Shown here piece after piece: positions 1 through 64,000 of a stretch of 64,000 nucleotides of DNA (positions within the stretch are counted from its first letter, which is position 1; each line of letters begins with the position of its first letter). Source of the DNA: Gammaproteobacteria bacterium. Its GTDB lineage: Bacteria; Pseudomonadota; Gammaproteobacteria; Steroidobacterales; Woeseiaceae. Position numbers and translations under genes: made by a program. Below the pieces are notes generated by a model. The model did no database searches. It was not told the origin of the DNA and saw only the letters and a list, made by a program, of their open reading frames with translations. The stretch lies in the NCBI GenBank assembly GCA_029884455.1, contig JAOUHU010000001.1, forward strand, positions 62,001 through 126,000, in the 5' to 3' direction.

Positions 1-141
1 GGCGAGCAACGGCTGGATGACGGTTCGCTGCTCGGCATCCTGGTGGAGAAAGACTTTGCCTGCCTGGCTCCGCGCGCAGGCGAAGATGAAACCGATATGT
101 ATCCGCATCCGGGGGCGGAGTCGCGTGAGGCCAGCTGCTGA
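1..141 (+). CDS. C-terminal fragment of an unidentified protein
   Basis: An open frame runs in from the left edge and ends at a TGA whose last base is the A of the next gene's ATG. Forty-six codons are visible, with an acidic stretch and a DMYPHP motif near the end. I do not recognise the family. The TGATG overlap suggests translational coupling to the DUF2461 gene, so the two probably share a transcript. Codon use looks like that of the neighbours. Confidence 0.6.
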   Translation, partial: GEQRLDDGSLLGILVEKDFACLAPRAGEDETDMYPHPGAESREASC

Positions 142-836
142 TGGCTGCGTCGCGCTTCCCGGGATTCGAACCAGCGACGCTGGCGTTCCTGCGTGAACTC
201 GACAGCAACAATAACCGGCCCTGGTTCCAGGCTAACAAGAGTCGCTATGAAGAGTTTGTGCTGGACGTTGCATTGCGGTTTATCCTGGCGATGCAGCAGT
301 CCATGGCCGACATCGCGCCGCACTTTGTTGTTCAGGCAACCCGCGTTGGCGGTTCGCTGATGCGCATCTATCGGGACACGCGATTCTCAAACGCCAAAAC
401 GCCGTACAAGACCAATATCGGCATCCAGTTTCGCCATGAACAGGCCAAGGACGTGCATTCACCGGGCTACTACGTACACGTCGATCCGCAGCAGGTGTTT
501 CTGGGGGTGGGCATGTGGCGTCCGGAAGCGCAGCCATTGCGGGCAATTCGCGATCGTATCGCGGAGCGCCCGGCGGACTGGCAGCGTGTCGTCGGCGAGT
601 CGAATTTCAAACGCCATTTTGACCTTGGTGGCGAAATGCTGACGCGACCGCCGCGCGGATTTAACAACGAGCATGCGTGCATAGCAGATATAAAGCGCAA
701 GAGCTTCATCGCGGTTAAGGATTTGGCCGTGGATGACTGCCTGAACAAGCAATTTCAGGGCAAGGTTGAAACAGCATTTCGCGTCGGCTCGCCGTACATG
801 CAATTTCTATGTAAAGCGGTTGGTGTGCCGTTCTAG
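141..836 (+). CDS. DUF2461 family protein
   Basis: This 231-residue protein opens with the family hallmark of an FPGF motif followed by FLREL and an NNNRPWFQANKSRY block at about residues 20-37, which identifies the DUF2461 (TIGR02453) family. The length is typical. The family is widespread in bacteria and has no firmly established biochemical role, so I assign none. No signal peptide or membrane segment is visible, so it is probably cytoplasmic. The start is the ATG that overlaps the preceding stop. The acetoacetyl-CoA synthetase gene begins 8 bases after its stop, so it may belong to the same operon. Confidence 0.85.
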   Translation: MAASRFPGFEPATLAFLRELDSNNNRPWFQANKSRYEEFVLDVALRFILAMQQSMADIAPHFVVQATRVGGSLMRIYRDTRFSNAKTPYKTNIGIQFRHEQAKDVHSPGYYVHVDPQQVFLGVGMWRPEAQPLRAIRDRIAERPADWQRVVGESNFKRHFDLGGEMLTRPPRGFNNEHACIADIKRKSFIAVKDLAVDDCLNKQFQGKVETAFRVGSPYMQFLCKAVGVPF

Positions 837-844
837 AGCAACCC

Positions 845-2779
<1,935 letters not shown>

Positions 2780-2782
2780 CGC

Positions 2783-3298
2783 ATGTCATTGAGTGTGGAA
2801 ATAGAAGGTGTCGAGATCAGCCGCGGCAAGGTACTGCCGGATTGGATCGACATCAACGGGCATATGAATGTCGCCTACTACGTGCTCGCATTCGATCTCG
2901 CGGTTGACACCCTGTGGCTCGATTTCGGCCTTGACAATGAACATATCCGAGTCAACAACAGTTCAACCTTTGCGGTCGAGTCGCACGTTCTGTATCGAAA
3001 AGAATTGTTGCTCAATGATCCTTTCATCGTGACCTCCCAGATCCTGGCGTTTGATGAGAAACGCATTCACCAGTTTCAACGCATGTATCACGCGAGTGAG
3101 GGCTACCTGGCGGCCAGCGCGGAGTGGATGAACCTGCATGTGGATATGAAAACCCGACGTGTGTCGCCATGGCCCGCGCAGGTCCTGCGGGCCATGCGGC
3201 GCGTCGCAGCGTCACAGGGTACCTGGCCATACCCTGCCGACGCGGGTCGCAGCATGCGCATCCGCGAGCCGCTATTCAGCATTGCCGGTGCTTGCTGA
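2783..3298 (+). CDS. Hotdog-fold acyl-CoA thioesterase
   Basis: This is a 171-residue single hotdog-domain protein. The segment DWIDINGHMNVAYY near residues 20-33 is the signature of 4-hydroxybenzoyl-CoA thioesterase-like enzymes, with the Asp and the NGHMN turn expected at the active site. It probably hydrolyses a short acyl-CoA or a related thioester; the substrate cannot be read from sequence. It is also reminiscent of thioesterases found beside carnitine/betainyl-CoA genes, but no such genes are here. The gene sits 3 bases after acetoacetyl-CoA synthetase and its TGA overlaps the ATG of glycerol kinase, so all three are likely co-translated. Confidence 0.82.
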   Translation: MSLSVEIEGVEISRGKVLPDWIDINGHMNVAYYVLAFDLAVDTLWLDFGLDNEHIRVNNSSTFAVESHVLYRKELLLNDPFIVTSQILAFDEKRIHQFQRMYHASEGYLAASAEWMNLHVDMKTRRVSPWPAQVLRAMRRVAASQGTWPYPADAGRSMRIREPLFSIAGAC

Positions 3299-4782
3299 TG
3301 ACGGGCCGATTCCTGCTCGCGATTGACGCTGGTACCAGCAGCACACGCGCAGTTATCTACAATCACGATGCGGACGTGATCGCCGGTGCGCAACAGGAAT
3401 TCAAGCAGCATTACCCGCAGTCTGGCTGGGTCGAGCACGATGCCGAGGAGATCTGGGGCGCGGTACAACAAGTGACGGCAGAGGCGATGCGCAAGGCCGG
3501 GGCGCGAGCCCCCGACATTACCGGTATCGGTATCACCAACCAGCGCGAAACCACCGTGCTCTGGGAGCGGACCTCGGGTCGATGCATTTACAACGCCATA
3601 GTCTGGCAGGACCGCAGGACGGCAGGATATTGCGAGGCCATGAAGGCGGATGGCAAAGAAGCCAAAATCACGGCCAGGACCGGCTTGCGGCTGGATCCGT
3701 ATTTTTCTGCCAGCAAGATCAGCTGGTTATTGAACAACGTTGCCGGGGCACGCGAACGGGCTGATGCCGGCGAGCTTGCGTTTGGCACGATTGACACCTT
3801 TATCCTGTGGCGACTTTGCAACGGCCGTGTGCACGCGACAGATGCGAGTAATGCGTCGCGGACCATGCTTTTCAATATTCACAGCCAGGAGTGGGATGAC
3901 GATCTGCTCGCATTGTTTGACGTGCCTCGCAGTTTGCTTCCCGAAGTGCACGATTGCGCGTACCACTACGCTGATGCAGACTGCGCTGCGCTTGGTGGCA
4001 GCGTACCGGTGCTCGGCATTGCCGGTGATCAGCAGGCGGCCTTGATTGGGCAGGCGGGTTTTTTGAAGGGCATGACCAAGAGTACCTACGGAACGGGTTG
4101 TTTCGTGCTGGCGAATTCAGCCGGCGAGGCGCTGCGCTCGCACAATAGATTGTTAACAACGATTGCCTCGCGACTGGATGGCAAGGTGTGCTATGGCCTG
4201 GAGGGCAGCGTTTTTGTCGCCGGCTCGGCCCTGCAGTGGCTGCGCGACGAACTCGGCCTGATCAGCTCGGCGGCCGAATCGGAGGCGATAGCGCATAGAA
4301 CCGGTGTCGTGAACGACGTTTGCGTGGTGCCGGCGTTTACTGGTCTGGGCGCACCACACTGGGACCCGCACGCGCGTGGCGCGATCCTTGGCCTGTCACG
4401 TGGATCGAGCCGCGAGCAAATCGTCACCGCCACGTTGCAGGCAGTCGCCTTGCAGACCGCGGATCTCATCTCGGCAATGGCGGACGACGGTTTTGCGCCG
4501 GCAGTGATTCGTGTCGACGGCGGCATGGTACAAAATGACTGGTTCCTGCAGTTCCTGGCCGATATTCTCAAGCTGCCGGTTGAGCGTCCGGTTAATGTTG
4601 AGTCAACCGCGCTCGGTGCGGCCTACCTGGCCGGACTGTGTGCCGGCGTGTTCGGGTCAACCGAGGCGATTGCGTCGATGTGGAAAAGTGGAAAAATGTT
4701 CGCTCCGGCAATGGGCGACGAACAGCGCGGTTCGTTGCTTGCGGCCTGGAATGAAGCAGTAAGTCGAGTAAAAAGTGCTTAA
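3298..4782 (+). CDS. glpK: Glycerol kinase
   Basis: This 494-residue FGGY-family kinase phosphorylates glycerol to sn-glycerol 3-phosphate using ATP. Visible family blocks are the N-terminal DAGTSSTRA phosphate-binding loop, GITNQRETTVLWER, the substrate-binding YNAIVWQDRR, and the C-terminal RVDGGMVQND nucleotide-binding block. I chose the ATG at 3298, which overlaps the thioesterase stop as TGATG and gives the usual family length; an upstream in-frame start would add 58 residues inside the thioesterase gene. No glpF is adjacent, and the dehydrogenase glpD lies about 22 kb downstream behind proBA. A protein kinase gene overlaps its last 8 bases. Confidence 0.95.
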   Translation: MTGRFLLAIDAGTSSTRAVIYNHDADVIAGAQQEFKQHYPQSGWVEHDAEEIWGAVQQVTAEAMRKAGARAPDITGIGITNQRETTVLWERTSGRCIYNAIVWQDRRTAGYCEAMKADGKEAKITARTGLRLDPYFSASKISWLLNNVAGARERADAGELAFGTIDTFILWRLCNGRVHATDASNASRTMLFNIHSQEWDDDLLALFDVPRSLLPEVHDCAYHYADADCAALGGSVPVLGIAGDQQAALIGQAGFLKGMTKSTYGTGCFVLANSAGEALRSHNRLLTTIASRLDGKVCYGLEGSVFVAGSALQWLRDELGLISSAAESEAIAHRTGVVNDVCVVPAFTGLGAPHWDPHARGAILGLSRGSSREQIVTATLQAVALQTADLISAMADDGFAPAVIRVDGGMVQNDWFLQFLADILKLPVERPVNVESTALGAAYLAGLCAGVFGSTEAIASMWKSGKMFAPAMGDEQRGSLLAAWNEAVSRVKSA

Positions 4783-6061
4783 AGCGCGGCAAAAAATCGG
4801 CAAGTACAGGATTCTTGGGCGCATTGCTTCCAGTTCGCTGGCCGATGTTTATCGGGCTTACGACACTATTCAGAACACGCGGGTTGCGCTGAAGATTCCG
4901 AAGCGCACGCACAATATAGGTGAGAACGAGTTTCTGCACGAAGTGCAGGTTGCGACTCGCTTGCAGCACCCTAATATCCTGTCGGTATTGAATGCGAGCT
5001 ATGTTGACGAGCGTTTTGTCATCACGATGGAGCTTGGTGACGAATCACTGGCGGACCGGATTGAACGCAGAATGTCGACCGAACTCGCTTTGGATCTTGC
5101 GGGGCAGGCTATCGCCGCACTGGCTTATGCGCATGCCCACAAGTTTATCCATTGCGACATCAAGCCGGAAAATTACATCCTGTTTCCTGGCAATCAGCTC
5201 AAACTGACGGACTTCGGCTTCGCAAAACTCAGTTTGCGCACCTTGAAAGCATCGGGCTCCGGGACGATTGATTACATCGCGCCCGAGCAGGCGATGGGCC
5301 GACCGAAGTTCCAATCCGACGTGTTCTCTCTTGGCCTGGTCCTGTATCGCATGTTGTCGGGCCGTCTGCCGGAATGGCCATTTACCTGGCCACTCGCTGG
5401 CCATGATCGACTCAGCGCGCGTGTTTCGCCCGGAATGATCGCGATGTTGCAAAAAGCGATACAGCTGGATCCGCGCAAGCGCTACGCCAGCGCAGTGCAG
5501 ATGCAGACGGAATTCAAGCGCCTGCAAAAGCCCCGTCGCAAGCCCAGGCGTGCCAAGGCAAAAAAAATGACCAGTCACAGCGCTTCCTGGCGAAATCTGC
5601 AATGGCGAGAATTCCAGCGGCAGTTTCGCGGCAAGCTCGACACCCGGCACCAGTGCCGCAAGTGCACAGGGCCGGTGGCCGAGTCGATGCTCGCCTGTCC
5701 CTGGTGTGGCATCGACGATCCGACGCGCGGCACCGAATCGACGATGCCATCCAGTTGCCCGCGTTGCGAGCGCGGCGTCAAGAACGACTGGGACTATTGC
5801 GCGTGGTGTTACGGACCTGGCTTTGCGGAAGAAACAACGCGGGTCTATGCGGACAAACGTTATACGGCGCGTTGCGGCAATGCCCGCTGCAAGGGACTGT
5901 TAATGCCATTCATGCGCTATTGTCCGTGGTGCCGCAGCAAGGTGCGCAGACCATGGAAAATAGCCGGCCACAAGGATAGCTGCACATCGTGTCACTGGGG
6001 TATTGCCAGGGAATTCTGGAATTATTGTGCGTGGTGCAAGAAGGCGATTCAGCGTGCCTGA
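4775..6061 (+). CDS. Ser/Thr protein kinase with degenerate nucleotide loop and four C-terminal zinc ribbons
   Basis: This is a 428-residue cytoplasmic protein. Residues 1-255 form a Hanks-type kinase: the lysine of VALKIPK, the catalytic loop HCDIKPEN, DFGFAK, and GTIDYIAPEQ. The glycine-rich loop is degraded (GRIASSSLADV in place of GxGxxGxV), and HCD replaces HRD, so the kinase is non-RD. A very basic linker follows (residues about 250-270). From about residue 290 to the end there are four Cys-pair units, each two CxxC-type knuckles, repeating forms of CPWC or CAWC; these look like zinc ribbons. It starts at a GTG that overlaps the end of glpK and overlaps the phosphatase gene downstream. 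It probably phosphorylates FHA-ligand proteins encoded in the same cluster, with the PP2C as its opponent. Confidence 0.85.
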   Translation: MLKARQKIGKYRILGRIASSSLADVYRAYDTIQNTRVALKIPKRTHNIGENEFLHEVQVATRLQHPNILSVLNASYVDERFVITMELGDESLADRIERRMSTELALDLAGQAIAALAYAHAHKFIHCDIKPENYILFPGNQLKLTDFGFAKLSLRTLKASGSGTIDYIAPEQAMGRPKFQSDVFSLGLVLYRMLSGRLPEWPFTWPLAGHDRLSARVSPGMIAMLQKAIQLDPRKRYASAVQMQTEFKRLQKPRRKPRRAKAKKMTSHSASWRNLQWREFQRQFRGKLDTRHQCRKCTGPVAESMLACPWCGIDDPTRGTESTMPSSCPRCERGVKNDWDYCAWCYGPGFAEETTRVYADKRYTARCGNARCKGLLMPFMRYCPWCRSKVRRPWKIAGHKDSCTSCHWGIAREFWNYCAWCKKAIQRA

Positions 6062-6881
6062 GACACCGATAATCGATCCGCTGGTGCTGGACGGCGCTAC
6101 CGCGCCGGACCGACATCACGTATTGGTCGCAGGTGGGGAGTCGGTCGCGTTTTGCGCGCCGTCGCCGGATGGCAACAGCGAAAACCAGGATTCGGTAGCG
6201 ATTATTCCATACGGGCCGCAGGCGGCCGTGTTCGTCGTTGCCGATGGTGCGGGGGGACTTCCGGCAGGGCGCCTGGCGTCGCAGACCGCCGTGCATGCGC
6301 TGATCGCGCAGCTCAACCAGGCGAGCGAAAGGACCATCATGCTACGCACTGCAATTCTCGATGGCATTGAGGCCGCCAATGCGGCTGTTTTGAGCCTTGC
6401 CAATGGTGCAGCAACCACCTTTACCGTGATCACGATCGAAGGCGTGACAGCCCGTGCCTATCAGGTTGGTGATTCCGAGGCGATCATTGTCGGGCAGCGC
6501 GGTGTCATTCGTTTGCAGACCGTGTCGCATTCGCCGACCGGGCTTGCCGTGGAGGCCGGATTCCTAGACCAGCGCGAAGCCTTGCACCATGAAGACCGCC
6601 ACCTGGTGTCTAATTTCCTGGGTACAGCAAATATGCGCATCGACATCGGCACCGAAATCAGGTTGCGACCACGTGACACGGTAATTCTCGCCAGCGACGG
6701 CCTGATGGATAACGTGCACACCACCGAGATTATCGAGCGTGTCCGCAAAGGCCCGCTGCCAAAGGCCGCAGACGCTGTCATAGCACTGGCGCGCCGTCGC
6801 ATGAACGGTACCGCGGTGGAGCAGCCCAGCAAGCCGGACGACCTGTCGCTGATCCTGTTTCGCAAGCCCAACCAGGCCTGA
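6054..6881 (+). CDS. PP2C-type Ser/Thr protein phosphatase
   Basis: This 275-residue PPM/PP2C phosphatase keeps the metal-binding acidic residues: N-Q-D in NSENQDSV, VVADGAGG, ILASDGLMDN and the C-terminal DDLSLILF. It should remove phosphate from Ser/Thr residues in an Mn/Mg-dependent way. I chose the GTG at 6054, which has GAAGG nine bases upstream and overlaps the kinase stop; an upstream ATG at 6003 would add 17 residues with no family resemblance. The kinase-phosphatase pairing with an 8-base overlap is a strong sign of one regulatory module, as in known eukaryotic-like kinase/PP2C pairs. A 187-base gap separates it from the next gene. Confidence 0.88.
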   Translation: MPETPIIDPLVLDGATAPDRHHVLVAGGESVAFCAPSPDGNSENQDSVAIIPYGPQAAVFVVADGAGGLPAGRLASQTAVHALIAQLNQASERTIMLRTAILDGIEAANAAVLSLANGAATTFTVITIEGVTARAYQVGDSEAIIVGQRGVIRLQTVSHSPTGLAVEAGFLDQREALHHEDRHLVSNFLGTANMRIDIGTEIRLRPRDTVILASDGLMDNVHTTEIIERVRKGPLPKAADAVIALARRRMNGTAVEQPSKPDDLSLILFRKPNQA

Positions 6882-7026
6882 CGGGCAAGTCGCCAAATTA
6901 TGTCATTGCTGCGCGCCGCATTCGGCTTGTATGGCAAATACCGGAGTTGATCGTCCGTGACGCAGGTATTATTGTCGTCGATGGAACTCAGGCGAGCTTT
7001 TTTGGCTCAAAGCGAGTTACCACGGC

Positions 7027-7048
7027 AGTTTGGTGATGCCACCAAACT
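7027..7048. promoter_or_regulatory. Perfect 9-bp inverted repeat upstream of the lipoprotein gene
   Basis: AGTTTGGTG and CACCAAACT flank an ATGC loop, giving a perfect 9-bp stem 20 bases before the lipoprotein ATG at 7069 and just before its GAGGGCAGG ribosome-binding region. No T-run follows, so it is not a classical intrinsic terminator. It could be an operator or an mRNA hairpin that tunes translation. It lies in the only sizeable gap (6882-7068) inside the first half of the cluster, where a second promoter would be expected. I see no convincing -35/-10 pair there. Confidence 0.45.
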
Positions 7049-7068
7049 CGCCACAAGAGGGCAGGACA

Positions 7069-8208
7069 ATGAGGCACAGGCAAAATATTAGGTCGGTACT
7101 CGGCTGGATCAAGCCGTTCCTGTTGGCCGCACTGGCCACTCTGATTATCGGTGCCTGCAAGTCCGAGACCGGTTCGACAGGCGGCGTGCCGGCCCCGCCG
7201 GGCGGTATGCCGATGCCTGGTGGCGGAATGCCTGCTCCGCCGGGTCCTTCCGGCGGCGGATCGTCCGGTGGTTCCTCGGGTGGTGATTCCTCGGGCGGTG
7301 ATTCCTCGGGCGGTGATTCCTCGGGCGGCGGTTCCTCAGGTGGTGGTTCCTCGGGCAGTGGCATGCCGGGTGGCGGTGTTCCGCTGCCCGGTGGCGGCCC
7401 GTCGGGCGGCGGCGGTCCGAGCGGCCAGTCCGGTGACGGCGATGGTGCGGGCGATGTCGGCAGGTTCCCGGGCGACGATCCGCTCGGTGTTCCGCCCCCA
7501 CCCAGCCAGCAGGGCGCTGGCGGCGCCGACGGCGAGGGCGAAGCTGGAGCAGAGGGCGAAGCCGGAGGCGAGGGCGAAGCCGGAGGCGATAGCGATGGCG
7601 AAGCCGACGGTGAGGCGGGCGGCGAATGCGGTGACAGCGGCGCGTTGCCCGGCGGCATCGGCGGCATGGGTGAGGCCGGTGAATGCATCGGCGGGTCAGA
7701 ATCGGAAACGACGAATGTTCTTGGCGATGACGGTTCGCCATCTGGCGACGGCAGTGTTGTGGGCACCGGTGGCGCGGGCGGTGTCGGCGAGTTTCCAGGA
7801 GAGACTGCCGAGGAGCGCGCGGAGCGTCTTGGCAAGGAACTCGAAGAATCCATTGGCGGATTCGATGAAGTCCTTATGGAAGAGCAGCAGGAAATTGCAT
7901 CGGTAGGCCGCAGCACCGAGGGTTTCGGCGGCAGTGCAGGTGGCGGCGACACGAGCGGCGGCATCAGCCTGGGCGAACAGGGCGGTTCGGGCGGTGGTAT
8001 CTCGGTCGTCAATACCGGCAGGCAGCGTACCTCGCCTATTGAGGGCATGAGTGACGAGGAAATCAGCAATCGAACCCCGGACGATGTCGCAAGCATGGTC
8101 GATGACGACATCATCGCGAGACAGCTGCGGGAAGCAGCGCTGGCGGAAGAGGATCCCGCGCTTCGTGAGCGTCTGTGGGAGGAATATCGGAAGTACAAAG
8201 GGTTGTAG
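7069..8208 (+). CDS. Gly/Ser/Glu-rich lipoprotein with tandem repeats
   Basis: This 379-residue lipoprotein has a signal peptide and the lipobox IGAC at about residue 28, so it is likely membrane-anchored on the periplasmic side or exported to the outer membrane. The mature protein is dominated by low-complexity sequence: six copies of a 5-residue SSGG-type unit (7270-7359), then GEGEAG-type repeats (7531-7626). The last 110 residues are more normal and contain ERAERLGKELEES and a charged C-terminus ending near EEYRKYKGL. I chose the ATG at 7069, preceded by GAGGGCAGG; an upstream in-frame start at 7030 lies in the hairpin. Function unknown; a flexible, wall-spanning spacer is an inference. 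Confidence 0.75.
   Translation: MRHRQNIRSVLGWIKPFLLAALATLIIGACKSETGSTGGVPAPPGGMPMPGGGMPAPPGPSGGGSSGGSSGGDSSGGDSSGGDSSGGGSSGGGSSGSGMPGGGVPLPGGGPSGGGGPSGQSGDGDGAGDVGRFPGDDPLGVPPPPSQQGAGGADGEGEAGAEGEAGGEGEAGGDSDGEADGEAGGECGDSGALPGGIGGMGEAGECIGGSESETTNVLGDDGSPSGDGSVVGTGGAGGVGEFPGETAEERAERLGKELEESIGGFDEVLMEEQQEIASVGRSTEGFGGSAGGGDTSGGISLGEQGGSGGGISVVNTGRQRTSPIEGMSDEEISNRTPDDVASMVDDDIIARQLREAALAEEDPALRERLWEEYRKYKGL
7270..7359 (+). repeat. Six tandem 15-bp repeats
   Basis: Six in-frame copies of a 15-bp unit close to GATTCCTCGGGCGGT encode (G/D)SSGG. The three central copies are nearly identical at DNA level, so copy number could change by slippage without shifting frame. Confidence 0.85.
7531..7626 (+). 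repeat. 18-bp GEGEAG-type coding repeats
   Basis: Imperfect in-frame repeats with an 18-bp period encode units of GEGEAG/EGEAGG and then drift into GDSDGEADGEAGG. They lie in the same lipoprotein as the 15-bp repeats and make this part strongly acidic. Confidence 0.7.
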
Positions 8209-8217
8209 GGAGCCAAT

Positions 8218-9456
8218 TTGCAAAGTATCCATAGGGCGGCGTGTACCTTTGCGGCAATCCTGATGTTGCCCGCTTGTGCCGTTAATGAAGTCATCACGGC
8301 GGAAGAAACGGAACTGATCGTGGCGGAAGCGCCGCCGGCCGAGGATCTGCTGCTGGATATTGGCATTATTCCGTTTGCCGAAGGTGTCGCGAAAGACAAC
8401 GACCCGTCCGATACCGGCGTCTACGAGGAGATTCGCTCTGCCGAATCACGCTACCTCGCCTATCACCTGAAAACCACGTTGCAGGGCACCGGCCACTGGG
8501 GCGCTGTGCGGGTCATTCCTTCGAGCAACGCGTTCACGGACGTCATTATCCAGGGCAGCATCAAGGAGTCTGACGGCGAGTACGTAACTCTGGATATCAG
8601 CGTGAGCGATGCGCGCGGCCAGTCGTGGTACCGCAAAACCTATGCAACCCAGACCGGTGTGTCGTCGTATTCGATAAATCGTGACCGTCGCCAGGATCCT
8701 TATCAGAAAGTATTCAACGATATCGCGAATGACCTGCGGGCCCATGTCGCCCAATTGCCGCCGCAGTCGGTCACCGCGATTCAGCAGGTGTCCGAGTTAC
8801 AGTTTTTCGCCGACATGTCGCCGCTGGCTTTTGGCGAGCACCTGGCCAAGGACGAGAATGGAATCATGACTGCGGTGCGGCTGCCGGCCGAAAATGATCC
8901 CGCGGTAGATCGCCTGCGCCAGATTCGCGAACGTGACCGACTGGTTGTCGATACGCTCAACGAACACTACGCGAATTTTTACTACGGTATCGCCATCCCG
9001 TATAGCGCCTGGCGCAAGACATCGCGTGAGGAGTCCATCAACTACCGGCAGGTGAAACGTTCGGCGGCGCTGCAAACCCTGATGGGAGCAGTCGTGCTGG
9101 CAGGATCGCTGGCAGCCGATACGGATCACGGTGGCAGACAGTCGCAACGCGTCAACAATAGCTTGCAGGCGATTGGTATTCAGCAGGGTTTCGAAACCAT
9201 GATGCGCGGCTTCACGCGCCGCTCGGAAGCGAACATGCATCTTGAATCGATCGCCGAGCTGTCGGAGTCATTCGGTGCCGAGGCAGCGCCTATGGTCGTC
9301 TCGGTCGAAGGCCAGTCGCGCCGGTTGACTGGCACAGCGGCAGCGCAATACGAAAGCTGGCGCCGGATCCTGAAGGAAATCTATGAATCAGAGACCGGCT
9401 TTGTTGAGACCACCGAAGAAAGTGCTCCGGAGCGCATCCCCGAACCGACGGGATAA
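8218..9456 (+). CDS. Lipoprotein of unknown function
   Basis: This 412-residue protein starts at a TTG with a strong GGGAG five bases upstream, 9 bases after the previous stop. The signal peptide ends in the lipobox LPAC (Cys 20). The mature part contains an early block around FAEGVAKDN, a beta-rich region with DVIIQGSIKESDG, and a later hydrophobic segment near ALQTLMGAVVLAGSLAA, so part of it may associate with membrane. I recognise no named family. Its place between the Gly-rich lipoprotein and a transmembrane kinase suggests an envelope component of the same complex. Confidence 0.75.
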   Translation: MQSIHRAACTFAAILMLPACAVNEVITAEETELIVAEAPPAEDLLLDIGIIPFAEGVAKDNDPSDTGVYEEIRSAESRYLAYHLKTTLQGTGHWGAVRVIPSSNAFTDVIIQGSIKESDGEYVTLDISVSDARGQSWYRKTYATQTGVSSYSINRDRRQDPYQKVFNDIANDLRAHVAQLPPQSVTAIQQVSELQFFADMSPLAFGEHLAKDENGIMTAVRLPAENDPAVDRLRQIRERDRLVVDTLNEHYANFYYGIAIPYSAWRKTSREESINYRQVKRSAALQTLMGAVVLAGSLAADTDHGGRQSQRVNNSLQAIGIQQGFETMMRGFTRRSEANMHLESIAELSESFGAEAAPMVVSVEGQSRRLTGTAAAQYESWRRILKEIYESETGFVETTEESAPERIPEPTG

Positions 9457-9465
9457 GCAAGCGGA

Positions 9466-11808
9466 GTGATGCCAGATCTGCAAAAAGGAACGGAGCTCGC
9501 CGGCCGGTACACGCTGCTGCGGATGCTCGGGACAGGCGCGGACACGCAAACCTGGCTCGCCACCGATCGCATGACTCGTGCGTCCGTGGCTTTGAAAATT
9601 CTGCACAGCGACCGCGTTACTCGCGACGATTTGCGCAAGGAGTGGCAGACCAGCCTGCGCCTGATGCATCCGCATATCGTGCGCGCGTTTGAATTCCACG
9701 ATGAGCCGGACTGCGCGTTTTACAGCCTGCAGTTCGTCGACGGCGCGGACATCAGCGCTTTGTCCGGTGCACCCCTGTCCGACCTCCTGCCGCCGATTGC
9801 GTTGCTGGCTGACGCGCTGCGTTACATACATGGCAAAGGCCTGGTACATCGCGACATCAAGGCCAGCAATGTATTGCTGGACCGCAACGGCGCGCCGTAC
9901 CTGAGTGATTTTGGCGTGGCCGCTGCCGTGCAGACCACGCCCGCCGGTGGCTCGCTGATTGCCGCGAGCCCGCAAAGCCTGGCCGGCGCGGCCGCGAGCC
10001 CGGCCGACGATATTTTTGCCTTGGGCGGATTGATCTACGAACTGGTCTCGGGCCGCTCGGCGTATTCCGCGGCGCGTACCGCCGAGGATATTCAGCACTT
10101 GATGCCACCCGCGCTGCGCGCATCGTCCGGCGACCAGGTTGCGCCAGAGCTACAGGCGCTGGTTGCCGCGATGCTGGCCAAGGAGGCGGCAGCCCGGCCG
10201 GATGCGGCGGCAGTCGTGCAACAGCTGCAGCGGGCCGGGTACCCGGGCGGCCCTGCGCCGGCAGCCTATATTGGCGGTGCGCCAACTGCCGCGCCTGAGC
10301 TTATCGAGGCGCAAAGCAAGCCGCGCCTGCGGCGCACGCCGGTCGCCGTGGCGGGCGCCGCGGGCTCGCCTGTACACTCGCAGGGCATCAGCGCGCGCAC
10401 GCTGGGCATCGGCCTGGCGGTGCTGCTAGTACTGCTACTGGGCGTCATTTTTGTGTTGCCGAACACGGTGCCGGACGATCCGATTGCCGCAACCAGCAAC
10501 GATGCCACGACCAGTACTGTTGAACAGACGTCGCCGCAGGACAGCGCGGCACCGGTCGCCATACCAGAGCGCGACCCGCGTGTGACGGGACGCGCTTCAA
10601 CCGAAGCGATCCTGGGTCAGTTATTGTCGAAAATGACGACACTTGAGAGTCGTGCGGTGCAGCGCTGGGGTGGGCTGCGGTACCAGCAGGCGCAAGAAAT
10701 TTATGCAGCTGGCGATGCCGCGTACCTGTTGCGCGATTACGCAACTGCCAGCGATCGGTATCGTGAAGCGATTGCCGCCGTCGATCCATTACTGAACGAA
10801 GTTGATACGGTCTTTGCGACGACCTATGCGGAAGCACAGCAGGCACTGGAAGACGCAAATACAATCGATGCATTGCGTCTGTTTGAACTAGCGGTCGCCA
10901 TCAGTCCAGGCCATGCAGGTGCGCGGCAAGGCCTTGAGCGCGCCAGGAATCTTGACAGCGTATTGACACTGACCGAGCAGGGTCTGGCCTATGAAAGGGA
11001 CATGGAATATTCCGCTGCACGACAGAATTTTGAGCGTGCTGTGAGCATTGATCCACAGTGGCAGCCGGCGCAAGATGCGCTGGCTCGCGTCACCGAGTCC
11101 ATGCGGCAAATGGACTTCGACCTGCGCATGACGGAAGGCCTGAATGCGATCGCTGATGGCCAGTACGAGGCCGCACGCGCGGCATTTCGCATGGCACAGG
11201 CACTCGATCCGGCCTCACCTGAACCGGCCGACGGCCTGCTGCAGGTGGATCAGGAGATCCGCCTCGATCGAATCCGATCGCTGGAGCAACAGGCACTTTC
11301 GCAAGAACAGGGCGAGCAATGGGAAACCGTGGTCGAGACTTATCAAAGCATTCTCGAGATTGATGCCAACCTGGTATTTGCGCAGCAGGGGCTCGGACGC
11401 GCAACGCAGATGGTGGCGTTGCACGAACAACTGGAAAAATATATTGCGGATCCGGACGGTCTGAGTGCGCCGGCAAACATGCAAAAGGCCACTACGCTGG
11501 TTGTCGAAATCACGCGCATGCCGACCGTCGGTGCGCGGCTGGCAAATCAGCGCGAGGAATTGTCGCGCCTGCTGAAGCGCGCTGCGACGCCACTTCGTGT
11601 GGAACTGGTGTCCGACAACGCGACTGATGTCTCGATCTACAGAGTTGCTAAACTCGGCCAGTTTGCGACGCATGCTCTGGAGCTGCGGCCCGGTAAATAT
11701 GTTGCGGTTGGTAGCCGGCCCGGGTTTCGCGATGTGCGCGTCGAGTTCAACGTAGGGCCGGAGTTTGAGCCCAGACCGATTGTGGTGCGCTGTGAGGAAG
11801 CAATTTGA
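9466..11808 (+). CDS. Transmembrane Ser/Thr protein kinase with periplasmic TPR region
   Basis: This 780-residue protein has an N-terminal kinase domain (about residues 10-265) with GTGADTQ loop, VALKIL lysine, HRDIKASN catalytic loop and SDFGVA; the usual APE motif is altered to SPQ. A single membrane helix spans about residues 312-331. Beyond it, tetratricopeptide-like repeats cover about residues 380-670, followed by a C-terminal PEGA-like beta domain ending in a VVRCEEAI tail. Topology inferred: kinase inside, TPR outside, as in bacterial sensor kinases of the PknB/PpkA type. The start is GTG 9466 or the adjacent ATG 9469. The stop overlaps the next gene's TTG by 4 bases. Likely substrates are the FHA-like proteins encoded downstream. 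Confidence 0.88.
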   Translation: MMPDLQKGTELAGRYTLLRMLGTGADTQTWLATDRMTRASVALKILHSDRVTRDDLRKEWQTSLRLMHPHIVRAFEFHDEPDCAFYSLQFVDGADISALSGAPLSDLLPPIALLADALRYIHGKGLVHRDIKASNVLLDRNGAPYLSDFGVAAAVQTTPAGGSLIAASPQSLAGAAASPADDIFALGGLIYELVSGRSAYSAARTAEDIQHLMPPALRASSGDQVAPELQALVAAMLAKEAAARPDAAAVVQQLQRAGYPGGPAPAAYIGGAPTAAPELIEAQSKPRLRRTPVAVAGAAGSPVHSQGISARTLGIGLAVLLVLLLGVIFVLPNTVPDDPIAATSNDATTSTVEQTSPQDSAAPVAIPERDPRVTGRASTEAILGQLLSKMTTLESRAVQRWGGLRYQQAQEIYAAGDAAYLLRDYATASDRYREAIAAVDPLLNEVDTVFATTYAEAQQALEDANTIDALRLFELAVAISPGHAGARQGLERARNLDSVLTLTEQGLAYERDMEYSAARQNFERAVSIDPQWQPAQDALARVTESMRQMDFDLRMTEGLNAIADGQYEAARAAFRMAQALDPASPEPADGLLQVDQEIRLDRIRSLEQQALSQEQGEQWETVVETYQSILEIDANLVFAQQGLGRATQMVALHEQLEKYIADPDGLSAPANMQKATTLVVEITRMPTVGARLANQREELSRLLKRAATPLRVELVSDNATDVSIYRVAKLGQFATHALELRPGKYVAVGSRPGFRDVRVEFNVGPEFEPRPIVVRCEEAI

Positions 11809-14231
11809 GTTTCGACCACCTGATCATCAAAGATGTTAGCGGCGAGCGGCGCGTTGATGCCAAAAGCTTGCCGTTGCGCGTCGGTACTGGCAGTGACTGT
11901 GGCTTGCGCCTGCCCGGGCCGGGCGGCGGTCCGGTGGTACTGCTGGATCTGCTGGACGGGGCGCCATTTGTGCAGCCAGTCGAACGGGACTCCACTGTAG
12001 AGATCAACGGTGCGCCGCTGTTGTCGAGCCGCCGGCTCGAACATGGCGACGAGCTGGAATATTTCGGCAGTCGGATTCGCGTGCTGGTCGCGGGCGAGCG
12101 ATTGCTGCTCGAGGTACGGCTCGAGGACAGCGCCTACGTGACGCGTCCACCGGAACTGGCCGAAGCCGGCACAGCGACGCCCGAAGAGACGATTGCGCCG
12201 ACCGCTTTTCAGCGTGCCAGCAAGACCCAGGCAAGCATAGCGGTCGCGCGCCACAGCCCACTCAAAACTATTGTGGGCGCAGGACTTGCGTTGCTTTTGA
12301 TTGCCTCGTACCTGCTGTTCAGCGCGCGCTCGGTCCAGTTCGATGTGGTTCCCGAGGGTGCGGACAGTCTGGATATTTCGGGCGGCTGGTTTCGCCTGCC
12401 GTTGGGCGATCGCGTGCTACTGCGGCGCGGTGAGTATACGGTCAATGTTTACAAGCAGGGGTACTATGACGTCAGCCAGGCGTTCACCGTCGGCGACGAA
12501 CCGAGTATGCGGGTTGCACTGAGCATGCGGCGCCTGCCGGGTCGACTCGCTGTGAGCACGGAACCGTTGGTCGATGCTGTTGTGTCGATAGACAACGGTC
12601 CGATCGGCAAGGTGCCGTACGGGCCGATGGAACTGCAGCCTGGCCAGCACAGCATCAGCGTACAGGCCGATCGTTTCCTGCCGTTCGACGACGTGATCGA
12701 GATAGCGGGCCTCGGTCGAGAAGAAACTTTGACGGTACAACTGGTGCCGCGCTGGTCGGATGTCACGCTGAGCTCCGAACCGCCGGGCGCAGCGATCTTC
12801 GTCGGCGATACCGAGCTCGGTATCACGCCGGCAACGATCGAGTTGCTCGAGGGCACGCACCAGGTCAGCGTGTTGCTCGCCGGATTCGCCGCCTGGGACG
12901 GAAGCGTTACTGCCGTGCCGAATGTTGCGCAGACCTTGCCGACAATTGTCCTGCAGCCGGCGAATGCCAGCTTGCAGGTCACGACCATTCCGCGCGGCGC
13001 CAACATTACCGTCGACGGTCGATATCGCGGCCAGTCGCCAATGACGCTGTCGCTGTCGCCGGGTATCGACTACTCGATCGGGCTGTCCAAGGCGGGCTAT
13101 GGTTCGGCCACCAGGAAAGTGCGCCTGGCTGCGGCCGCAAGAGATTCGATTACGGTGGATCTGTCGGCGCGCACAGGGCAGGTGACGGTCAACGTATCGC
13201 CAGCGGACGCAATAATCCTGGTCGACGGCGCGGAGCGCAGCAAGGGTTCGGCGACGCTCAACCTGAGTTCGGCGCCACACACCATTGTCGTGAAAAAAGA
13301 GGGTCATGAGAGTTTGTCACGGTCGGTAACACCCCGACCCGGTTACCCGCAGACCCTGAGCGTGCGACTGCGCTCACTGGAGGAGATCGAACGCGCCAAG
13401 ATTCAGCAGACGCAGAAGACTGCGTCCGAGCAGATCATGCGACGCATCGAACCAGGAACATTCATGCTCGGCTCGTCACGTGCGGACCCTGGGCGTCGCG
13501 CCAACGAGGTTCTGGTACCGGTTACTATTTCGCGTCCGTACCTGATCAGCGTGCGCGAAGTCAGCAACAAAGAATTTGCGCAGTTTCGGGCCAATCACGA
13601 TTCTGGCAGCGACGTCCATCCGGCGATGTCTGCGGATACCAATCCGGTCGCGCGCGTCACCTGGGCCGATGCGGCCGAATATTGCAATTGGCTCAGCGCT
13701 ATCGAGGGCCTGCCGCCAGCCTATGAGCAAAAGTTCGGGGAGTGGGTCGCGATTCGTCCCTTGACCAATGGCTATCGCCTGCCGACCGAAGCCGAATGGG
13801 CCTGGGCAATCCGCTATTCCGGAGCGGCCACTGCGCCCAGGTTTGCCTGGGGTCCTGGCATGCCGCCGAAAAAGGATTCGGGTAATTTTGCCGATCGTTC
13901 AGCGGCCGATCTGGTGCCCACCATCATTCCCGGGTTCGACGATGGATTTGCTTCGACCGCGCCCACCGGCATGTTTGCGCCGAGTGCTATCGGGATTTAT
14001 GACGGCAGTGGCAATGTCGCCGAGTGGGTCAATGACTTTTACAGTGTGCCGACGCCTGGTTTGCGGACGCCGCTGGTCGATCCGCTCGGCCCGGACCAGG
14101 GCCAGACCTACGTGATTCGCGGCTCATCCTGGCGGCATGCCGGTGAAACCGAGTTGCGGCTAAGCTTTCGTGACTATGGCAACGAGGCGCGCACTGACGT
14201 CGGCTTCAGAATTGCCCGGACCCTGGATTGA
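11805..14231 (+). CDS. Membrane protein: FHA-like domain, PEGA repeats, SUMF1-like domain
   Basis: This 808-residue protein begins at a TTG preceded by GAGGAAG. Residues 1-105 look FHA-like (RVGTGSDCGLRLPG, later INGAPL and HGDELEYFG) although the canonical SxxH motif is not clear. A membrane helix covers about residues 154-173. At least four PEGA-type beta repeats follow (about 175-530), each with a P/G-A-x-hydrophobic-x-V-D pattern. From about residue 545 to the end is a formylglycine-generating-enzyme-like (SUMF1) domain: IEPGTFMLGS, GNVAEWVNDF, RGSSWRH and GFRIAR. The active-site cysteines of true FGE are absent, so it is probably a binding domain, not an enzyme. The FHA-like end would sit in the cytoplasm, within reach of the kinases. 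Confidence 0.85.
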   Translation: MSFDHLIIKDVSGERRVDAKSLPLRVGTGSDCGLRLPGPGGGPVVLLDLLDGAPFVQPVERDSTVEINGAPLLSSRRLEHGDELEYFGSRIRVLVAGERLLLEVRLEDSAYVTRPPELAEAGTATPEETIAPTAFQRASKTQASIAVARHSPLKTIVGAGLALLLIASYLLFSARSVQFDVVPEGADSLDISGGWFRLPLGDRVLLRRGEYTVNVYKQGYYDVSQAFTVGDEPSMRVALSMRRLPGRLAVSTEPLVDAVVSIDNGPIGKVPYGPMELQPGQHSISVQADRFLPFDDVIEIAGLGREETLTVQLVPRWSDVTLSSEPPGAAIFVGDTELGITPATIELLEGTHQVSVLLAGFAAWDGSVTAVPNVAQTLPTIVLQPANASLQVTTIPRGANITVDGRYRGQSPMTLSLSPGIDYSIGLSKAGYGSATRKVRLAAAARDSITVDLSARTGQVTVNVSPADAIILVDGAERSKGSATLNLSSAPHTIVVKKEGHESLSRSVTPRPGYPQTLSVRLRSLEEIERAKIQQTQKTASEQIMRRIEPGTFMLGSSRADPGRRANEVLVPVTISRPYLISVREVSNKEFAQFRANHDSGSDVHPAMSADTNPVARVTWADAAEYCNWLSAIEGLPPAYEQKFGEWVAIRPLTNGYRLPTEAEWAWAIRYSGAATAPRFAWGPGMPPKKDSGNFADRSAADLVPTIIPGFDDGFASTAPTGMFAPSAIGIYDGSGNVAEWVNDFYSVPTPGLRTPLVDPLGPDQGQTYVIRGSSWRHAGETELRLSFRDYGNEARTDVGFRIARTLD

Positions 14232-14300
14232 AGTTTCGTGCGACAATCCTCGTTGATTGTGGTCTATACCCTGTAGCTTGAATTACATGGAGGGGCTGGC

Positions 14301-14552
14301 ATGCGCGCTGCGCTGTTGCTGATGGTGTCAATTGCAGTTCTCAATCCGCCCGCTGCGGCGCAGCAGGACGATGCGTCGGCGCCAACCGACGCCGAAGAAG
14401 TAGTGACCGAGTCGGAACCAGTTGCCGAACCGGATCCCGCAGTGGAGCCGGTCATGGATGATGTGTTTTACCAGGATATTGACGACAAGGACTTTCGTCC
14501 CAGCGAAGATATCCCGACGGATCAGTCGATTCCGTTTCCCACCGATATCTAG
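14301..14552 (+). CDS. Small secreted acidic protein
   Basis: An 83-residue protein starts at an ATG with GGAGGGG nine bases upstream. Residues 1-21 form a cleavable-looking signal peptide (MRAALLLMVSIAVL...AAAQ). The mature part is very acidic and Pro-rich, with a VVTESEPVAEPDPAVEP stretch and an FYQDIDDKDF block. No family recognised. It lies in a 336-base interval between the SUMF1 protein and the TolQ-like gene and is only 15 bases from the latter. A similar small secreted protein precedes the ExbB gene of the second cluster (49824-50270), so the two may be analogous accessory subunits. Confidence 0.65.
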   Translation: MRAALLLMVSIAVLNPPAAAQQDDASAPTDAEEVVTESEPVAEPDPAVEPVMDDVFYQDIDDKDFRPSEDIPTDQSIPFPTDI

Positions 14553-14567
14553 ACAGAACCAACGCCT

Positions 14568-15368
14568 ATGAAGAAGAAAACCGTTCCGTTCGAATTTGTG
14601 TACCAGTTATTCGCACTCATTATCGCGATTATCGTTGTACATGCGTTTTACGTGTCCGTCGTACGGCCAAATGCCGCGCAGATTATCGAAGAACAGAACA
14701 TCGCAGCCAAGGCCGACCCGGACTATGTCCGTGAACGCAGCGTCTGGGTCCTGATCAAGGATCTCGAGCAGGAGTCGTGTTTCATACTTGGCATCTGGGC
14801 ACTGGCCATCATGGGTTACAAGTCGATGCTGACGGTACGCGAGCGTCGCCTGCTGGATGTTGACCTCGTACCAGTGGCGGAGGGCATGCGCATACTGCCG
14901 GAAGACACACGTGAGTTCGCCCGGCAAATTGAGCAATTGCCGGATGACCGACAGGACCAGTTATTGCCGCGAGCACTGCTTGGTGCTCTGCGACGATTTA
15001 ATTCGACGCGCAATATCCAGGACGTCTCCAGTACGACGCACACGATTTGCGAAAACGAGGCCGAGCGACTTGAGTCCGAGCTATCCATGATTCGTTATAT
15101 TTCGTGGGCGATTCCGTCTATAGGATTTATCGGCACTGTGCGCGGCATTGGCGAGGCGCTCGCACAGGCTGACAAGGCGGTGCAGGGCGATATTGCCGGC
15201 GTCACCCAGAGCCTCGGCGTCGCGTTTAACTCAACTTTCATCGCGTTGTTGATCAGTATTGTGCTGATGTTTCTGGTGCATCAGCTGCAGTTATTGCAGG
15301 AGCGGCTGGTGTTCGACAGCGAAAACTATGCCAATGACAAATTGATCCGCCACATGAAGGCGGACTAA
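14568..15368 (+). CDS. TolQ/ExbB/MotA-like proton channel subunit
   Basis: This 266-residue membrane protein has an N-terminal helix (about 10-30), a second around residues 68-85, a cytoplasmic middle part, and two C-terminal helices. The core segments IPSIGFIGTVRGI and LGVAFNSTFIALLISI match the TolQ/ExbB pattern, including the GT of the first helix and the Thr of the second that line the ion path. Such proteins form a pentamer around a dimer of TolR/ExbD/MotB-type helices and convert ion flow into motion. No normal ExbD lies beside it, but the two vWA proteins downstream carry a TolR-like N-terminal helix and are the probable partners. Confidence 0.85.
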   Translation: MKKKTVPFEFVYQLFALIIAIIVVHAFYVSVVRPNAAQIIEEQNIAAKADPDYVRERSVWVLIKDLEQESCFILGIWALAIMGYKSMLTVRERRLLDVDLVPVAEGMRILPEDTREFARQIEQLPDDRQDQLLPRALLGALRRFNSTRNIQDVSSTTHTICENEAERLESELSMIRYISWAIPSIGFIGTVRGIGEALAQADKAVQGDIAGVTQSLGVAFNSTFIALLISIVLMFLVHQLQLLQERLVFDSENYANDKLIRHMKAD

Positions 15369-15380
15369 CGGCGACCTCAA

Positions 15381-16748
15381 TTGAGCCTGCTAGCAGCACA
15401 CCTTAACGATGCCGGGATCTCGGTACTCGATAATGAACGCATCCTGTATCGGCAACCGGGATTCGCCTTGTTGGACGAGAATGAGCTGAAGACCGGCGAT
15501 GCCGCGTTCGCGAACGCTCGTATCAAGCCGCGTCAAATTCAGAACCGGTACTGGTTTGACCTGCAAACAACACCACTGCCGGACCGTCGCTTTCAGCACC
15601 TGAGCTCTGCTGACTTGGTAAGCCGGCAACTGGAACAAATCTGGTCTGCCGTCGCACATCGGGGTGATCGGTTGGTGGTAGCTGTACCAGCGTACATGAA
15701 CAGTAGCCAGCTGGCACTGTTCCTCGGCATTGCTGCGGAGATCGGTGTGCCGGTTATCGCCATGGTCGATGCGGCAATCGCCGCAACCCGGCGGGAATAT
15801 AGAAACGCCGTGCCTGTGCATGTCGATCTCAGTCTGCACGCGACCCTGCTAACACGAATTTCGCAACCTGGTCAGGCGCAGACAGAGCGTGCAGAAATTG
15901 TTGAGGACAGCGGGTTGCTGGCGCTGAATGATGCCTGGTTGCGCGCAATTGCAGATGCTTTTGTGCGGCAGTCACGCTTCGATCCGCTGCACACCGCAGA
16001 AACGGAACAGGTATTGCAGAACCAGCTGGCAGCCTGGATTTTCGCGGCATCGGCTAACGAGGCTGTCGAGATGGAGATCACCCACCGCGGCATACTGCAC
16101 TCGGCAGTGATTGAATCGCTGGCACTCATTGCCGCCGCGGCACCCGTCTATCAACGCATTATCAGCCGCTTGCGCGCGCTGTATCGTGCCTACGAGACAC
16201 CCGCTATTCAGTTGAGCGATCTTGCGGCACGCATGCCGGGTCTCGGCGACATGCTCTCGGCGCGTGTCGGCGGCCAGGTCTTCCTGCTCGAGGCCGGCGC
16301 CACGGCGCGCGGCCTGATCAGCCGTTGTCGCGACATGGCCGTAGCTGAAGGCGGTATCAGTTTGTTGCGAACTTTGCCGTGGGATCAATCTCCGGTCAGC
16401 GTACAGGCATCGCAGCGTGCTGATCAGGGCGGTCGGCCAACGCACGTGCTGTTTGAGCACGTCGCCTACGAGATTGATGAGCGGCCGCTCAACCTGGGAT
16501 CACAGCCGGACAGCGACGGGCGCTGGCTTGATCTTCAGGACCACATGCCCGGCGTGTCCCGGCGGCATTGTGTGCTGCGACGCGAGAACGGCCAGTGCAT
16601 TGTGCAGGACTTCAGCCGCTACGGCACCTTTCTCAATGGCCATGCGATCGACGGTTCGGCCGTACTGCAAGTTGGCGACTCGATTCGCCTTGGCACGCCA
16701 GGATTCGAACTGCAGCTGATTACAACGGAGCTGGCAAATGGCACGTAA
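15381..16748 (+). CDS. Hsp70/actin-fold-like protein with C-terminal FHA domain
   Basis: This 455-residue protein starts at a TTG 12 bases after the TolQ-like gene. The N-terminal ~330 residues resemble the actin/Hsp70 ATPase fold: VVAVPAYMNSSQ followed by IGVPVIAMVDAAIAA, which parallels the Hsp70 VPAYFND...INEPTAAAL region. The assignment is by pattern only, and nucleotide-binding residues are not certain. From about residue 355 a clear FHA domain follows, with the phosphopeptide-binding GVSRRHC and SRYGTFLNG motifs. It should read phosphothreonine marks made by the cluster's kinases, in the cytoplasm next to the channel. It overlaps the first vWA gene by 11 bases. Confidence 0.75.
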   Translation: MSLLAAHLNDAGISVLDNERILYRQPGFALLDENELKTGDAAFANARIKPRQIQNRYWFDLQTTPLPDRRFQHLSSADLVSRQLEQIWSAVAHRGDRLVVAVPAYMNSSQLALFLGIAAEIGVPVIAMVDAAIAATRREYRNAVPVHVDLSLHATLLTRISQPGQAQTERAEIVEDSGLLALNDAWLRAIADAFVRQSRFDPLHTAETEQVLQNQLAAWIFAASANEAVEMEITHRGILHSAVIESLALIAAAAPVYQRIISRLRALYRAYETPAIQLSDLAARMPGLGDMLSARVGGQVFLLEAGATARGLISRCRDMAVAEGGISLLRTLPWDQSPVSVQASQRADQGGRPTHVLFEHVAYEIDERPLNLGSQPDSDGRWLDLQDHMPGVSRRHCVLRRENGQCIVQDFSRYGTFLNGHAIDGSAVLQVGDSIRLGTPGFELQLITTELANGT

Positions 16749-17835
16749 GCGCCGTCAATTCGAAGTCTTCAGCATGTCTTTCCTTGACTGCATGAGTTGT
16801 GGTTTTGGCGCCGTGATCCTGTTTTTCATGATTATCAATGCGCAGGTCAGGGAGACCACCGAAGACGACCCGAGCAACCTGATGGCGGAAACCAGGAAAC
16901 TGGAGATAGAAATCCTTGATGGCCGCAAGGACCTGGTGCTGGCAAAAAATACTATGGAGCAGCTCGACACCGAGCGAAATACGGCGGAGGGACAAATTGC
17001 GCAGATCATCGCTCTGATCCAGCAACTGCAGGCCGAGCTTGCGCAATACGACAACGACACGCTGGCCAAAGTCGAGCGTGTCGAACAGCTGGAAAGTGAC
17101 ATCAAGTCATTAGAGGAGGAGGTCAAACGGCTGCTTGCGATGGCGGCAGAGCAGCAGGCGCAGGGTAACCGGCAGCGCGAATTTCAAGGCGATGGCGATC
17201 GCCAGTACTTGACCGGCCTGAAGCTCCGTGGCCGGCACACGCTGATACTTGTTGACCGTTCCGCCAGCATGCTTGACGACACTATCGTCAACGTTATTCG
17301 GCGACGTAATATGAGCATCGAGGACAAGCTGGCTGCGGTCAAATGGCGCCAGGTGGTGGCCAGCGTCGATTGGCTTACCACGCAGTTCGAACCGGGCAGC
17401 GAGTTCCAGATTTACATGTTCAACACCGAAGCAGTGCCGGTCATCAAGGGCACTGAAGGTGTCTGGTTAAAGGCCGATGACATAACCCAGATCAACGAGG
17501 CCATTCGCGTGTTGCGTATCACGCCGCCGGAAAATGGCACTAACATGAAAGCCGCCTATGAAGTTGCGGCAATGCTGTCACCACGGCCGGACAACATCAT
17601 CCTGTTGGTCGACGGCCTGCCGACAATGGATGGACCGACCGCAGGCCGCAACACGATCAGCGGCCAGGAACGATTCAACCTGCATTTTCGGGCGATTCGG
17701 GAGCTACCGTCCGGAATCCCGGTAAACGTTTTCCTCTATCCCATGGAGGGTGACTACGAAGCACCAATTCTTTACTGGCAATTGGCGTTTCAGTCGCGCG
17801 GGTCCATGATCAGTGTCAGTCGTGACTGGCCGTAA
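16738..17835 (+). CDS. vWA protein with TolR-like N-terminal helix (1)
   Basis: This is a 365-residue protein. Residues 8-32 form one membrane helix with FSMSFLDCMSCGFGAVIL; its FLD motif aligns with the PFLDV of TolR, which holds the proton-carrying Asp. A coiled coil spans about residues 45-135. The rest is a von Willebrand factor A domain with the MIDAS motif DRSAS and the downstream GTNMKAA Thr region and LLVDGLP. Topology predicted: short N-terminus inside, vWA in the periplasm. Its ATG lies inside the end of the FHA gene. It is a paralogue of the next gene, with the same helix, coiled coil and vWA order. No named family comes to mind. Confidence 0.82.
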   Translation: MARKRRQFEVFSMSFLDCMSCGFGAVILFFMIINAQVRETTEDDPSNLMAETRKLEIEILDGRKDLVLAKNTMEQLDTERNTAEGQIAQIIALIQQLQAELAQYDNDTLAKVERVEQLESDIKSLEEEVKRLLAMAAEQQAQGNRQREFQGDGDRQYLTGLKLRGRHTLILVDRSASMLDDTIVNVIRRRNMSIEDKLAAVKWRQVVASVDWLTTQFEPGSEFQIYMFNTEAVPVIKGTEGVWLKADDITQINEAIRVLRITPPENGTNMKAAYEVAAMLSPRPDNIILLVDGLPTMDGPTAGRNTISGQERFNLHFRAIRELPSGIPVNVFLYPMEGDYEAPILYWQLAFQSRGSMISVSRDWP

Positions 17836-17853
17836 CAATATGGGTTGTCGCAC

Positions 17854-18849
17854 ATGAAACGCCGCCGCAATGTTGAAGCCTTCAGCTTGTCTTTCCTGGA
17901 CTGCATTTGTTGCGGTTTCGGTGCAATTATCCTGTTGCTGGTGCTGAGCAAGATTTACGAGCCCGTAATTATTGAGAAAACCCAGGATGACCTCGAGTCG
18001 TTAATCGCGTTGTTGCAGCAGGAGTTATTTGACATCCGCGGCCAGACCACGGTGTTGAATCGCGATCTTGAAAATGTGCGGCTGCAGACTTCCGATAGCA
18101 AGCTGCAACTGGCGCGGCTGCAGGGCGAACTCGAGACAGTGCGCGGCCAGTACGCGGCGACTGTGCGAGAGTCCGAATCCGAGATCGACGAGGGCGCGCT
18201 GCGCGTGACCAGGCAGCGACTCACCGAGGAAATGCGCAGGCTTGCGCCTTATTACCGACGTGCCTCGGACGATGCGGTAGCCGGCATACCGGTGGACAGC
18301 GAATACGTCATATTTATCGTCGACACCTCAGGCAGTATGCAGCAGTACAACTGGGACCGGGCGATTCAGAAACTGAACGAAACGCTGGACGTTTATCCGC
18401 AAGTCAAGGGCTTGCAGATTATGAACGACAACGGTAGCTTCATGTTTCAACAGTACGCCGGCAAGTGGATTCCGGACACGCCGGGACGGCGCGAGGCGAT
18501 CATTAACACGATGCGCAACTGGCGACCGTTCAGCGACAGTAACCCGGCCGATGGCATCATTTACGCGATCAGTACGTTCTGGTCGGCCGAAAAGAAGATC
18601 AGTGTCTATGTGTTCGGCGATGAGTTCAGCGGTGGATCGGTTGAAAGTGTCATACGCCAGATCGAATCAGTGAACCGCATTGACGCGTCAGGAAATAGGC
18701 TGGTGCGCATACACGCGGTGGGCTTCCCGTACTTTTTTGAAGGTGGCCGCGAAATTCCCGATACTGCACGTCGCTTTGCGCAGCTGATGCGCGTGCTTTG
18801 CGATCGTAACGGCGGTACCTTCGTGGCTTTATCCGATCCGCGCAGCTAA
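17854..18849 (+). CDS. vWA protein with TolR-like N-terminal helix (2)
   Basis: This 331-residue protein is a paralogue of its upstream neighbour. The N-terminal helix FSLSFLDCICCGFGAIIL repeats the FLDC..CGFGA pattern almost exactly. A coiled coil covers about residues 35-115 and a von Willebrand A domain about 145-325, with an intact MIDAS motif DTSGS. I chose ATG 17854, nine bases after a GGG, over the in-frame TTG at 17845. Two different TolR-like subunits next to one TolQ-like gene suggest a heterodimeric rotor or plug, like ExbD pairs or PomB/MotB dimers. The vWA domain would bind a protein ligand through a metal ion in the periplasm. Confidence 0.82.
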   Translation: MKRRRNVEAFSLSFLDCICCGFGAIILLLVLSKIYEPVIIEKTQDDLESLIALLQQELFDIRGQTTVLNRDLENVRLQTSDSKLQLARLQGELETVRGQYAATVRESESEIDEGALRVTRQRLTEEMRRLAPYYRRASDDAVAGIPVDSEYVIFIVDTSGSMQQYNWDRAIQKLNETLDVYPQVKGLQIMNDNGSFMFQQYAGKWIPDTPGRREAIINTMRNWRPFSDSNPADGIIYAISTFWSAEKKISVYVFGDEFSGGSVESVIRQIESVNRIDASGNRLVRIHAVGFPYFFEGGREIPDTARRFAQLMRVLCDRNGGTFVALSDPRS

Positions 18850-18953
18850 ACCGCCACAATTCGTCACAATTGATCGTTGACTTGTCATGATGCCGGCGCC
18901 TGGCGAGCCGAATTCAATTGCGTAATGGACTCCGAAGACTCACCTAATCCTTT

Positions 18954-18958
18954 GGAGG
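18954..18958 (+). promoter_or_regulatory. Ribosome-binding site deciding the OmpA-like start
   Basis: GGAGG lies eight bases before ATG 18967. This fixes the start there and not at an in-frame codon 30 residues upstream, which would bury the signal peptide. Confidence 0.75.
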
Positions 18959-18966
18959 ACAGCAGT

Positions 18967-19668
18967 ATGAAACAGAGCATTTTCCTGATTGCAGTTATTT
19001 CCCTGGTCGCAGCGCCGGGTGCATTCGCCGGCAGTGCATCACGTGAAGAAAACATCGGCGTCGGCTCCGGTGCGCTGGTAGGGGCAATCGCCGGCGGGCC
19101 CGTCGGATTGATCGTCGGTGCCGCATTTGGCGCCAAGCTTGGCGACACCCTGCACAAAAAGAACGAGTCCATCGAAACCATTTCAGCTGCTCTCGACGCT
19201 GCACGCGGCGACATCCGGAGTCTTAATTCTGACTACGACTCGTTGAGTGCTGATCTGCGGCGCATGCAACAGCTGTCGCGACCCGAACTGGTCAGCCTGA
19301 TGCAGGCCGGGATTGCCATGGACCTGTTGTTTCGTACCGACGAACACGTGCTGGCTGATACTACTGCGGAACGCCTGGCGTCGATGGCCGCAACGCTTGC
19401 AGCTATGAAAGATATCCAGGTCCGGCTGGACGGATTTGCCGACGAGCGCGGTGCGGCTGACTACAATTTCAAGTTGTCGGAGCAGCGCGTCGACTTCGTC
19501 CGTGAGCAGCTGATCGCAGCTGGTGTGCACCCCTCACGAATTGAGGTTGTTGCGCACGGTGAGGTGGCTGCCCAGGATGCGTCCGCGGACAGCTATGCGC
19601 TTGAGCGGCGTGTAAGCCTTACCTTGTTTATCGCGGCCGCAGAAGCGGTGGCGCAGCTGCCGGACTAG
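18967..19668 (+). CDS. OmpA-family protein with glycine zipper
   Basis: This 233-residue protein has a signal peptide (residues 1-20, ending AFAG), then a glycine-zipper segment (GVGSGALVGAIAGGP and on, G every fourth residue) that may insert in a membrane, a helical stretch, and a C-terminal OmpA-like peptidoglycan-binding domain with FADERG and NFKLSEQRVDFVREQL, keeping the Asp and Arg that bind diaminopimelate. The order glycine zipper - OmpA recalls the sortase-associated PdsO type, but no sortase is nearby. A 117-base gap precedes it. Inferred role: anchor of the TolQ/vWA complex to peptidoglycan, as Pal or MotB do for related motors. Confidence 0.85.
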   Translation: MKQSIFLIAVISLVAAPGAFAGSASREENIGVGSGALVGAIAGGPVGLIVGAAFGAKLGDTLHKKNESIETISAALDAARGDIRSLNSDYDSLSADLRRMQQLSRPELVSLMQAGIAMDLLFRTDEHVLADTTAERLASMAATLAAMKDIQVRLDGFADERGAADYNFKLSEQRVDFVREQLIAAGVHPSRIEVVAHGEVAAQDASADSYALERRVSLTLFIAAAEAVAQLPD

Positions 19669-19678
19669 GTAAACGCCT

Positions 19679-19710
19679 GGTCAGAGCCCGTTTTTGAAAG
19701 GGCTCTGACC
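19679..19710. repeat. 11-bp palindrome, possible REP-type element or terminator
   Basis: GGTCAGAGCCC and GGGCTCTGACC are perfect inverted copies around a 10-base loop (GTTTTTGAAA), followed by CCCCTTTT. It lies between the end of the envelope cluster and the pterin dehydratase gene. The stem could stop transcription, although the trailing T-run is short and weak. The GGTCAGAGCCC sequence also resembles repeated extragenic palindromes scattered in some gammaproteobacterial genomes. I see no second copy in this window. Confidence 0.55.
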
Positions 19711-19765
19711 CCTTTTGGCCAGTGGAAGGACGCCATGCGGGCGCATTTCGGGTTATATTCCGGGC

Positions 19766-20113
19766 ATGAAATGTGACCTTGCGGACAAGCACTGCAAACC
19801 CTGTGAGGGCGGCGTGGATCCCCTGTCGTCCGGCGCTGCAAACGCCCTGCTAGGCACGTTGCATCGCGACTGGCGCCTCGTCGAGAACGGTCGGACCATC
19901 AGCCGCGAGTTTACATTTCCTGCCTACAGCCGGTCGCTCGGGTTTGCCAATGCGGTGGCATGGATCGCGATTACAGAAGGCCACCACCCCGACATGTTGG
20001 TCAGTTATGGTCGCTGCGTGGTCAACTACACGACGCATGCAATCGGCGGCCTCTCGGACAACGATTTTATCTGCGCTGCGAAAGTTGATCGGCTGATCGC
20101 AGACGATAATTAA
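19766..20113 (+). CDS. Pterin-4a-carbinolamine dehydratase
   Basis: This 115-residue protein matches 4a-hydroxytetrahydrobiopterin dehydratase, which recycles the oxidised pterin cofactor of aromatic amino acid hydroxylases. The active-site block EGHHPDMLVSYGRCVVNYTT with a later GLSDND is intact. I chose ATG 19766, giving the N-terminus MKCDLADKHCKPCEGG common in this family; an upstream start would add 17 unrelated residues. No phenylalanine hydroxylase gene is in the window. It ends 6 bases before the threonine dehydratase gene, so the two may be co-transcribed. Confidence 0.9.
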   Translation: MKCDLADKHCKPCEGGVDPLSSGAANALLGTLHRDWRLVENGRTISREFTFPAYSRSLGFANAVAWIAITEGHHPDMLVSYGRCVVNYTTHAIGGLSDNDFICAAKVDRLIADDN

Positions 20114-20119
20114 TTCGCC

Positions 20120-21094
20120 ATGATCACGATCGCCGATATTGAGGCCGCAGCGACGCGGCTCAAGGGTGTCGCGGCGCTGACGCCGCTGCTGCAGAATGCC
20201 GCCCTGGACGAATTGCTGGGTGGCAGACTGCTGCTGAAGGCCGAGTGCCTGCAGCGCACCGGATCGTTCAAAATTCGTGGCGCCTACAATCTGTTGCGGC
20301 AATTGTTGCCGGCGCAGGCAAGGTGCGGGGCGGTCGCCTGGTCATCAGGGAACCATGCGCAGGGCGTTGCCGCGGCGGGCACCATGCTCGGCATCCACAC
20401 GACCATCGTCATGCCCGAGGATGCGCCAAAGACGAAGCTCGAAAACACACGGCGGCTTGGCGGTGAGGTCATAACCTACGACAGGTACAGCGGCGATCGC
20501 GAGTCGATAGCGCGTGCCATCGCAGCCGAGCGCGGCGCCGAGCTGGTGCCATCCTATGAGCACGCGGCGATTATTGCTGGCCAGGGCACGGTTGGCCTGG
20601 AGGTTGCCGCGCAGTCGCTGGCGCTGGGTTTGCCCGCCGAACAGGTGGTGATCCCCTGCGGTGGCGGCGGTTTGACATCCGGCAGTGCCATTGCCCTCAA
20701 GGCGCGACTGCCGGGAGTGCAAGTCTTTACGGCGGAACCGGAATATTACGACGATACACTGCAATCGCTGCAGCAAGGGAAGCGCGTCAGTGTGCCGACG
20801 AATGTTGCTTCGATCTGCGACGCTTTGCTGACCGCCTCGCCCGGCCAAATGACGTTCGAGATCATGCAAAAGCTGGTCAGTGGCGGCCTGGTGGTAAGCG
20901 ATGAGGAAGTCAGGGCGGCCATGCGCTTTGCGTTTCAGGAATTGAAAATCGTGATCGAGCCAGGCGGTGCGGCGGCGCTTGCGGCGGTGCTTGCAGGCAA
21001 GATCGACGTCCGCGATCGCACTACGGTGGTTGTCCTGTCCGGCGGCAATGTGGACGTGGAAGTGTTCGCGTCGGCTCAGGTGGTGCCGGTATGA
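20120..21094 (+). CDS. Threonine/serine dehydratase (PLP-dependent)
   Basis: This 324-residue fold-type II PLP enzyme carries the cofactor lysine in TGSFKIRGA, the SSGNHAQGVA phosphate/substrate loop, and the CGGGGLTSG glycine loop. It should convert threonine to 2-oxobutyrate and ammonia (and serine to pyruvate). It lacks the C-terminal ACT regulatory domains of biosynthetic IlvA, so it is of the short catabolic TdcB or serine racemase-like kind. The acetolactate synthase genes close by could use its 2-oxobutyrate for isoleucine. Its 3' end overlaps the convergent ParA gene by 19 bases. Confidence 0.87.
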   Translation: MITIADIEAAATRLKGVAALTPLLQNAALDELLGGRLLLKAECLQRTGSFKIRGAYNLLRQLLPAQARCGAVAWSSGNHAQGVAAAGTMLGIHTTIVMPEDAPKTKLENTRRLGGEVITYDRYSGDRESIARAIAAERGAELVPSYEHAAIIAGQGTVGLEVAAQSLALGLPAEQVVIPCGGGGLTSGSAIALKARLPGVQVFTAEPEYYDDTLQSLQQGKRVSVPTNVASICDALLTASPGQMTFEIMQKLVSGGLVVSDEEVRAAMRFAFQELKIVIEPGGAAALAAVLAGKIDVRDRTTVVVLSGGNVDVEVFASAQVVPV

Positions 21095-21840
21095 GGCTTG
21101 TGTAGAAACGCGATCTTGGCAAACGGGCTGCGTCGCATGCCGGCCTCGTTGTTGGAATTTCGGCGCCGTTCTGGCCACTCGTCGAGCCATTGCATTACCT
21201 TGTTGAATTGCTCGACATCGGGCCGAACCCGCGAACGCTGCATCTCAAGGATGCCAAGACCTTTTTCCGCGGCGTAGACAAAATTCTGGCTGTCGCGCAG
21301 CACGGCGATGATCGGGATTCCGAGGGAATCCAGAAAGCGCATCAGTTTCGCGAAGCTCTTGGTGTTTTTTCGGGTCCGATTGGCAATCACCGCCAGCTTG
21401 CGATCGCGGCGATCGACCTTGGCGACCAGCAGCAGGTCAGCGATACAGCGCGCGGCTGCGTGAATGTCCATCGGTGACGGCAATACCGGTACCAGGATAC
21501 TAGTCGCGTCACGCGTGATTTCGCGCAAATCGTCGTGGTGCAGTCCGGCCGGTGAGTCGACTATCAGATTGGCCGTATCGTTGGGCACACGTAGCTGCCA
21601 ACTGCGCGTAGCCTGCATCGATTTCTTGAACGCAGCGATGCCATGAATGAATGGCAGGTCGGTCGGGCGGCGCTCCAGCCACGCCAGCGTGGATCCCTGC
21701 GGGTCGAAATCCATGATGGCGGGAGTACCGCCGCGAGACGCGTAATACGCCGCAATGTTGGTCGCAATCGTGGACTTGCCACAACCCCCTTTCGGATTGA
21801 GGACAACGATTCTGTTCAAAGTGTCTCGCGATTGAGTCAT
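21076..21840 (-). CDS. Orphan ParA/MinD-type ATPase
   Basis: This 254-residue protein has the deviant Walker A motif KGGCGKST, with the signature lysine of the ParA/MinD class, followed by DFDPQGS (Walker A') and LIVDSPAG (Walker B). The C-terminus is rich in basic residues. I chose the ATG at 21840; in-frame starts a few codons upstream (21846, 21858) are possible and no clear ribosome-binding site decides. No ParB-like gene is nearby, so it is unlikely to be a plasmid partition locus; it may position a protein cargo. It is convergent with the threonine dehydratase. Confidence 0.82.
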   Translation of the reverse strand: MTQSRDTLNRIVVLNPKGGCGKSTIATNIAAYYASRGGTPAIMDFDPQGSTLAWLERRPTDLPFIHGIAAFKKSMQATRSWQLRVPNDTANLIVDSPAGLHHDDLREITRDATSILVPVLPSPMDIHAAARCIADLLLVAKVDRRDRKLAVIANRTRKNTKSFAKLMRFLDSLGIPIIAVLRDSQNFVYAAEKGLGILEMQRSRVRPDVEQFNKVMQWLDEWPERRRNSNNEAGMRRSPFAKIAFLHKPHTGTT

Positions 21841-21994
21841 CAGCATGGTCACGAGCAATGTCCCGCAATACGGACCGCCAGTCCTTGCGCCGGTTCACAT
21901 AATACCAGTTCGAGGGCCTGTGCAGATATGCGGTTGCAAAGATCGAACCCGACTGCCGCAGCGTGCGGCTACCTATGCGAGCGCGACTTCAATT

Positions 21995-23845
21995 TCAGAA
22001 CATCTCACTCGGGCCGGGCGTAGCGACGGTGGGCTTTTCACGACTCTTGATGTATTCGCCCGTGATCATCTTTGCATAGCTCAGGCCCGGGCCTACCATC
22101 GGGTAGACACCCGCGTCGGGGTCGATGATGACCTCGAGGAAGGCGGGCCCCGAGAACTGCATGAACTCGCGAATTGTTCCGACCAGCTCGTCCTTGCTAT
22201 CGAGACGGCGCGCGAACCTGAACCCGTCCGCTTCTGCGGCCTTCACGAAATCCTTGCTGTGCAGGGACTTGTCGCTGCCCGACATGCGACTGTTGTAATA
22301 GAGTTTCTGCCATTGGCGAACCATGCCGTCGCCGAAATTGTTCAGCACGACAACCTTGATGGGCAGCTTGTAGGTGGTTGCCGTCTCGAGTTCTCCTATG
22401 TTCATGCGAATGCTCGCGTCGCCATCGATATCGATAACGATGCGCCCAGGCTCTGCAAATTGCGCGCCGATCGCGGCGGGCAGGCCAAAACCCATCGTGC
22501 CCATGCTGCCCGAGGTGAGCCAGAGTCGCGGTTCACGGTAATCAAAATACTGCGCAGCCCACATCTGGTGTTGACCAACTCCCGTTGAAATGATCGCCTC
22601 GCCTTTGCTATAGCGATTGATTTCCTCGATAACGGCATAGGGCTGGATCAACTTGCTGTCGCGATCGTAGTTGAGGCAATGTTCTTTTTTCAGTATCGCG
22701 ATTTCGGCGTGCCAGGTGGCGAAGGTCTTCTCAAAATTAATGCGTCTGCCATAGGCGAGCAGGTCTGTGAGATCTCGCGCAAGCACGCCAACCTGGTGCC
22801 AGTTGGCCTGCTTTACCTTGCCGATTTCGGCAATATCAACATCAAACTGCGCAATATTTTTTGCGTTGGGCGCGAACCGCTCCGGATCACCGGCGACCCG
22901 ATCATCGAAACGTGCGCCGACAGCAATCAGGAAATCACAATCCTCCACCGCGTAATTGGCCGAGGCGAGGCCATGCATGCCGAGCATGTGCAGGGCGAGC
23001 GGGTGCGTCGTGTCGCTGGCTCCCAGCGCAAGCAGTGTGGTTGTTACGGGAATGCCGTATTCGGCCGCGAACCGCCGCATTGGCTTGGTTGCATTGGCGT
23101 TGATGACGCCACCGCCGGCATAAATCAGTGGTCTTTCGGATTGTGCGAGCATGGTGTAGAACCGCTGGCACTGTGCGTCGCTGAGCGTATTGCCAAGCAC
23201 GGCTGCAAGCCGCCTGCGATAACCGGGCAAAGGCAACTCGCCGCGACCCTTGAATTCGCCTTCCCAGTTCTGCACGTTCTTTGGAATATCGACAACCACC
23301 GGGCCTGGCCTGCCGGTGCGTGCCAGTTCGAAGGCACTGCGAATTGTATCCTCCAGTTTCGTTGGGTCGGTCGCGAGAAAAATATGCTTGGCGACGGCAC
23401 CCATGATTGCGGATACTGGAGCTTCCTGGAATGCGTCTGTGCCGATTGCGGCACTCGGTACCTGGCCGCAAATCACAACAATGGGCACAGAATCGGCCAT
23501 GCAATCGCGAACCGGCGTCACCGTGTTGGTGGCGCCCGGACCGGATGTGACCATGACCACACCCACCTTGCCACTGGCGCGCGCATAGCCCGCCGCCATG
23601 AAACCGGCACCCTGCTCATTGGCGGGAACGATCAGCGGCATTGCGGCACTGCCATCATCACGCCGATGGGTCGCGTTATAGCGAAAAACGGCATCGTAGG
23701 TAGGCAGGATTGCGCCGCCGCTGTAACCGAAAATCGTGTTGACACCTTCGTCGGCGAGGACCTGTACGACGATATCCGCACCGCTCATGCGTGTACCCGC
23801 AAGTGGATGGCCGCTGTTACCTGCGGGTTTTGCCTGATCGTTCAC
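21995..23845 (-). CDS. ilvB: Acetolactate synthase large (catalytic) subunit
   Basis: This 616-residue thiamine-diphosphate enzyme condenses pyruvate with pyruvate or 2-oxobutyrate in valine, leucine and isoleucine synthesis. The N-terminal block holds the catalytic Glu region (ADEGVNTIFGYSGG), a FAD-binding middle domain follows, and the C-terminal ThDP motif runs from GDASIRMN to NNFGDGMVRQWQ. Start is a GTG at 23845; ATG 23788 is an alternative, and the ribosome-binding site is weak. Unusually the small subunit gene is transcribed in the opposite direction from the shared intergenic region, when these genes are normally one operon. The two would still be co-regulated if both promoters respond to the same signal. 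Confidence 0.95.
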   Translation of the reverse strand: MNDQAKPAGNSGHPLAGTRMSGADIVVQVLADEGVNTIFGYSGGAILPTYDAVFRYNATHRRDDGSAAMPLIVPANEQGAGFMAAGYARASGKVGVVMVTSGPGATNTVTPVRDCMADSVPIVVICGQVPSAAIGTDAFQEAPVSAIMGAVAKHIFLATDPTKLEDTIRSAFELARTGRPGPVVVDIPKNVQNWEGEFKGRGELPLPGYRRRLAAVLGNTLSDAQCQRFYTMLAQSERPLIYAGGGVINANATKPMRRFAAEYGIPVTTTLLALGASDTTHPLALHMLGMHGLASANYAVEDCDFLIAVGARFDDRVAGDPERFAPNAKNIAQFDVDIAEIGKVKQANWHQVGVLARDLTDLLAYGRRINFEKTFATWHAEIAILKKEHCLNYDRDSKLIQPYAVIEEINRYSKGEAIISTGVGQHQMWAAQYFDYREPRLWLTSGSMGTMGFGLPAAIGAQFAEPGRIVIDIDGDASIRMNIGELETATTYKLPIKVVVLNNFGDGMVRQWQKLYYNSRMSGSDKSLHSKDFVKAAEADGFRFARRLDSKDELVGTIREFMQFSGPAFLEVIIDPDAGVYPMVGPGLSYAKMITGEYIKSREKPTVATPGPSEMF

Positions 23846-23999
23846 TGGATTGCCGTAATGTTGCGTAAGTGCCGGATTTTCGGCGAGTGTTTACTAATTT
23901 ATCGGGCATTGCAATACTCGCTCTGCGACGCCACCAAGGGCCACGCGCACGATTATTTAGTTTCAATTGCATGTATCAAACCTGGCGGGAACCAAATTC
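23846..23999. promoter_or_regulatory. Divergent ilvB-ilvH promoter region
   Basis: This 154-base AT-richer interval separates the divergent large and small subunit genes and must hold both promoters. It contains AT-rich stretches (GTTTACTAATTTATC and GATTATTTAGTTTC) but I find no -35/-10 pair that stands out, and no leader peptide rich in branched-chain codons. Confidence 0.5.
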
Positions 24000-24521
24000 A
24001 TGCGACACGTAATATCAGTACTTCTGCAAAACGAGGTTGGTGCGCTGACCCGCATGACCGGCATGTTCTCGTCACGCGGCTACAATATCGACACCTTGAA
24101 CGTCGCTCCGACGGACGATCCGACTGTCTCGAGGGTGACGCTGGTAACCACGGTGTCGGATGCAGCAATTGCGCAATTGAACCGGCAACTCGCGAAGCTT
24201 GTTGACGTCGTAAATATTCATGACATGACGCTTGGCGAACACTTTGAGCAGGAACTGGTGATCGTCAAGCTGAAATTGGGAATTGGCGGTCTGGCCAAGG
24301 TGCTTTTGCTGGCGAAAAAATTTGGCGCACAGATCCTCGACGAGGCCGCGGTAAGCTGCACGGTGCAATTGACCGGGGGGGTGAGCGAAATTGACGAATT
24401 TGTCGCTGCGGCGGGCGCAATTGGTAAGCTTTCGGCTGTCGCCCGCAGTGGCAGTGTTGCGGTTTCCAAGGGAGAGGTGATCCTGTCGTCATTCGACGCC
24501 AACCATCAACTCTCTGCGTGA
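24000..24521 (+). CDS. ilvH: Acetolactate synthase small (regulatory) subunit
   Basis: This 173-residue protein starts with the ACT domain block HVISVLLQNEVGALTRM, then FSSRGYNIDTL and a second domain characteristic of IlvH/IlvN. It binds valine and sets feedback inhibition and full activity of the large subunit. I chose ATG 24000; an in-frame TTG at 23967 would add 11 residues before the conserved MRHVISVL. The proB gene starts 3 bases after its stop, so ilvH probably heads an ilvH-proB-proA-glpD transcript. Confidence 0.95.
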   Translation: MRHVISVLLQNEVGALTRMTGMFSSRGYNIDTLNVAPTDDPTVSRVTLVTTVSDAAIAQLNRQLAKLVDVVNIHDMTLGEHFEQELVIVKLKLGIGGLAKVLLLAKKFGAQILDEAAVSCTVQLTGGVSEIDEFVAAAGAIGKLSAVARSGSVAVSKGEVILSSFDANHQLSA

Positions 24522-24524
24522 TGC

Positions 24525-25652
24525 ATGCCGCATTTCAGTTTTGAAAATTACCACCGCCTGGTTATCAAGGTAGGCTCGTCTCTGCTGATTGGTGATGATG
24601 GCCATGTACATCGTCGCTGGCTTGAGGGGCTGGCCAGTGACGTCGCCATGCTGCATGGCCAGGGTCATGAGGTGCTGATCGTATCGTCCGGTGCGATCGC
24701 CATTGGCAGCACCATTCTGGGTATCAACAAACGTCGCGCCAGGCTCGAGGATTTGCAGGCGGCAGCGGCAGCAGGGCAGGTACAACTGGTACATGCATAC
24801 CAGGAAGTGCTCGGCGAACACGATATCATCGCGGCGCAGGTGCTGTTGACGCCGGGCGATACCGAAAATCGCCGCCGCTTCCTGAATGCACGCAGCACCT
24901 TATCGCGCCTGCTCGAGCGGTCGGTCGTGCCGGTAATAAATGAGAATGATACGGTCGCAACGGAAGAAATTCGTTATGGCGACAACGATCGATTGGCCGC
25001 AAGGGTTGCGCAGCTGGTCATGGCGGATGTGCTGATATTACTGTCCGACGTAGACGGCTTGTACAGCGCCGACCCGAGCAAGAGCAAAGACGCGGTGCAC
25101 ATCGCAGAAGTTCAGCAGATCTCTGATGCAATCCTTGCGGTCGCTGGTGAGACCCGTTCTGCAACAGGCAGCGGCGGCATGGCGACCAAGGTGCAGGCGG
25201 CGCGTATCGCCACGCATGCAGGTTGCTCGACAATTGTTACCAGCGGTGCAATCGAGCGACCGCTGTCTGCACTCGCTGCCGGTAGCCGCTGCACGATTTT
25301 CCGTGCGCAGGGTACGCCGGCATCCGCACGCAAGCAGTGGTTGGCCGGCGCACTGGAGGTGTGTGGTGAACTTCGTCTGGATGCCGGTGCGACGCGCGCT
25401 TTGCGCGCCGGCAGCAGCCTGTTGCCGGTCGGCGTTGTTGCGGTTGGCGGTGACTTCCGGCGTGGCGATATCGTTTCGGTGCTTGATGCCAACGGCACTG
25501 AATTTGGTCGTGGTCTGGCGGAATACTCAAGCGAAGAAGCGGCATTGATCGCAGGTTGCCAGTCAGAGCAAATCGAGGAACGGCTCGGCTATCGCGGCCG
25601 TGCGGTAATGTTGCATCACGATGAATTGGTGGTGTTTTCAAATGACAACTGA
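24525..25652 (+). CDS. proB: Glutamate 5-kinase
   Basis: This 375-residue protein catalyses the first step of proline synthesis, phosphorylation of glutamate. The N-terminal amino acid kinase domain shows VIKVGSSLL, SSGAIAIG, NENDTVA and LLSDVDGLY, and the C-terminal ~95 residues form the PUA domain seen in long ProB proteins. It lies 3 bases after ilvH and overlaps proA by 11 bases. The start ATG 24525 is out of frame with a nearby ATG at 24521 that overlaps the ilvH stop. Confidence 0.95.
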   Translation: MPHFSFENYHRLVIKVGSSLLIGDDGHVHRRWLEGLASDVAMLHGQGHEVLIVSSGAIAIGSTILGINKRRARLEDLQAAAAAGQVQLVHAYQEVLGEHDIIAAQVLLTPGDTENRRRFLNARSTLSRLLERSVVPVINENDTVATEEIRYGDNDRLAARVAQLVMADVLILLSDVDGLYSADPSKSKDAVHIAEVQQISDAILAVAGETRSATGSGGMATKVQAARIATHAGCSTIVTSGAIERPLSALAAGSRCTIFRAQGTPASARKQWLAGALEVCGELRLDAGATRALRAGSSLLPVGVVAVGGDFRRGDIVSVLDANGTEFGRGLAEYSSEEAALIAGCQSEQIEERLGYRGRAVMLHHDELVVFSNDN

Positions 25653-26925
25653 GGTCAAGCCGCAGGCGGCCGTCGCCGAGTTGATGGATGGCATTGGCCG
25701 TGCCGCACGCGGTGCTGCTCAGGCGTTGGCATTGAGTTCCTCGGCGGAGCGTAATCGCGCGCTGCAATGCATCGCGACGAGAATTCGCGCCAGTTCTGTA
25801 GACATCCTGGCTGCCAACAAGGCGGACCTCGGTGCTGCACGGCAACAGGGCCTGGGCCACGCGATGTTGGATCGACTTATGCTTGACGCGAACCGACTGG
25901 ATGTTATTGCGGCTGGGGTCGATGCGATCGCTGCGATGCCGGATCCGATCGGTCGTGTAATCAGCCAATGGCAGCGCCCTAACGGCCTGGCAATCCAGCG
26001 AATTTCGGTACCGCTCGGTGTCATCGGCATCATTTATGAAAGCCGGCCGAATGTCACCATCGATGCCGCGGCACTGTGCCTTAAGTCCGCCAACGCGGCG
26101 ATCCTGCGCGGTGGTTCCGAGAGTTTTCGATCGAATACGGCCTTGCACGCGTGCGTACGGGCCGGCCTCAGTGACGCTGGCATCAACGTTGCGGCGGTGC
26201 AGTTGGTGCCAACCACCGATCGTGACGCGGTCGGTTATTTACTGTCATCGATGAGTCGCTGGCTTGACGTGGTCGTGCCGCGCGGCGGCAAAGGCTTGAT
26301 CCGGCGTGTGCAGGAGGATGCGCGTGTGCCTGTCATCGGCCACCTTGACGGCATATGTCATGTCTACCTGCACACGGCTGCCGAGGTTGGTATGGCTCGC
26401 GATATCACCGTGAATGCCAAAATGCGGCGCACCGGTATCTGTGGCGCTGCGGAGACGTTGCTGGTTGATCGGGCAAATGCAGACACGATTTTGCCGCCAG
26501 TGGCGAACGCATTGCTTGAGGCGGGCTGCGAGCTGCGGGGCGATGCGGCGGTCTGCGCAATAGTTCCGCAAGCGACGCTAGCCAGTGAAGCCGACTGGGC
26601 GACCGAGTACCTCGATGCAGTCATATCAATTCGTATTGTTGACGACATTGAGCAGGCGATGCAGCACATCAGGCAGTTTGGCTCGGCGCATACCGAGTGC
26701 ATTGTCACCGAAGACCAGGCGGCAGCAGACCGATTTTGCCGCGAGGTCGACAGCGCCATCGTCCTGCACAACGCGTCGACACAATTCGCCGATGGTGGTG
26801 AATTCGGCATGGGCGCTGAAATCGGCATCGCGACAGGCCGAGTGCATGCGCGTGGCCCGGTCGGCGCCGCGCAGCTGACCAGCTACAAGTACGTCGTGCA
26901 TGGCTGCGGCCAGGTGCGGGGCTGA
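25642..26925 (+). CDS. proA: Gamma-glutamyl phosphate reductase
   Basis: This 427-residue aldehyde-dehydrogenase-fold enzyme reduces the unstable product of ProB to glutamate semialdehyde with NADPH. Family features are IYESRPNVTIDAA, LKSANAAILRGGSE, a VIGHLDGICHVYL block, and the catalytic Cys in RRTGICGAAETLL. ATG 25642 lies inside the end of proB; a start at 25621 would add 7 residues. Its stop overlaps the ATG of glpD (TGATG). Confidence 0.95.
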   Translation: MTTEVKPQAAVAELMDGIGRAARGAAQALALSSSAERNRALQCIATRIRASSVDILAANKADLGAARQQGLGHAMLDRLMLDANRLDVIAAGVDAIAAMPDPIGRVISQWQRPNGLAIQRISVPLGVIGIIYESRPNVTIDAAALCLKSANAAILRGGSESFRSNTALHACVRAGLSDAGINVAAVQLVPTTDRDAVGYLLSSMSRWLDVVVPRGGKGLIRRVQEDARVPVIGHLDGICHVYLHTAAEVGMARDITVNAKMRRTGICGAAETLLVDRANADTILPPVANALLEAGCELRGDAAVCAIVPQATLASEADWATEYLDAVISIRIVDDIEQAMQHIRQFGSAHTECIVTEDQAAADRFCREVDSAIVLHNASTQFADGGEFGMGAEIGIATGRVHARGPVGAAQLTSYKYVVHGCGQVRG

Positions 26926-28517
26926 TGGCAGACGAGCTTTTCGATGTCGCCATCATCGGTGCCGGCATCAACGGTTCGGGAATTGCGCGCGATGCAGCGC
27001 TGCGCGGTCTCCGTGTTGTGGTTATCGAACAGGATGACCTTTGCAGCGGTACCTCGGCGGCGTCAAGCCGGCTGATCCATGGCGGATTGCGCTACCTGGA
27101 ATTCGGCGAATTTCCATTGGTATTCGAATCCTTGCGCGAGCGCATCGTGCTGCGCCGGATCGCGCCACACTTGGTCAAACCTCTACGCATTACCATTCCG
27201 ATCTATGCCTCGGCAAGGCGCGGCAAGTGGCTCATCCGTTTGGGTATGATCGCCTACGATCTGTTGTCCATCGGCAAATCCGTCGCGAATCACGAGATGC
27301 TGGACCGGGCGGAAATCCTTGCGTCAGAGCCCGGGCTGGCGAAGGATGGGCTGATTGGTGCTGCTCGCTACTTCGACGCACAGGTGGAATTTGCGGAGCG
27401 ACTGGTACTCGAAAACCTGTTGGCCGCGGAGTCTGCCGGCGCAGAGATACTGACTTATCATCGTGTCACGCGCATCAATATCGAGGCGGCCCAGGTGCGG
27501 TCGCTGGACTGCATCGATTTGCTGTTGCAACAGCCGCGACAAATTGCAGCGAAAAGTGTCGTCAATGCAGCGGGGCCCTGGGTCGATTCGGTTCTTGCCC
27601 TTGCTCGCGACGACGCACGACGCCTGATCGGCGGCACCAAAGGGAGCCACATCGTGGTAGGTGCGTTTGCTGGCGCGCCGCGCGATGCGTTCTATGTTGA
27701 AGCGGCCATGGACGGACGGCCGTTTTTTATCATCCCGTGGAACGATCAGTACCTTATCGGCACGACCGATAGCCGTTTTGTCGGTGATCTCGCCACCGTA
27801 CGAGCGACGCGCGACGAGGCCGACTATTTACTGACGGAAACCAACCGGGTGTTTCCGCAAGCGAACCTGAGTATTGCCGACGTACACTACAGCTACGCAG
27901 GCGTGCGGCCACTGCCAAGGCGCGATCGCGGGCCGGAGTCGTCGATTACGCGGCGGCACATAATTCGCAGGCACCGAAAGCTTGCACGAGGCCTGTTGTC
28001 GATTATTGGTGGGAAATTGACCACCTATAGAAACCTGGCCGAGCAAACGGTCGACCGACTGGCAAGGCTATTGGGCCGCAAATTGCCAGCGTGCCGGACA
28101 CGCGCAACACTTTTGCCGGGCGCCTACCGAATTGACACGGCACGGGCGAAACTGCTGTCCCTGTCAACGGAACCACCGTTGTCGTCGGCCGGCGTCGAGC
28201 GCCTGCTTGGTATTTACGGCGGCCGGGCTATTGACCTCATCGAATTCGCCGGCACCGATCGACAATTGCTGCGATGCATCGATGCGGACAACACGGTATT
28301 GGCGATAGAAACGGTTTTTGCGCTGCGTGTCGAAATGGCGCGTACGCTGATCGATGTGATTTATCGTCGACTGATGCTCGGGTTGCGTGCGGACCAGGGT
28401 CGCCCATTATATGCAGCGATTGCGGCAATCGCCGCAAACGCCGCAAGTTGGGACGATTCACGGCAGGCAATCGAAATCGCGGCACTTACCGATTACAGCA
28501 ATTCTTTGCGCCTGTAA
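26925..28517 (+). CDS. glpD: Glycerol-3-phosphate dehydrogenase (aerobic, FAD)
   Basis: This 530-residue flavoprotein oxidises sn-glycerol 3-phosphate to dihydroxyacetone phosphate and passes electrons to quinones at the inner membrane. The N-terminal FAD dinucleotide fold AIIGAGINGSGIARDAALRG is followed by SSRLIHGGLRYLE, and the phosphate-binding region appears around PFFIIPWNDQ and IGTTDS. It completes the route begun by the glycerol kinase of this window. It overlaps proA by one base, an unusual partner, and a glpK or glpF gene is not adjacent. About 60 bases follow before the patatin gene. Confidence 0.93.
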   Translation: MADELFDVAIIGAGINGSGIARDAALRGLRVVVIEQDDLCSGTSAASSRLIHGGLRYLEFGEFPLVFESLRERIVLRRIAPHLVKPLRITIPIYASARRGKWLIRLGMIAYDLLSIGKSVANHEMLDRAEILASEPGLAKDGLIGAARYFDAQVEFAERLVLENLLAAESAGAEILTYHRVTRINIEAAQVRSLDCIDLLLQQPRQIAAKSVVNAAGPWVDSVLALARDDARRLIGGTKGSHIVVGAFAGAPRDAFYVEAAMDGRPFFIIPWNDQYLIGTTDSRFVGDLATVRATRDEADYLLTETNRVFPQANLSIADVHYSYAGVRPLPRRDRGPESSITRRHIIRRHRKLARGLLSIIGGKLTTYRNLAEQTVDRLARLLGRKLPACRTRATLLPGAYRIDTARAKLLSLSTEPPLSSAGVERLLGIYGGRAIDLIEFAGTDRQLLRCIDADNTVLAIETVFALRVEMARTLIDVIYRRLMLGLRADQGRPLYAAIAAIAANAASWDDSRQAIEIAALTDYSNSLRL

Positions 28518-28531
28518 TGGCCCCGGGTCAT

Positions 28532-28537
28532 TATAAT
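28532..28537 (+). promoter_or_regulatory. Possible -10 element before the patatin gene
   Basis: A perfect TATAAT hexamer lies 39 bases before the patatin ATG. No good -35 sits 16-18 bases upstream, so it is only a candidate. Confidence 0.3.
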
Positions 28538-28575
28538 TCGATCCTTCCTGGCTACAGAATTCTAAAGAGTCAACG

Positions 28576-30813
28576 ATGTCGAAACGAATGAGAAAGTGCC
28601 TGTTGGCAGCGTTGTTGGCACTGGCTGCTTTGCCCGCAGTTGCGGCAACGGAAACCGAAGTCGCAGCTCACACCGGCCAAATCGGTCGCCCGCGTATCGG
28701 CCTCGTTCTCGGTGGTGGCGGTGCCCGTGGGGCCGCGCATATCGGCGTGCTACAGGAACTCGAGCGATTACGTGTGCCGATCGACGCAATTGCCGGAACC
28801 AGTATGGGCGCGATTGTCGGTGGACTGTACGCCTCGGGCATGAGTGCCGACGAACTCGAGGAACTCGTCAATTCGCTCGAATGGGCCAGAGTCTTGTCCG
28901 ATACTCCGAAGCGAAGCGATCTGAATTTCCGCCGCAAGCAGGACGATATCCAATACCCGGTCGAAATCGAGTTGGGGTTGCGGGAGGGTGGGCTGGTCCT
29001 GCCCATGGGTGTGGTGCAGGGTCAGAATCTCGACCTGCTGCTGCGCGACCTGACCGCCGACGTTGCGCACATCAGAGACTACAATCAGCTGCCGATCCCG
29101 TTTCGGGCAATCGCCTCGAACATCGAAACCGGTGATGCGCACATCATGGCCAGTGGCGATCTCGCGGCATCGATTCGCGCCAGTATGTCGGTGCCGGGAC
29201 TGATCGCGCCAGCCAAACTGGACGGAACGCTTCTGGTTGATGGTGGCATTGTAGCCAACCTGCCGATCGACGTAATACGCACCATGGACGTCGATATCAT
29301 TATTGCGGTGGATGTCGAGTTCCCGCTTTACTCCCCACAGGAGCTGGAGTCGGCGGCAGCGATTACCGAACAGATGCTGACAATACTGACGCGTAAGGAA
29401 ACGATTCGACAGATTGCGACGCTGCAATCCGATGATGTTTTGATACGGCCTCAGCTCGGAACACTTTCATCCAGTGATTTCGCAGCTGCAGCCGAAGCAA
29501 TAGCCAAAGGTGTTGATGCCGCAACACAATCCGCGGCTCGCCTGTCTGAGCTGGCCATCGATGAACAGGCTTTCGCCGCACATTTGGCAAGCCGAACGCG
29601 TACCACCCGCACCGCAACGACACTCGCATTCGTTCGCATCAATCACGACAGCCGGATTGCAACACCGCTGTTGGCGTCGCGGCTGGGCATTTTCGCCGGC
29701 GATGAGATTGATCAGCAGGTACTGGCGGCGGGCGCCGGGCGCGTCTACGCACTGGACCTGTATCAGCGAGTCGGCTATGAACTGGTCGAGGAAAACGGTG
29801 CCACCGGGGTGGTATACACAGCGGTTGCCAAAAGCTGGGGTTCGGACTTTCTGAACTTCGGTGTCTCGATCGAGGGCGACTTCGACGGATCCACCGAATT
29901 CAACCTTTTTGGCCGGCTGACCAGGACGGGATTAAACAGCCGCGGTGCGGAGTGGCGCACTGACTTTCGGTTTGGCTCGGATCTGTCGTTGTTCTCGGAG
30001 TATTACCAGCCGTTTGGTGCGGGACTGTCGTACTTTTTCGCGCCATTTGTCAACTTGCAGCAGCGCAACCAGAATGTCTTCGTCGATTCGCAGGCGACGG
30101 CGCAATTGCGCGTTGCCAGCGGTGAATACGGTGTGGATTTTGGCAGGGAACTGGGTTCCGTCGGTGAGATCCGTACCGGAATGTACAGCGGCCGCGGCGA
30201 GTCGCGCATCAAATTGGGTGACCCGTCGATTCCGGACAACGAGTTCGATATCGGCGGAGTATTTGCAGAGCTGCGACTGGATACGCTGGACGACTCACGG
30301 TTTCCACGTACTGGCCAGCGGGCCAGAGTGCGTTGGGATATGTCGCGGCAATCGCTTGGAGCCGATCCGAATTTCGAAACATTGGAAGCGGACTATTTGT
30401 CTGCGTGGAGCCGCGGCAAGAACACGTTGCAACTCGGCCTGCGTTACGCCACGACCTACGGTGCGGACGATGTGCCGCACGAGTATTTTCCGCTGGGGGG
30501 GTTTTTGAACCTGTCCGGTCTGGAACGCGGCGAGGTCAGTGGCCCGCACGCGGCATTGGGTCGCCTGATTTACTACCGGCTGATCAGCGACTATGCGGGT
30601 GGACTGTTCGAGGTCCCTGTCTATTTTGGTGGATCCGTCGAGACCGGCGGTGTCTGGCAATCACGAAACGACATGAGTTTTACGTCGGCGCTTGTCAACG
30701 GCAGCCTGTTCGTGGCATTCGATTCCTATTTTGGCGCAATCTATATTGCGGCCGGGTTCGCCGAGGGCGGCGAACGGACCTACTACCTGTCTATCGGGTC
30801 ACCGACGCGCTAG
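28576..30813 (+). CDS. Patatin-like phospholipase fused to an outer-membrane barrel (type Vd autotransporter-like)
   Basis: This 745-residue protein has a signal peptide (about 1-24), then a patatin domain with the oxyanion loop GLVLGGGGARGAAH, nucleophile elbow GTSMG (Ser 76) and the catalytic Asp in VDGG (Asp 222). A POTRA-like segment and a beta-barrel of the BamA/surface-antigen kind occupy about residues 340-745, with alternating short strands and terminal aromatic-rich sequence. This matches the PlpD/FplA type of autotransported lipases: the barrel holds the lipase at the cell surface. The catalytic Ser-Asp dyad is complete. It could instead act on its own membrane from the periplasm; secretion is inferred from architecture. 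Confidence 0.88.
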   Translation: MSKRMRKCLLAALLALAALPAVAATETEVAAHTGQIGRPRIGLVLGGGGARGAAHIGVLQELERLRVPIDAIAGTSMGAIVGGLYASGMSADELEELVNSLEWARVLSDTPKRSDLNFRRKQDDIQYPVEIELGLREGGLVLPMGVVQGQNLDLLLRDLTADVAHIRDYNQLPIPFRAIASNIETGDAHIMASGDLAASIRASMSVPGLIAPAKLDGTLLVDGGIVANLPIDVIRTMDVDIIIAVDVEFPLYSPQELESAAAITEQMLTILTRKETIRQIATLQSDDVLIRPQLGTLSSSDFAAAAEAIAKGVDAATQSAARLSELAIDEQAFAAHLASRTRTTRTATTLAFVRINHDSRIATPLLASRLGIFAGDEIDQQVLAAGAGRVYALDLYQRVGYELVEENGATGVVYTAVAKSWGSDFLNFGVSIEGDFDGSTEFNLFGRLTRTGLNSRGAEWRTDFRFGSDLSLFSEYYQPFGAGLSYFFAPFVNLQQRNQNVFVDSQATAQLRVASGEYGVDFGRELGSVGEIRTGMYSGRGESRIKLGDPSIPDNEFDIGGVFAELRLDTLDDSRFPRTGQRARVRWDMSRQSLGADPNFETLEADYLSAWSRGKNTLQLGLRYATTYGADDVPHEYFPLGGFLNLSGLERGEVSGPHAALGRLIYYRLISDYAGGLFEVPVYFGGSVETGGVWQSRNDMSFTSALVNGSLFVAFDSYFGAIYIAAGFAEGGERTYYLSIGSPTR

Positions 30814-30816
30814 GTC

Positions 30817-31065
30817 TCAGCGAACCAGTTTCTCCAGCAGCTGGGTCGGAGCATCGGTGTTTCGATAGTAGCCGTGGCGCGTGGCCATGGCGATAAATGC
30901 GCGATCCCGCTCCGATTCGCTGCAATACCAATGCTGTCTTTCCCAGTCATCGCCAAGGATCTTGCGCATTGTATCCCCAGGAGGCAGACGCACACGGATG
31001 CCGAAACGCCGATCAATGCCGGCGGACTCAGGGTTGACAAGATTGTGTTGGTGGCAAAAATTCAT
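30817..31065 (-). CDS. Small conserved-looking hypothetical protein
   Basis: This 82-residue protein has normal composition, including GIDRRFGIRV, ILGDDWERQHWY and MATRHGYYRNTD. It begins MNFCHQHN with His/Cys near the N-terminus, which could bind a metal. No signal or membrane segment is seen. I recall similar short proteins in related genomes but can give no function. It runs convergent to the patatin gene, ending 3 bases past that gene's stop. Confidence 0.6.
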   Translation of the reverse strand: MNFCHQHNLVNPESAGIDRRFGIRVRLPPGDTMRKILGDDWERQHWYCSESERDRAFIAMATRHGYYRNTDAPTQLLEKLVR

Positions 31066-31106
31066 GTAATTGGCTACCGGTTGCGGGCGGCCAGTATAAC
31101 GAAAGC

Positions 31107-31778
31107 CTACCGACGTGTGCCAACGCGTGCGGCGGGTTCACGGTCGCCGCCACCTTCGCGGTCTTCCCAGCCGAGCAAGCTGCGAGTTACAAACAGGTAG
31201 ATTGGCTTGATTGTTCGCGCAATCGCAATCGACGCCCAGCCAGGGCTGCTGAGAATACGTCGTTCGCGCGTGGTCAAATATTGTGGGCAATAAGTGCGTT
31301 TGTGTTTTAGCAAGTGGCGTAAATCCTCACGTGCCGCCAGTCGGAAAAACTTGCCGCGACGACGCGTGCTAAAGGCGAGCTGAAAATCAATGATTGCCGG
31401 GCGCCCATCCTCTCTCACCAGCCAGTTTGGTTCCTTGCTGAGATCGTTGTGCGCAACTCCTGCTGCGTGAATTCGCCGCAACAAGCGCGCCGCGTTATTG
31501 AAATATGCGCGCCCGGTGGGTTTCGCGAGTTGCATCGGCTGGGCAGCAATATAGCTGCGCAGCAGGCAGTCCTGCTGCTGTTGAACAAGTTGCGGCACGC
31601 CGTCGATATCCGCGAGTAGAGCCATGGCGCGCGCTTCCCGTTGCATCAGGCGGCGCGCCAGCCAACGTAAAGTGACTGAGCTGGCGGCACAGTCCCGAAC
31701 TACGACCGAAATGCCATTCAGGGTGGTCAGCCGCACCGCCCCGAGCAAATCGCTCTTCAGTATTCGGGATTCGGTCAT
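31107..31778 (-). CDS. RIO/Kdo-kinase-like small protein kinase
   Basis: This 223-residue protein has the kinase catalytic segment AHNDLSKEPNWLV and the metal-binding IIDFQLA, which replace HxDxxxxN and DFG. Such short kinases resemble lipopolysaccharide (Kdo/WaaP) and RIO-type kinases that phosphorylate cell-envelope sugars or proteins. The glycine-rich loop is not obvious. I chose ATG 31778; an upstream in-frame start at 31919 would extend 47 residues into the divergent gene. It is divergent from the large ATPase/propeller gene, with about 86 bases between the starts. Confidence 0.7.
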   Translation of the reverse strand: MTESRILKSDLLGAVRLTTLNGISVVVRDCAASSVTLRWLARRLMQREARAMALLADIDGVPQLVQQQQDCLLRSYIAAQPMQLAKPTGRAYFNNAARLLRRIHAAGVAHNDLSKEPNWLVREDGRPAIIDFQLAFSTRRRGKFFRLAAREDLRHLLKHKRTYCPQYLTTRERRILSSPGWASIAIARTIKPIYLFVTRSLLGWEDREGGGDREPAARVGTRR

Positions 31779-31864
31779 TCTTACTGTCCTCAAAGTTGCC
31801 GTACCACTGGCAGTAGCATCGTAAATCCCTGAGAATACACCAGCGCCATATCGCGGGATAAGCA

Positions 31865-34800
31865 ATGACTGAAAATTCGGACGAACACGGGCCTGGCGAG
31901 CGTTCGATGCTCGATTCAACCGGCGAATTCTTCAGCGTCGGCACGCCCTTACACGCGGTTCGAGCAGGTTACGTACAACGGACCGCTGACACAGTACTGT
32001 ACGAGTCGATCAATGCCGGCCGCTACGCTCACGTCATCGCGCCAGATCGAAATGGCAAGTCCAGCCTGATCGCGGCAACGGCCGCGCGGCTGGAAATGAA
32101 TGGCCAGAAAGTCGCAATTCTTGATCTCGAACAGATTGGCGGCCGCGAGGCAGGCAGTGACGAGGGGCGCTGGTACTACAGTATCGCCTACCGGTTGCTG
32201 CGCCAGCTTCGTATTCGCATCGACTTGCATTCCTGGTGGCAGGACAAATCGATGCTCAGCAACCGGCAACGACTGCTGGAGTTTTATTCCGAGATAATCC
32301 TGCAACATGTGTCGGAACGCGTGGTCGTGTTCGTTGATGAGATTCAATGTATCGCCGAACTTGAGTTTGCCGATCAATTGCTCTCCAGTATTCGCGCCGC
32401 ACACAATGCTCGCACGACCGATCCGGAGTTTTCCCGCATTACATTTGTATTGCTCGGTGAATGCGACCCAGTCAGCCTGATTGGCGAGCCGGAGTTGTCA
32501 CCGTTCAATGTTACCCAAGCGGTGACCCTCGACGATTTTTCGCGCGAAGACCTCGATCTTTTTGCGACTGAATTAAACCTTGAACCAAAATCGGCTGCTG
32601 CAGCGCTCGACAGGGTTTACTTTTGGACCGCCGGCCAGCCGTACCTGACACAGAAGTTGGCGCGGATGATTGCGCGCGAGCAGTTAGCAGCGGAACAGCA
32701 AGCCGATATCGTGGTCCATGTCGATCGAATTGCGCTACGGCAATTGGCCGGGCGTGCCGCGCTGCACAGTGAGCCGCATATGAGCCACATGCACCGGCAA
32801 ATCGTCAACGATGAGCGCCGCCGCGAGGCACTACTGAACCTGTATGGGCGAATTTGCAAGAATGTGCATGTCGCGACCGACCTTGGGTCGCCGTTACAGC
32901 GGCGACTGATTGCGATCGGCCTCGTTGTCATTGATGAAGAGGGTCGGCTTAGGGTCCGTAATCGGCTTTATGAATCAGTATTCACGACCCGCTGGGCCAA
33001 TGAGAACCTGCCGAATAACTGGCGCGCGCCGGCCATAGCGGTAGCGTCGATTCTGGCGATCGTGTTCATACCATTCTGGTACACGCAACTGCTGCCGCGT
33101 GACTATGTCGAGCTGTTAACTGCGGACGGCACCGATCTGGCGGTTGCCGCGAGTGCCTATGAGAGCCTGCAAGCATTTCCCGGGCACGATGATGCGGCAA
33201 ACAATCTGTACCGTGGGTTTCTGCAGAAGCGCGCGGCATTGGCGGACGACATGCTGCAAATTGAAGCACTGGCCAGCCTGGCGGAGAAGTTGCCCGCGGC
33301 CGGCGACTTGCCGACGCAAATGGTCGCAGGCTTCTGGGATCGCAAAAGCAGTGCCGCGATGCGCAATGAGCTGCGTGAGGAAGCATTGCTTGCAACGTTG
33401 GAATCGCTTGCCATAGCCACTCCGCAGCGCCGCAATCGCGCAGCAATGCTGATATCAAGCGACTACCCCTTACTGATCTCGAGCTTGTCGGTCGGTGATC
33501 AGGAGAATATCGTATTTAATCCACAGAACCTTTTGCTGACCGCGACATCGGGGTCGCAGGTATCGCAGTGGACGCTCGGCAACCAGGAATTTCAGCGTCG
33601 CGAAAACTGGCCAATTACGGCACTCGAAGTTGCGCCGCTGGTGCGCCGTGTGATTGTTGACAGCGCAGGTACGGTGCGTCGCATTGGACTGACAATTAAT
33701 CTGAGCCACGCCCGCGTAGGCGACTTGCGCATCAAGCTCATCGCGCCATCCGGTCGTGCCGTGGAAGTTGAACCGCGGGTTGAGCGTGCATCGTCGAATC
33801 AGGATATTCGTATCAGTTCTGCGCAGCTACAGGATCTTCTCGGCGAGTCGATCACTGGTACCTGGAGTCTCAGCGTCAGGGATGAGGAACTTAGTGTCGC
33901 CGGCCAGCTGGTTGGCTGGAACTTGCAGCTTAATTCACAAGGCCTTGTTGAGGACTTCCAGCGCGGACTGAATATCTCCGATCCGGTCGAACGTGAGACA
34001 AACCAGATTTGGTTGAGTGGCGATGGAAAATTTGCGATTGCGCGTGCCACGCAAGACGATAGTGCACGTATCTGGGATCTGGCGCTGGCAAAACCCTTGC
34101 GCGCCGTAGCTGTCGCGGAACAAGAACAGTTCCTGGGCTTGAGCGAGGACTTACGACTACTGGTGACCGCGACACAGTACACCGTCAATCTATGGGACAC
34201 CACCAGCGGCGACCGGGTCACCACGCTCGATATCGGCGCCGCCAGCGGCAGTCCCAAGTTGACCAGGAACGGAACGCACCTGCTGGCAGAGCGCCGCAAT
34301 GCCGCGGATACGCGATTTGACCTCTGGTCGCTGAGTGCTGCGACGGTCACTGCAACGCTCGACGTTGCCGGCTCGCCTGCATTAGTCTCGCTCGATGAAA
34401 CGGGCACCCGCATCGCTATCGCTGACCATGATCGGGCCGTTCGCGTCTGGGACTTTCAAAGCGGTGAGTTGCTGGCGCAAATTGACCTGGCGAAGCAGCC
34501 TAGCCGGATTGAACTGGCGGCCGGCGGGCAGGTTCTGGGTGTGCTGTTCGGCAGGGAGGGCGCGGCTCTGTGGCGCATCGACAACCCAAAACAGGCCTTG
34601 TATGAAGAATTCGGTCGGGGCGACTGGAGTATCGTGTTTGCGCCGTCGGGTACGCAGGTGCTGATCGGCAGACCGAGGTACGGTTATCAGGTCCACGCGA
34701 GCAGTGACGGACAACTCATTGGTCCTGCCATCGACGCCGGCAGCAGTGCCGATACCGGTAGGCTACTCGGCTTCAGTGCTGATGAGCAGATAATTCTTAC

Positions 34801-35890
34801 GGGCGGGCATGATATGCCGGTACGCTACTGGAAAACGCCGACCGCGACCGGCGTCGGCCAGGCGCTGAGTACAAACGAGGATCGCATTTGGCCGCCCGCA
34901 GGTGACGCTGTTGTGGTCGCGACGCCGGATGCTCAATCACTTGTAATTGGCGATCGTCAGGGCGACGTGCACATATTTTCAACGTCTGGCGTGCGCGAGG
35001 CACTGCTGGCCGATAACGACGATGTCAGTTTCCTCGGGCACAATCGCAGGGTGCGCACTCTGGCGATGAGTCCGGATGGCGCAGCCGCCGCGAGCGCGGC
35101 GAACGACAATACAATTCGTGTCTGGAATACCGCGGATGGTTTGCCGCGACCATTTTTTGGGCATATCAGTGGCAACCCCATCGAACGCATGGTGTTTTCG
35201 CCAGACGCGACGCGCCTCGGCGTCTTGAGCAGCAACCAGGTGCATATCATTAATGCCGCGGATGGATCCGTACTGGTAGAACTGGCGCTCGGTGAGCCAC
35301 ACCAGGCGCTCGCATTTGACGACAAGTCGCAGTTGTACCTTGGCAGCGATAGTGGTTCGCTCAGCCTGCTACAGCAGACTGCCGGAGGCGACTGGGGCTT
35401 GCAGGTATTGTGGCAGGGTGGGGCTGGAATTCGCTGGCTCGAGGTTTCGCCGCGATCCCGTTTTCTTATTGTTGTCGATCAGAATAACCTTGCGCAGCAA
35501 TTCATCTTGGCCGAGGGGCACCTGGCAGCATCGCCTTTGCAGCTTCCCGGACCGGTCGAAGAAGTTCGATTTTCGCCGAACGGCTCGCGCGTATTATTCC
35601 GCACGGCGCGCTGGATACACCGTGCCAATTCGGCGCTATCGGGTCTGCGCTGGATCGATGCAGTGTTCGCGCCGCGTTCGATCAGCGCAGCGCGCATGGT
35701 GTTTGGTACTGCTGATACAGCATCGGCAGTCGCGGGTAGTCGCATATTTTTGCCGGTCACCAATGAAGGCTTTGTGCAATTGCTCGAGCTGCACTTCGAT
35801 AACAGCCACGGCGTTGGCCTGTTCGGCAACAGGGAAGAACTGGGCTCGGAATGGCGCCATCGCTTTGGCATGGACCAGGGCGACAACTAG
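31865..35890 (+). CDS. AAA-like ATPase with membrane helix, P-domain and beta-propeller
   Basis: This is a 1341-residue protein. Residues about 15-330 form an AAA-like (AAA_35 type) domain with Walker A-like APDRNGKSS (the first Gly is Ala) and Walker B VVVFVDEIQ. A membrane helix lies near 388-406 (VASILAIVFIPFWYT). Around residues 585-690 there is a proprotein-convertase P-domain (VGDLRIKLIAPSGR, GTWSLSVRDE). The rest (about 700-1300) is a WD40-like propeller with several WD-type strands such as VRVWDFQSG and IRVWNTADG. Such layouts suggest a STAND-like sensor. The P-domain and propeller would be on the far side of the membrane. Its last 4 bases overlap the convergent acyltransferase gene. 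Confidence 0.78.
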   Translation: MTENSDEHGPGERSMLDSTGEFFSVGTPLHAVRAGYVQRTADTVLYESINAGRYAHVIAPDRNGKSSLIAATAARLEMNGQKVAILDLEQIGGREAGSDEGRWYYSIAYRLLRQLRIRIDLHSWWQDKSMLSNRQRLLEFYSEIILQHVSERVVVFVDEIQCIAELEFADQLLSSIRAAHNARTTDPEFSRITFVLLGECDPVSLIGEPELSPFNVTQAVTLDDFSREDLDLFATELNLEPKSAAAALDRVYFWTAGQPYLTQKLARMIAREQLAAEQQADIVVHVDRIALRQLAGRAALHSEPHMSHMHRQIVNDERRREALLNLYGRICKNVHVATDLGSPLQRRLIAIGLVVIDEEGRLRVRNRLYESVFTTRWANENLPNNWRAPAIAVASILAIVFIPFWYTQLLPRDYVELLTADGTDLAVAASAYESLQAFPGHDDAANNLYRGFLQKRAALADDMLQIEALASLAEKLPAAGDLPTQMVAGFWDRKSSAAMRNELREEALLATLESLAIATPQRRNRAAMLISSDYPLLISSLSVGDQENIVFNPQNLLLTATSGSQVSQWTLGNQEFQRRENWPITALEVAPLVRRVIVDSAGTVRRIGLTINLSHARVGDLRIKLIAPSGRAVEVEPRVERASSNQDIRISSAQLQDLLGESITGTWSLSVRDEELSVAGQLVGWNLQLNSQGLVEDFQRGLNISDPVERETNQIWLSGDGKFAIARATQDDSARIWDLALAKPLRAVAVAEQEQFLGLSEDLRLLVTATQYTVNLWDTTSGDRVTTLDIGAASGSPKLTRNGTHLLAERRNAADTRFDLWSLSAATVTATLDVAGSPALVSLDETGTRIAIADHDRAVRVWDFQSGELLAQIDLAKQPSRIELAAGGQVLGVLFGREGAALWRIDNPKQALYEEFGRGDWSIVFAPSGTQVLIGRPRYGYQVHASSDGQLIGPAIDAGSSADTGRLLGFSADEQIILTGGHDMPVRYWKTPTATGVGQALSTNEDRIWPPAGDAVVVATPDAQSLVIGDRQGDVHIFSTSGVREALLADNDDVSFLGHNRRVRTLAMSPDGAAAASAANDNTIRVWNTADGLPRPFFGHISGNPIERMVFSPDATRLGVLSSNQVHIINAADGSVLVELALGEPHQALAFDDKSQLYLGSDSGSLSLLQQTAGGDWGLQVLWQGGAGIRWLEVSPRSRFLIVVDQNNLAQQFILAEGHLAASPLQLPGPVEEVRFSPNGSRVLFRTARWIHRANSALSGLRWIDAVFAPRSISAARMVFGTADTASAVAGSRIFLPVTNEGFVQLLELHFDNSHGVGLFGNREELGSEWRHRFGMDQGDN

Positions 35891-37770
35891 CGATCGTCAC
35901 CACGCTGCGTGCGAACCAGTAGTTCGAGCCGTTTCGCGGAAACGTCGGATGCCGCGACCGGGCCGCCGACGGTAACCGGCACCTTAGCGAATAGCCGACC
36001 CGGAATTTTGTGCAAAGCGCCATCCTTACGACGGCTGAACCAACTACCCCAAAGTTTGCCCAGCGAAACCGGAATTACCGGTACAGGTCGTCGTGCGATA
36101 ATTTTTTCAATGCCAGGGCGAAAGCGCTGCACATGGCCATCACGAGTGATTCCGCCCTCGGGAAATATGCAGACGACATTCCCTGCCGCCAGTTCCTGGT
36201 CCACCTGGTCGAAGGCGTCGTTCATTAGTTGCTCATCTTCCCTGGCGCCGGCGATTGGAATAGCTTTCATGTTGCGAAAGAAGAATCGCAACAGCGGAAT
36301 TTGAAAAATTTTGTAGTACATGACGAATCGCATTGGTCGCCGAATACAGCCGCTGAGCAGGATCGGGTCCATAAAGCTGACATGATTGCAGACTACGACG
36401 GCGGGTCCCTTGGGCGGAATGTTCTGCAAGCCGGTCGCTCGGACCCGGTACAGAATGTTTACTAGTAGCCAGGCAATAAACCGCATCAGGAATTCCGGCA
36501 GCAATGTGTAAATGTAGACGGCGACCAGGATATTGAGGATCGCCAGGACGACAAACAACTCCGGTACAGAGAAACCCGCCTGCAGAATCACTATCGACAG
36601 CAAAGATGCGACCACCATAAAAATGGAATTAATTATGTTGTTGGCGGCAATAACTCGCGATAACTGTTGTGGTTGCGAGCGCTTCTGTACGAGCGCATAC
36701 AATGGCACGCTGTAGAAACCGCCAAAGGCTCCGAGCATCGTCAGGTCTATTAGAATGCGCCAGGTCCCGGCGCGTGACAAAAACTCTGCAACCGAGTTAA
36801 CGGTGACCAGTTGCGCGTAAGGTTGTGCAAAGTAAAGGTCGATAGCGAACAGACTCAGGCCAATGGAACCAAAGGGTACCAGCCCGAGTTCGATACGATG
36901 TCCCGACATGCGTTCGCAAAGCAGCGAGCCAATGCCGACGCCAATTGCGAAGGCGACCAGCAACATGGTTGTTACAGCCTCGTTGCCGTTGAGAATGTCC
37001 AAGGTGTACGCCGGTAATTGTAAGGTCATGGCCGACGCGAAAAACCAAAACCACGAAATGCCAAGAATCGACAGGAATACGCTGCGGTCGGCCCGGGCAA
37101 AACCGACGATGCGCCAGGTTTCGGCCCAGGCGTTCAGGCTTATCTTCAGGCCAGGGTCGGCTGCTCGCGTCATCGGCACCTGTCGGCTGGCCAGGTAGCC
37201 GAGCAGTGCGAAGCCGATCAGGCAGCTGGCGATTACCGACTGGTGCGACGGATCGATAGCGACGGTTATGCCGCCGATAATCAAGCCGAGGATGATTGCG
37301 ATGTATGTCCCAGCCTCGACCACGGCATTGCCACCAACCAGCTCGTCATTGTCAAGCTGCTGCGGCAGGTAGGCATATTTGACCGGGCCGAACAGGGTCG
37401 ACTGGCAACCCATGAGAAACAGCACCAATAGCAGCAGCGTATAGCTCTCGCTAATGAATGCATATGCGGCGATCAGCATGAGTAAGACTTCAAGTAACTT
37501 GATACGGCGCATGAGCACCGATTTTTCAAACTTGTCCGCCAATTGGCCGGCCGTAGCGGAGAGCAGGAAAAATGGCAGGATGAAAAGTGCGCCCGCGACA
37601 TTCGCCAACTGGACGTGATTCATGCCGGCAACCAGGATGCCCTGAAACGTGATCAGGTTGATCAGGCCATTGCGAAATACGTTGTCGTTGAGTGCACCTA
37701 GGAACTGGGTCACAAAATATGGCGCAAAGCGACGTTGTCCGAGGAGCGAAAACTGGTTGGACTCTGACAC
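35887..37770 (-). CDS. MFS transporter fused to 1-acylglycerol-3-phosphate acyltransferase
   Basis: This 627-residue protein has about twelve membrane helices in its first ~400 residues, in the style of the lysophospholipid transporter LplT (FVTQFLGALNDNVFRN is typical), then a PlsC-type acyltransferase domain with the catalytic block VCNHVSFMDPIL and the later FPEGGITRDG. It should flip lysophospholipids inward and reacylate them. The acyl-ACP synthetase domain of the full LplT-Aas arrangement is not included. I chose the GTG at 37770, next to the conserved N-terminal block; a GTG at 37848 gives 26 more residues. It is convergent with the ATPase gene and divergent from the EexN-like lipoprotein. 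Confidence 0.88.
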   Translation of the reverse strand: MSESNQFSLLGQRRFAPYFVTQFLGALNDNVFRNGLINLITFQGILVAGMNHVQLANVAGALFILPFFLLSATAGQLADKFEKSVLMRRIKLLEVLLMLIAAYAFISESYTLLLLVLFLMGCQSTLFGPVKYAYLPQQLDNDELVGGNAVVEAGTYIAIILGLIIGGITVAIDPSHQSVIASCLIGFALLGYLASRQVPMTRAADPGLKISLNAWAETWRIVGFARADRSVFLSILGISWFWFFASAMTLQLPAYTLDILNGNEAVTTMLLVAFAIGVGIGSLLCERMSGHRIELGLVPFGSIGLSLFAIDLYFAQPYAQLVTVNSVAEFLSRAGTWRILIDLTMLGAFGGFYSVPLYALVQKRSQPQQLSRVIAANNIINSIFMVVASLLSIVILQAGFSVPELFVVLAILNILVAVYIYTLLPEFLMRFIAWLLVNILYRVRATGLQNIPPKGPAVVVCNHVSFMDPILLSGCIRRPMRFVMYYKIFQIPLLRFFFRNMKAIPIAGAREDEQLMNDAFDQVDQELAAGNVVCIFPEGGITRDGHVQRFRPGIEKIIARRPVPVIPVSLGKLWGSWFSRRKDGALHKIPGRLFAKVPVTVGGPVAASDVSAKRLELLVRTQRGDDR

Positions 37771-37938
37771 GTGCAATAATCCACAGCGAAATTCGGCGAT
37801 ACTATAGCCTGAAAGCGCCGCGCCGGGCGGCGAAAACTGCGAACTCACGCCATTTTTGCGGCGCTGCGCGATGTTATCATCCGCCGAACCAGCGACTAAA
37901 ATCTATTGTTTGCAGACCTGATTGAGCCTACGTAGGTA

Positions 37939-38598
37939 ATGTTCAAAAACTACGCACCGTTGCTGCTCTGCAGCGCATTCACCGTCCAGGGTTGCGGCCC
38001 GGACCATGGCGAAGCGCGTTCGGTACAGGAATTTCTCGATAACCCGCTTTTCCTCGAAGCGGCCGTGGTGCGTTGTTCGCAAAATCGTTCCGAAACGCGT
38101 TATGCCGCGGAGTGCGTCAATGCCCGCCAGGCCGTCTCAATTATTGAGGCTCGCGAAGAGCGTGCACGTCGTGACCTGCTCGAGGCCGAGTCGGAATTGA
38201 AGCGCGACGCACTGCGGCGCACACAGGCCGCTGCTGCCGAGGCTCGTCGTCGCGCCGCAGAGGCCGAACAGTTGCGAAAGGAAGCGGAGTACCTGGCTCA
38301 ATTCGGTATTACGCCGCCCCCAGCAACCGACAGCGACGAGCCGTTGAAAGCAAATGTGCCCGGAGCGGTGATTCCGGCAGCGAACTCATCAGGCCAGTCA
38401 GCACCGTCGCAACAGCGTGACGACACGCCGCCGGTAATATTCGAGGAACCGGTACGCCCTGCGGCTGAATCAATTCCGGCGACCGACGGCGGCAACGCGC
38501 CGGCCGTGCGCAATGACCAAGCAGCGGACAACATCCAGCCTGACCTGGATGCGGTGCGTGAAGAATTACGTCGGCGCCAGGATGGCGACAGTCAGTAA
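37939..38598 (+). CDS. EexN-like lipoprotein with coiled coil
   Basis: This 219-residue protein has a signal peptide ending in the lipobox QGC (Cys 19). Immediately after it comes RSVQEFLDNPLFLEAAV..C, followed by an AECVNARQA motif, which resembles the EexN family of entry-exclusion-type lipoproteins. A charged coiled coil follows (about residues 78-120) and then a Pro/Ala-rich tail. In conjugative plasmids EexN blocks incoming mating pairs; here no conjugation gene is nearby, so only the domain resemblance is claimed. The CCTACGTAGG palindrome at 37927-37936 lies directly before the start. Confidence 0.72.
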   Translation: MFKNYAPLLLCSAFTVQGCGPDHGEARSVQEFLDNPLFLEAAVVRCSQNRSETRYAAECVNARQAVSIIEAREERARRDLLEAESELKRDALRRTQAAAAEARRRAAEAEQLRKEAEYLAQFGITPPPATDSDEPLKANVPGAVIPAANSSGQSAPSQQRDDTPPVIFEEPVRPAAESIPATDGGNAPAVRNDQAADNIQPDLDAVREELRRRQDGDSQ

Positions 38599-38613
38599 GG
38601 CCGAACGCCGGAT

Positions 38614-39405
38614 CTATTCTTCGGGGTCTGGCATTCCAAACGTGCGCACTTCGGCCTGATCCTCTGCCGTGGCAGCGGGCGCGACAGAAGTACCGCTTTG
38701 CATACCCGGCGTGGTCGGCAGGCGACGCGTCTGCGCTGTCAGGATCTGCACAAAAGTGTTGGCAATGTCCGGAGCAATATTGGGCGAACTCGCGAATATT
38801 CTTTCCGGCGACATATTGGTTGCGCCATAGAAGCGGACATTCGCGTCGCGATCCATGGTCACCCCGGACCCCTCAAGTGATACTCCGGCAAACAAACCGC
38901 GGCTACGTGAATACGATAAGACTTCAGCTTCGAAAGCCAGGTCAGTGGCGGCGGCAGCGGCACGCCCGACCGGCCCCGCCGCAACTGAAGCACCGCCACC
39001 TAGCGTGAGCTTGCCATTTTCAATATCCGAAACGCCCTTGCGGGTTTTGAATACCAGGATGACGTCGGCTGATTCCACACCTGCCTGCCAGCCGACACTG
39101 CCGGCTGTTAACGTGACAAATGCCGGATTACTCCACGAATTGTCATCCTGACGCACTACGATAATACCTTTGCCACGACGAGCACCGAGAACGAAGCCCG
39201 CTTTGATGACATCCGGAATCACAGCAACGGCGTAGGCGCGGGCCAGAAGCGATGGTGGAATGGTTTTTTCCGGAATCCGCAGGAACTGATCCAGCACGTC
39301 GGCTGCGTCCGCAACCCGCTGTTCTTCGCGAGTCGCCGCAGCAACCGGTATTGCGACAACCAGCGCCAATAGCGCCAGCAGGGACTTGAGGCTTAAATCA
39401 TGCAT
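38614..39405 (-). CDS. SYLF-domain lipid-binding protein
   Basis: This 263-residue protein has a signal peptide (MHDLSLKSLLALLALVVAIP...) and a SYLF/YSC84-type domain with AYAVAVIPDVIKAGFVLGARRGKG and the FKTRKGVSDI, TLGGGASVAAGPVGR segments. SYLF proteins bind phosphoinositides or other lipids and are often periplasmic in bacteria. The start ATG 39405 overlaps the end of the M48 peptidase gene by 8 bases, so the three minus-strand genes LemA, M48 and SYLF form one operon. Longer upstream frames would lack a signal peptide. Confidence 0.88.
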   Translation of the reverse strand: MHDLSLKSLLALLALVVAIPVAAATREEQRVADAADVLDQFLRIPEKTIPPSLLARAYAVAVIPDVIKAGFVLGARRGKGIIVVRQDDNSWSNPAFVTLTAGSVGWQAGVESADVILVFKTRKGVSDIENGKLTLGGGASVAAGPVGRAAAAATDLAFEAEVLSYSRSRGLFAGVSLEGSGVTMDRDANVRFYGATNMSPERIFASSPNIAPDIANTFVQILTAQTRRLPTTPGMQSGTSVAPAATAEDQAEVRTFGMPDPEE

Positions 39406-41362
39406 ATTTGTTGGAACCAGATTCGGGGGCGGAGTTCCATGATACGCCAATTTGTGGAGGCAGCGGAATTTCAAGGCTGGCGCAAATAGCGCGCACCAGC
39501 TCGGCCTCGGCAACCGCAAGCTGCCCGTCGTGCACAACGACTTGTGTCACCGCATCCAAAAGCATCTGGCGCCCGGCACCGTTAAGGGCGATCAGCTGGT
39601 CGAGATTCTGGTCCAGTTCCGTGACTGAAAGTTCGTGATCAGCAGCGTATTCGCAGGACTCACCCCAGCTGCCGAACACACTGAGCCCCGCATGAAATGC
39701 CGCTTCACCATCCCGGTCATTGCCGTGACCATGATGCGCGACAAGGCGTAACAGTTCGACCGCGGCATTCCGCACGACCGTGCGATTTACACGCAGCGTG
39801 CGCCGCTGATGGGACGGATCAATACTGTGGCGCAAGTTGCCGGTGAGAACGCGGTACACACAGTATTCATGCAGGTCAATTACGCCATCCATCTCGATCA
39901 GTCGCTGTGCCAGTTCGATCAGGTAAGCAAGCTGCGGTGCGGGTCGCCGCCGCAGCGACGGAAACGCAATTTCCAGCAGTGGCAATCGATACTCGGGCGC
40001 CAAATTCTGCAGTTTGTCGAAATACTGCCGTACCAGGCGCGCGCGCTGCTCGCCCAGGCGCTCGGTGTTTAGTGCCAGCTGTCGCTGCAAAACCCTGCCG
40101 CTGCGATCCAGCATCAATGCAATCACCAGCAGATAGGATAATTCGGCCGAATGTGCGGCATCGTACAAGACATCGGGCAGGTCTTGACGCACCTGTGCGG
40201 CGAATGCCACATGCTGTTCGGTCGGGCGACCGACCGAATCGCTGATCGATTTGGTCGATATACCCGATCTGGAAGGAGCCGCGGCGAAGGCGGCAGGCTC
40301 TGCATCCTGCGCGGCGATCGTAATATTGTCTCGATCGCGCATGCTGACGTGCGGGTAGTCGGTTTCCCTGAAGCTCGGGTCCAGGGCGCGTATGCGCTCG
40401 GTCAGTGGCGGGTGCGTTGCGAACAGGCCACGGAGTCGCGAGCCCGTGCCGAACAGCATGTGGCTGACCTCTTCCGGGTCGGTCGATCGAATCAGGGAAC
40501 CTGCTGCAAAACCGCCAATCTTCTTTAGTGCGTTAGCGAGCCCGCTGCTTTGCCGTGTGAACTGAACCGAGCTGGCATCGGCCAGGTATTCGCGCTGCCG
40601 CGACACACCGGCCTTGATGACACGCGCGAAAAAAACGCCCACCGCGCCGAGTATGCTCAGGCCAAGACCGAGCAACAGCACAACGGGCACACCTTTGCCG
40701 CGTCGCGAGCCAGAACCTGAATAACGCAGGCCGCGCAATAACATGCGGCCCATCAGGCCGATTGACATGATGCCAAACAAAACCCCCATCAGGCGAATAT
40801 TCAGGCGCATGTCACCGTTCAAAATGTGGCTGAATTCGTGTCCTATAACGCCCTGCAATTCATCACGATCGAGTAATTCCAACGCGCCGCGCGTGACGGC
40901 AACCGCTGCATCTCCGGGGGCAAAGCCCGCGGCAAACGCATTAATGCCATTTTCCCGCTCGAGCACGTATATTTCAGGGACTGGCACGCCCGACGCGATG
41001 GCCATTTCCTCTACAACATTTCGCAGCCGGCTGCGCAAGGGATCGGTCGTTGCTGGCGAAACGAGTGTGCCACCTACCTGCTGCGCAACATGGCTGCCGC
41101 CACTCGATAAAGTTGCAGTCTTGTAGAGTGTCGCGCCTGCAATAAACAGGGTGGTGATGATGGCGGTACCGATCATCGTCCGCGCTTGTACGTTAACGAA
41201 TTCAGCGAGTGAAAAAGGCTGGCCGGAGAGGTAAGGGTCATACAGCACCGCACCGGCGACCAACGACACGCCAACGACGATTAGCGCAGTAGCCAACAGG
41301 TACAGAGTGACCAGCCGCCGGCTGGACCGGCGCGCCTGGTCCTGAACTGCGAAAAAATTCAC
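39398..41362 (-). CDS. M48-family membrane metalloprotease (HtpX-like) with C-terminal extension
   Basis: This 654-residue protein has two N-terminal membrane helices (about 17-40 and 60-80), then an M48 peptidase domain with the zinc motif HEFSH (residues 175-179) and a downstream GDMRLN. A membrane segment follows near residues 225-245. The C-terminal ~330 residues lie beyond the peptidase and include a helical region with AYLIELAQRLIEMDGVIDLHE, which looks like a TerB-type helical domain. It is longer than HtpX (about 290 residues). It probably degrades misfolded membrane proteins. The neighbour LemA is a common partner of such proteases. Confidence 0.87.
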   Translation of the reverse strand: MNFFAVQDQARRSSRRLVTLYLLATALIVVGVSLVAGAVLYDPYLSGQPFSLAEFVNVQARTMIGTAIITTLFIAGATLYKTATLSSGGSHVAQQVGGTLVSPATTDPLRSRLRNVVEEMAIASGVPVPEIYVLERENGINAFAAGFAPGDAAVAVTRGALELLDRDELQGVIGHEFSHILNGDMRLNIRLMGVLFGIMSIGLMGRMLLRGLRYSGSGSRRGKGVPVVLLLGLGLSILGAVGVFFARVIKAGVSRQREYLADASSVQFTRQSSGLANALKKIGGFAAGSLIRSTDPEEVSHMLFGTGSRLRGLFATHPPLTERIRALDPSFRETDYPHVSMRDRDNITIAAQDAEPAAFAAAPSRSGISTKSISDSVGRPTEQHVAFAAQVRQDLPDVLYDAAHSAELSYLLVIALMLDRSGRVLQRQLALNTERLGEQRARLVRQYFDKLQNLAPEYRLPLLEIAFPSLRRRPAPQLAYLIELAQRLIEMDGVIDLHEYCVYRVLTGNLRHSIDPSHQRRTLRVNRTVVRNAAVELLRLVAHHGHGNDRDGEAAFHAGLSVFGSWGESCEYAADHELSVTELDQNLDQLIALNGAGRQMLLDAVTQVVVHDGQLAVAEAELVRAICASLEIPLPPQIGVSWNSAPESGSNKYA

Positions 41363-41395
41363 TGTCTGCCTGCTGTTAGGTGCACTCTGCGCGGA

Positions 41396-41986
41396 CTAGG
41401 TAAAACGAACCTCAGGTGCAGCCCGCATTTCTTTTGCTTCAATTTCCAGAAAGCTGGCAAGGTCGAAGCTGAAAAACCGCGCAATAACGTTGTTCGGAAA
41501 GCTTTGTGCGGAATTGTTGTACTGCAGTACCGTGTCATTGAAAGCCTGGCGCGCAAACGCGACTTTGTTCTCGGTGCTGGCAAGCTCTTCCTGTAATTGC
41601 ATCATATTTTGATTAGCCTTGAGATCAGGATAAGCTTCCGAGAGGGCGAACAAACGGCCTAGTATGCTGGTCAAAGCACCTTCGGAGGCGCCCAGTTGCT
41701 GCATTGCCTGGGCATTCGCCGGATCGGCTTTGGCAGCATCAAGGCTGGATGCAGCTGAGTTGCGAGCGCTGATAACGGCCTCCAGCGTTTCTCGCTCATG
41801 CTTCATATAGCCCTTGACCATTTCGACCAGGTTGGGAATCAGGTCGTAGCGTCGCGTAAGCTGTACATCGATTTGTGCGAACGCGTTCTTGACACGATTG
41901 CGTTCATTGATGAGGCGGTTATATATGCCAATTGCCCAAAAAACGACGGCGGCGATGATCGCGAGGAAAACAACGAATGAAGTCAC
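41396..41986 (-). CDS. LemA family protein
   Basis: This 196-residue membrane protein starts MTSFVVFLAIIAAVVFWAI with one N-terminal helix, followed by the LemA helical bundle (INERNRVKNAFAQIDVQLTRRYDLIPNLVE). The start is the GTG at 41986, set by AAGGAG eight bases upstream. LemA proteins are often encoded beside M48 proteases, as here, with unclear roles. The reading frame continues upstream to 42109, but this lacks homology and overlaps the ApbE gene. Confidence 0.92.
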   Translation of the reverse strand: MTSFVVFLAIIAAVVFWAIGIYNRLINERNRVKNAFAQIDVQLTRRYDLIPNLVEMVKGYMKHERETLEAVISARNSAASSLDAAKADPANAQAMQQLGASEGALTSILGRLFALSEAYPDLKANQNMMQLQEELASTENKVAFARQAFNDTVLQYNNSAQSFPNNVIARFFSFDLASFLEIEAKEMRAAPEVRFT

Positions 41987-41994
41987 TGTCACAC

Positions 41995-42000
41995 TCCTTG
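41995..42000 (-). promoter_or_regulatory. Ribosome-binding site deciding the LemA start
   Basis: AAGGAG on the minus strand lies eight bases before GTG 41986, so the shorter 196-residue LemA is favoured over the longer frame that runs into the divergent ApbE gene. Confidence 0.8.
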
Positions 42001-42012
42001 TCGAAGTACAGA

Positions 42013-43011
42013 ATGGACAAGCATAGCGCTCACCTACAGCTAACTCTAGTGATTGTGGCGTTCCTGCTGCTTGCCATGCCGGTACGGGCGGACTGGTATG
42101 CCGATGCAAGGCCGCTGATGGGTACCGAAGTCAGTGTGCGTCTCTGGCATGAGGATGCAGACACAGGCCGGCGCCTGGTCGAAGACATTTTTGCGGAAGC
42201 CAACCGCATCGACCTGCTCATGAGCACCTATAAGGAAGACAGCCGTATCTCAGAAATCAACCGGCACGCTGCATCCGCACCCGTGGTCGCCGGCGAGGAG
42301 TTGTTGCAGCTTATTCAACGTGCACTCGATGTTTCTGTTCTGACCGCGGGCGCCTTCGACATCACTTATGACAGCGTCGGTCAGCACTACGATTTCCGTA
42401 CACATCAGCGGCCAGATGCGGCAACTGTTGAGGCCGCGCGGGCGTTGATCGATTACCGGTTGGTGCGGCTCGATGTCGCGGCTGGCACTGTGGCATTCGC
42501 AGCGCAAGGTGTGCGCATTAACCTCGGCGGAATAGCCAAAGGCTATGTGGTCGAGCGTGGTGTCACACTGCTGCGGGCAGCGGGCGTGCAACATGCCGTG
42601 GTCACGGCCGGCGGCGATTCCCGGTTGCTTGGCGACCGCCGCGGCCAGCCCTGGATGGTCGGTATCCGCGATCCGCGCAAGGACGGCAACGTGGCGATGA
42701 CGGTGCCTTTGCAGGATGAGGCCGTGTCAACTTCCGGGGACTACGAACGCTACTTCGATGAGGATGGCGTGCGCTACCACCACATCATCAGCCCCAGCAC
42801 CGGCAATCCTGCCAGCGGCGTACACAGTGCGACTGTCATCGGCCCGGATGGTGTCATGACCGACGCCTTGTCCACCTCGGTGTTCGTAATGGGGGTAGAC
42901 CGTGGGCTGCGCCTGATCGCTACCTTGTCGGGGTACGAGGCAATTGTGATCGATGACCAGGGCCAGATTTACTTCTCGGACGGCCTGACGCCGCCCTCAG
43001 GGGCGTTGTAA
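42013..43011 (+). CDS. apbE: FAD:protein FMN transferase (ApbE)
   Basis: This 332-residue periplasmic enzyme has an N-terminal hydrophobic signal (LTLVIVAFLLLAMPVRA) and the ApbE signature MGTEVSVR, INLGGIAKGYVVERG and a C-terminal HHIISPSTGNPA motif. It uses FAD to attach FMN covalently to threonines of electron-transfer proteins such as NqrB/NqrC or RnfD/RnfG. No nqr or rnf genes lie in the window. ATG 42013 is favoured over an upstream start at 41977 that overlaps LemA. The two genes are divergent with overlapping leaders. Confidence 0.9.
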   Translation: MDKHSAHLQLTLVIVAFLLLAMPVRADWYADARPLMGTEVSVRLWHEDADTGRRLVEDIFAEANRIDLLMSTYKEDSRISEINRHAASAPVVAGEELLQLIQRALDVSVLTAGAFDITYDSVGQHYDFRTHQRPDAATVEAARALIDYRLVRLDVAAGTVAFAAQGVRINLGGIAKGYVVERGVTLLRAAGVQHAVVTAGGDSRLLGDRRGQPWMVGIRDPRKDGNVAMTVPLQDEAVSTSGDYERYFDEDGVRYHHIISPSTGNPASGVHSATVIGPDGVMTDALSTSVFVMGVDRGLRLIATLSGYEAIVIDDQGQIYFSDGLTPPSGAL

Positions 43012-43147
43012 AAAAACTATCGATCTGTCGCCGAATACAGACGAATATTCACTTTAAATTCAGCGAGGTATGCCTATCATAGACATTCTTGCAGGACCTG
43101 TTTCCAGTCCTTAAGTTGCGCTGGAACAATGTGCATTCAAGCTGTGT

Positions 43148-43180
43148 GCGGCAGAAATCGCAGGTGCGGCGCTCTGCCGC
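43148..43180 (+). promoter_or_regulatory. Perfect 8-bp hairpin in the tlpA leader
   Basis: GCGGCAGA (43148-43155) pairs perfectly with TCTGCCGC (43173-43180) around a 17-base loop. It lies immediately before AGGAG and the small reading frame, so it could affect translation of that frame. I could not match it to a known riboswitch class. Confidence 0.45.
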
Positions 43181-43192
43181 AGGAGTGTCGTT

Positions 43193-43297
43193 ATGTTTAG
43201 GCAGGACCGGCCATTTGTGACAATCATCACGGCCCCAACCGCGTCCGGGCTGTCAACATGCGTGGTCTGTGACATTGTCGCTTCAAGACTGCCCTAA
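43193..43297 (+). CDS. Possible 34-residue leader peptide
   Basis: An ATG preceded by AGGAG (43181-43185, seven-base spacing) opens a 34-codon frame ending in TAA. The peptide starts MFRQDRPF and contains a CVVC motif near residues 23-26. It lies 56 bases before the TlpA start. The good spacing supports translation, but nothing else does. It may be a leader peptide or a chance frame. Confidence 0.3.
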   Translation: MFRQDRPFVTIITAPTASGLSTCVVCDIVASRLP

Positions 43298-43353
43298 AGG
43301 GTGGCGGTCGCCCCATGGATGGAATCCCGGTAAACCGGCAAGGAAGATAAACA

Positions 43354-43851
43354 ATGAATATAAAGAATGGATTACTCGCCTTCATATGTTGTGCGCTGAC
43401 GGCAACCAGCCTCGCCGGATCCGGCCTGACGGGCCAGCCTGCGCCGGACTTTGCGTTGAAAAGTGCCAGCGGGGACAACCTGCGGCTTTCGGAGTACCGC
43501 GGCAACGTGGTCATGGTCAATTTCTGGGCAACATGGTGCGGTCCGTGCCGGCAGGAAATGCCCTTGCTCGACGAATTATATTCGCGCTACGAGCGCGTCG
43601 GCTTCACGTTGCTTGGTGTCAATATCGATGACGATTCACGCAAGGCGATGAATATGATCAGCGAACTTGGCGTGAATTTCCCGGTGCTGTTCGATGACCG
43701 AAAAGAAGTCAGCAAACTGTACGAGGTGGATGCGATGCCGGTTACGGTAATTATCGATCGCGAAGGTAATGTTCGTTTCATACACCAGGGATATAAGCCA
43801 GGTTACGAAGAACATTATTTGGACCAGGTGCGGACATTGCTGCGGGAGTAG
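43354..43851 (+). CDS. TlpA-type thiol-disulfide oxidoreductase
   Basis: This 165-residue secreted protein has an N-terminal signal sequence (about residues 1-23) and a thioredoxin fold with the active-site motif WCGPC (61-65), the cis-Pro loop around AMPVT, and the central IDDDSRKAM region. It acts in the periplasm as a reductant, for example for cytochrome c maturation, copper centres or envelope thiols. AAGGAAG precedes the ATG. The next gene begins 33 bases downstream, so it may head the TPR/ExbB cluster or be separate. Confidence 0.9.
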   Translation: MNIKNGLLAFICCALTATSLAGSGLTGQPAPDFALKSASGDNLRLSEYRGNVVMVNFWATWCGPCRQEMPLLDELYSRYERVGFTLLGVNIDDDSRKAMNMISELGVNFPVLFDDRKEVSKLYEVDAMPVTVIIDREGNVRFIHQGYKPGYEEHYLDQVRTLLRE

Positions 43852-43884
43852 CGGGTAACAATCGGGTTTGCAGGAGAACAGAAC

Positions 43885-44481
43885 GTGACAAGACGAATAC
43901 TGATCGGTTGCGGTATCAGCCTGATGCTGGTTTTCGGCCTGGCGACAGCGCAGGACGTGGAATCGGTTAGCAGCGATGCATCGCTGGCCGCGTCGATTGC
44001 TGCGGGCGCTGAGGACGAAGCGTCACGCGATAAATTTCGCAGCCTGGATCAGGACGTGCAGGAACTCAAAAAAGAAGTGCTGGATCTGAATCGGGACTTG
44101 TTTCTGCTTGAGGAAGAGTTGCTGTTTCCTGCTAATTCGCAAGTAGCGTTTTTTATTTCCATGGATGTCGGCGAATACTTCGAACTGGATTCGGTCAACC
44201 TGAAGATTGATGGCAAAGAAGTATCCAACTACCTGTATACCGAACGTGAAGTTGGTGCGCTGATACGCGGTGGCGTACACCGCATGCATATGGCAAATCT
44301 GAAAACCGGCGACCATGAGCTGATCGCAATATTCACCGGTAAGGGTCCGCAGGCACGTGACTATCGTCGTGGCGCAACCTTGACATTCAGCAAGGGCATC
44401 GGCGCCAAGTACCTCGAACTGGAAATAACAGACCGCGTGGTCAAGCAGCAACCTGAATTCGTCATCAAGGAATGGGAGTGA
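43885..44481 (+). CDS. Secreted coiled-coil protein of unknown function
   Basis: This 198-residue protein starts at a GTG with AGGAGAAC upstream. Residues 1-22 look like a signal peptide. A coiled coil follows (about 48-80, LDQDVQELKKEVLDLNRDLFLLEEELLF split by acidic residues), then a globular beta-rich part with FFISMDVGEYF and LKIDGKEVSNY. I recognise no family. It is the first gene of the cluster with TPR proteins, ExbB and ExbD, ends 3 bases before the next gene, and is probably a periplasmic component. Confidence 0.7.
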   Translation: MTRRILIGCGISLMLVFGLATAQDVESVSSDASLAASIAAGAEDEASRDKFRSLDQDVQELKKEVLDLNRDLFLLEEELLFPANSQVAFFISMDVGEYFELDSVNLKIDGKEVSNYLYTEREVGALIRGGVHRMHMANLKTGDHELIAIFTGKGPQARDYRRGATLTFSKGIGAKYLELEITDRVVKQQPEFVIKEWE

Positions 44482-44484
44482 TCG

Positions 44485-46353
44485 TTGCGACAACGTTGCT
44501 GCCAAATTGTCGCATTGGGCCTGATCCTGTTCGCGCCAGTTGCGTCGGTCAGTGCGGCCGAAGGTGATGCAGAACCCATCGTCGTGCGCGACCCGCAGTA
44601 TGGCGAGGTGCTTTTTTACTTTTACCAGGAAGACTACTTTCCAGCGATCGTGCGTCTGCTTGCTGCCCAACAGCAACAACAGCTAACCGAACATATAGAC
44701 CAGTCCGAGCTACTGCTTGGTGGTCTGTATTTGTCCTATGGGCATCACCTCGAGGCAGCGGACATTTTTGAACGCTTGCTTGCTGCCAATGTGCGTCCCG
44801 AAATTCGTGATCGAACCTGGTTTTTTCTTGCCAAAATCTGGAAGCAGCGCGGTTATCTGGACAGGTCGGAATTTGCGCTTGGGCAGCTCAGCGAGCGGCT
44901 GCCCGACAATCTGCGCTACGAAGCGGACATGCTACACGCGCAGATACTGATTGACAGCGGCCGATATGGCGAAGCAGTCGCGCAGCTCGCGCGCTGGAAG
45001 GGCAAGACAGAATGGGCAAGTTACGCCAGGTTTAACCTTGGTGTGGCGCTCGTGCGGAATGGAAATATTGACAGTGCCGCGGGTATTCTGGAGGAGCTCG
45101 GTAACATCGATCCGTTTAATGAAGAATTGACATCGCTCAGGGACAAGGCAAACCTGGCGCTCGGTTATTCACTGCTGCAGGATGGTAAGCCCGCCCAGGC
45201 CAAGGCGCCGTTGCAACGTGTGCGACTCGAGGGACCGTTTTCCAACAAGGCGCTGCTCGGCGTCGGCTGGGCCGATGCCGAGATGCAAAACTATCAACGC
45301 GCGCTGGTTCCATGGATGGAGTTGCGCGGTCGTGACTTACTCGATTCGGCAGTGCAAGAGTCCATGCTGGCAATTCCGTACGCATTGGCCAAGCTCGAGT
45401 CGATCAGCCAGGCCGCGGATCACTACCTGAATGCGATCGAGGCATTCTATGAAGAGACCAATCGTATCGATCGGACCATAGTCTTCATCGAGTCCGGGGA
45501 TATGTTCGAACGCTTCTTGAGCGACGGGCCGCTCGACAGCATGGGCTGGTACTGGCGGGTTGAGGAGCTGCCGGAAGGTCCCGAGTCACGCTATCTCTAC
45601 CACCTGTTGGCTACGCATGAATTCCAGGAAGGTCTGAAGAACTATCGCGACCTCAGTTACCTGCATGGTAATCTCGATACCTGGCAACAGAGCGTCGACG
45701 TTTACGGCAACATGCTGGATACCAGGCTGTTGGCTTACGAGGAGCGCCTGCCGCGTGTCGTCGAGACGCTGAATCGGGCTGACATAGACGGCATGGTCGA
45801 TCGCAAGCTCGAATATGATTCGCTGCTCAACAATATCGAAAAAAGCAACGACTGGCTGGCATTGGCTACCGAAGAGGAATTCGAGATGTGGGGTGAAATC
45901 ACCGGTCTCGAAGGCACGCCGGCGCTGGCTGCCAACATTCCTGAGGCGGCGGAAGTCAGGGATAAGATCGGTCTGCTGAAAGGTGTTTTGCAGTGGCGGA
46001 TCGAGCGCGATTTCAGTAACCGCCTCTGGCAAATTCGCCGCAATCTTCGACAGACCGGAGAGGCGCTCGTAGAAACACAACGCGCACGCCGCCAGATCGA
46101 CGAAACTATGCGCAACGAACCGCTGCGGTTCGAAGAGTTTACGCAGCGCGTGGACGGATTGGCGCCGCATATAGAAGGCATGAAAATGCGCGTCGATGAC
46201 GCACTGGCAGAGCAACGGGCATTCCTGACCTCAATTGCGGTCGGCGAGTTGCAGGCACAAAAACGGCGCCTCGATACCTACACAATTCAGGCGCGTTTCG
46301 CATTGGCCGCAATTTATGACCTTGCCGCGACGGTAGGAGATGTGCCGCGATGA
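44485..46353 (+). CDS. Large secreted TPR protein (1)
   Basis: This 622-residue protein starts at a TTG with GGGAG six bases upstream. Residues 1-26 are a signal peptide ending SVSAAEG. The body consists of tetratricopeptide-like helical repeats (pattern LLLGGLYLSYGHHLEAADIFE; ALVRNGNIDSAAGILEEL). The last ~130 residues are a long charged helix. It ends with ATGA shared with the next gene. It should be in the periplasm or outer membrane as a scaffold for the ExbB/ExbD/AgmX-like machine. Confidence 0.8.
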   Translation: MRQRCCQIVALGLILFAPVASVSAAEGDAEPIVVRDPQYGEVLFYFYQEDYFPAIVRLLAAQQQQQLTEHIDQSELLLGGLYLSYGHHLEAADIFERLLAANVRPEIRDRTWFFLAKIWKQRGYLDRSEFALGQLSERLPDNLRYEADMLHAQILIDSGRYGEAVAQLARWKGKTEWASYARFNLGVALVRNGNIDSAAGILEELGNIDPFNEELTSLRDKANLALGYSLLQDGKPAQAKAPLQRVRLEGPFSNKALLGVGWADAEMQNYQRALVPWMELRGRDLLDSAVQESMLAIPYALAKLESISQAADHYLNAIEAFYEETNRIDRTIVFIESGDMFERFLSDGPLDSMGWYWRVEELPEGPESRYLYHLLATHEFQEGLKNYRDLSYLHGNLDTWQQSVDVYGNMLDTRLLAYEERLPRVVETLNRADIDGMVDRKLEYDSLLNNIEKSNDWLALATEEEFEMWGEITGLEGTPALAANIPEAAEVRDKIGLLKGVLQWRIERDFSNRLWQIRRNLRQTGEALVETQRARRQIDETMRNEPLRFEEFTQRVDGLAPHIEGMKMRVDDALAEQRAFLTSIAVGELQAQKRRLDTYTIQARFALAAIYDLAATVGDVPR

Positions 46354-49181
46354 AGCCTCGCACACTTACCTTGATGCTGGTTCTCGCCGCGCCGCTGATG
46401 CTTGCAACATTGGCGAGTGCGGAGGTGAAGAAAAGCGACACGATCGAAAGCCTGGAAAAGAAAGACGTCGAAATACGTTCCGGCAAGGTCATCGTCAATA
46501 GTACGGATCTTGCGCGCGATAGTTATCGAGCTTTCCTGGAATTGGTGTCAGAGGATCCGGAACTACGGGCCGAGGCCATGCGCCGGCTCGGCGACCTTGA
46601 GCTCGATGCCATGGAGGCGGATCAGCTGGTCAAGAATATTGATGCGATCAACGACGTTGGCTACAACAACGCGGTCGATCTTTATCAGCAGCTGCTTGAG
46701 GCATATCCGGATTATCGTCGCAATGACACGGTGCTTTACCAGCTCGGCCGCGCCTATGAAATCGGCGGTCGTAATGATGATGCGCTGCAAGTATTGAATG
46801 AGCTGATCGCGCGCTATCCGCAAACACCGTTGATAGACGAGGTGCAGTTCAGGCGCGGTGAAATGTTGTTCATGCGCAAGGACTACGGCGCTGCCGAGAT
46901 GGCGTACAAAAATGTCGTCGCGTACGGTGCGGAATCAAAGTTTTACGAGCAGTCTTTGTACAAGCTGGGCTGGTCGCAGTTCAAACTTGCCTGGCACGAA
47001 GAAAGTCTCGATCCGTTCTTCGAATTGCTGGACCGCAAGATCGGTGATATCGAATTGCAGGAAGGTGACCAGCAGCTGGAGCACCTGAGTCGCGCCAACC
47101 AGGAGCTGGTCATGGATACCTTCCGGGTCCTGAGTATCAGTTTCTCGTACATGGAAGGTCCGGCCAGCATCGACGAGTATTTTGGGCGGCGGGGTGCACC
47201 GGATTACAGCTATGTGATCTATCGCAACCTCGGCAACCTGTATCTGGAGAAAGAGCGTTACGTCGACGCCGCCGAAGCCTACGAGGCGTTTGTAGACCTG
47301 GATCCCTACCATCCGAAGGCGCCGTTGCTGCAGGTGGAAGTTATCGAGGCGTACAAGCGGGGTGGCTTTCCGACCCTGGTGCTGGAAGGCAAGAAGGGAT
47401 TTGTCGAGCGCTATGGCATGGATGGTGCGTTCTGGACGCGCAATCTTCGTGAGGAAAACACAGCTGTCGCCGGGCATTTGAAAGCCAACCTGATCGACCT
47501 TGCCCAGTACTCGCATGCGGAAGCGCAAAAGAATGGCAGGATCACCGATTATCAGGAGGCGGCCCGCTGGTATCGCAAGTACCTTGCCTATTTCCCGGGG
47601 GAGGCCGACAGCGCCAATACCAACTTCCTGCTTGCTGAAATTCTGTTCGAGAGCAAGGCGTTCGCGGATGCAACCGACGAGTACGAACGCACGGCCTACA
47701 CGTACCCGGCGCACGAGCATTCGGCTGAAGCGGGCTACGCGGCGATCCTCGCATACCGCGAACACGAGGCAACTTTGCTGGCCCCGCAACAGTCCGAGGC
47801 AAGGGCAGCATGGCATAGTCGTTATCTCGACAGTGGTCTGAAATTTGCCGATACCTTTCCGCTGCATCCGGAATCGGGCGCAGTTTTGACGACCGTTGCG
47901 GAAGATCTGTTCGCGCAACGGCAATTTGATCTCGCAATTGCGGTCGGCCAGGCTGTTATCGGCAAGCAGCCGCCGGTTGCAGCGCCGCTTGCACGCACCG
48001 CATGGACTGTTGTGGCGCATTCACAATTTGATCTTGGCAATTATGCGGAAGCCGAACAGTCCTACTATCGACTACAGGCATATACGCCCGCCGATGATCT
48101 TGTCGCGAGACAGGAAATCAAGGATCGCGTTGCTTCGTCCATTTACAAGCAAGGCGAATTCGCGCGTGACATGGGCTTCCTTGAGGAGGCGGTGACGCAT
48201 TTTACGCGGCTAGGCGAGGTCGTGCCCGATTCTGGTATTCGTGCCACGGCTGAGTACGACGCTGCCGCTGCCCTGATAAATCTGCAAGCGTGGGACCGGG
48301 CATCGAGCGTGCTGGAACAATTCCGCCGTAACTATCCGGATAGCGAGTTTGCCGGCGACATCACGCAGAAACTCGCTGTGTCGTATCTGAGCTCCGGCCG
48401 TTCGGTCGAAGCGGCGGCAGAGTTTGAGCGCATCGCTATGGCGGCCGAGAGCAGCGACGATGTGCGTCGCGAAGCGCTGTGGAAAGCCGCGGAACTGTAC
48501 GAGCAAAGCGGCACGATCAGCAGTGAGCAGCGCGTGCTAACCGACATCATCGAACGTTACCCGAGCCCGTTGGCTGAATCGATCGAGGCGCGCTATCGGT
48601 TGCTGCAAATTGCCGAGCAAAATGGCAATCAGCGGGAGCGTACAGCGCGCTTGCAGGATCTGGTTCGTGTAGACGCAAGTGCCGGTGTGGAGCGGACCGA
48701 TCGCAGTCGTTACCTGGCGGCAAAGGCGTCGCTGGAGCTCGCGGAGCCGATTCGGCACCGCTTTCAGGCTGTCAAGCTGACGCAACCGCTGGCGGAGAGT
48801 ATGAAACTGAAGCGTGCGCTGATGGAGGATGTGCTTGAGGCATACACCAAACTGGCGGACTACGGCATCGCCGAGGTTACGACTGCGGCGACGTTCCGCC
48901 TCGGCGAGGCGTATGAAATTTTCAGCTCGGACCTGATGGCCTCGGAACGACCGGGCGACCTGGATGCGGCCGCGATGGAACAATATGAACTGCTGCTGGA
49001 AGAACAGATGTACCCGTTCGAAGAGAAGGCTATCGACTTGTACAAGGCGAATGCCGATCGGGCGCCGGATGGCATTTATGACGATTGGGTCCGGAAAAGT
49101 TTTGCCCGGTTAGCTAGTTTAATGCCGGCGAGGTACGCAAAAGTGGAGCGTAGCGAAGATGTTGTTACCGCACTGTATTGA
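46350..49181 (+). CDS. Large secreted TPR protein (2)
   Basis: This 943-residue protein starts at the ATG overlapping the previous stop. A signal peptide ends about residue 24 (TLASAEVKK). The whole length is TPR-type repeats, with units such as VLYQLGRAYEIGGRNDDALQVL and VNTL-like helices at many places. Such proteins act as scaffolds for assembly of a large envelope complex; myxobacterial gliding motility complexes contain similar large TPR proteins. Its 3' end overlaps the next gene by 23 bases. Confidence 0.82.
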   Translation: MKPRTLTLMLVLAAPLMLATLASAEVKKSDTIESLEKKDVEIRSGKVIVNSTDLARDSYRAFLELVSEDPELRAEAMRRLGDLELDAMEADQLVKNIDAINDVGYNNAVDLYQQLLEAYPDYRRNDTVLYQLGRAYEIGGRNDDALQVLNELIARYPQTPLIDEVQFRRGEMLFMRKDYGAAEMAYKNVVAYGAESKFYEQSLYKLGWSQFKLAWHEESLDPFFELLDRKIGDIELQEGDQQLEHLSRANQELVMDTFRVLSISFSYMEGPASIDEYFGRRGAPDYSYVIYRNLGNLYLEKERYVDAAEAYEAFVDLDPYHPKAPLLQVEVIEAYKRGGFPTLVLEGKKGFVERYGMDGAFWTRNLREENTAVAGHLKANLIDLAQYSHAEAQKNGRITDYQEAARWYRKYLAYFPGEADSANTNFLLAEILFESKAFADATDEYERTAYTYPAHEHSAEAGYAAILAYREHEATLLAPQQSEARAAWHSRYLDSGLKFADTFPLHPESGAVLTTVAEDLFAQRQFDLAIAVGQAVIGKQPPVAAPLARTAWTVVAHSQFDLGNYAEAEQSYYRLQAYTPADDLVARQEIKDRVASSIYKQGEFARDMGFLEEAVTHFTRLGEVVPDSGIRATAEYDAAAALINLQAWDRASSVLEQFRRNYPDSEFAGDITQKLAVSYLSSGRSVEAAAEFERIAMAAESSDDVRREALWKAAELYEQSGTISSEQRVLTDIIERYPSPLAESIEARYRLLQIAEQNGNQRERTARLQDLVRVDASAGVERTDRSRYLAAKASLELAEPIRHRFQAVKLTQPLAESMKLKRALMEDVLEAYTKLADYGIAEVTTAATFRLGEAYEIFSSDLMASERPGDLDAAAMEQYELLLEEQMYPFEEKAIDLYKANADRAPDGIYDDWVRKSFARLASLMPARYAKVERSEDVVTALY

Positions 49182-49818
49182 ACAGCGGTCAGCCGGCTGC
49201 CTGATGCTGCTTGCGGCATTGCTGCTGTCTGGCTGTGGCGGTGCCGGGCCGAAGCCACAGCCCGAGTCTCGCCAGGAGGTCGTTGCTGACGGCGCAGGTG
49301 GCGGATTGCGGCCGGAAATTCCGCCGCAGGCGCAAACAATGTTTGAGCAGGCGACTGCCATCATGGGAAGTGGTGATTTTCTCGATGCCGAGCTGCGCTT
49401 CAAGGAATTCCTGCTGCGCTATCCCGACTACCCGGGCGCCTATGTCAACCTGGCGATTATTCATGCCAACAATGGCAATGACGCCGCTGCCCAGGCAGCG
49501 ATTGAGAGCGCCCTTGCGCTGGATCCGAGCCACGCAGCCGCCTGGAACCAGCAAGGCATGCTGCTTCGCAGAAATGGCAAATTTGTTGAGGCAGAGGCAG
49601 CTTATTTGAAGGCCGTCACAGCGGCGCCGGACTACGCCTTGGCACACTACAACCTGGGCGTTCTGAATGAACTCTATTTGCAACGTCTGGAAATTGCACT
49701 ACAACATTTTGAGCAATATCAGTCACTTGTCGGCGGCGATGAACAGGTCGAGAAGTGGATCGCCGATCTGACCCGGCGTGTTGCGTCGAATCAGCGTACG
49801 GCGAACGTGGCGGAGTGA
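49159..49818 (+). CDS. TPR lipoprotein
   Basis: This 219-residue protein has a signal peptide with the lipobox LSGC (Cys 26), so it is a lipoprotein. Residues about 55-200 carry three or more TPR units (AYVNLAIIHANNGNDAAAQAAIESALALDP split over positions 95-124, then AAWNQQGMLLRRNGK). It starts inside the preceding TPR gene and ends 5 bases before the next. Together with the two larger TPR proteins it probably forms the envelope scaffold of the cluster. Confidence 0.82.
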   Translation: MLLPHCIEQRSAGCLMLLAALLLSGCGGAGPKPQPESRQEVVADGAGGGLRPEIPPQAQTMFEQATAIMGSGDFLDAELRFKEFLLRYPDYPGAYVNLAIIHANNGNDAAAQAAIESALALDPSHAAAWNQQGMLLRRNGKFVEAEAAYLKAVTAAPDYALAHYNLGVLNELYLQRLEIALQHFEQYQSLVGGDEQVEKWIADLTRRVASNQRTANVAE

Positions 49819-49823
49819 CCGAT

Positions 49824-50270
49824 ATGGCACGAAATCCAATGTTGCTGGGCGCGCGCTTGATCGTGATCGTGCTGCTGCTGAGCAGGGCCGCTCTGGCACA
49901 GCAGACAGACGAGGCTGATGAGCTGGAACCGGCGGTCGATACTTCGGCGGCAGTCCAGGCGAGTGACGCGGAGCGCGAAGAACTGGAGCCGGGCGTTCCG
50001 GCGGCTGTGCTCGCCACGGATGTAACCAGGCAGGAAAGCGGCGGACAGGTGATGGACAGGATTGAACTTGGCCGCACGGAGATTACAGGTAACTCGGAAT
50101 TGCCGACGGTGCTGTACATCGTACCGTGGCAGAAATCGAATCCGGGTGACCTGATGGGCAGGCCGGTAAATACCTTGCTGGATGAGGTACTGGCACCGAT
50201 TGACCGGGAAGAGTTTATTCGTCAGGTCGACTATTACGACGATCTGTACGGTGAAGCTGAACGAAAATAG
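49824..50270 (+). CDS. Small secreted acidic protein in the ExbB cluster
   Basis: This 148-residue protein starts at ATG 49824 with GGAG at spacing 9. A signal peptide covers residues 1-25 (LIVIVLLLSRAALAQQ). The mature part is acidic, and ends with PTVLYIVPWQKSNPGD and QVDYYDDLYGEAE blocks. The family is not recognised. It is followed 12 bases later by the ExbB gene. An upstream frame extension to 49755 has no support. Confidence 0.7.
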   Translation: MARNPMLLGARLIVIVLLLSRAALAQQTDEADELEPAVDTSAAVQASDAEREELEPGVPAAVLATDVTRQESGGQVMDRIELGRTEITGNSELPTVLYIVPWQKSNPGDLMGRPVNTLLDEVLAPIDREEFIRQVDYYDDLYGEAERK

Positions 50271-50282
50271 AGGAGCAAGTCG

Positions 50283-50924
50283 ATGGGCACATTAGTGCGC
50301 TTTTTTCAGGACGGCGGTACCTTCATGTACCCGATCCTGTTTGTGTTCGCGTTCGGTGTCGCAATTGCGATTGAACGCTGGACCTACCTAACCTTGTCGG
50401 GTGCGAGCAACCGCGCGTTGTGGAAGAAGATTGTGCCGTATCTGCAGGCCGGCAACTTCCAGGAGGCTGCCCAGGTAACCAGCAAGTCAAAGGCAGCGAT
50501 CGCTTCGATCCTGACCTACGGCCTGTATCGCGTGAAGTCGGCACGGCGCCGCGACGATATCGAAAAAGCGATGGAAGAAAGCATGATGGAAGTGTTGCCG
50601 CGGCTCGAGAAGCGCACGCACTACCTCGCGACGCTGGCCAACATTGCAACCCTGCTGGGGCTGTTGGGCACGATTATCGGGCTGATTACCGCGTTTACGG
50701 CGGTTTCGAATGCGAACCCGGCGGACAAGGCGGACTTGCTGTCAGCGTCGATTTCGGTCGCGATGAACACAACTGCGTTCGGCTTGATGGTCGCGATCCC
50801 GCTGTTGCTGATTCACGCTCTGCTGATGACCAAGACCAACCAGCTCGTCGACAGTCTCGAGATGGCATCGGTCAAGTTCTTGAATGCGGTAACCGAGCGC
50901 CAGCTGAAGTCCAGCGGAGCCTAA
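50283..50924 (+). CDS. ExbB/TolQ/MotA-type channel subunit
   Basis: This 213-residue inner-membrane protein starts at an ATG preceded by GAGGAG. It has three helices: residues about 15-33 (YPILFVFAFGVAIAIE), 120-142 (NIATLLGLLGTIIGLI) and 158-180 (SVAMNTTAFGLMVAIPLLL), with the GLLGTIIG and NTTAFG motifs that bear the pore threonines. It would form the stator/channel of a proton-driven machine with the two ExbD proteins that follow. Confidence 0.92.
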   Translation: MGTLVRFFQDGGTFMYPILFVFAFGVAIAIERWTYLTLSGASNRALWKKIVPYLQAGNFQEAAQVTSKSKAAIASILTYGLYRVKSARRRDDIEKAMEESMMEVLPRLEKRTHYLATLANIATLLGLLGTIIGLITAFTAVSNANPADKADLLSASISVAMNTTAFGLMVAIPLLLIHALLMTKTNQLVDSLEMASVKFLNAVTERQLKSSGA

Positions 50925-50927
50925 GGC

Positions 50928-51440
50928 ATGATCCGTCGCCGAAAAGGCGGTCGTCGTCAAAATCAAGAGACGGCCGAACTCAATATCACGGCTTTTATGA
51001 ACCTGATGGTTATCCTGGTTCCGTTCCTGCTGATTACAGCGGTGTTCTCGCGTTTGGCAATTCTGCAACTGAATTTGCCAGGCTCCTCTACCGAGCCCGT
51101 TGAGCCGCAGGACCAGACCTTCCAACTCGAAGTCATCGTTCGTAAGGACAAGATAGAAGTCGGCGACCGCAACCAGGGCCTGCTCGGGATTTATCCGAAC
51201 ACGGCGGACGGTTATGACTACGCGGCGCTGGAATCGAAACTGGCCGAGCTCAAGAAACGTTATCCAGCGAAAACGGATGCATCAATTCTGCTCGAGTCCG
51301 ACATCGAATATGACACGCTGGTGCAAATTATGGACAAGGTCCGTATCGGGGAAACGATCGACGCCGATGCGATAGTGCGGACGGATCTGTTTCCCGATAT
51401 CTCGATCGGCGATGCGCCGACGACTTCAAGGGGTACTTGA
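50928..51440 (+). CDS. ExbD/TolR-like protein lacking the conserved Asp
   Basis: This 170-residue protein has one N-terminal helix with ELNITAFMNLMVILVPFLLI, then a periplasmic domain. In ExbD/TolR the helix carries an Asp in the sequence LVD, which moves protons; here the equivalent position is Asn (FMN). The paralogue immediately downstream keeps Asp (LMD). This suggests an asymmetric pair in which only one member carries charge. It starts 3 bases after ExbB and ends 3 bases before the second ExbD. Confidence 0.85.
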   Translation: MIRRRKGGRRQNQETAELNITAFMNLMVILVPFLLITAVFSRLAILQLNLPGSSTEPVEPQDQTFQLEVIVRKDKIEVGDRNQGLLGIYPNTADGYDYAALESKLAELKKRYPAKTDASILLESDIEYDTLVQIMDKVRIGETIDADAIVRTDLFPDISIGDAPTTSRGT

Positions 51441-51443
51441 GTC

Positions 51444-51974
51444 ATGGTCAAGTCATCCCGCGCTCGGCGTATGGACAAGCACCATCTGCGTAACAAGCGC
51501 TCTGTGGGCCTGAATCTGGTTTCATTAATGGATATCTTCACGATTCTGGTGTTCTTCCTGTTGGTCAATTCGTCGGATGTGGAGACATTGCCAAATACCA
51601 AGGAATTGCAATTGCCGGAGTCGATCGCCGAAGAGAAAGCCAAGGAGACAGTCGTAATCCTGATTGGCGAACAGGATCTCATCGTACAGGGCGTGCCGGT
51701 TGCCAAGATCTCCGATGTCATGAACCTGAAGGGTAATGATATTCCCGAGTTGCGCCAGGCATTGAAGTCGCAGAATGATCGTGTACTGCGTCGTGCCGCG
51801 GCAGACGATGTCGCCGGCCGCGCAGTAACCATCATGGGTGACAAGGAAATACCGTACCGCCTGCTGAAGAAAGTCATGGCGACGTGCACGGAATCGGATT
51901 ACGGACAAATATCGCTGGCCGTGTTGCAGAGGAGCTCGGAAAAGCTCGACGACTTGCAGGCGGCCGCCCGCTAG
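51444..51974 (+). CDS. ExbD/TolR-like protein with intact Asp
   Basis: This 176-residue protein has a basic N-terminus, a single helix LNLVSLMDIFTILVFFLLV with the conserved Asp, and a periplasmic domain of ExbD type (a central VVILIGEQDLIVQG strand pair). It is the proton-carrying partner of ExbB. It forms a pair with the Asn-bearing paralogue upstream. Similar tandem ExbD genes occur in the AglR-AglS gliding motor and other ExbB systems. Confidence 0.88.
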   Translation: MVKSSRARRMDKHHLRNKRSVGLNLVSLMDIFTILVFFLLVNSSDVETLPNTKELQLPESIAEEKAKETVVILIGEQDLIVQGVPVAKISDVMNLKGNDIPELRQALKSQNDRVLRRAAADDVAGRAVTIMGDKEIPYRLLKKVMATCTESDYGQISLAVLQRSSEKLDDLQAAAR

Positions 51975-52005
51975 GTCACGCGGGACGATATTCAGGGAGT
52001 TACAC

Positions 52006-52962
52006 GTGGATCTACCGTTTTACAGAGAGTATGACCTGCCATGGACGGCTGACTCGAGCCAGGAGCGCAAGTTTCAGCGCCTGCTCGGTGGCATATTTCT
52101 CGGCACGCTCGTTCTCGGACTGGTGTGGCCATTTATCCCGACGCGAGAGCCCGATCCTTATGAGATCGAGGAGATCCCGCCGCGTATTGCGCAGTTGCTG
52201 CTCGAGGACAAGCCGCTGCCACCGCCACCGCCACCGGTGGTCGAAGAAGAACCCGAGCCGGAAGTTCCCGAACCCGAACAGGTCGTTGAGCAGCAAACTG
52301 AGCCGGAGCCAGAAATTGTTCCCGAGCCCGAGCCCGAGCCGGAGCCAGACCTTACGGAGGTAGCGCGCGAACAGGCACAGGCAGCCTTCATGCCGTTTGC
52401 CGAGGATCTTGCGGACCTGGTTGACAAGGATCTGCTCGACGCTGTGGATGACCGCGATCTGACCGCATCCGTCGGTGAGGCTGCACGCAGTGAGCGATCG
52501 ATGATTACGTCGAAAGTGGGTACCGCATCAGCGGGTATCAACACGGCGAGCCTTAGCCGCAATACGGGCGGCTCCGGTATCGCGGGGCGCAGTACCACAC
52601 AGGTCGCGAGCCCGGTCGCCGGCCTGAGCGACAATGCTGGCGGTGCACAACGCACCGGTACAAGTGGCAAGGCGTCGCGGTCGCGCGAGGAGATCGAGCT
52701 GATCTTCGACAAGAACAAGGGTGCCATTTTCTCGCTCTACAACAGGGCACTTCGCGAGGATCCGTCGCTGGAGGGCAAGATTGTATTGCGCCTGACCATT
52801 GCGCCGAACGGGGCGGTGACATTTTGCGAGGTTGTATCGAGCGAACTCGGCGACCCGGACCTGGAGCAAAAACTCGTGGCCCGGGTTCTGATGTTCAAGT
52901 TCGAAGCAAAAGACGTAGAACCGATCACAACTACCAAGCCGATCGATTTCTTCCCGGCCTGA
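52006..52962 (+). CDS. AgmX/PglI- and TonB-like energy transducer
   Basis: This 318-residue protein starts at a GTG with AGGGAG upstream. An N-terminal helix (about residues 30-47, LGGIFLGTLVLGLVWPF) anchors it, followed by a Pro/Glu-rich spacer (PPPPPP, EPEPEPEP) as in TonB, a middle region, and a C-terminal ~95-residue AgmX/PglI-type domain (GKIVLRLTIAPNGAVTFCEV). It probably crosses the periplasm and transmits motion from the ExbB/ExbD motor to the TPR scaffold. Myxococcus uses an AgmX-domain protein in the gliding complex. It closes the cluster. Confidence 0.87.
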   Translation: MDLPFYREYDLPWTADSSQERKFQRLLGGIFLGTLVLGLVWPFIPTREPDPYEIEEIPPRIAQLLLEDKPLPPPPPPVVEEEPEPEVPEPEQVVEQQTEPEPEIVPEPEPEPEPDLTEVAREQAQAAFMPFAEDLADLVDKDLLDAVDDRDLTASVGEAARSERSMITSKVGTASAGINTASLSRNTGGSGIAGRSTTQVASPVAGLSDNAGGAQRTGTSGKASRSREEIELIFDKNKGAIFSLYNRALREDPSLEGKIVLRLTIAPNGAVTFCEVVSSELGDPDLEQKLVARVLMFKFEAKDVEPITTTKPIDFFPA

Positions 52963-52972
52963 TAACCCGCCG

Positions 52973-53191
52973 CTACTTGCGGCATAGTTCATACCGTTTG
53001 TCCCTGAGGGTACGCAGGCGAGCCTCATAGCGAATCCCCTGGGCGGCCGAATAGCCGTTACGCATGCGGGCTTCAATCTCGCGTATCTTTTGCTTGACCG
53101 CTTCGCAAGCGGCCTTATCAGTCCTGCCGCCGGCATCCGCTGTGGACAAGCACAGGATCACAAACAGCAACGTCCATGCATTCAATTTCAC
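52973..53191 (-). CDS. Small secreted protein
   Basis: This 72-residue protein has a signal peptide (MKLNAWTLLFVILCLSTADAG) and a short mature part with two Cys, one in KAACEAVKQKI and one in ELCRK at the end, which could form a disulfide. Function unknown. It is convergent with the AgmX-like gene, with 10 bases between the stops. The frame, start and codon use look normal. Confidence 0.65.
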   Translation of the reverse strand: MKLNAWTLLFVILCLSTADAGGRTDKAACEAVKQKIREIEARMRNGYSAAQGIRYEARLRTLRDKRYELCRK

Positions 53192-53285
53192 GGCGTAAAC
53201 CTCCTTGTCAGTGTTTTATACTGCGGCTGTGGAGCGGGTGCTCGCACCCAATCTCTAAAAAACAACGGGAAACTGGAACAGGTTG

Positions 53286-53816
53286 ATGTATGCACTTGCC
53301 GATAGGCAGCCTTTGGCGGGCGACAGCCGCCGGGCGCAGGGGTTTGCGCCGATTGCGCGCGAGAACGCACGCATACTGATTCTCGGCAGCCTGCCCGGGC
53401 AGCGCTCGATCGCAGCGCAACAGTACTACGCGCATCCGCAGAATGCCTTCTGGAAGATCATGGCTGAGCTGCTGGGAGCCGGCGGCTGTTACGAGCAGCG
53501 CTGCGCGACATTGATGGAGTCGCGTATTGCTCTCTGGGATGTGCTGGCGAATTCTTTGCGGCCGGGCAGCGGCGATGCCAACATTCAAATCGCGACGGCC
53601 GTCGCAAACGATTTCGACACGTTTCTGACGCTGCTGCCGGCCCTTGATCGTATCCTGTTCAATGGGAAGAAGGCGGCAGAGGTTTTTGAGCGAAAGGTAT
53701 TGCCAGGGCTGGTGCAGTGCGATATTCGTCGACTGGTGCTGCCTTCGACCAGCCCGGCGTATGCGCTGATGAACTATGCTGAGAAATTGGCACGTTGGCG
53801 AGCTGCTCTCAGCTGA
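53286..53816 (+). CDS. DNA-deoxyinosine / mismatch uracil glycosylase
   Basis: This 176-residue protein belongs to the uracil-DNA glycosylase superfamily of the hypoxanthine-DNA glycosylase type: ILILGSLPGQRS, a YYAHPQNAFWKI block and the C-terminal LPSTSPAYA motif. It removes hypoxanthine or mismatched uracil from DNA. The gene starts at ATG 53286 (a TTG at 53283 is in frame). It is followed 20 bases later by a MAPEG gene. Confidence 0.85.
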   Translation: MYALADRQPLAGDSRRAQGFAPIARENARILILGSLPGQRSIAAQQYYAHPQNAFWKIMAELLGAGGCYEQRCATLMESRIALWDVLANSLRPGSGDANIQIATAVANDFDTFLTLLPALDRILFNGKKAAEVFERKVLPGLVQCDIRRLVLPSTSPAYALMNYAEKLARWRAALS

Positions 53817-53836
53817 TATGCACTGGAATCCATACG

Positions 53837-55722
<1,886 letters not shown>

Positions 55723-55748
55723 GAACGCCGTGCGCCTGGGGAAATCGC

Positions 55749-56543
55749 ATGAGCTCACGATTTGACTCGACAGCCTGGCACAACGCCATGGCCGAATTGC
55801 TGGGTTGTGCAGATGCCAGCGGCTGCTGCCACGCACTCGTTGCGGCCCTCGATCTTGCCGTCAGCAACGACGGGACCTGCCTGATTGCCTTCCGGCCGGA
55901 CGCGCCACCGGCCGTTGTACACCATTCGATGCCACCGGCTGTCGCGCGCCACTATCTTGACCGCTACCTGGCAGGACCCTATTTGCTGGATCCGCTTTAT
56001 CAACTTGCAATTGGCAACAGGCGAGCGACCGCCTGTCGCTTTCGCGATGCGACCCCGGACCGATTTCGATCCAGCCATTATTACCGCCGCTATTACGAAC
56101 GCACGCACCTGCGCGACGAAATGGACTTTTTGCTGCGTGTGACCGATGGCACAGCGCTGGTGCTGGTGGTTGGCAGGCGTCAGAAAATGTTTACACGGGC
56201 GGAACTCAGACGCCTGCAACTGATCGAGAAGCTGCTGTTCGCCGCATTGCGCAATATCTGGCAGCTCTGGGACCGTGGTACGCACCGGCAAAATCGCGAC
56301 GCAAACCTGCACCGCAGGCTGATGCATTGTTTCGAAAACTTTGGTGGAGCCGCACTCACGGACCGCGAGCGGCAGATCACGCAGCTGCTGCTGCGCGGGC
56401 ATTCGGCGAAGTCGGTTGCGCGCGAGTTGCGCATTGCGCCGGGCACCGTGATGGTGCACAAGCGAAATTTATTCGCGAAACTTGGAATCACCACGCAGTA
56501 CGAATTATTTTCTCGTCTAATCAAAGACTTAGAGAACTCCTGA
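55749..56543 (+). CDS. LuxR-type transcription regulator
   Basis: This 264-residue protein has an N-terminal ~190-residue sensor region without a recognisable acyl-homoserine lactone signature, and a C-terminal helix-turn-helix of LuxR type: [39 protein letters not shown] and AKLGI. It should bind DNA near the genes it controls. Its position between a desaturase and the leucine/acyl-CoA genes suggests control of lipid metabolism, but this is inference. Confidence 0.82.
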
Positions 56544-56631
56544 GCGAGCCCGACAGGCTACCAGTATTGCGGTATTTGCGGCTGCCGCGCAGTCTTCGAG
56601 AATGCATTCTGGGCAAGCAGCGGGACTCGAA

Positions 56632-57783
56632 ATGTTTGACTTCGATTTTGGACTCGGCGAGGACCTGGACCTGTTGCGCGAAACTGTCGCAGCGTTTGCC
56701 GCTGAGCGCATCGCGCCGCGCGCCGCCAGTATCGACGCCAGCAATCAGTTTCCGCGCGACCTGTGGCCGGAACTCGGCGAGCTTGGCGTGCTCGGCATCA
56801 CGGTCGAGAGCGAATACGGTGGCTCGGCACTGGGGTACCTGGCACATGTCGTCGCCATGGAGGAGATCAGCCGTGCATCCGCCGCCGTCGGGCTGTCGTA
56901 TGGCGCGCATTCGAACTTATGCATTAACCAGATACGGCGCTGGGGCAACGATGCGCAGAAACAGCGCTATTTGCCACGGCTGGTCTCTGGCGAGCACCTC
57001 GGTGCTCTGGCCATGAGCGAGGCCGGCGCAGGTTCCGACGTGATGGGTATGCGAACTTCGGCCCGACGCGAGGGCGACCACTATGTGCTGAATGGCAGCA
57101 AGATGTGGATTACGAATGCACCGGAGGCAGACGTCATTCTCATTTACGCGCTGACTGACGCGCAGTCGCGTAGCCTCAGTGCATTTGTCGTCGAGCGCGG
57201 CACTGCGGGCCTGTCTACTGCGCAGAAACTCGACAAGTTCGGCATGCGCGGATCGGACACGAGCGAAGTATTGCTGCAGGAGTGCCGTGTGCCGGCGGAA
57301 AACCTGTTAGCGAGCGAGGGCAAGGGTGCCGCAATCCTGATGAGCGGTCTCGACTACGAACGCGTCGTACTGGCCGGCGGCCCGCTCGGCATCATGCGCG
57401 CCTGCATGGACCTGGTCATGCCCTATTTGCACGACCGCAAGCAATTTGGCCAGCCGATCGGTGAATTTCAACTCATGCAGGGCAAAATCGCCGATATGTA
57501 TACCGCGATGAACAGTTGCCGTGCCTACGTGTATGCGGTAGCCAGGGCTTGTGACCGGGAACAAACTACCCGCTTTGATGCTGCAGGCTGTATTCTGGTC
57601 GCCGCCGAAAAAGCGACCTGGATGGCGAGCGAGTCGATCCAGGCGCTGGGAGGTAATGGCTACACGAATGAATTTCCTGCCGGGCGTCTGCTGCGTGATG
57701 CGAAGTTATACGAGATTGGAGCTGGCACCAGCGAAATTCGGCGAATGTTAATCGGGCGCGAGTTATTCAATGCCACGAATTGA
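56632..57783 (+). CDS. liuA: Isovaleryl-CoA dehydrogenase
   Basis: This 383-residue acyl-CoA dehydrogenase oxidises isovaleryl-CoA to 3-methylcrotonyl-CoA in leucine breakdown, passing electrons to ETF. Features: [17 protein letters not shown] (FAD contacts), [10 protein letters not shown] and the catalytic Glu in [15 protein letters not shown], a form specific to the isovaleryl branch. ATG 56632 was chosen; a start at 56602 would add 10 residues. The next gene, encoding the carboxylase beta subunit, overlaps its end by 14 bases. Confidence 0.92.
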
Positions 57784-59380
57784 AAGCAAGATTGATCGCG
57801 AGTCGGAGGAATTCGCGAACAACAGGGCAGCAAACGAAGAGTTGGCCGCTACTTTGCGTGAGCTCAGTGCGCAAATCCATACTGGCGGCTCTGCGCAATC
57901 CCGCGAACGCCACCTGTCGCGTGGCAAGTTATTGCCACGCGACCGCATTGATGCACTTATTGACGATGATGCTGATTTTCTTGAGATCGGCCTGCTGGCT
58001 GCACACAAGGTTTACGAGGATGAGGTGCCGGCGGCCGGCATTATCACCGGCATCGGCCGAATTCATGGCAATGAGTGCATGATCATCGCCAATGACGCGA
58101 CCGTCAAAGGCGGTACTTACTACCCGTTGACAGTCAAGAAACACCTGCGCGCCCAGGAGATTGCAGAGCAGAATCATTTACCCTGTATCTACCTGGTCGA
58201 TTCGGGTGGTGCGTTTCTGCCACGCCAGGACGAAGTATTTCCGGATCGCGATCATTTTGGTCGAATTTTCTATAACCAGGCCCGCATGTCGGCGCAGGGA
58301 ATTCCGCAGCTCGCGGCAGTACTCGGCTCTTGCACGGCAGGTGGCGCTTACGTACCGGCAATGTGCGACGAGGCAATTATCGTACGCAATCAGGGTACGA
58401 TATTTCTCGGCGGGCCGCCGCTGGTGAAAGCAGCGACCGGCGAGGTCGTGGATGCGGAGACGCTTGGCGGTGGCAGCGTGCATTCGCGCACCTCCGGGGT
58501 CACGGATCACCTGGCGGACAATGATAGCCATGCACTCGAAATCGCGCGCTCGATTGTCGCCAATTTCAATATCCAGAAGCCCGTCAGCGTGAAACTGCGC
58601 ACGCCGATCGAACCCGCGTATCCGGCCGAGGAAATCTATGGTGTTGTGTCGCGTGAATATCGATTTCCCTACGACGTTCGCGAGGTTATAGCGCGCATCG
58701 TTGATGGTTCGGAATTCCAGGAGTTCAAGAAACTTTATGGTTCGACCCTGGTGTGCGGTTACGCGCACATCAGCGGTTGTCCGATTGGCATTATTGCCAA
58801 CAACGGCATCCTGTTTATGGAGTCGGCACAGAAAGGCGCACATTTCGTGCAGCTCTGCAATCGCCGCGGCATTCCGATTTTGTTCCTGCAAAATATCACC
58901 GGGTTTATGGTTGGCAAACGTGTTGAACACGCCGGAATTGCGAAAGAGGGCGCGAAAATGGTCAATGCCGTGGCGACAGCTACGGTACCAAAGTTCACCG
59001 TAATTATCGGCGGTTCTTTCGGCGCCGGAAATTATGCGATGTGTGGCCGCGCATACGGTCCGCGCATGTTGTGGATGTGGCCGAATGCGCGGATTTCCGT
59101 CATGGGCGGCGAGCAGGCTGCGTTGGTGTTGTCGACGGTAAAACGCGATGGCCTGCAGGCCCGTGGTGAAGAATGGCCGGAGACAGCGCAATCGGATTTC
59201 GAGAACGAGATTCGCGGTCAATATGAGGCGCAGGGAAACCCGTATTACGCCAGTGCCCGTCTTTGGGATGACGGCGTTATTGACCCCGTTGACACGCGCC
59301 GCATACTCACCCTGGCTCTTGCGGCAGCAATGAATCGGCCGCGTGACGCAGAACAACCCTTCGGTATCTTTCGCATGTAG
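57770..59380 (+). CDS. liuB: 3-Methylcrotonyl-CoA carboxylase, beta (carboxyltransferase) subunit
   Basis: This 536-residue carboxyltransferase transfers a carboxyl group from biotin to methylcrotonyl-CoA. Two crotonase-like halves are seen, with [18 protein letters not shown] and [17 protein letters not shown] in the first and [21 protein letters not shown] in the second. The biotin-carrying alpha subunit and the hydratase and lyase (liuD, liuC, liuE) are not next to it in the window, although the operon continues with other CoA enzymes. The start overlaps the dehydrogenase gene. Confidence 0.94.
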
Positions 59381-59414
59381 TCGACGCAACTGCGTGCTGC
59401 GGTATCATAGGCCG

Positions 59415-60251
59415 ATGGCACATCTCAAAGGCAAGACCCTGTTCATCACCGGCGCCAGCCGTGGCATCGGCCTGGCGATTGCGCTGCGTGCCGCCCGTGA
59501 CGGCGCGAATATCGTGATCGCCGCAAAAACGGCGCATACCCATGCCAAGCTGCCGGGCACTATTTATTCCGCGGCCGAGGATGTCGAGGCGGCGGGCGGC
59601 AAGGCGTTGCCGCTGGTGTGTGATATTCGCGATGATCAGGCCGTTGCGAAAGCAGTCGCCAAAGCCGCTGAACATTTCGGTGGCATCGACATCGTGATCA
59701 ACAATGCAAGCGCGATTGCGCTGCTCGGGACAGAAGCGATTTCGATGTCACGATTCGATCTCATGCACCAGGTCAATGCGCGTGGCACATTCCTGGTATC
59801 AAAAACGTGTTTGCCGTGGTTGATGCGAGCGAAGAATCCACACATCCTGGTGCTGTCTCCGCCTCTGAATATGCAGGAGAAGTGGTTTGCCCCGCATGTC
59901 GCCTACTCCATGGCGAAGTTTGGTATGAGTATGTGCGTGCTGGGTATGGCGGGTGAGTTTCGCGAGCACGGCATTGCCGTGAACGCTTTGTGGCCGCGGA
60001 CGACGATCGCGACCTCGGCCGTTATGATGCTTGGTGGCAAAGAATTAATGCTGCGTTCGCGCAAGCCCGAGATTATGGCGGACGCTGCGCACGCGATTCT
60101 CTGCAAGGCGAGCCGCGAATTTTCGGGCAACTTCTGTATTGATGATGAAGTCATCGAGCGCGAAGGCGTTGCCGATCTGAGTCGATATGCAGTCAATCCG
60201 GATCTGCCGCTGGCGCCGGACTTTTTCGTCGAGCCCAAGGGCGCTCAATGA
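59415..60251 (+). CDS. Short-chain dehydrogenase/reductase (HSDL2-like)
   Basis: This 278-residue enzyme shows the Rossmann motif TGASRGIG, NNAS, and the catalytic YSMAK tetrad region. The blocks NIVIAAKT, HTHAKLPGTIYSAAEDVE and ALWPRTTIATSAV resemble the hydroxysteroid dehydrogenase-like 2 group, which acts on acyl chains. The start ATG 59415 gives a proper N-terminus (MAHLKGKTLFITGAS); the frame extends upstream into the liuB end. The substrate cannot be told. The gene lies in the CoA cluster. Confidence 0.85.
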   Translation: MAHLKGKTLFITGASRGIGLAIALRAARDGANIVIAAKTAHTHAKLPGTIYSAAEDVEAAGGKALPLVCDIRDDQAVAKAVAKAAEHFGGIDIVINNASAIALLGTEAISMSRFDLMHQVNARGTFLVSKTCLPWLMRAKNPHILVLSPPLNMQEKWFAPHVAYSMAKFGMSMCVLGMAGEFREHGIAVNALWPRTTIATSAVMMLGGKELMLRSRKPEIMADAAHAILCKASREFSGNFCIDDEVIEREGVADLSRYAVNPDLPLAPDFFVEPKGAQ

Positions 60252-60302
60252 AGGGCGTTTAAATCAAGCCTGAGACGCCAAATTCCCTTATTATTCCGCG
60301 AA

Positions 60303-60319
60303 TGCCCGGTTGCCGGGCA
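60303..60319 (+). terminator. Perfect 7-bp hairpin between SDR and MaoC genes
   Basis: TGCCCGG and CCGGGCA flank a TTG loop, followed by CTTTGG. The trailing T-run is too short for a certain terminator, so it may be a weak terminator or an mRNA hairpin. It lies in a 96-base gap. Confidence 0.4.
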
Positions 60320-60347
60320 CTTTGGACAGCATGCGCCTGAGCTAGCG

Positions 60348-61205
60348 ATGACACTGAACTACGACAAGCTGGTAGCGACCCGGATCAACGATATTGTGCG
60401 CGTTTACGGCGACGTTGAGTCAATGCTGTATGCGCAGAGCGTTGGCTTCGGTCGCGATCCGATCGATCGCAAGGAACTACCCTACGTCTATGAGCAGGGC
60501 CGGCTGCTGAAGACCGTCCCGACCATGGCCAGCGCTATCGTGCCCGACATGTTTCCGCCAGGCCTGGGTTGGGACTACAGCCAGGTACTGCACGTAGAAC
60601 AGCGGCTAACTCTGTATCGACCATTGCCGCCAGCGGGCGAGTTGCGGCTTGACAAGCGCGTGGTTGATGTTTTTGACCTCGGTGCCAAGCGCGGTGCGCT
60701 GTTCCTGTTTGAAGTGGAGGGACGACTGGCAAAGGATGGCACAGTGCTGTTTACGGTCGGCGCAAGTGTGATGGCTCGTGGTGATGGTGGTTTCGGCGGT
60801 GTCGCAGGTACCGGCCCATCGCCGCACCGCCCGCCGCGGCGCGACCCGGACCTGAGTTACGACTCACCGACGCGCGCCGACCAGGCTCTGTTATTCCGGC
60901 TTAATGGTGACCGAAATCCGCTGCATGCGGATCCTGATGCGGCAACCGCCGCCGGCTTCCCAATCCCGATATTGCATGGTCTTTGCAGCTACGGAATTGC
61001 CTGCCGCGCGATATTGCGCACGATCTGCGACTATGACCACACGCTGATCGAAGCTTTCGACGCGCGTTTTTCACTGCCGGTCCTGCCGGGTGACACGATC
61101 ACGACCGACATGTGGCAGGACGGAAATATTGTTTCGTTCCAGTGTTCCGTGAAGGAACGCAATGTCGTGGTCCTGCGCAACGGCAAGTGCACACTGAAAA
61201 CATAA
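60348..61205 (+). CDS. MaoC-family enoyl-CoA hydratase
   Basis: This 285-residue protein has a two-hotdog layout typical of eukaryotic-type 2-enoyl-CoA hydratase 2, with the active site motif RLNGDRNPLHADPDAATAAG (Asp/His hydratase dyad) and the following IPILHGLCS. It hydrates trans-2-enoyl-CoA to (R)-3-hydroxyacyl-CoA. The first hotdog half has lost the motif, as is usual. It ends 15 bases before the crotonase gene. Confidence 0.88.
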   Translation: MTLNYDKLVATRINDIVRVYGDVESMLYAQSVGFGRDPIDRKELPYVYEQGRLLKTVPTMASAIVPDMFPPGLGWDYSQVLHVEQRLTLYRPLPPAGELRLDKRVVDVFDLGAKRGALFLFEVEGRLAKDGTVLFTVGASVMARGDGGFGGVAGTGPSPHRPPRRDPDLSYDSPTRADQALLFRLNGDRNPLHADPDAATAAGFPIPILHGLCSYGIACRAILRTICDYDHTLIEAFDARFSLPVLPGDTITTDMWQDGNIVSFQCSVKERNVVVLRNGKCTLKT

Positions 61206-61220
61206 TGCTGGCATGCCTCA

Positions 61221-62021
61221 ATGTCTGATAGCGTCATGGTTACTCGCGATGGGCCGATCGCGATTGTCACCCTGAACCGGCCGGAAAAGCACAACGCGGT
61301 CGATCTGCAGATGTTCTCAGACCTGGCCGCAACGGGCGTCAGCCTCGATCGTGACGCTTCGGTGCGCGTGATTATCCTCGAAGGGGCGGGGCCAAGTTTT
61401 TGCGCCGGGGTCGATATCGGAATCCTGCGGGGGCAGGGCGACGGGATTGACGCTTCGAAAATGGCTCCTGGCACCGGGACGCCTGCGAATTTTTTTCAAC
61501 ATGCTGCCTACATCTGGCGCGAAGTGCGTGTGCCGGTCATCTGTGCCATGCACGGCTCGGTTTTCGGTGCCGGCTTGCAAATCGCCGCGGCTGCGGATAT
61601 CCGCTATGCAAGGCCGGACTGCCGCCTGTCAATTATGGAAATCCGGTGGGGAATTATCCCGGATATGGCGATCAGCCAGACCCTGATCGGCCAGGTAGCC
61701 CCCGACCGGATCAAAGAACTTGCCATGACCGGCCGAATAATCAGCGGCGAGGAGGCGTTCACGCTGGGTCTGGTCACGGCGCTGACGGCCGATCCGGCGG
61801 CGGCGGCCAGGCAGGCCGCGGAGCAGATAGCCGACCGCTCGCCAGACGCGATTCGCGCGATCAAGAGGCTAATCGATAATTCGACTCAGCTATCGGTCGC
61901 TGATGCGCTGCAAATGGAGGCGCAACTGCAGCTCGAACTACTGGCGGGCGCCAACCAGTCCGAGGCCGTGCGGGCCAATCTCGAGAAACGGCGCCCCGAA
62001 TTCGTTGATGCGCCGCATTAA
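61221..62021 (+). CDS. Crotonase-family enoyl-CoA hydratase/isomerase
   Basis: This 266-residue protein matches the crotonase fold: NRPEKHNAVD, oxyanion-hole loops FCAGVDIG and GSVFGAGLQ, and a downstream IMEIRWGIIPDM where catalytic Glu or Asp residues sit. It could be the methylglutaconyl-CoA hydratase of the leucine route (liuC) or a general enoyl-CoA hydratase or isomerase; the sequence does not decide. The gene is in line with the MaoC gene. Confidence 0.88.
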   Translation: MSDSVMVTRDGPIAIVTLNRPEKHNAVDLQMFSDLAATGVSLDRDASVRVIILEGAGPSFCAGVDIGILRGQGDGIDASKMAPGTGTPANFFQHAAYIWREVRVPVICAMHGSVFGAGLQIAAAADIRYARPDCRLSIMEIRWGIIPDMAISQTLIGQVAPDRIKELAMTGRIISGEEAFTLGLVTALTADPAAAARQAAEQIADRSPDAIRAIKRLIDNSTQLSVADALQMEAQLQLELLAGANQSEAVRANLEKRRPEFVDAPH

Positions 62022-62122
62022 ATCAAGCCAATTGAACTGTCAGGCAGGCTATACAGTCCAAGCTGCCAAAGCATTTTTTCAGGAACAAAATCGTGTCGAT
62101 GTGTGCTAAAACAGGCATGGCC

Positions 62123-62830
62123 ATGAGTAAACAGCGCAACCTCTTTTTGCAACTGTTTGCGGCCGCTTGCATGTTGTTGGCGGCGGTCTCGATCCATGCG
62201 GCCGATGATTTTCCGGGCGGCAAACCGGATCGTCGCATCATCAAGATGCAGGAAAAGGTCGACTCGCTGTTCGAAAAAGGCGACTACGAACGCGCGTATT
62301 TCATATATCGGGAAGAATTGGTGCCGCTTGGCGACAAGTACGCGCAGTACATGGTGGGTTATATGACCCTGGTCGGAAAAGGCGTGCCGGGCGACTTGAT
62401 TGCCGGGTCGGCATGGTACCGACTTGCCGCTGAGCGTGGCGACCCGGCATTTTTGCAGGCTAGCAACGAGGTCCTGCGTATACTCAGCGACGAGCAACGC
62501 GAGCAGTCGGATCAGCGCTACCTCGAACTTCGGCGCGAATTTAGCGATGTCATGATTGTCGCCAAACTTATCGAGAATGACCTCGACGCGCTGGACAGCC
62601 GTATCGACGTTGCCTCGATTACGCGCGATCTGGTCGGTGCGCAGTATTACAACAAGGATGTCTTGGCGAAGGAAAACGCCGAAGCCGTGGCGCGGGTTGA
62701 GGATCGTTTGCAGTTTCTGATTGAGACTCTTTCAAAACCGGGTTTGCTCGCGGTCGAGGAAATTAATCGGGTTGACCAGATAGAGAGCCGCGCCTACGCC
62801 TTGCTGCAGGCCTACAAGCCGCAGAATTAG
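62123..62830 (+). CDS. Secreted Sel1-like repeat protein
   Basis: This 235-residue protein has a signal peptide (LFLQLFAAACMLLAAVSIHAA) and one or two Sel1/TPR-like helix pairs at about residues 40-95 (YAQYMVGYMTLVGKGVPGD), then a helical tail. Sel1-type proteins act as protein-binding adaptors. Start ATG 62123 was preferred over nearby ATG 62117 and GTG codons upstream. Its 3' end overlaps the convergent TetR gene by 4 bases. No link to the CoA enzymes is apparent. Confidence 0.72.
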   Translation: MSKQRNLFLQLFAAACMLLAAVSIHAADDFPGGKPDRRIIKMQEKVDSLFEKGDYERAYFIYREELVPLGDKYAQYMVGYMTLVGKGVPGDLIAGSAWYRLAAERGDPAFLQASNEVLRILSDEQREQSDQRYLELRREFSDVMIVAKLIENDLDALDSRIDVASITRDLVGAQYYNKDVLAKENAEAVARVEDRLQFLIETLSKPGLLAVEEINRVDQIESRAYALLQAYKPQN

Positions 62831-63420
62831 GCCACAGGTCGCAGCCCGCAGCTCAGAATTTCCGGGAATTCCTGCAGGACGCGGGCGGCGGTTCGTTGAT
62901 CGCCATGAAACCACTTCGGTATCCAGTTGATTGCGCCCATGATGGCATTGCCGGTCATGCGGATGTCGCAGGGCGAAATGCTGCCATCCTCAATTCCTGT
63001 TTTCAGCAAAGCCTCAAAGCGCAGGCTGTGCAGCCGCGAAAATTCCAGTACCTGGTCACGATGCCGGGGCGGCAAAGACGGAATTTCGCTCATGATCGCG
63101 ATCGGGCCGCGATCGCCGAGCATGTATTCGAGGTGATAGCGAATATAAAGACGTACCTGGTCCAAGCCGCTATCGCCGTCCTTGATGGCGCGATCCATCG
63201 CGTCGCGACCGATGTCGGCGGCCCGCAAATAGCATTGATAAACCAGTTCTTCCTTGTTGCGCACGTAGTAATACAGGGCCGCATCGGTAAGCCCGAGTTG
63301 CCGCGCAACGTCCTTCAGGGAGGTGCCGCTGTAGCCCTTCTGGTTAAAGCAATGCGCCGCGGCCTTGAGCAGCCGGTCATGCTGTAGCTGGAACTTGGTT
63401 TCGTCCGGATTGCGCACCAT
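62827..63420 (-). CDS. TetR-family transcription regulator
   Basis: This 197-residue protein has an N-terminal helix-turn-helix, KAAAHCFNQKGYSGTSLKDVA followed by LGLTDAALYYYVRNKEELV, typical of TetR repressors, and a helical ligand-binding domain. It probably responds to an acyl-CoA or fatty acid. I favour the ATG at 63420, because the likely promoter -10 lies at 63464-63469 and transcription would start near 63457, after a possible ATG at 63462. That longer form would have 211 residues. It is divergent from the mutase gene. Confidence 0.88.
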   Translation of the reverse strand: MVRNPDETKFQLQHDRLLKAAAHCFNQKGYSGTSLKDVARQLGLTDAALYYYVRNKEELVYQCYLRAADIGRDAMDRAIKDGDSGLDQVRLYIRYHLEYMLGDRGPIAIMSEIPSLPPRHRDQVLEFSRLHSLRFEALLKTGIEDGSISPCDIRMTGNAIMGAINWIPKWFHGDQRTAARVLQEFPEILSCGLRPVA

Positions 63421-63463
63421 GGTTTCGCCAACCTTGCACTTGTGATTTGCCTCAAACTGCATT

Positions 63464-63483
63464 ATTTTAATCCCGATTAAAAT
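63464..63483. promoter_or_regulatory. 8-bp inverted-repeat operator between tetR and icmF
   Basis: ATTTTAAT and ATTAAAAT are perfect inverted copies with a CCCG spacer, at the AT-rich centre of the divergent region. This is a typical TetR operator format and overlaps the -10 of the regulator's own promoter. TetR could thus repress itself and the mutase gene. Confidence 0.65.
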
Positions 63484-63491
63484 TTTTTCAA
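63464..63491 (-). promoter_or_regulatory. Predicted promoter of the TetR gene
   Basis: On the minus strand TTGAAA (63486-63491) and TAAAAT (63464-63469) are separated by 16 bases, a good sigma-70 match. The operator covers the -10 and part of the spacer, consistent with autorepression. Transcription would start near 63457. Confidence 0.55.
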
Positions 63492-63573
63492 TAGCGAAAC
63501 ATATTGATATTTATAGACTTTCCGCCAAAGACGCGGATCTTTCGGCTGTTTTTCTATCGGAGAAGTGGCGTCG

Positions 63574-64000
63574 ATGAGTACTGCAGCCAGTAATTTGCCG
63601 GGCACCTCAAAGCGTTCCGGCCCGCTGCGCTTCGTGACTGCGGCTTCACTGTTCGACGGTCACGATGCAGCTATTAATATCATGCGCCGCCTCATCCAGG
63701 CCCAGGGTGCGGAGGTTATCCACCTCGGTCACAACCGCAGTGTCGAAGATATCGTGCGTGCTGCAATCCAGGAAGACGCGGATGGCATCGCCGTCAGCTC
63801 GTACCAGGGCGGCCACATGGAATTCTTCCGCTATATCGTAGATCGCCTGCGCGCGCTCGGTGCACCGCATATCAAGGTGTTTGGCGGTGGCGGCGGCACT
63901 ATCACGCCGCAGGAAATCCAGGCGCTGATGGAATATGGCGTGGAGCGAATCTATCACCCGCACGATGGTATGCAGCTGGGTCTGGAGGCGATGATCAACG
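63574..64000 (+). CDS. icmF: Fused isobutyryl-CoA mutase (IcmF), N-terminal part
   Basis: An ATG with GGAGAAG upstream opens a frame that runs off the right edge (142 codons visible). It begins with a cobalamin-binding domain: [15 protein letters not shown] (the DxH that ligates B12), [29 protein letters not shown] and [10 protein letters not shown]. This N-terminal order is that of IcmF, in which the B12 domain, a G-protein chaperone domain and the mutase domain are fused. It interconverts isobutyryl- and butyryl-CoA (or isovaleryl- and pivalyl-CoA). The remaining ~950 residues are outside the window. Confidence 0.9.

Follow-up and report, generated by a model that had tools for sequence, protein, structure and literature searches.

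A nine-gene operon with a TolQ-like channel and a vWA pair, found in several bacterial phyla, is a candidate trans-envelope force transducer

The closest described systems are the TPH-vWA/TolQ force transducers, in which a core of TolQ and paired vWA proteins was published in 2025 without a function (Williams-Jones et al. 2025, PMC12204202). In the parts of that paper available to us, the motor geometry proposed below is modelled with AF3 for the published family, the first vWA family has no deletion phenotype and none is given for the second, and no further partners are named. The words 'kinase' and 'PEGA' never occur in its main text, where the single match to 'FHA' is FhaC, and vWA never occurs in the main text of PMC12505986. 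Beyond the core of PMC12204202, we found no published description of the wider operon in the literature that we could consult. An earlier note on the present DNA called the machine undescribed; as worded this does not hold, because the TolQ gene and the vWA pair already appear in PMC12204202.

The window, by which we mean the whole stretch of 64,000 nucleotides analysed, has twelve genes on the plus strand between positions 4775 and 19668, with a content that essentially matches the list in the earlier note. The majority of gene junctions overlap or sit within 50 bases.

4775–6061, +, Ser/Thr kinase K1 with C-terminal zinc ribbons, optional (Pkinase, 124 bits)
6003–6881, +, PP2C phosphatase, optional (PP2C_2, 53 bits)
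7030–8208 (likely start ATG 7069), +, Gly-rich protein with a lipobox and a conserved C-terminal block
8218–9456, +, LP2 lipoprotein with a TolB-N/CsgG/PelC/FlgT-like N-terminal domain and a long helical hairpin
9466–11808, +, TPR protein with a single TM helix and, as an optional part across loci, a cytoplasmic Ser/Thr kinase fused to it
11805–14231, +, PEGA/SUMF1 TM protein with four PEGA domains and a SUMF1/FGE fold
14301–14552, +, small secreted protein of 83 aa with a conserved C-terminus, here F-P-T-D-I (the tail protein)
14568–15368, +, TolQ/MotA/ExbB-like channel subunit with invariant Thr190 and Thr223
15381–16748, +, Hsp70-type NBD fold plus FHA, with degenerate phosphate loops; frequent, not universal
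16738–17835, +, vWA1, with a transpore-type helix carrying Asp17, a coiled-coil-like stretch and a vWA domain with the full MIDAS set
17845–18849 (likely start ATG 17854), +, vWA2, with the same architecture as vWA1
18877–19668, +, glycine-zipper/OmpA-like protein (PdsO-like), a lineage-bound neighbour

The open reading frames and the Pfam matches (two protein kinases, PP2C, four PEGA plus FGE-sulfatase, MotA_ExbB, FHA, two vWA and OmpA) bear out the kinases, PP2C, TolQ-like, vWA, SUMF1/PEGA and OmpA-like proteins claimed earlier; DZR on K1 reaches 25.6 bits, just under its cut-off of 27.3. The claim of two FHA or FHA-like proteins stands for 15381–16748, where the FHA domain accompanies the Hsp70-type domain, but the FHA-like part at the N-terminus of the PEGA/SUMF1 protein is unconfirmed, with no Pfam FHA model matching at E 0.1. 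No RNA family reaches threshold within the window, and from 4500 to 20200 neither promoter-like sites (2 versus 5.3 in shuffles) nor terminator-like sites (12 versus 14.3) show an excess over chance.

Judged by gene content and conserved residues, the operon resembles the TPH-vWA/TolQ force transducers, as far as the published text covers them, in its TolQ-like gene, heterologous vWA pair, helix Asp, threonine ring and lack of tolR or exbD at the locus (checked here in the window's own genome only); it differs in having nine conserved genes, including LP2, the tail protein and the Hsp70-FHA protein. Tol-Pal shares the TolQ-like subunit, and the LP2 N-terminal domain resembles TolB domain 1, but the operon has no ExbD-type TolR next to TolQ in its own genome, and none of its conserved proteins was recognised as TolA, the TolB propeller or Pal. 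The T9SS GldKLMN system likewise combines a motor with a SUMF1-fold protein, whereas the SUMF1 part here is fused to PEGA domains and a TM helix; the GldK model gives 85 bits on it against a cut-off of 350, and the matches listed for the operon proteins include no GldL, GldM or GldN. The AglRQS-Glt gliding machinery reportedly pairs one TolQ-like protein with two different TolR-like partners, but in the present operon the partners end in vWA domains. For the T6SS Fha/PpkA/PppA module (TagH, Tss proteins) no model reaches its cut-off: TssL models score 33 against 520 and 30 against 140 on the OmpA-like protein, and TIGR03354 scores 32 bits against 120 on the FHA part.

Across relatives, the TPR, PEGA/SUMF1, TolQ, vWA1 and vWA2 genes adjoin LP2 in all 71 loci that span the operon, and 69 of these keep the standard gene order on one strand. 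The only exceptions, L039 and L087, were judged from stop positions, which were used because some automatic order calls arose from stop-to-stop ORF starts. Every vWA2 sequence among the 71 loci is distinct, and the loci come from Gammaproteobacteria, a second proteobacterial class and MAGs titled Desulfobacterales, Myxococcales, Kiritimatiellia and Phycisphaerales. The Gly-rich gene was found in 65 of the 71 and the Hsp70-FHA gene in 60 (59 after dropping a 17-bit match upstream in L047). The conserved set comprises nine genes and is common to bacteria of several phyla. The operon also occurs in a cultured environmental bacterium, Seongchinamella sediminis (L127). The named loci, the best 80 among 587 stretches that code for relatives, are biased to the window's closer kin; two evenly drawn samples, each including the window's own genome, cover the class (20 of 274 genomes) and the phylum (16 of 398, 13 of them in one family, with 12 of the 16 regions fetched). 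Since the family profiles were built from class loci, the named and phylum loci form the independent part.

Among the class loci, 18 of 20 have the two vWA genes as a pair, as do 78 of the 80 named loci (again the best of 587); at the remaining four the contig or locus ends at that point. TolQ is present at 19 of 20 class loci; the twentieth genome has TolQ elsewhere, unlinked. The distance matrices of six core proteins correlate at 0.78–0.88 (permutation maximum 0.34), values that do not separate interaction from shared descent, as plain vertical descent yields the same. The single-system reading of the earlier note is upheld for the TPR, PEGA/SUMF1, TolQ, vWA1, vWA2 and LP2 core, which the note had not marked off, but not for the kinase and phosphatase as a constant feature, and the pattern that it named as contrary evidence, vWA and TolQ homologues rarely lying near those two genes, is in part what we find.

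The last gene shows a different distribution. Its product is nearest to TIGR03789 PdsO (122 bits, cut-off 152), and it lies at 27 of the 80 named loci (the best 80 of 587), at 2 of 20 class loci and at none of 12 phylum loci. This patchy presence rules out the PdsO-like gene as a core component; it belongs to the lineage and not to the system, and wall anchoring through it, proposed earlier as part of the machine, is accordingly lineage-bound.

TolQ Thr190 and Thr223 are both kept in 83 of 83 sequences, and all 71 vWA1 and all 71 vWA2 sequences have the Asp in their helix, in agreement with the TolQ-like channel and the TolR-like helices of two vWA proteins described in the earlier note. The two vWA proteins are paralogues; VWA_2 scores 28.2 on vWA1, just above its cut-off of 27, and 21.5, under the cut-off, on vWA2, where the DxSxS and Asp of the MIDAS are conserved and the usual third place has no conserved Thr. 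In the window's own genome, all 8 ExbD-family matches lie away from the operon.

From the gene set, its order, the conserved residues and the predicted folds, we consider the system to be probably a force transducer that spans the envelope, is driven by protons and has phospho-control as an option. Its stoichiometry, its use of protons, the place and contacts of each part and the thing moved are our inference, as follows. Five TolQ-like subunits would ring a pair of transpore helices, one from vWA1 and one from vWA2, forming a 5:1:1 stator, and proton flow via the conserved Asp/Thr site would turn or shift the vWA pair. Periplasmic coiled coils and MIDAS-bearing vWA domains, which are of the adhesion type, would relay this movement onward, with the PEGA/SUMF1 and TPR proteins as a putative inner-membrane/periplasmic scaffold, LP2, through its TolB-N/CsgG-type fold, as the partner at the outer membrane and the small secreted F-P-x-D-I protein as a dedicated ligand or tether for a periplasmic domain. 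The Hsp70-FHA protein would act as a cytoplasmic adaptor, and phospho-control may be added by the TPR-fused kinase in some lineages and by the kinase/PP2C pair in Woeseiaceae-like genomes. Read in this way, the operon gives vWA/TolQ motors a list of parts: a possible partner at the outer membrane, a pair of scaffold proteins, an adaptor and a minimal tail, conserved across loci, for which a binding partner can be sought directly.

The TPR protein carries a fused kinase domain in 35 of the 71 loci and lacks it in the other 36; a crude catalytic-motif pattern is failed by 8 of the 35, but L037, one of the eight, scores high as a kinase and the pattern therefore misses some. K1 orthologues are often paired with PP2C. 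Of the 12 class loci that cover the whole operon, 2 have the pair next to it, while L038, also among the 12, is cut too short for a decision; in the named genomes, 13 of the 44 searched (44 of the best 80 of 587) show linkage of the pair. The flanks of other loci rule out K1 and PP2C as core. Kinases, and with them control by phosphorylation, are optional, and relatives that lack a kinase offer a way to study the motor on its own. The earlier proposal that phosphorylation gates the stator is not supported as a general rule, given these counts and the FHA domain: the scored column, which we take to be where the usual phospho-binding Arg stands, has Arg in 4 of 69 rows (13 of 69 allowing six neighbouring columns). 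It is conceivable that the flow is reversed and that the vWA, TPR and LP2 proteins sense load on the envelope, or the tail protein as a ligand, and pass the signal into the cell, to PP2C, the kinase and the FHA adaptor, with the channel serving as a gauge and not as a mover. The fused kinases (35/71) and linked kinase/PP2C pairs (13/44) are consistent with such a sensor, which we nonetheless regard as unlikely given that the channel, vWA pair and LP2 persist without the fused kinase or the Hsp70-FHA gene in 8 loci of family f198.

The fold of LP2 raises the question of whether the motor instead drives export, perhaps of the tail protein, through LP2 as a CsgG/PelC-like outer-membrane ring. In its AlphaFold2 model (mean pLDDT 86), the N-terminal domain resembles FlgT (VIA-align Z 11.0), PelC (10.6), CsgG (9.7–9.2) and PqiC (8.7), with values ranging to about 8, and a small secreted protein accompanies the operon. 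Against this, TolB tops the Foldseek ranking of LP2 (E 4.4e-3, none below 0.001) and no exporter gene occurs among 8 neighbour proteins of 4 loci, and an export or surface-polymer machine seems to us distinctly unlikely. The predicted resemblances, with a weak Foldseek E-value and moderate Z values, make LP2 a candidate outer-membrane partner whose location is suggested by its fold relatives. Anti-phage defence of the Zorya kind is highly improbable: the ZorA profile gives 19 bits on TolQ (E 1.4e-4) and ZorB 22 bits on the OmpA-like protein, and the kinases hit PD-T4-6 and further kinase models in a generic way, but no ZorC, ZorD or ZorE match accompanies them among the proteins scanned and the gene order is fixed over several phyla. 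PADLOC gave only generic kinase models, a weak PP2C model, these weak ZorA/ZorB scores and minor matches (coiled-coil hits on the vWA proteins and a further weak hit on the OmpA-like protein), and the defence reading was rejected.

Four features of the operon proteins are new, namely the tail protein motif, the predicted LP2 fold, the Hsp70-type fold joined to FHA and a SUMF1 motif without cysteine. The tiny secreted protein ends in [F/Y/L/M/I]-P-x-[D/N]-[I/M] at every one of the 86 loci that have the PEGA gene, and three controls each gave 0 of 83. N replaces D in 7 of 83 tail proteins; in a screen for a partner of the tail, one of 230 columns conserved in D-tail loci is altered in these seven, a TolQ His that is Tyr in five, perhaps reflecting clade history. 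A possible but doubtful extension is that the secreted protein is the machine's force-bearing ligand, its [F/Y]-P-x-[D/N]-I-COOH end being held by a vWA MIDAS or the LP2 TolB-like domain while the heterodimeric vWA stator pulls, loads or releases this peptide hook; a MIDAS hold may run through the Asp or the free carboxylate. If true, this would be a further 5:2 motor–outer membrane coupling, beside the TonB box/TolA-TolB and OmpA-type anchors.

The model of the 15381–16748 protein superposes on the Hsp70 structure 2v7y with Z 30.3 (rmsd 3.3, 322 residues), and Foldseek matches the Hsp70-type NBD with a best E of 6.1e-17. The NBD is followed by FHA, and an Hsp70 substrate-binding domain was not found. 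GTT/GGG-type motifs, presumably the phosphate-binding loops of Hsp70, are absent from the commonest blocks of the family (top 8 variants only). A hydropathy scan marks two stretches in this protein, both of which the model buries in a soluble fold. In the C-terminal motif of the PEGA/SUMF1 protein, at what we take to be the catalytic-cysteine motif of formylglycine-generating enzyme, Cys occurs in 0 of 58 motif regions; the pattern finds no region in 28 of 86 proteins.

The 8 neighbour proteins of 4 loci hold no common lead; they comprise endonuclease I in two f198 loci, an M48 peptidase, a TPR/TonB_C-like protein, a thioesterase-like protein, a sensor kinase and two proteins without a match. 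The Gly-rich protein ends in the conserved block dDDivArQlREAA..E.DP.lrekLW.EYrkYkg, and its lipobox, found by pattern in 17 of 42 longer ORFs only, is present in the window's copy.

The locus comprises twelve genes on the plus strand (4775–19668), with overlaps or gaps of a few bases at most junctions, in a source genome of 3.33 Mb that is 89% complete.

Genes of the operon, first to twelfth
4775–6061, plus: K1, Ser/Thr kinase with zinc ribbons
6003–6881, plus: PP2C
7030–8208, plus: Gly-rich lipoprotein
8218–9456, plus: LP2 lipoprotein
9466–11808, plus: kinase–TM–TPR protein
11805–14231, plus: TM–PEGA4–SUMF1 protein
14301–14552, plus: small secreted protein (tail protein), 83 aa
14568–15368, plus: TolQ-like subunit
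15381–16748, plus: Hsp70-type and FHA protein
16738–17835, plus: vWA1
17845–18849, plus: vWA2
18877–19668, plus: OmpA-like protein

The gene list of the earlier note is right overall, but the FHA-like domain that it placed in the PEGA protein is without Pfam confirmation, and its 'FHA' protein, which does contain an FHA domain, carries an additional Hsp70-type domain that had gone unrecognised.

In even draws that include the source genome, vWA1 is present in 20 of 274 genomes of the class; vWA2 is present in 16 of 398 genomes of the phylum, own included. Relatives of vWA2 occur in at least 587 coding stretches across species genomes, and the best 80 of these, titled Woeseiaceae, Halieaceae, Desulfobacterales, Myxococcales, Kiritimatiellia, Phycisphaerales and Acidobacteriota among others, are our named loci. 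Among the matches listed, the vWA2 of the window is closest to one of 93% identity from a MAG whose title is Proteobacteria bacterium; identity to the vWA2 of a Woeseiaceae MAG is 81%, and the source is probably a Woeseiaceae-like gammaproteobacterium. Profiles made from the class loci were applied to 20 class loci, the 80 named loci and 12 phylum loci, and no two of 110 vWA2 sequences are identical. The stretch from LP2 to vWA2 is spanned by 71 loci (12 class, 49 named and 10 phylum).

The TPR, PEGA/SUMF1, TolQ, vWA1 and vWA2 genes are found together in all 71, which bears out the proposal that the TolQ-like protein and the vWA pair form one conserved system. The Gly-rich gene is present in 65; in the remaining six the stretch edge falls at LP2, and for two of these (L156 and L157) the gene becomes visible with more flank. 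Judged by stop positions, the order Gly-rich lipoprotein–LP2–TPR–PEGA/SUMF1–TolQ–(Hsp70-FHA)–vWA1–vWA2 holds in 69/71. Both exceptions keep the parts: TolQ lies downstream of vWA2 in locus L039, and L087 has the two operon halves on opposite strands. L042, a locus outside the 71, belongs to a genome in which TolQ is on a separate contig. Distance matrices of six core proteins correlate at 0.78–0.88 (permutations ≤0.34), an agreement predicted by co-inheritance but by general species descent as well.

vWA1 and vWA2 are paralogous (hhalign probability 99.8), and each has a positively charged N-terminus followed by a single TM helix, SFLDCxxCGFGA in the window, whose Asp is kept in 71/71 sequences of both proteins. 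Thr190 and Thr223 of TolQ are kept in 83/83 sequences, and none of the eight ExbD-family matches of the source genome lies at the operon. The TolQ/vWA core is not new: the family of transpore-helix vWA proteins forming heterologous pairs with TolQ, described from an Idiomarina seed with an AF3 model (Williams-Jones et al., 2025; PMC12204202), has, as presented there, the same arrangement. In the main text of that paper the words 'kinase' and 'PEGA' never occur, and the sole match to 'FHA' is FhaC.

The PEGA/SUMF1 and TolQ genes are separated by the gene for a short protein, secreted or signal-anchored and 49–136 aa long where measured; its middle varies and is frequently acidic or rich in Pro, and its end is fixed. 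ORFs with the C-terminal residues [FYLM]-P-x-D-[I/M] occur at 76 of 83 such junctions, and at 0/83 each on the opposite strand, in shuffled sequence and within the PEGA gene. The other seven tails end in FPSNI or FPTNI, and the rearranged loci have FPADI (L039) and IPSDM (L042) downstream of PEGA and FPVDI (L087) upstream of TolQ, giving a tail ORF in 86/86 loci having the PEGA gene. Only one window ORF of at least 30 residues has such an end, namely the tail protein, which matches no family model searched. In f198, a family in another class, the part after the hydrophobic segment is only about 17 residues long. A free C-terminus so fixed suggests a dedicated binding site. A TolQ His that is otherwise near-invariant (88/89) is Tyr in five of the seven loci with N-I tails (L059, L065, L066, L072, L076, L078 and L088).

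The SUMF1 part has an RGSSW-type sequence from which Cys is absent in 58/58 motif regions found, so the fold is probably non-catalytic; among NCBIfam models, GldK scores highest for it but stays under its cut-off. The predicted Hsp70-type domain is well matched (Z 30.3, 322 residues aligned). GTT/GGG-like phosphate loops were not found in its commonest sequence blocks, so the domain may lack ATPase activity. In the FHA domain, the S-R-x-H motif keeps Ser in 51/69 rows and His in 49/69, and N-G keeps Asn in 60/69; the usual phospho-binding column has Arg in 4/69, or 13/69 with six columns allowed.

The LP2 model (mean pLDDT 86) has an N-terminal domain resembling FlgT (Z 11.0), PelC (10.6), CsgG, PqiC and TolB domain 1, and after it a long helical hairpin. 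These proteins work either at the outer membrane or in the adjacent periplasm, which makes LP2 a candidate for the outer-membrane end of the system. The scores are moderate and the likeness is one of fold, not a family assignment, and a sequence search against solved structures gave no relative (best E 0.51).

The control genes are less constant. The Hsp70-FHA gene is present in 59/71 loci, a spurious 17-bit match excluded, and was not found in the eight spanned f198 loci. The TPR protein carries a fused kinase domain in 35/71 (3/12 class, 32/49 named, 0/10 phylum), and eight of the 35 fail a catalytic-motif test based on a crude pattern. Of the 44 named genomes tested, 21 have a PP2C orthologue scoring above 200 bits. 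In 11 of these it is no more than 12 kb away from TolQ; in two further genomes with contig breaks (L152 and L153) it adjoins the operon's first genes, the L153 linkage resting on a Gly-rich fragment of 25 bits. Six of these 13 records are titled Woeseiaceae and the others have broader titles. In eight cases PP2C lies elsewhere, with K1 still adjacent in six. Given 13 linked and eight unlinked cases, K1 and PP2C are a switch sited at the operon or away from it. K1/PP2C pairs lie far from the motor operon in the operon-bearing genomes of L144–L148 and L151. The OmpA-like gene, found in 27 of the 80 named loci (the best 80 of at least 587), is bound to lineage. Gating of the stator by phosphorylation, as the earlier note envisaged, may apply to Woeseiaceae-like bacteria but cannot be what governs the system in general.

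We propose that this operon encodes a proton-driven trans-envelope transducer in which the mixed vWA pair would serve as stator, alongside a scaffold, a peptide hook and a partner in the outer membrane, with regulation that would differ between lineages. The data show which genes occur and in what order, which residues are conserved and which folds are predicted; from these we infer the proton current, the load and every contact between the parts.

A second motor locus in the window (44485–52962) encodes TPR proteins, a TolQ-like protein (50283–50924), two ExbD-type proteins (50928–51974) and a Pro-rich protein (52006–52962) that has no Pfam match and, by eye, a TonB-like layout; its content recalls the published arrangement of tolQ, two tolR and TPR genes. 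Upstream of the Gly-rich gene, two class genomes have an ORF of about 430 aa (L189, 14977–16254; L190, 15654–17003), and the L189 ORF has a TPR match together with a weak one to TonB_C. Elsewhere in the window are a patatin domain followed by a weak Omp85 match (28576–30813; 20 bits, cut-off 24), consecutive Ysc84, M48 peptidase and LemA genes on the minus strand (38614–42109), and a protein of 1341 aa that combines AAA-like, proprotein-convertase P and WD40 domains (31865–35890).
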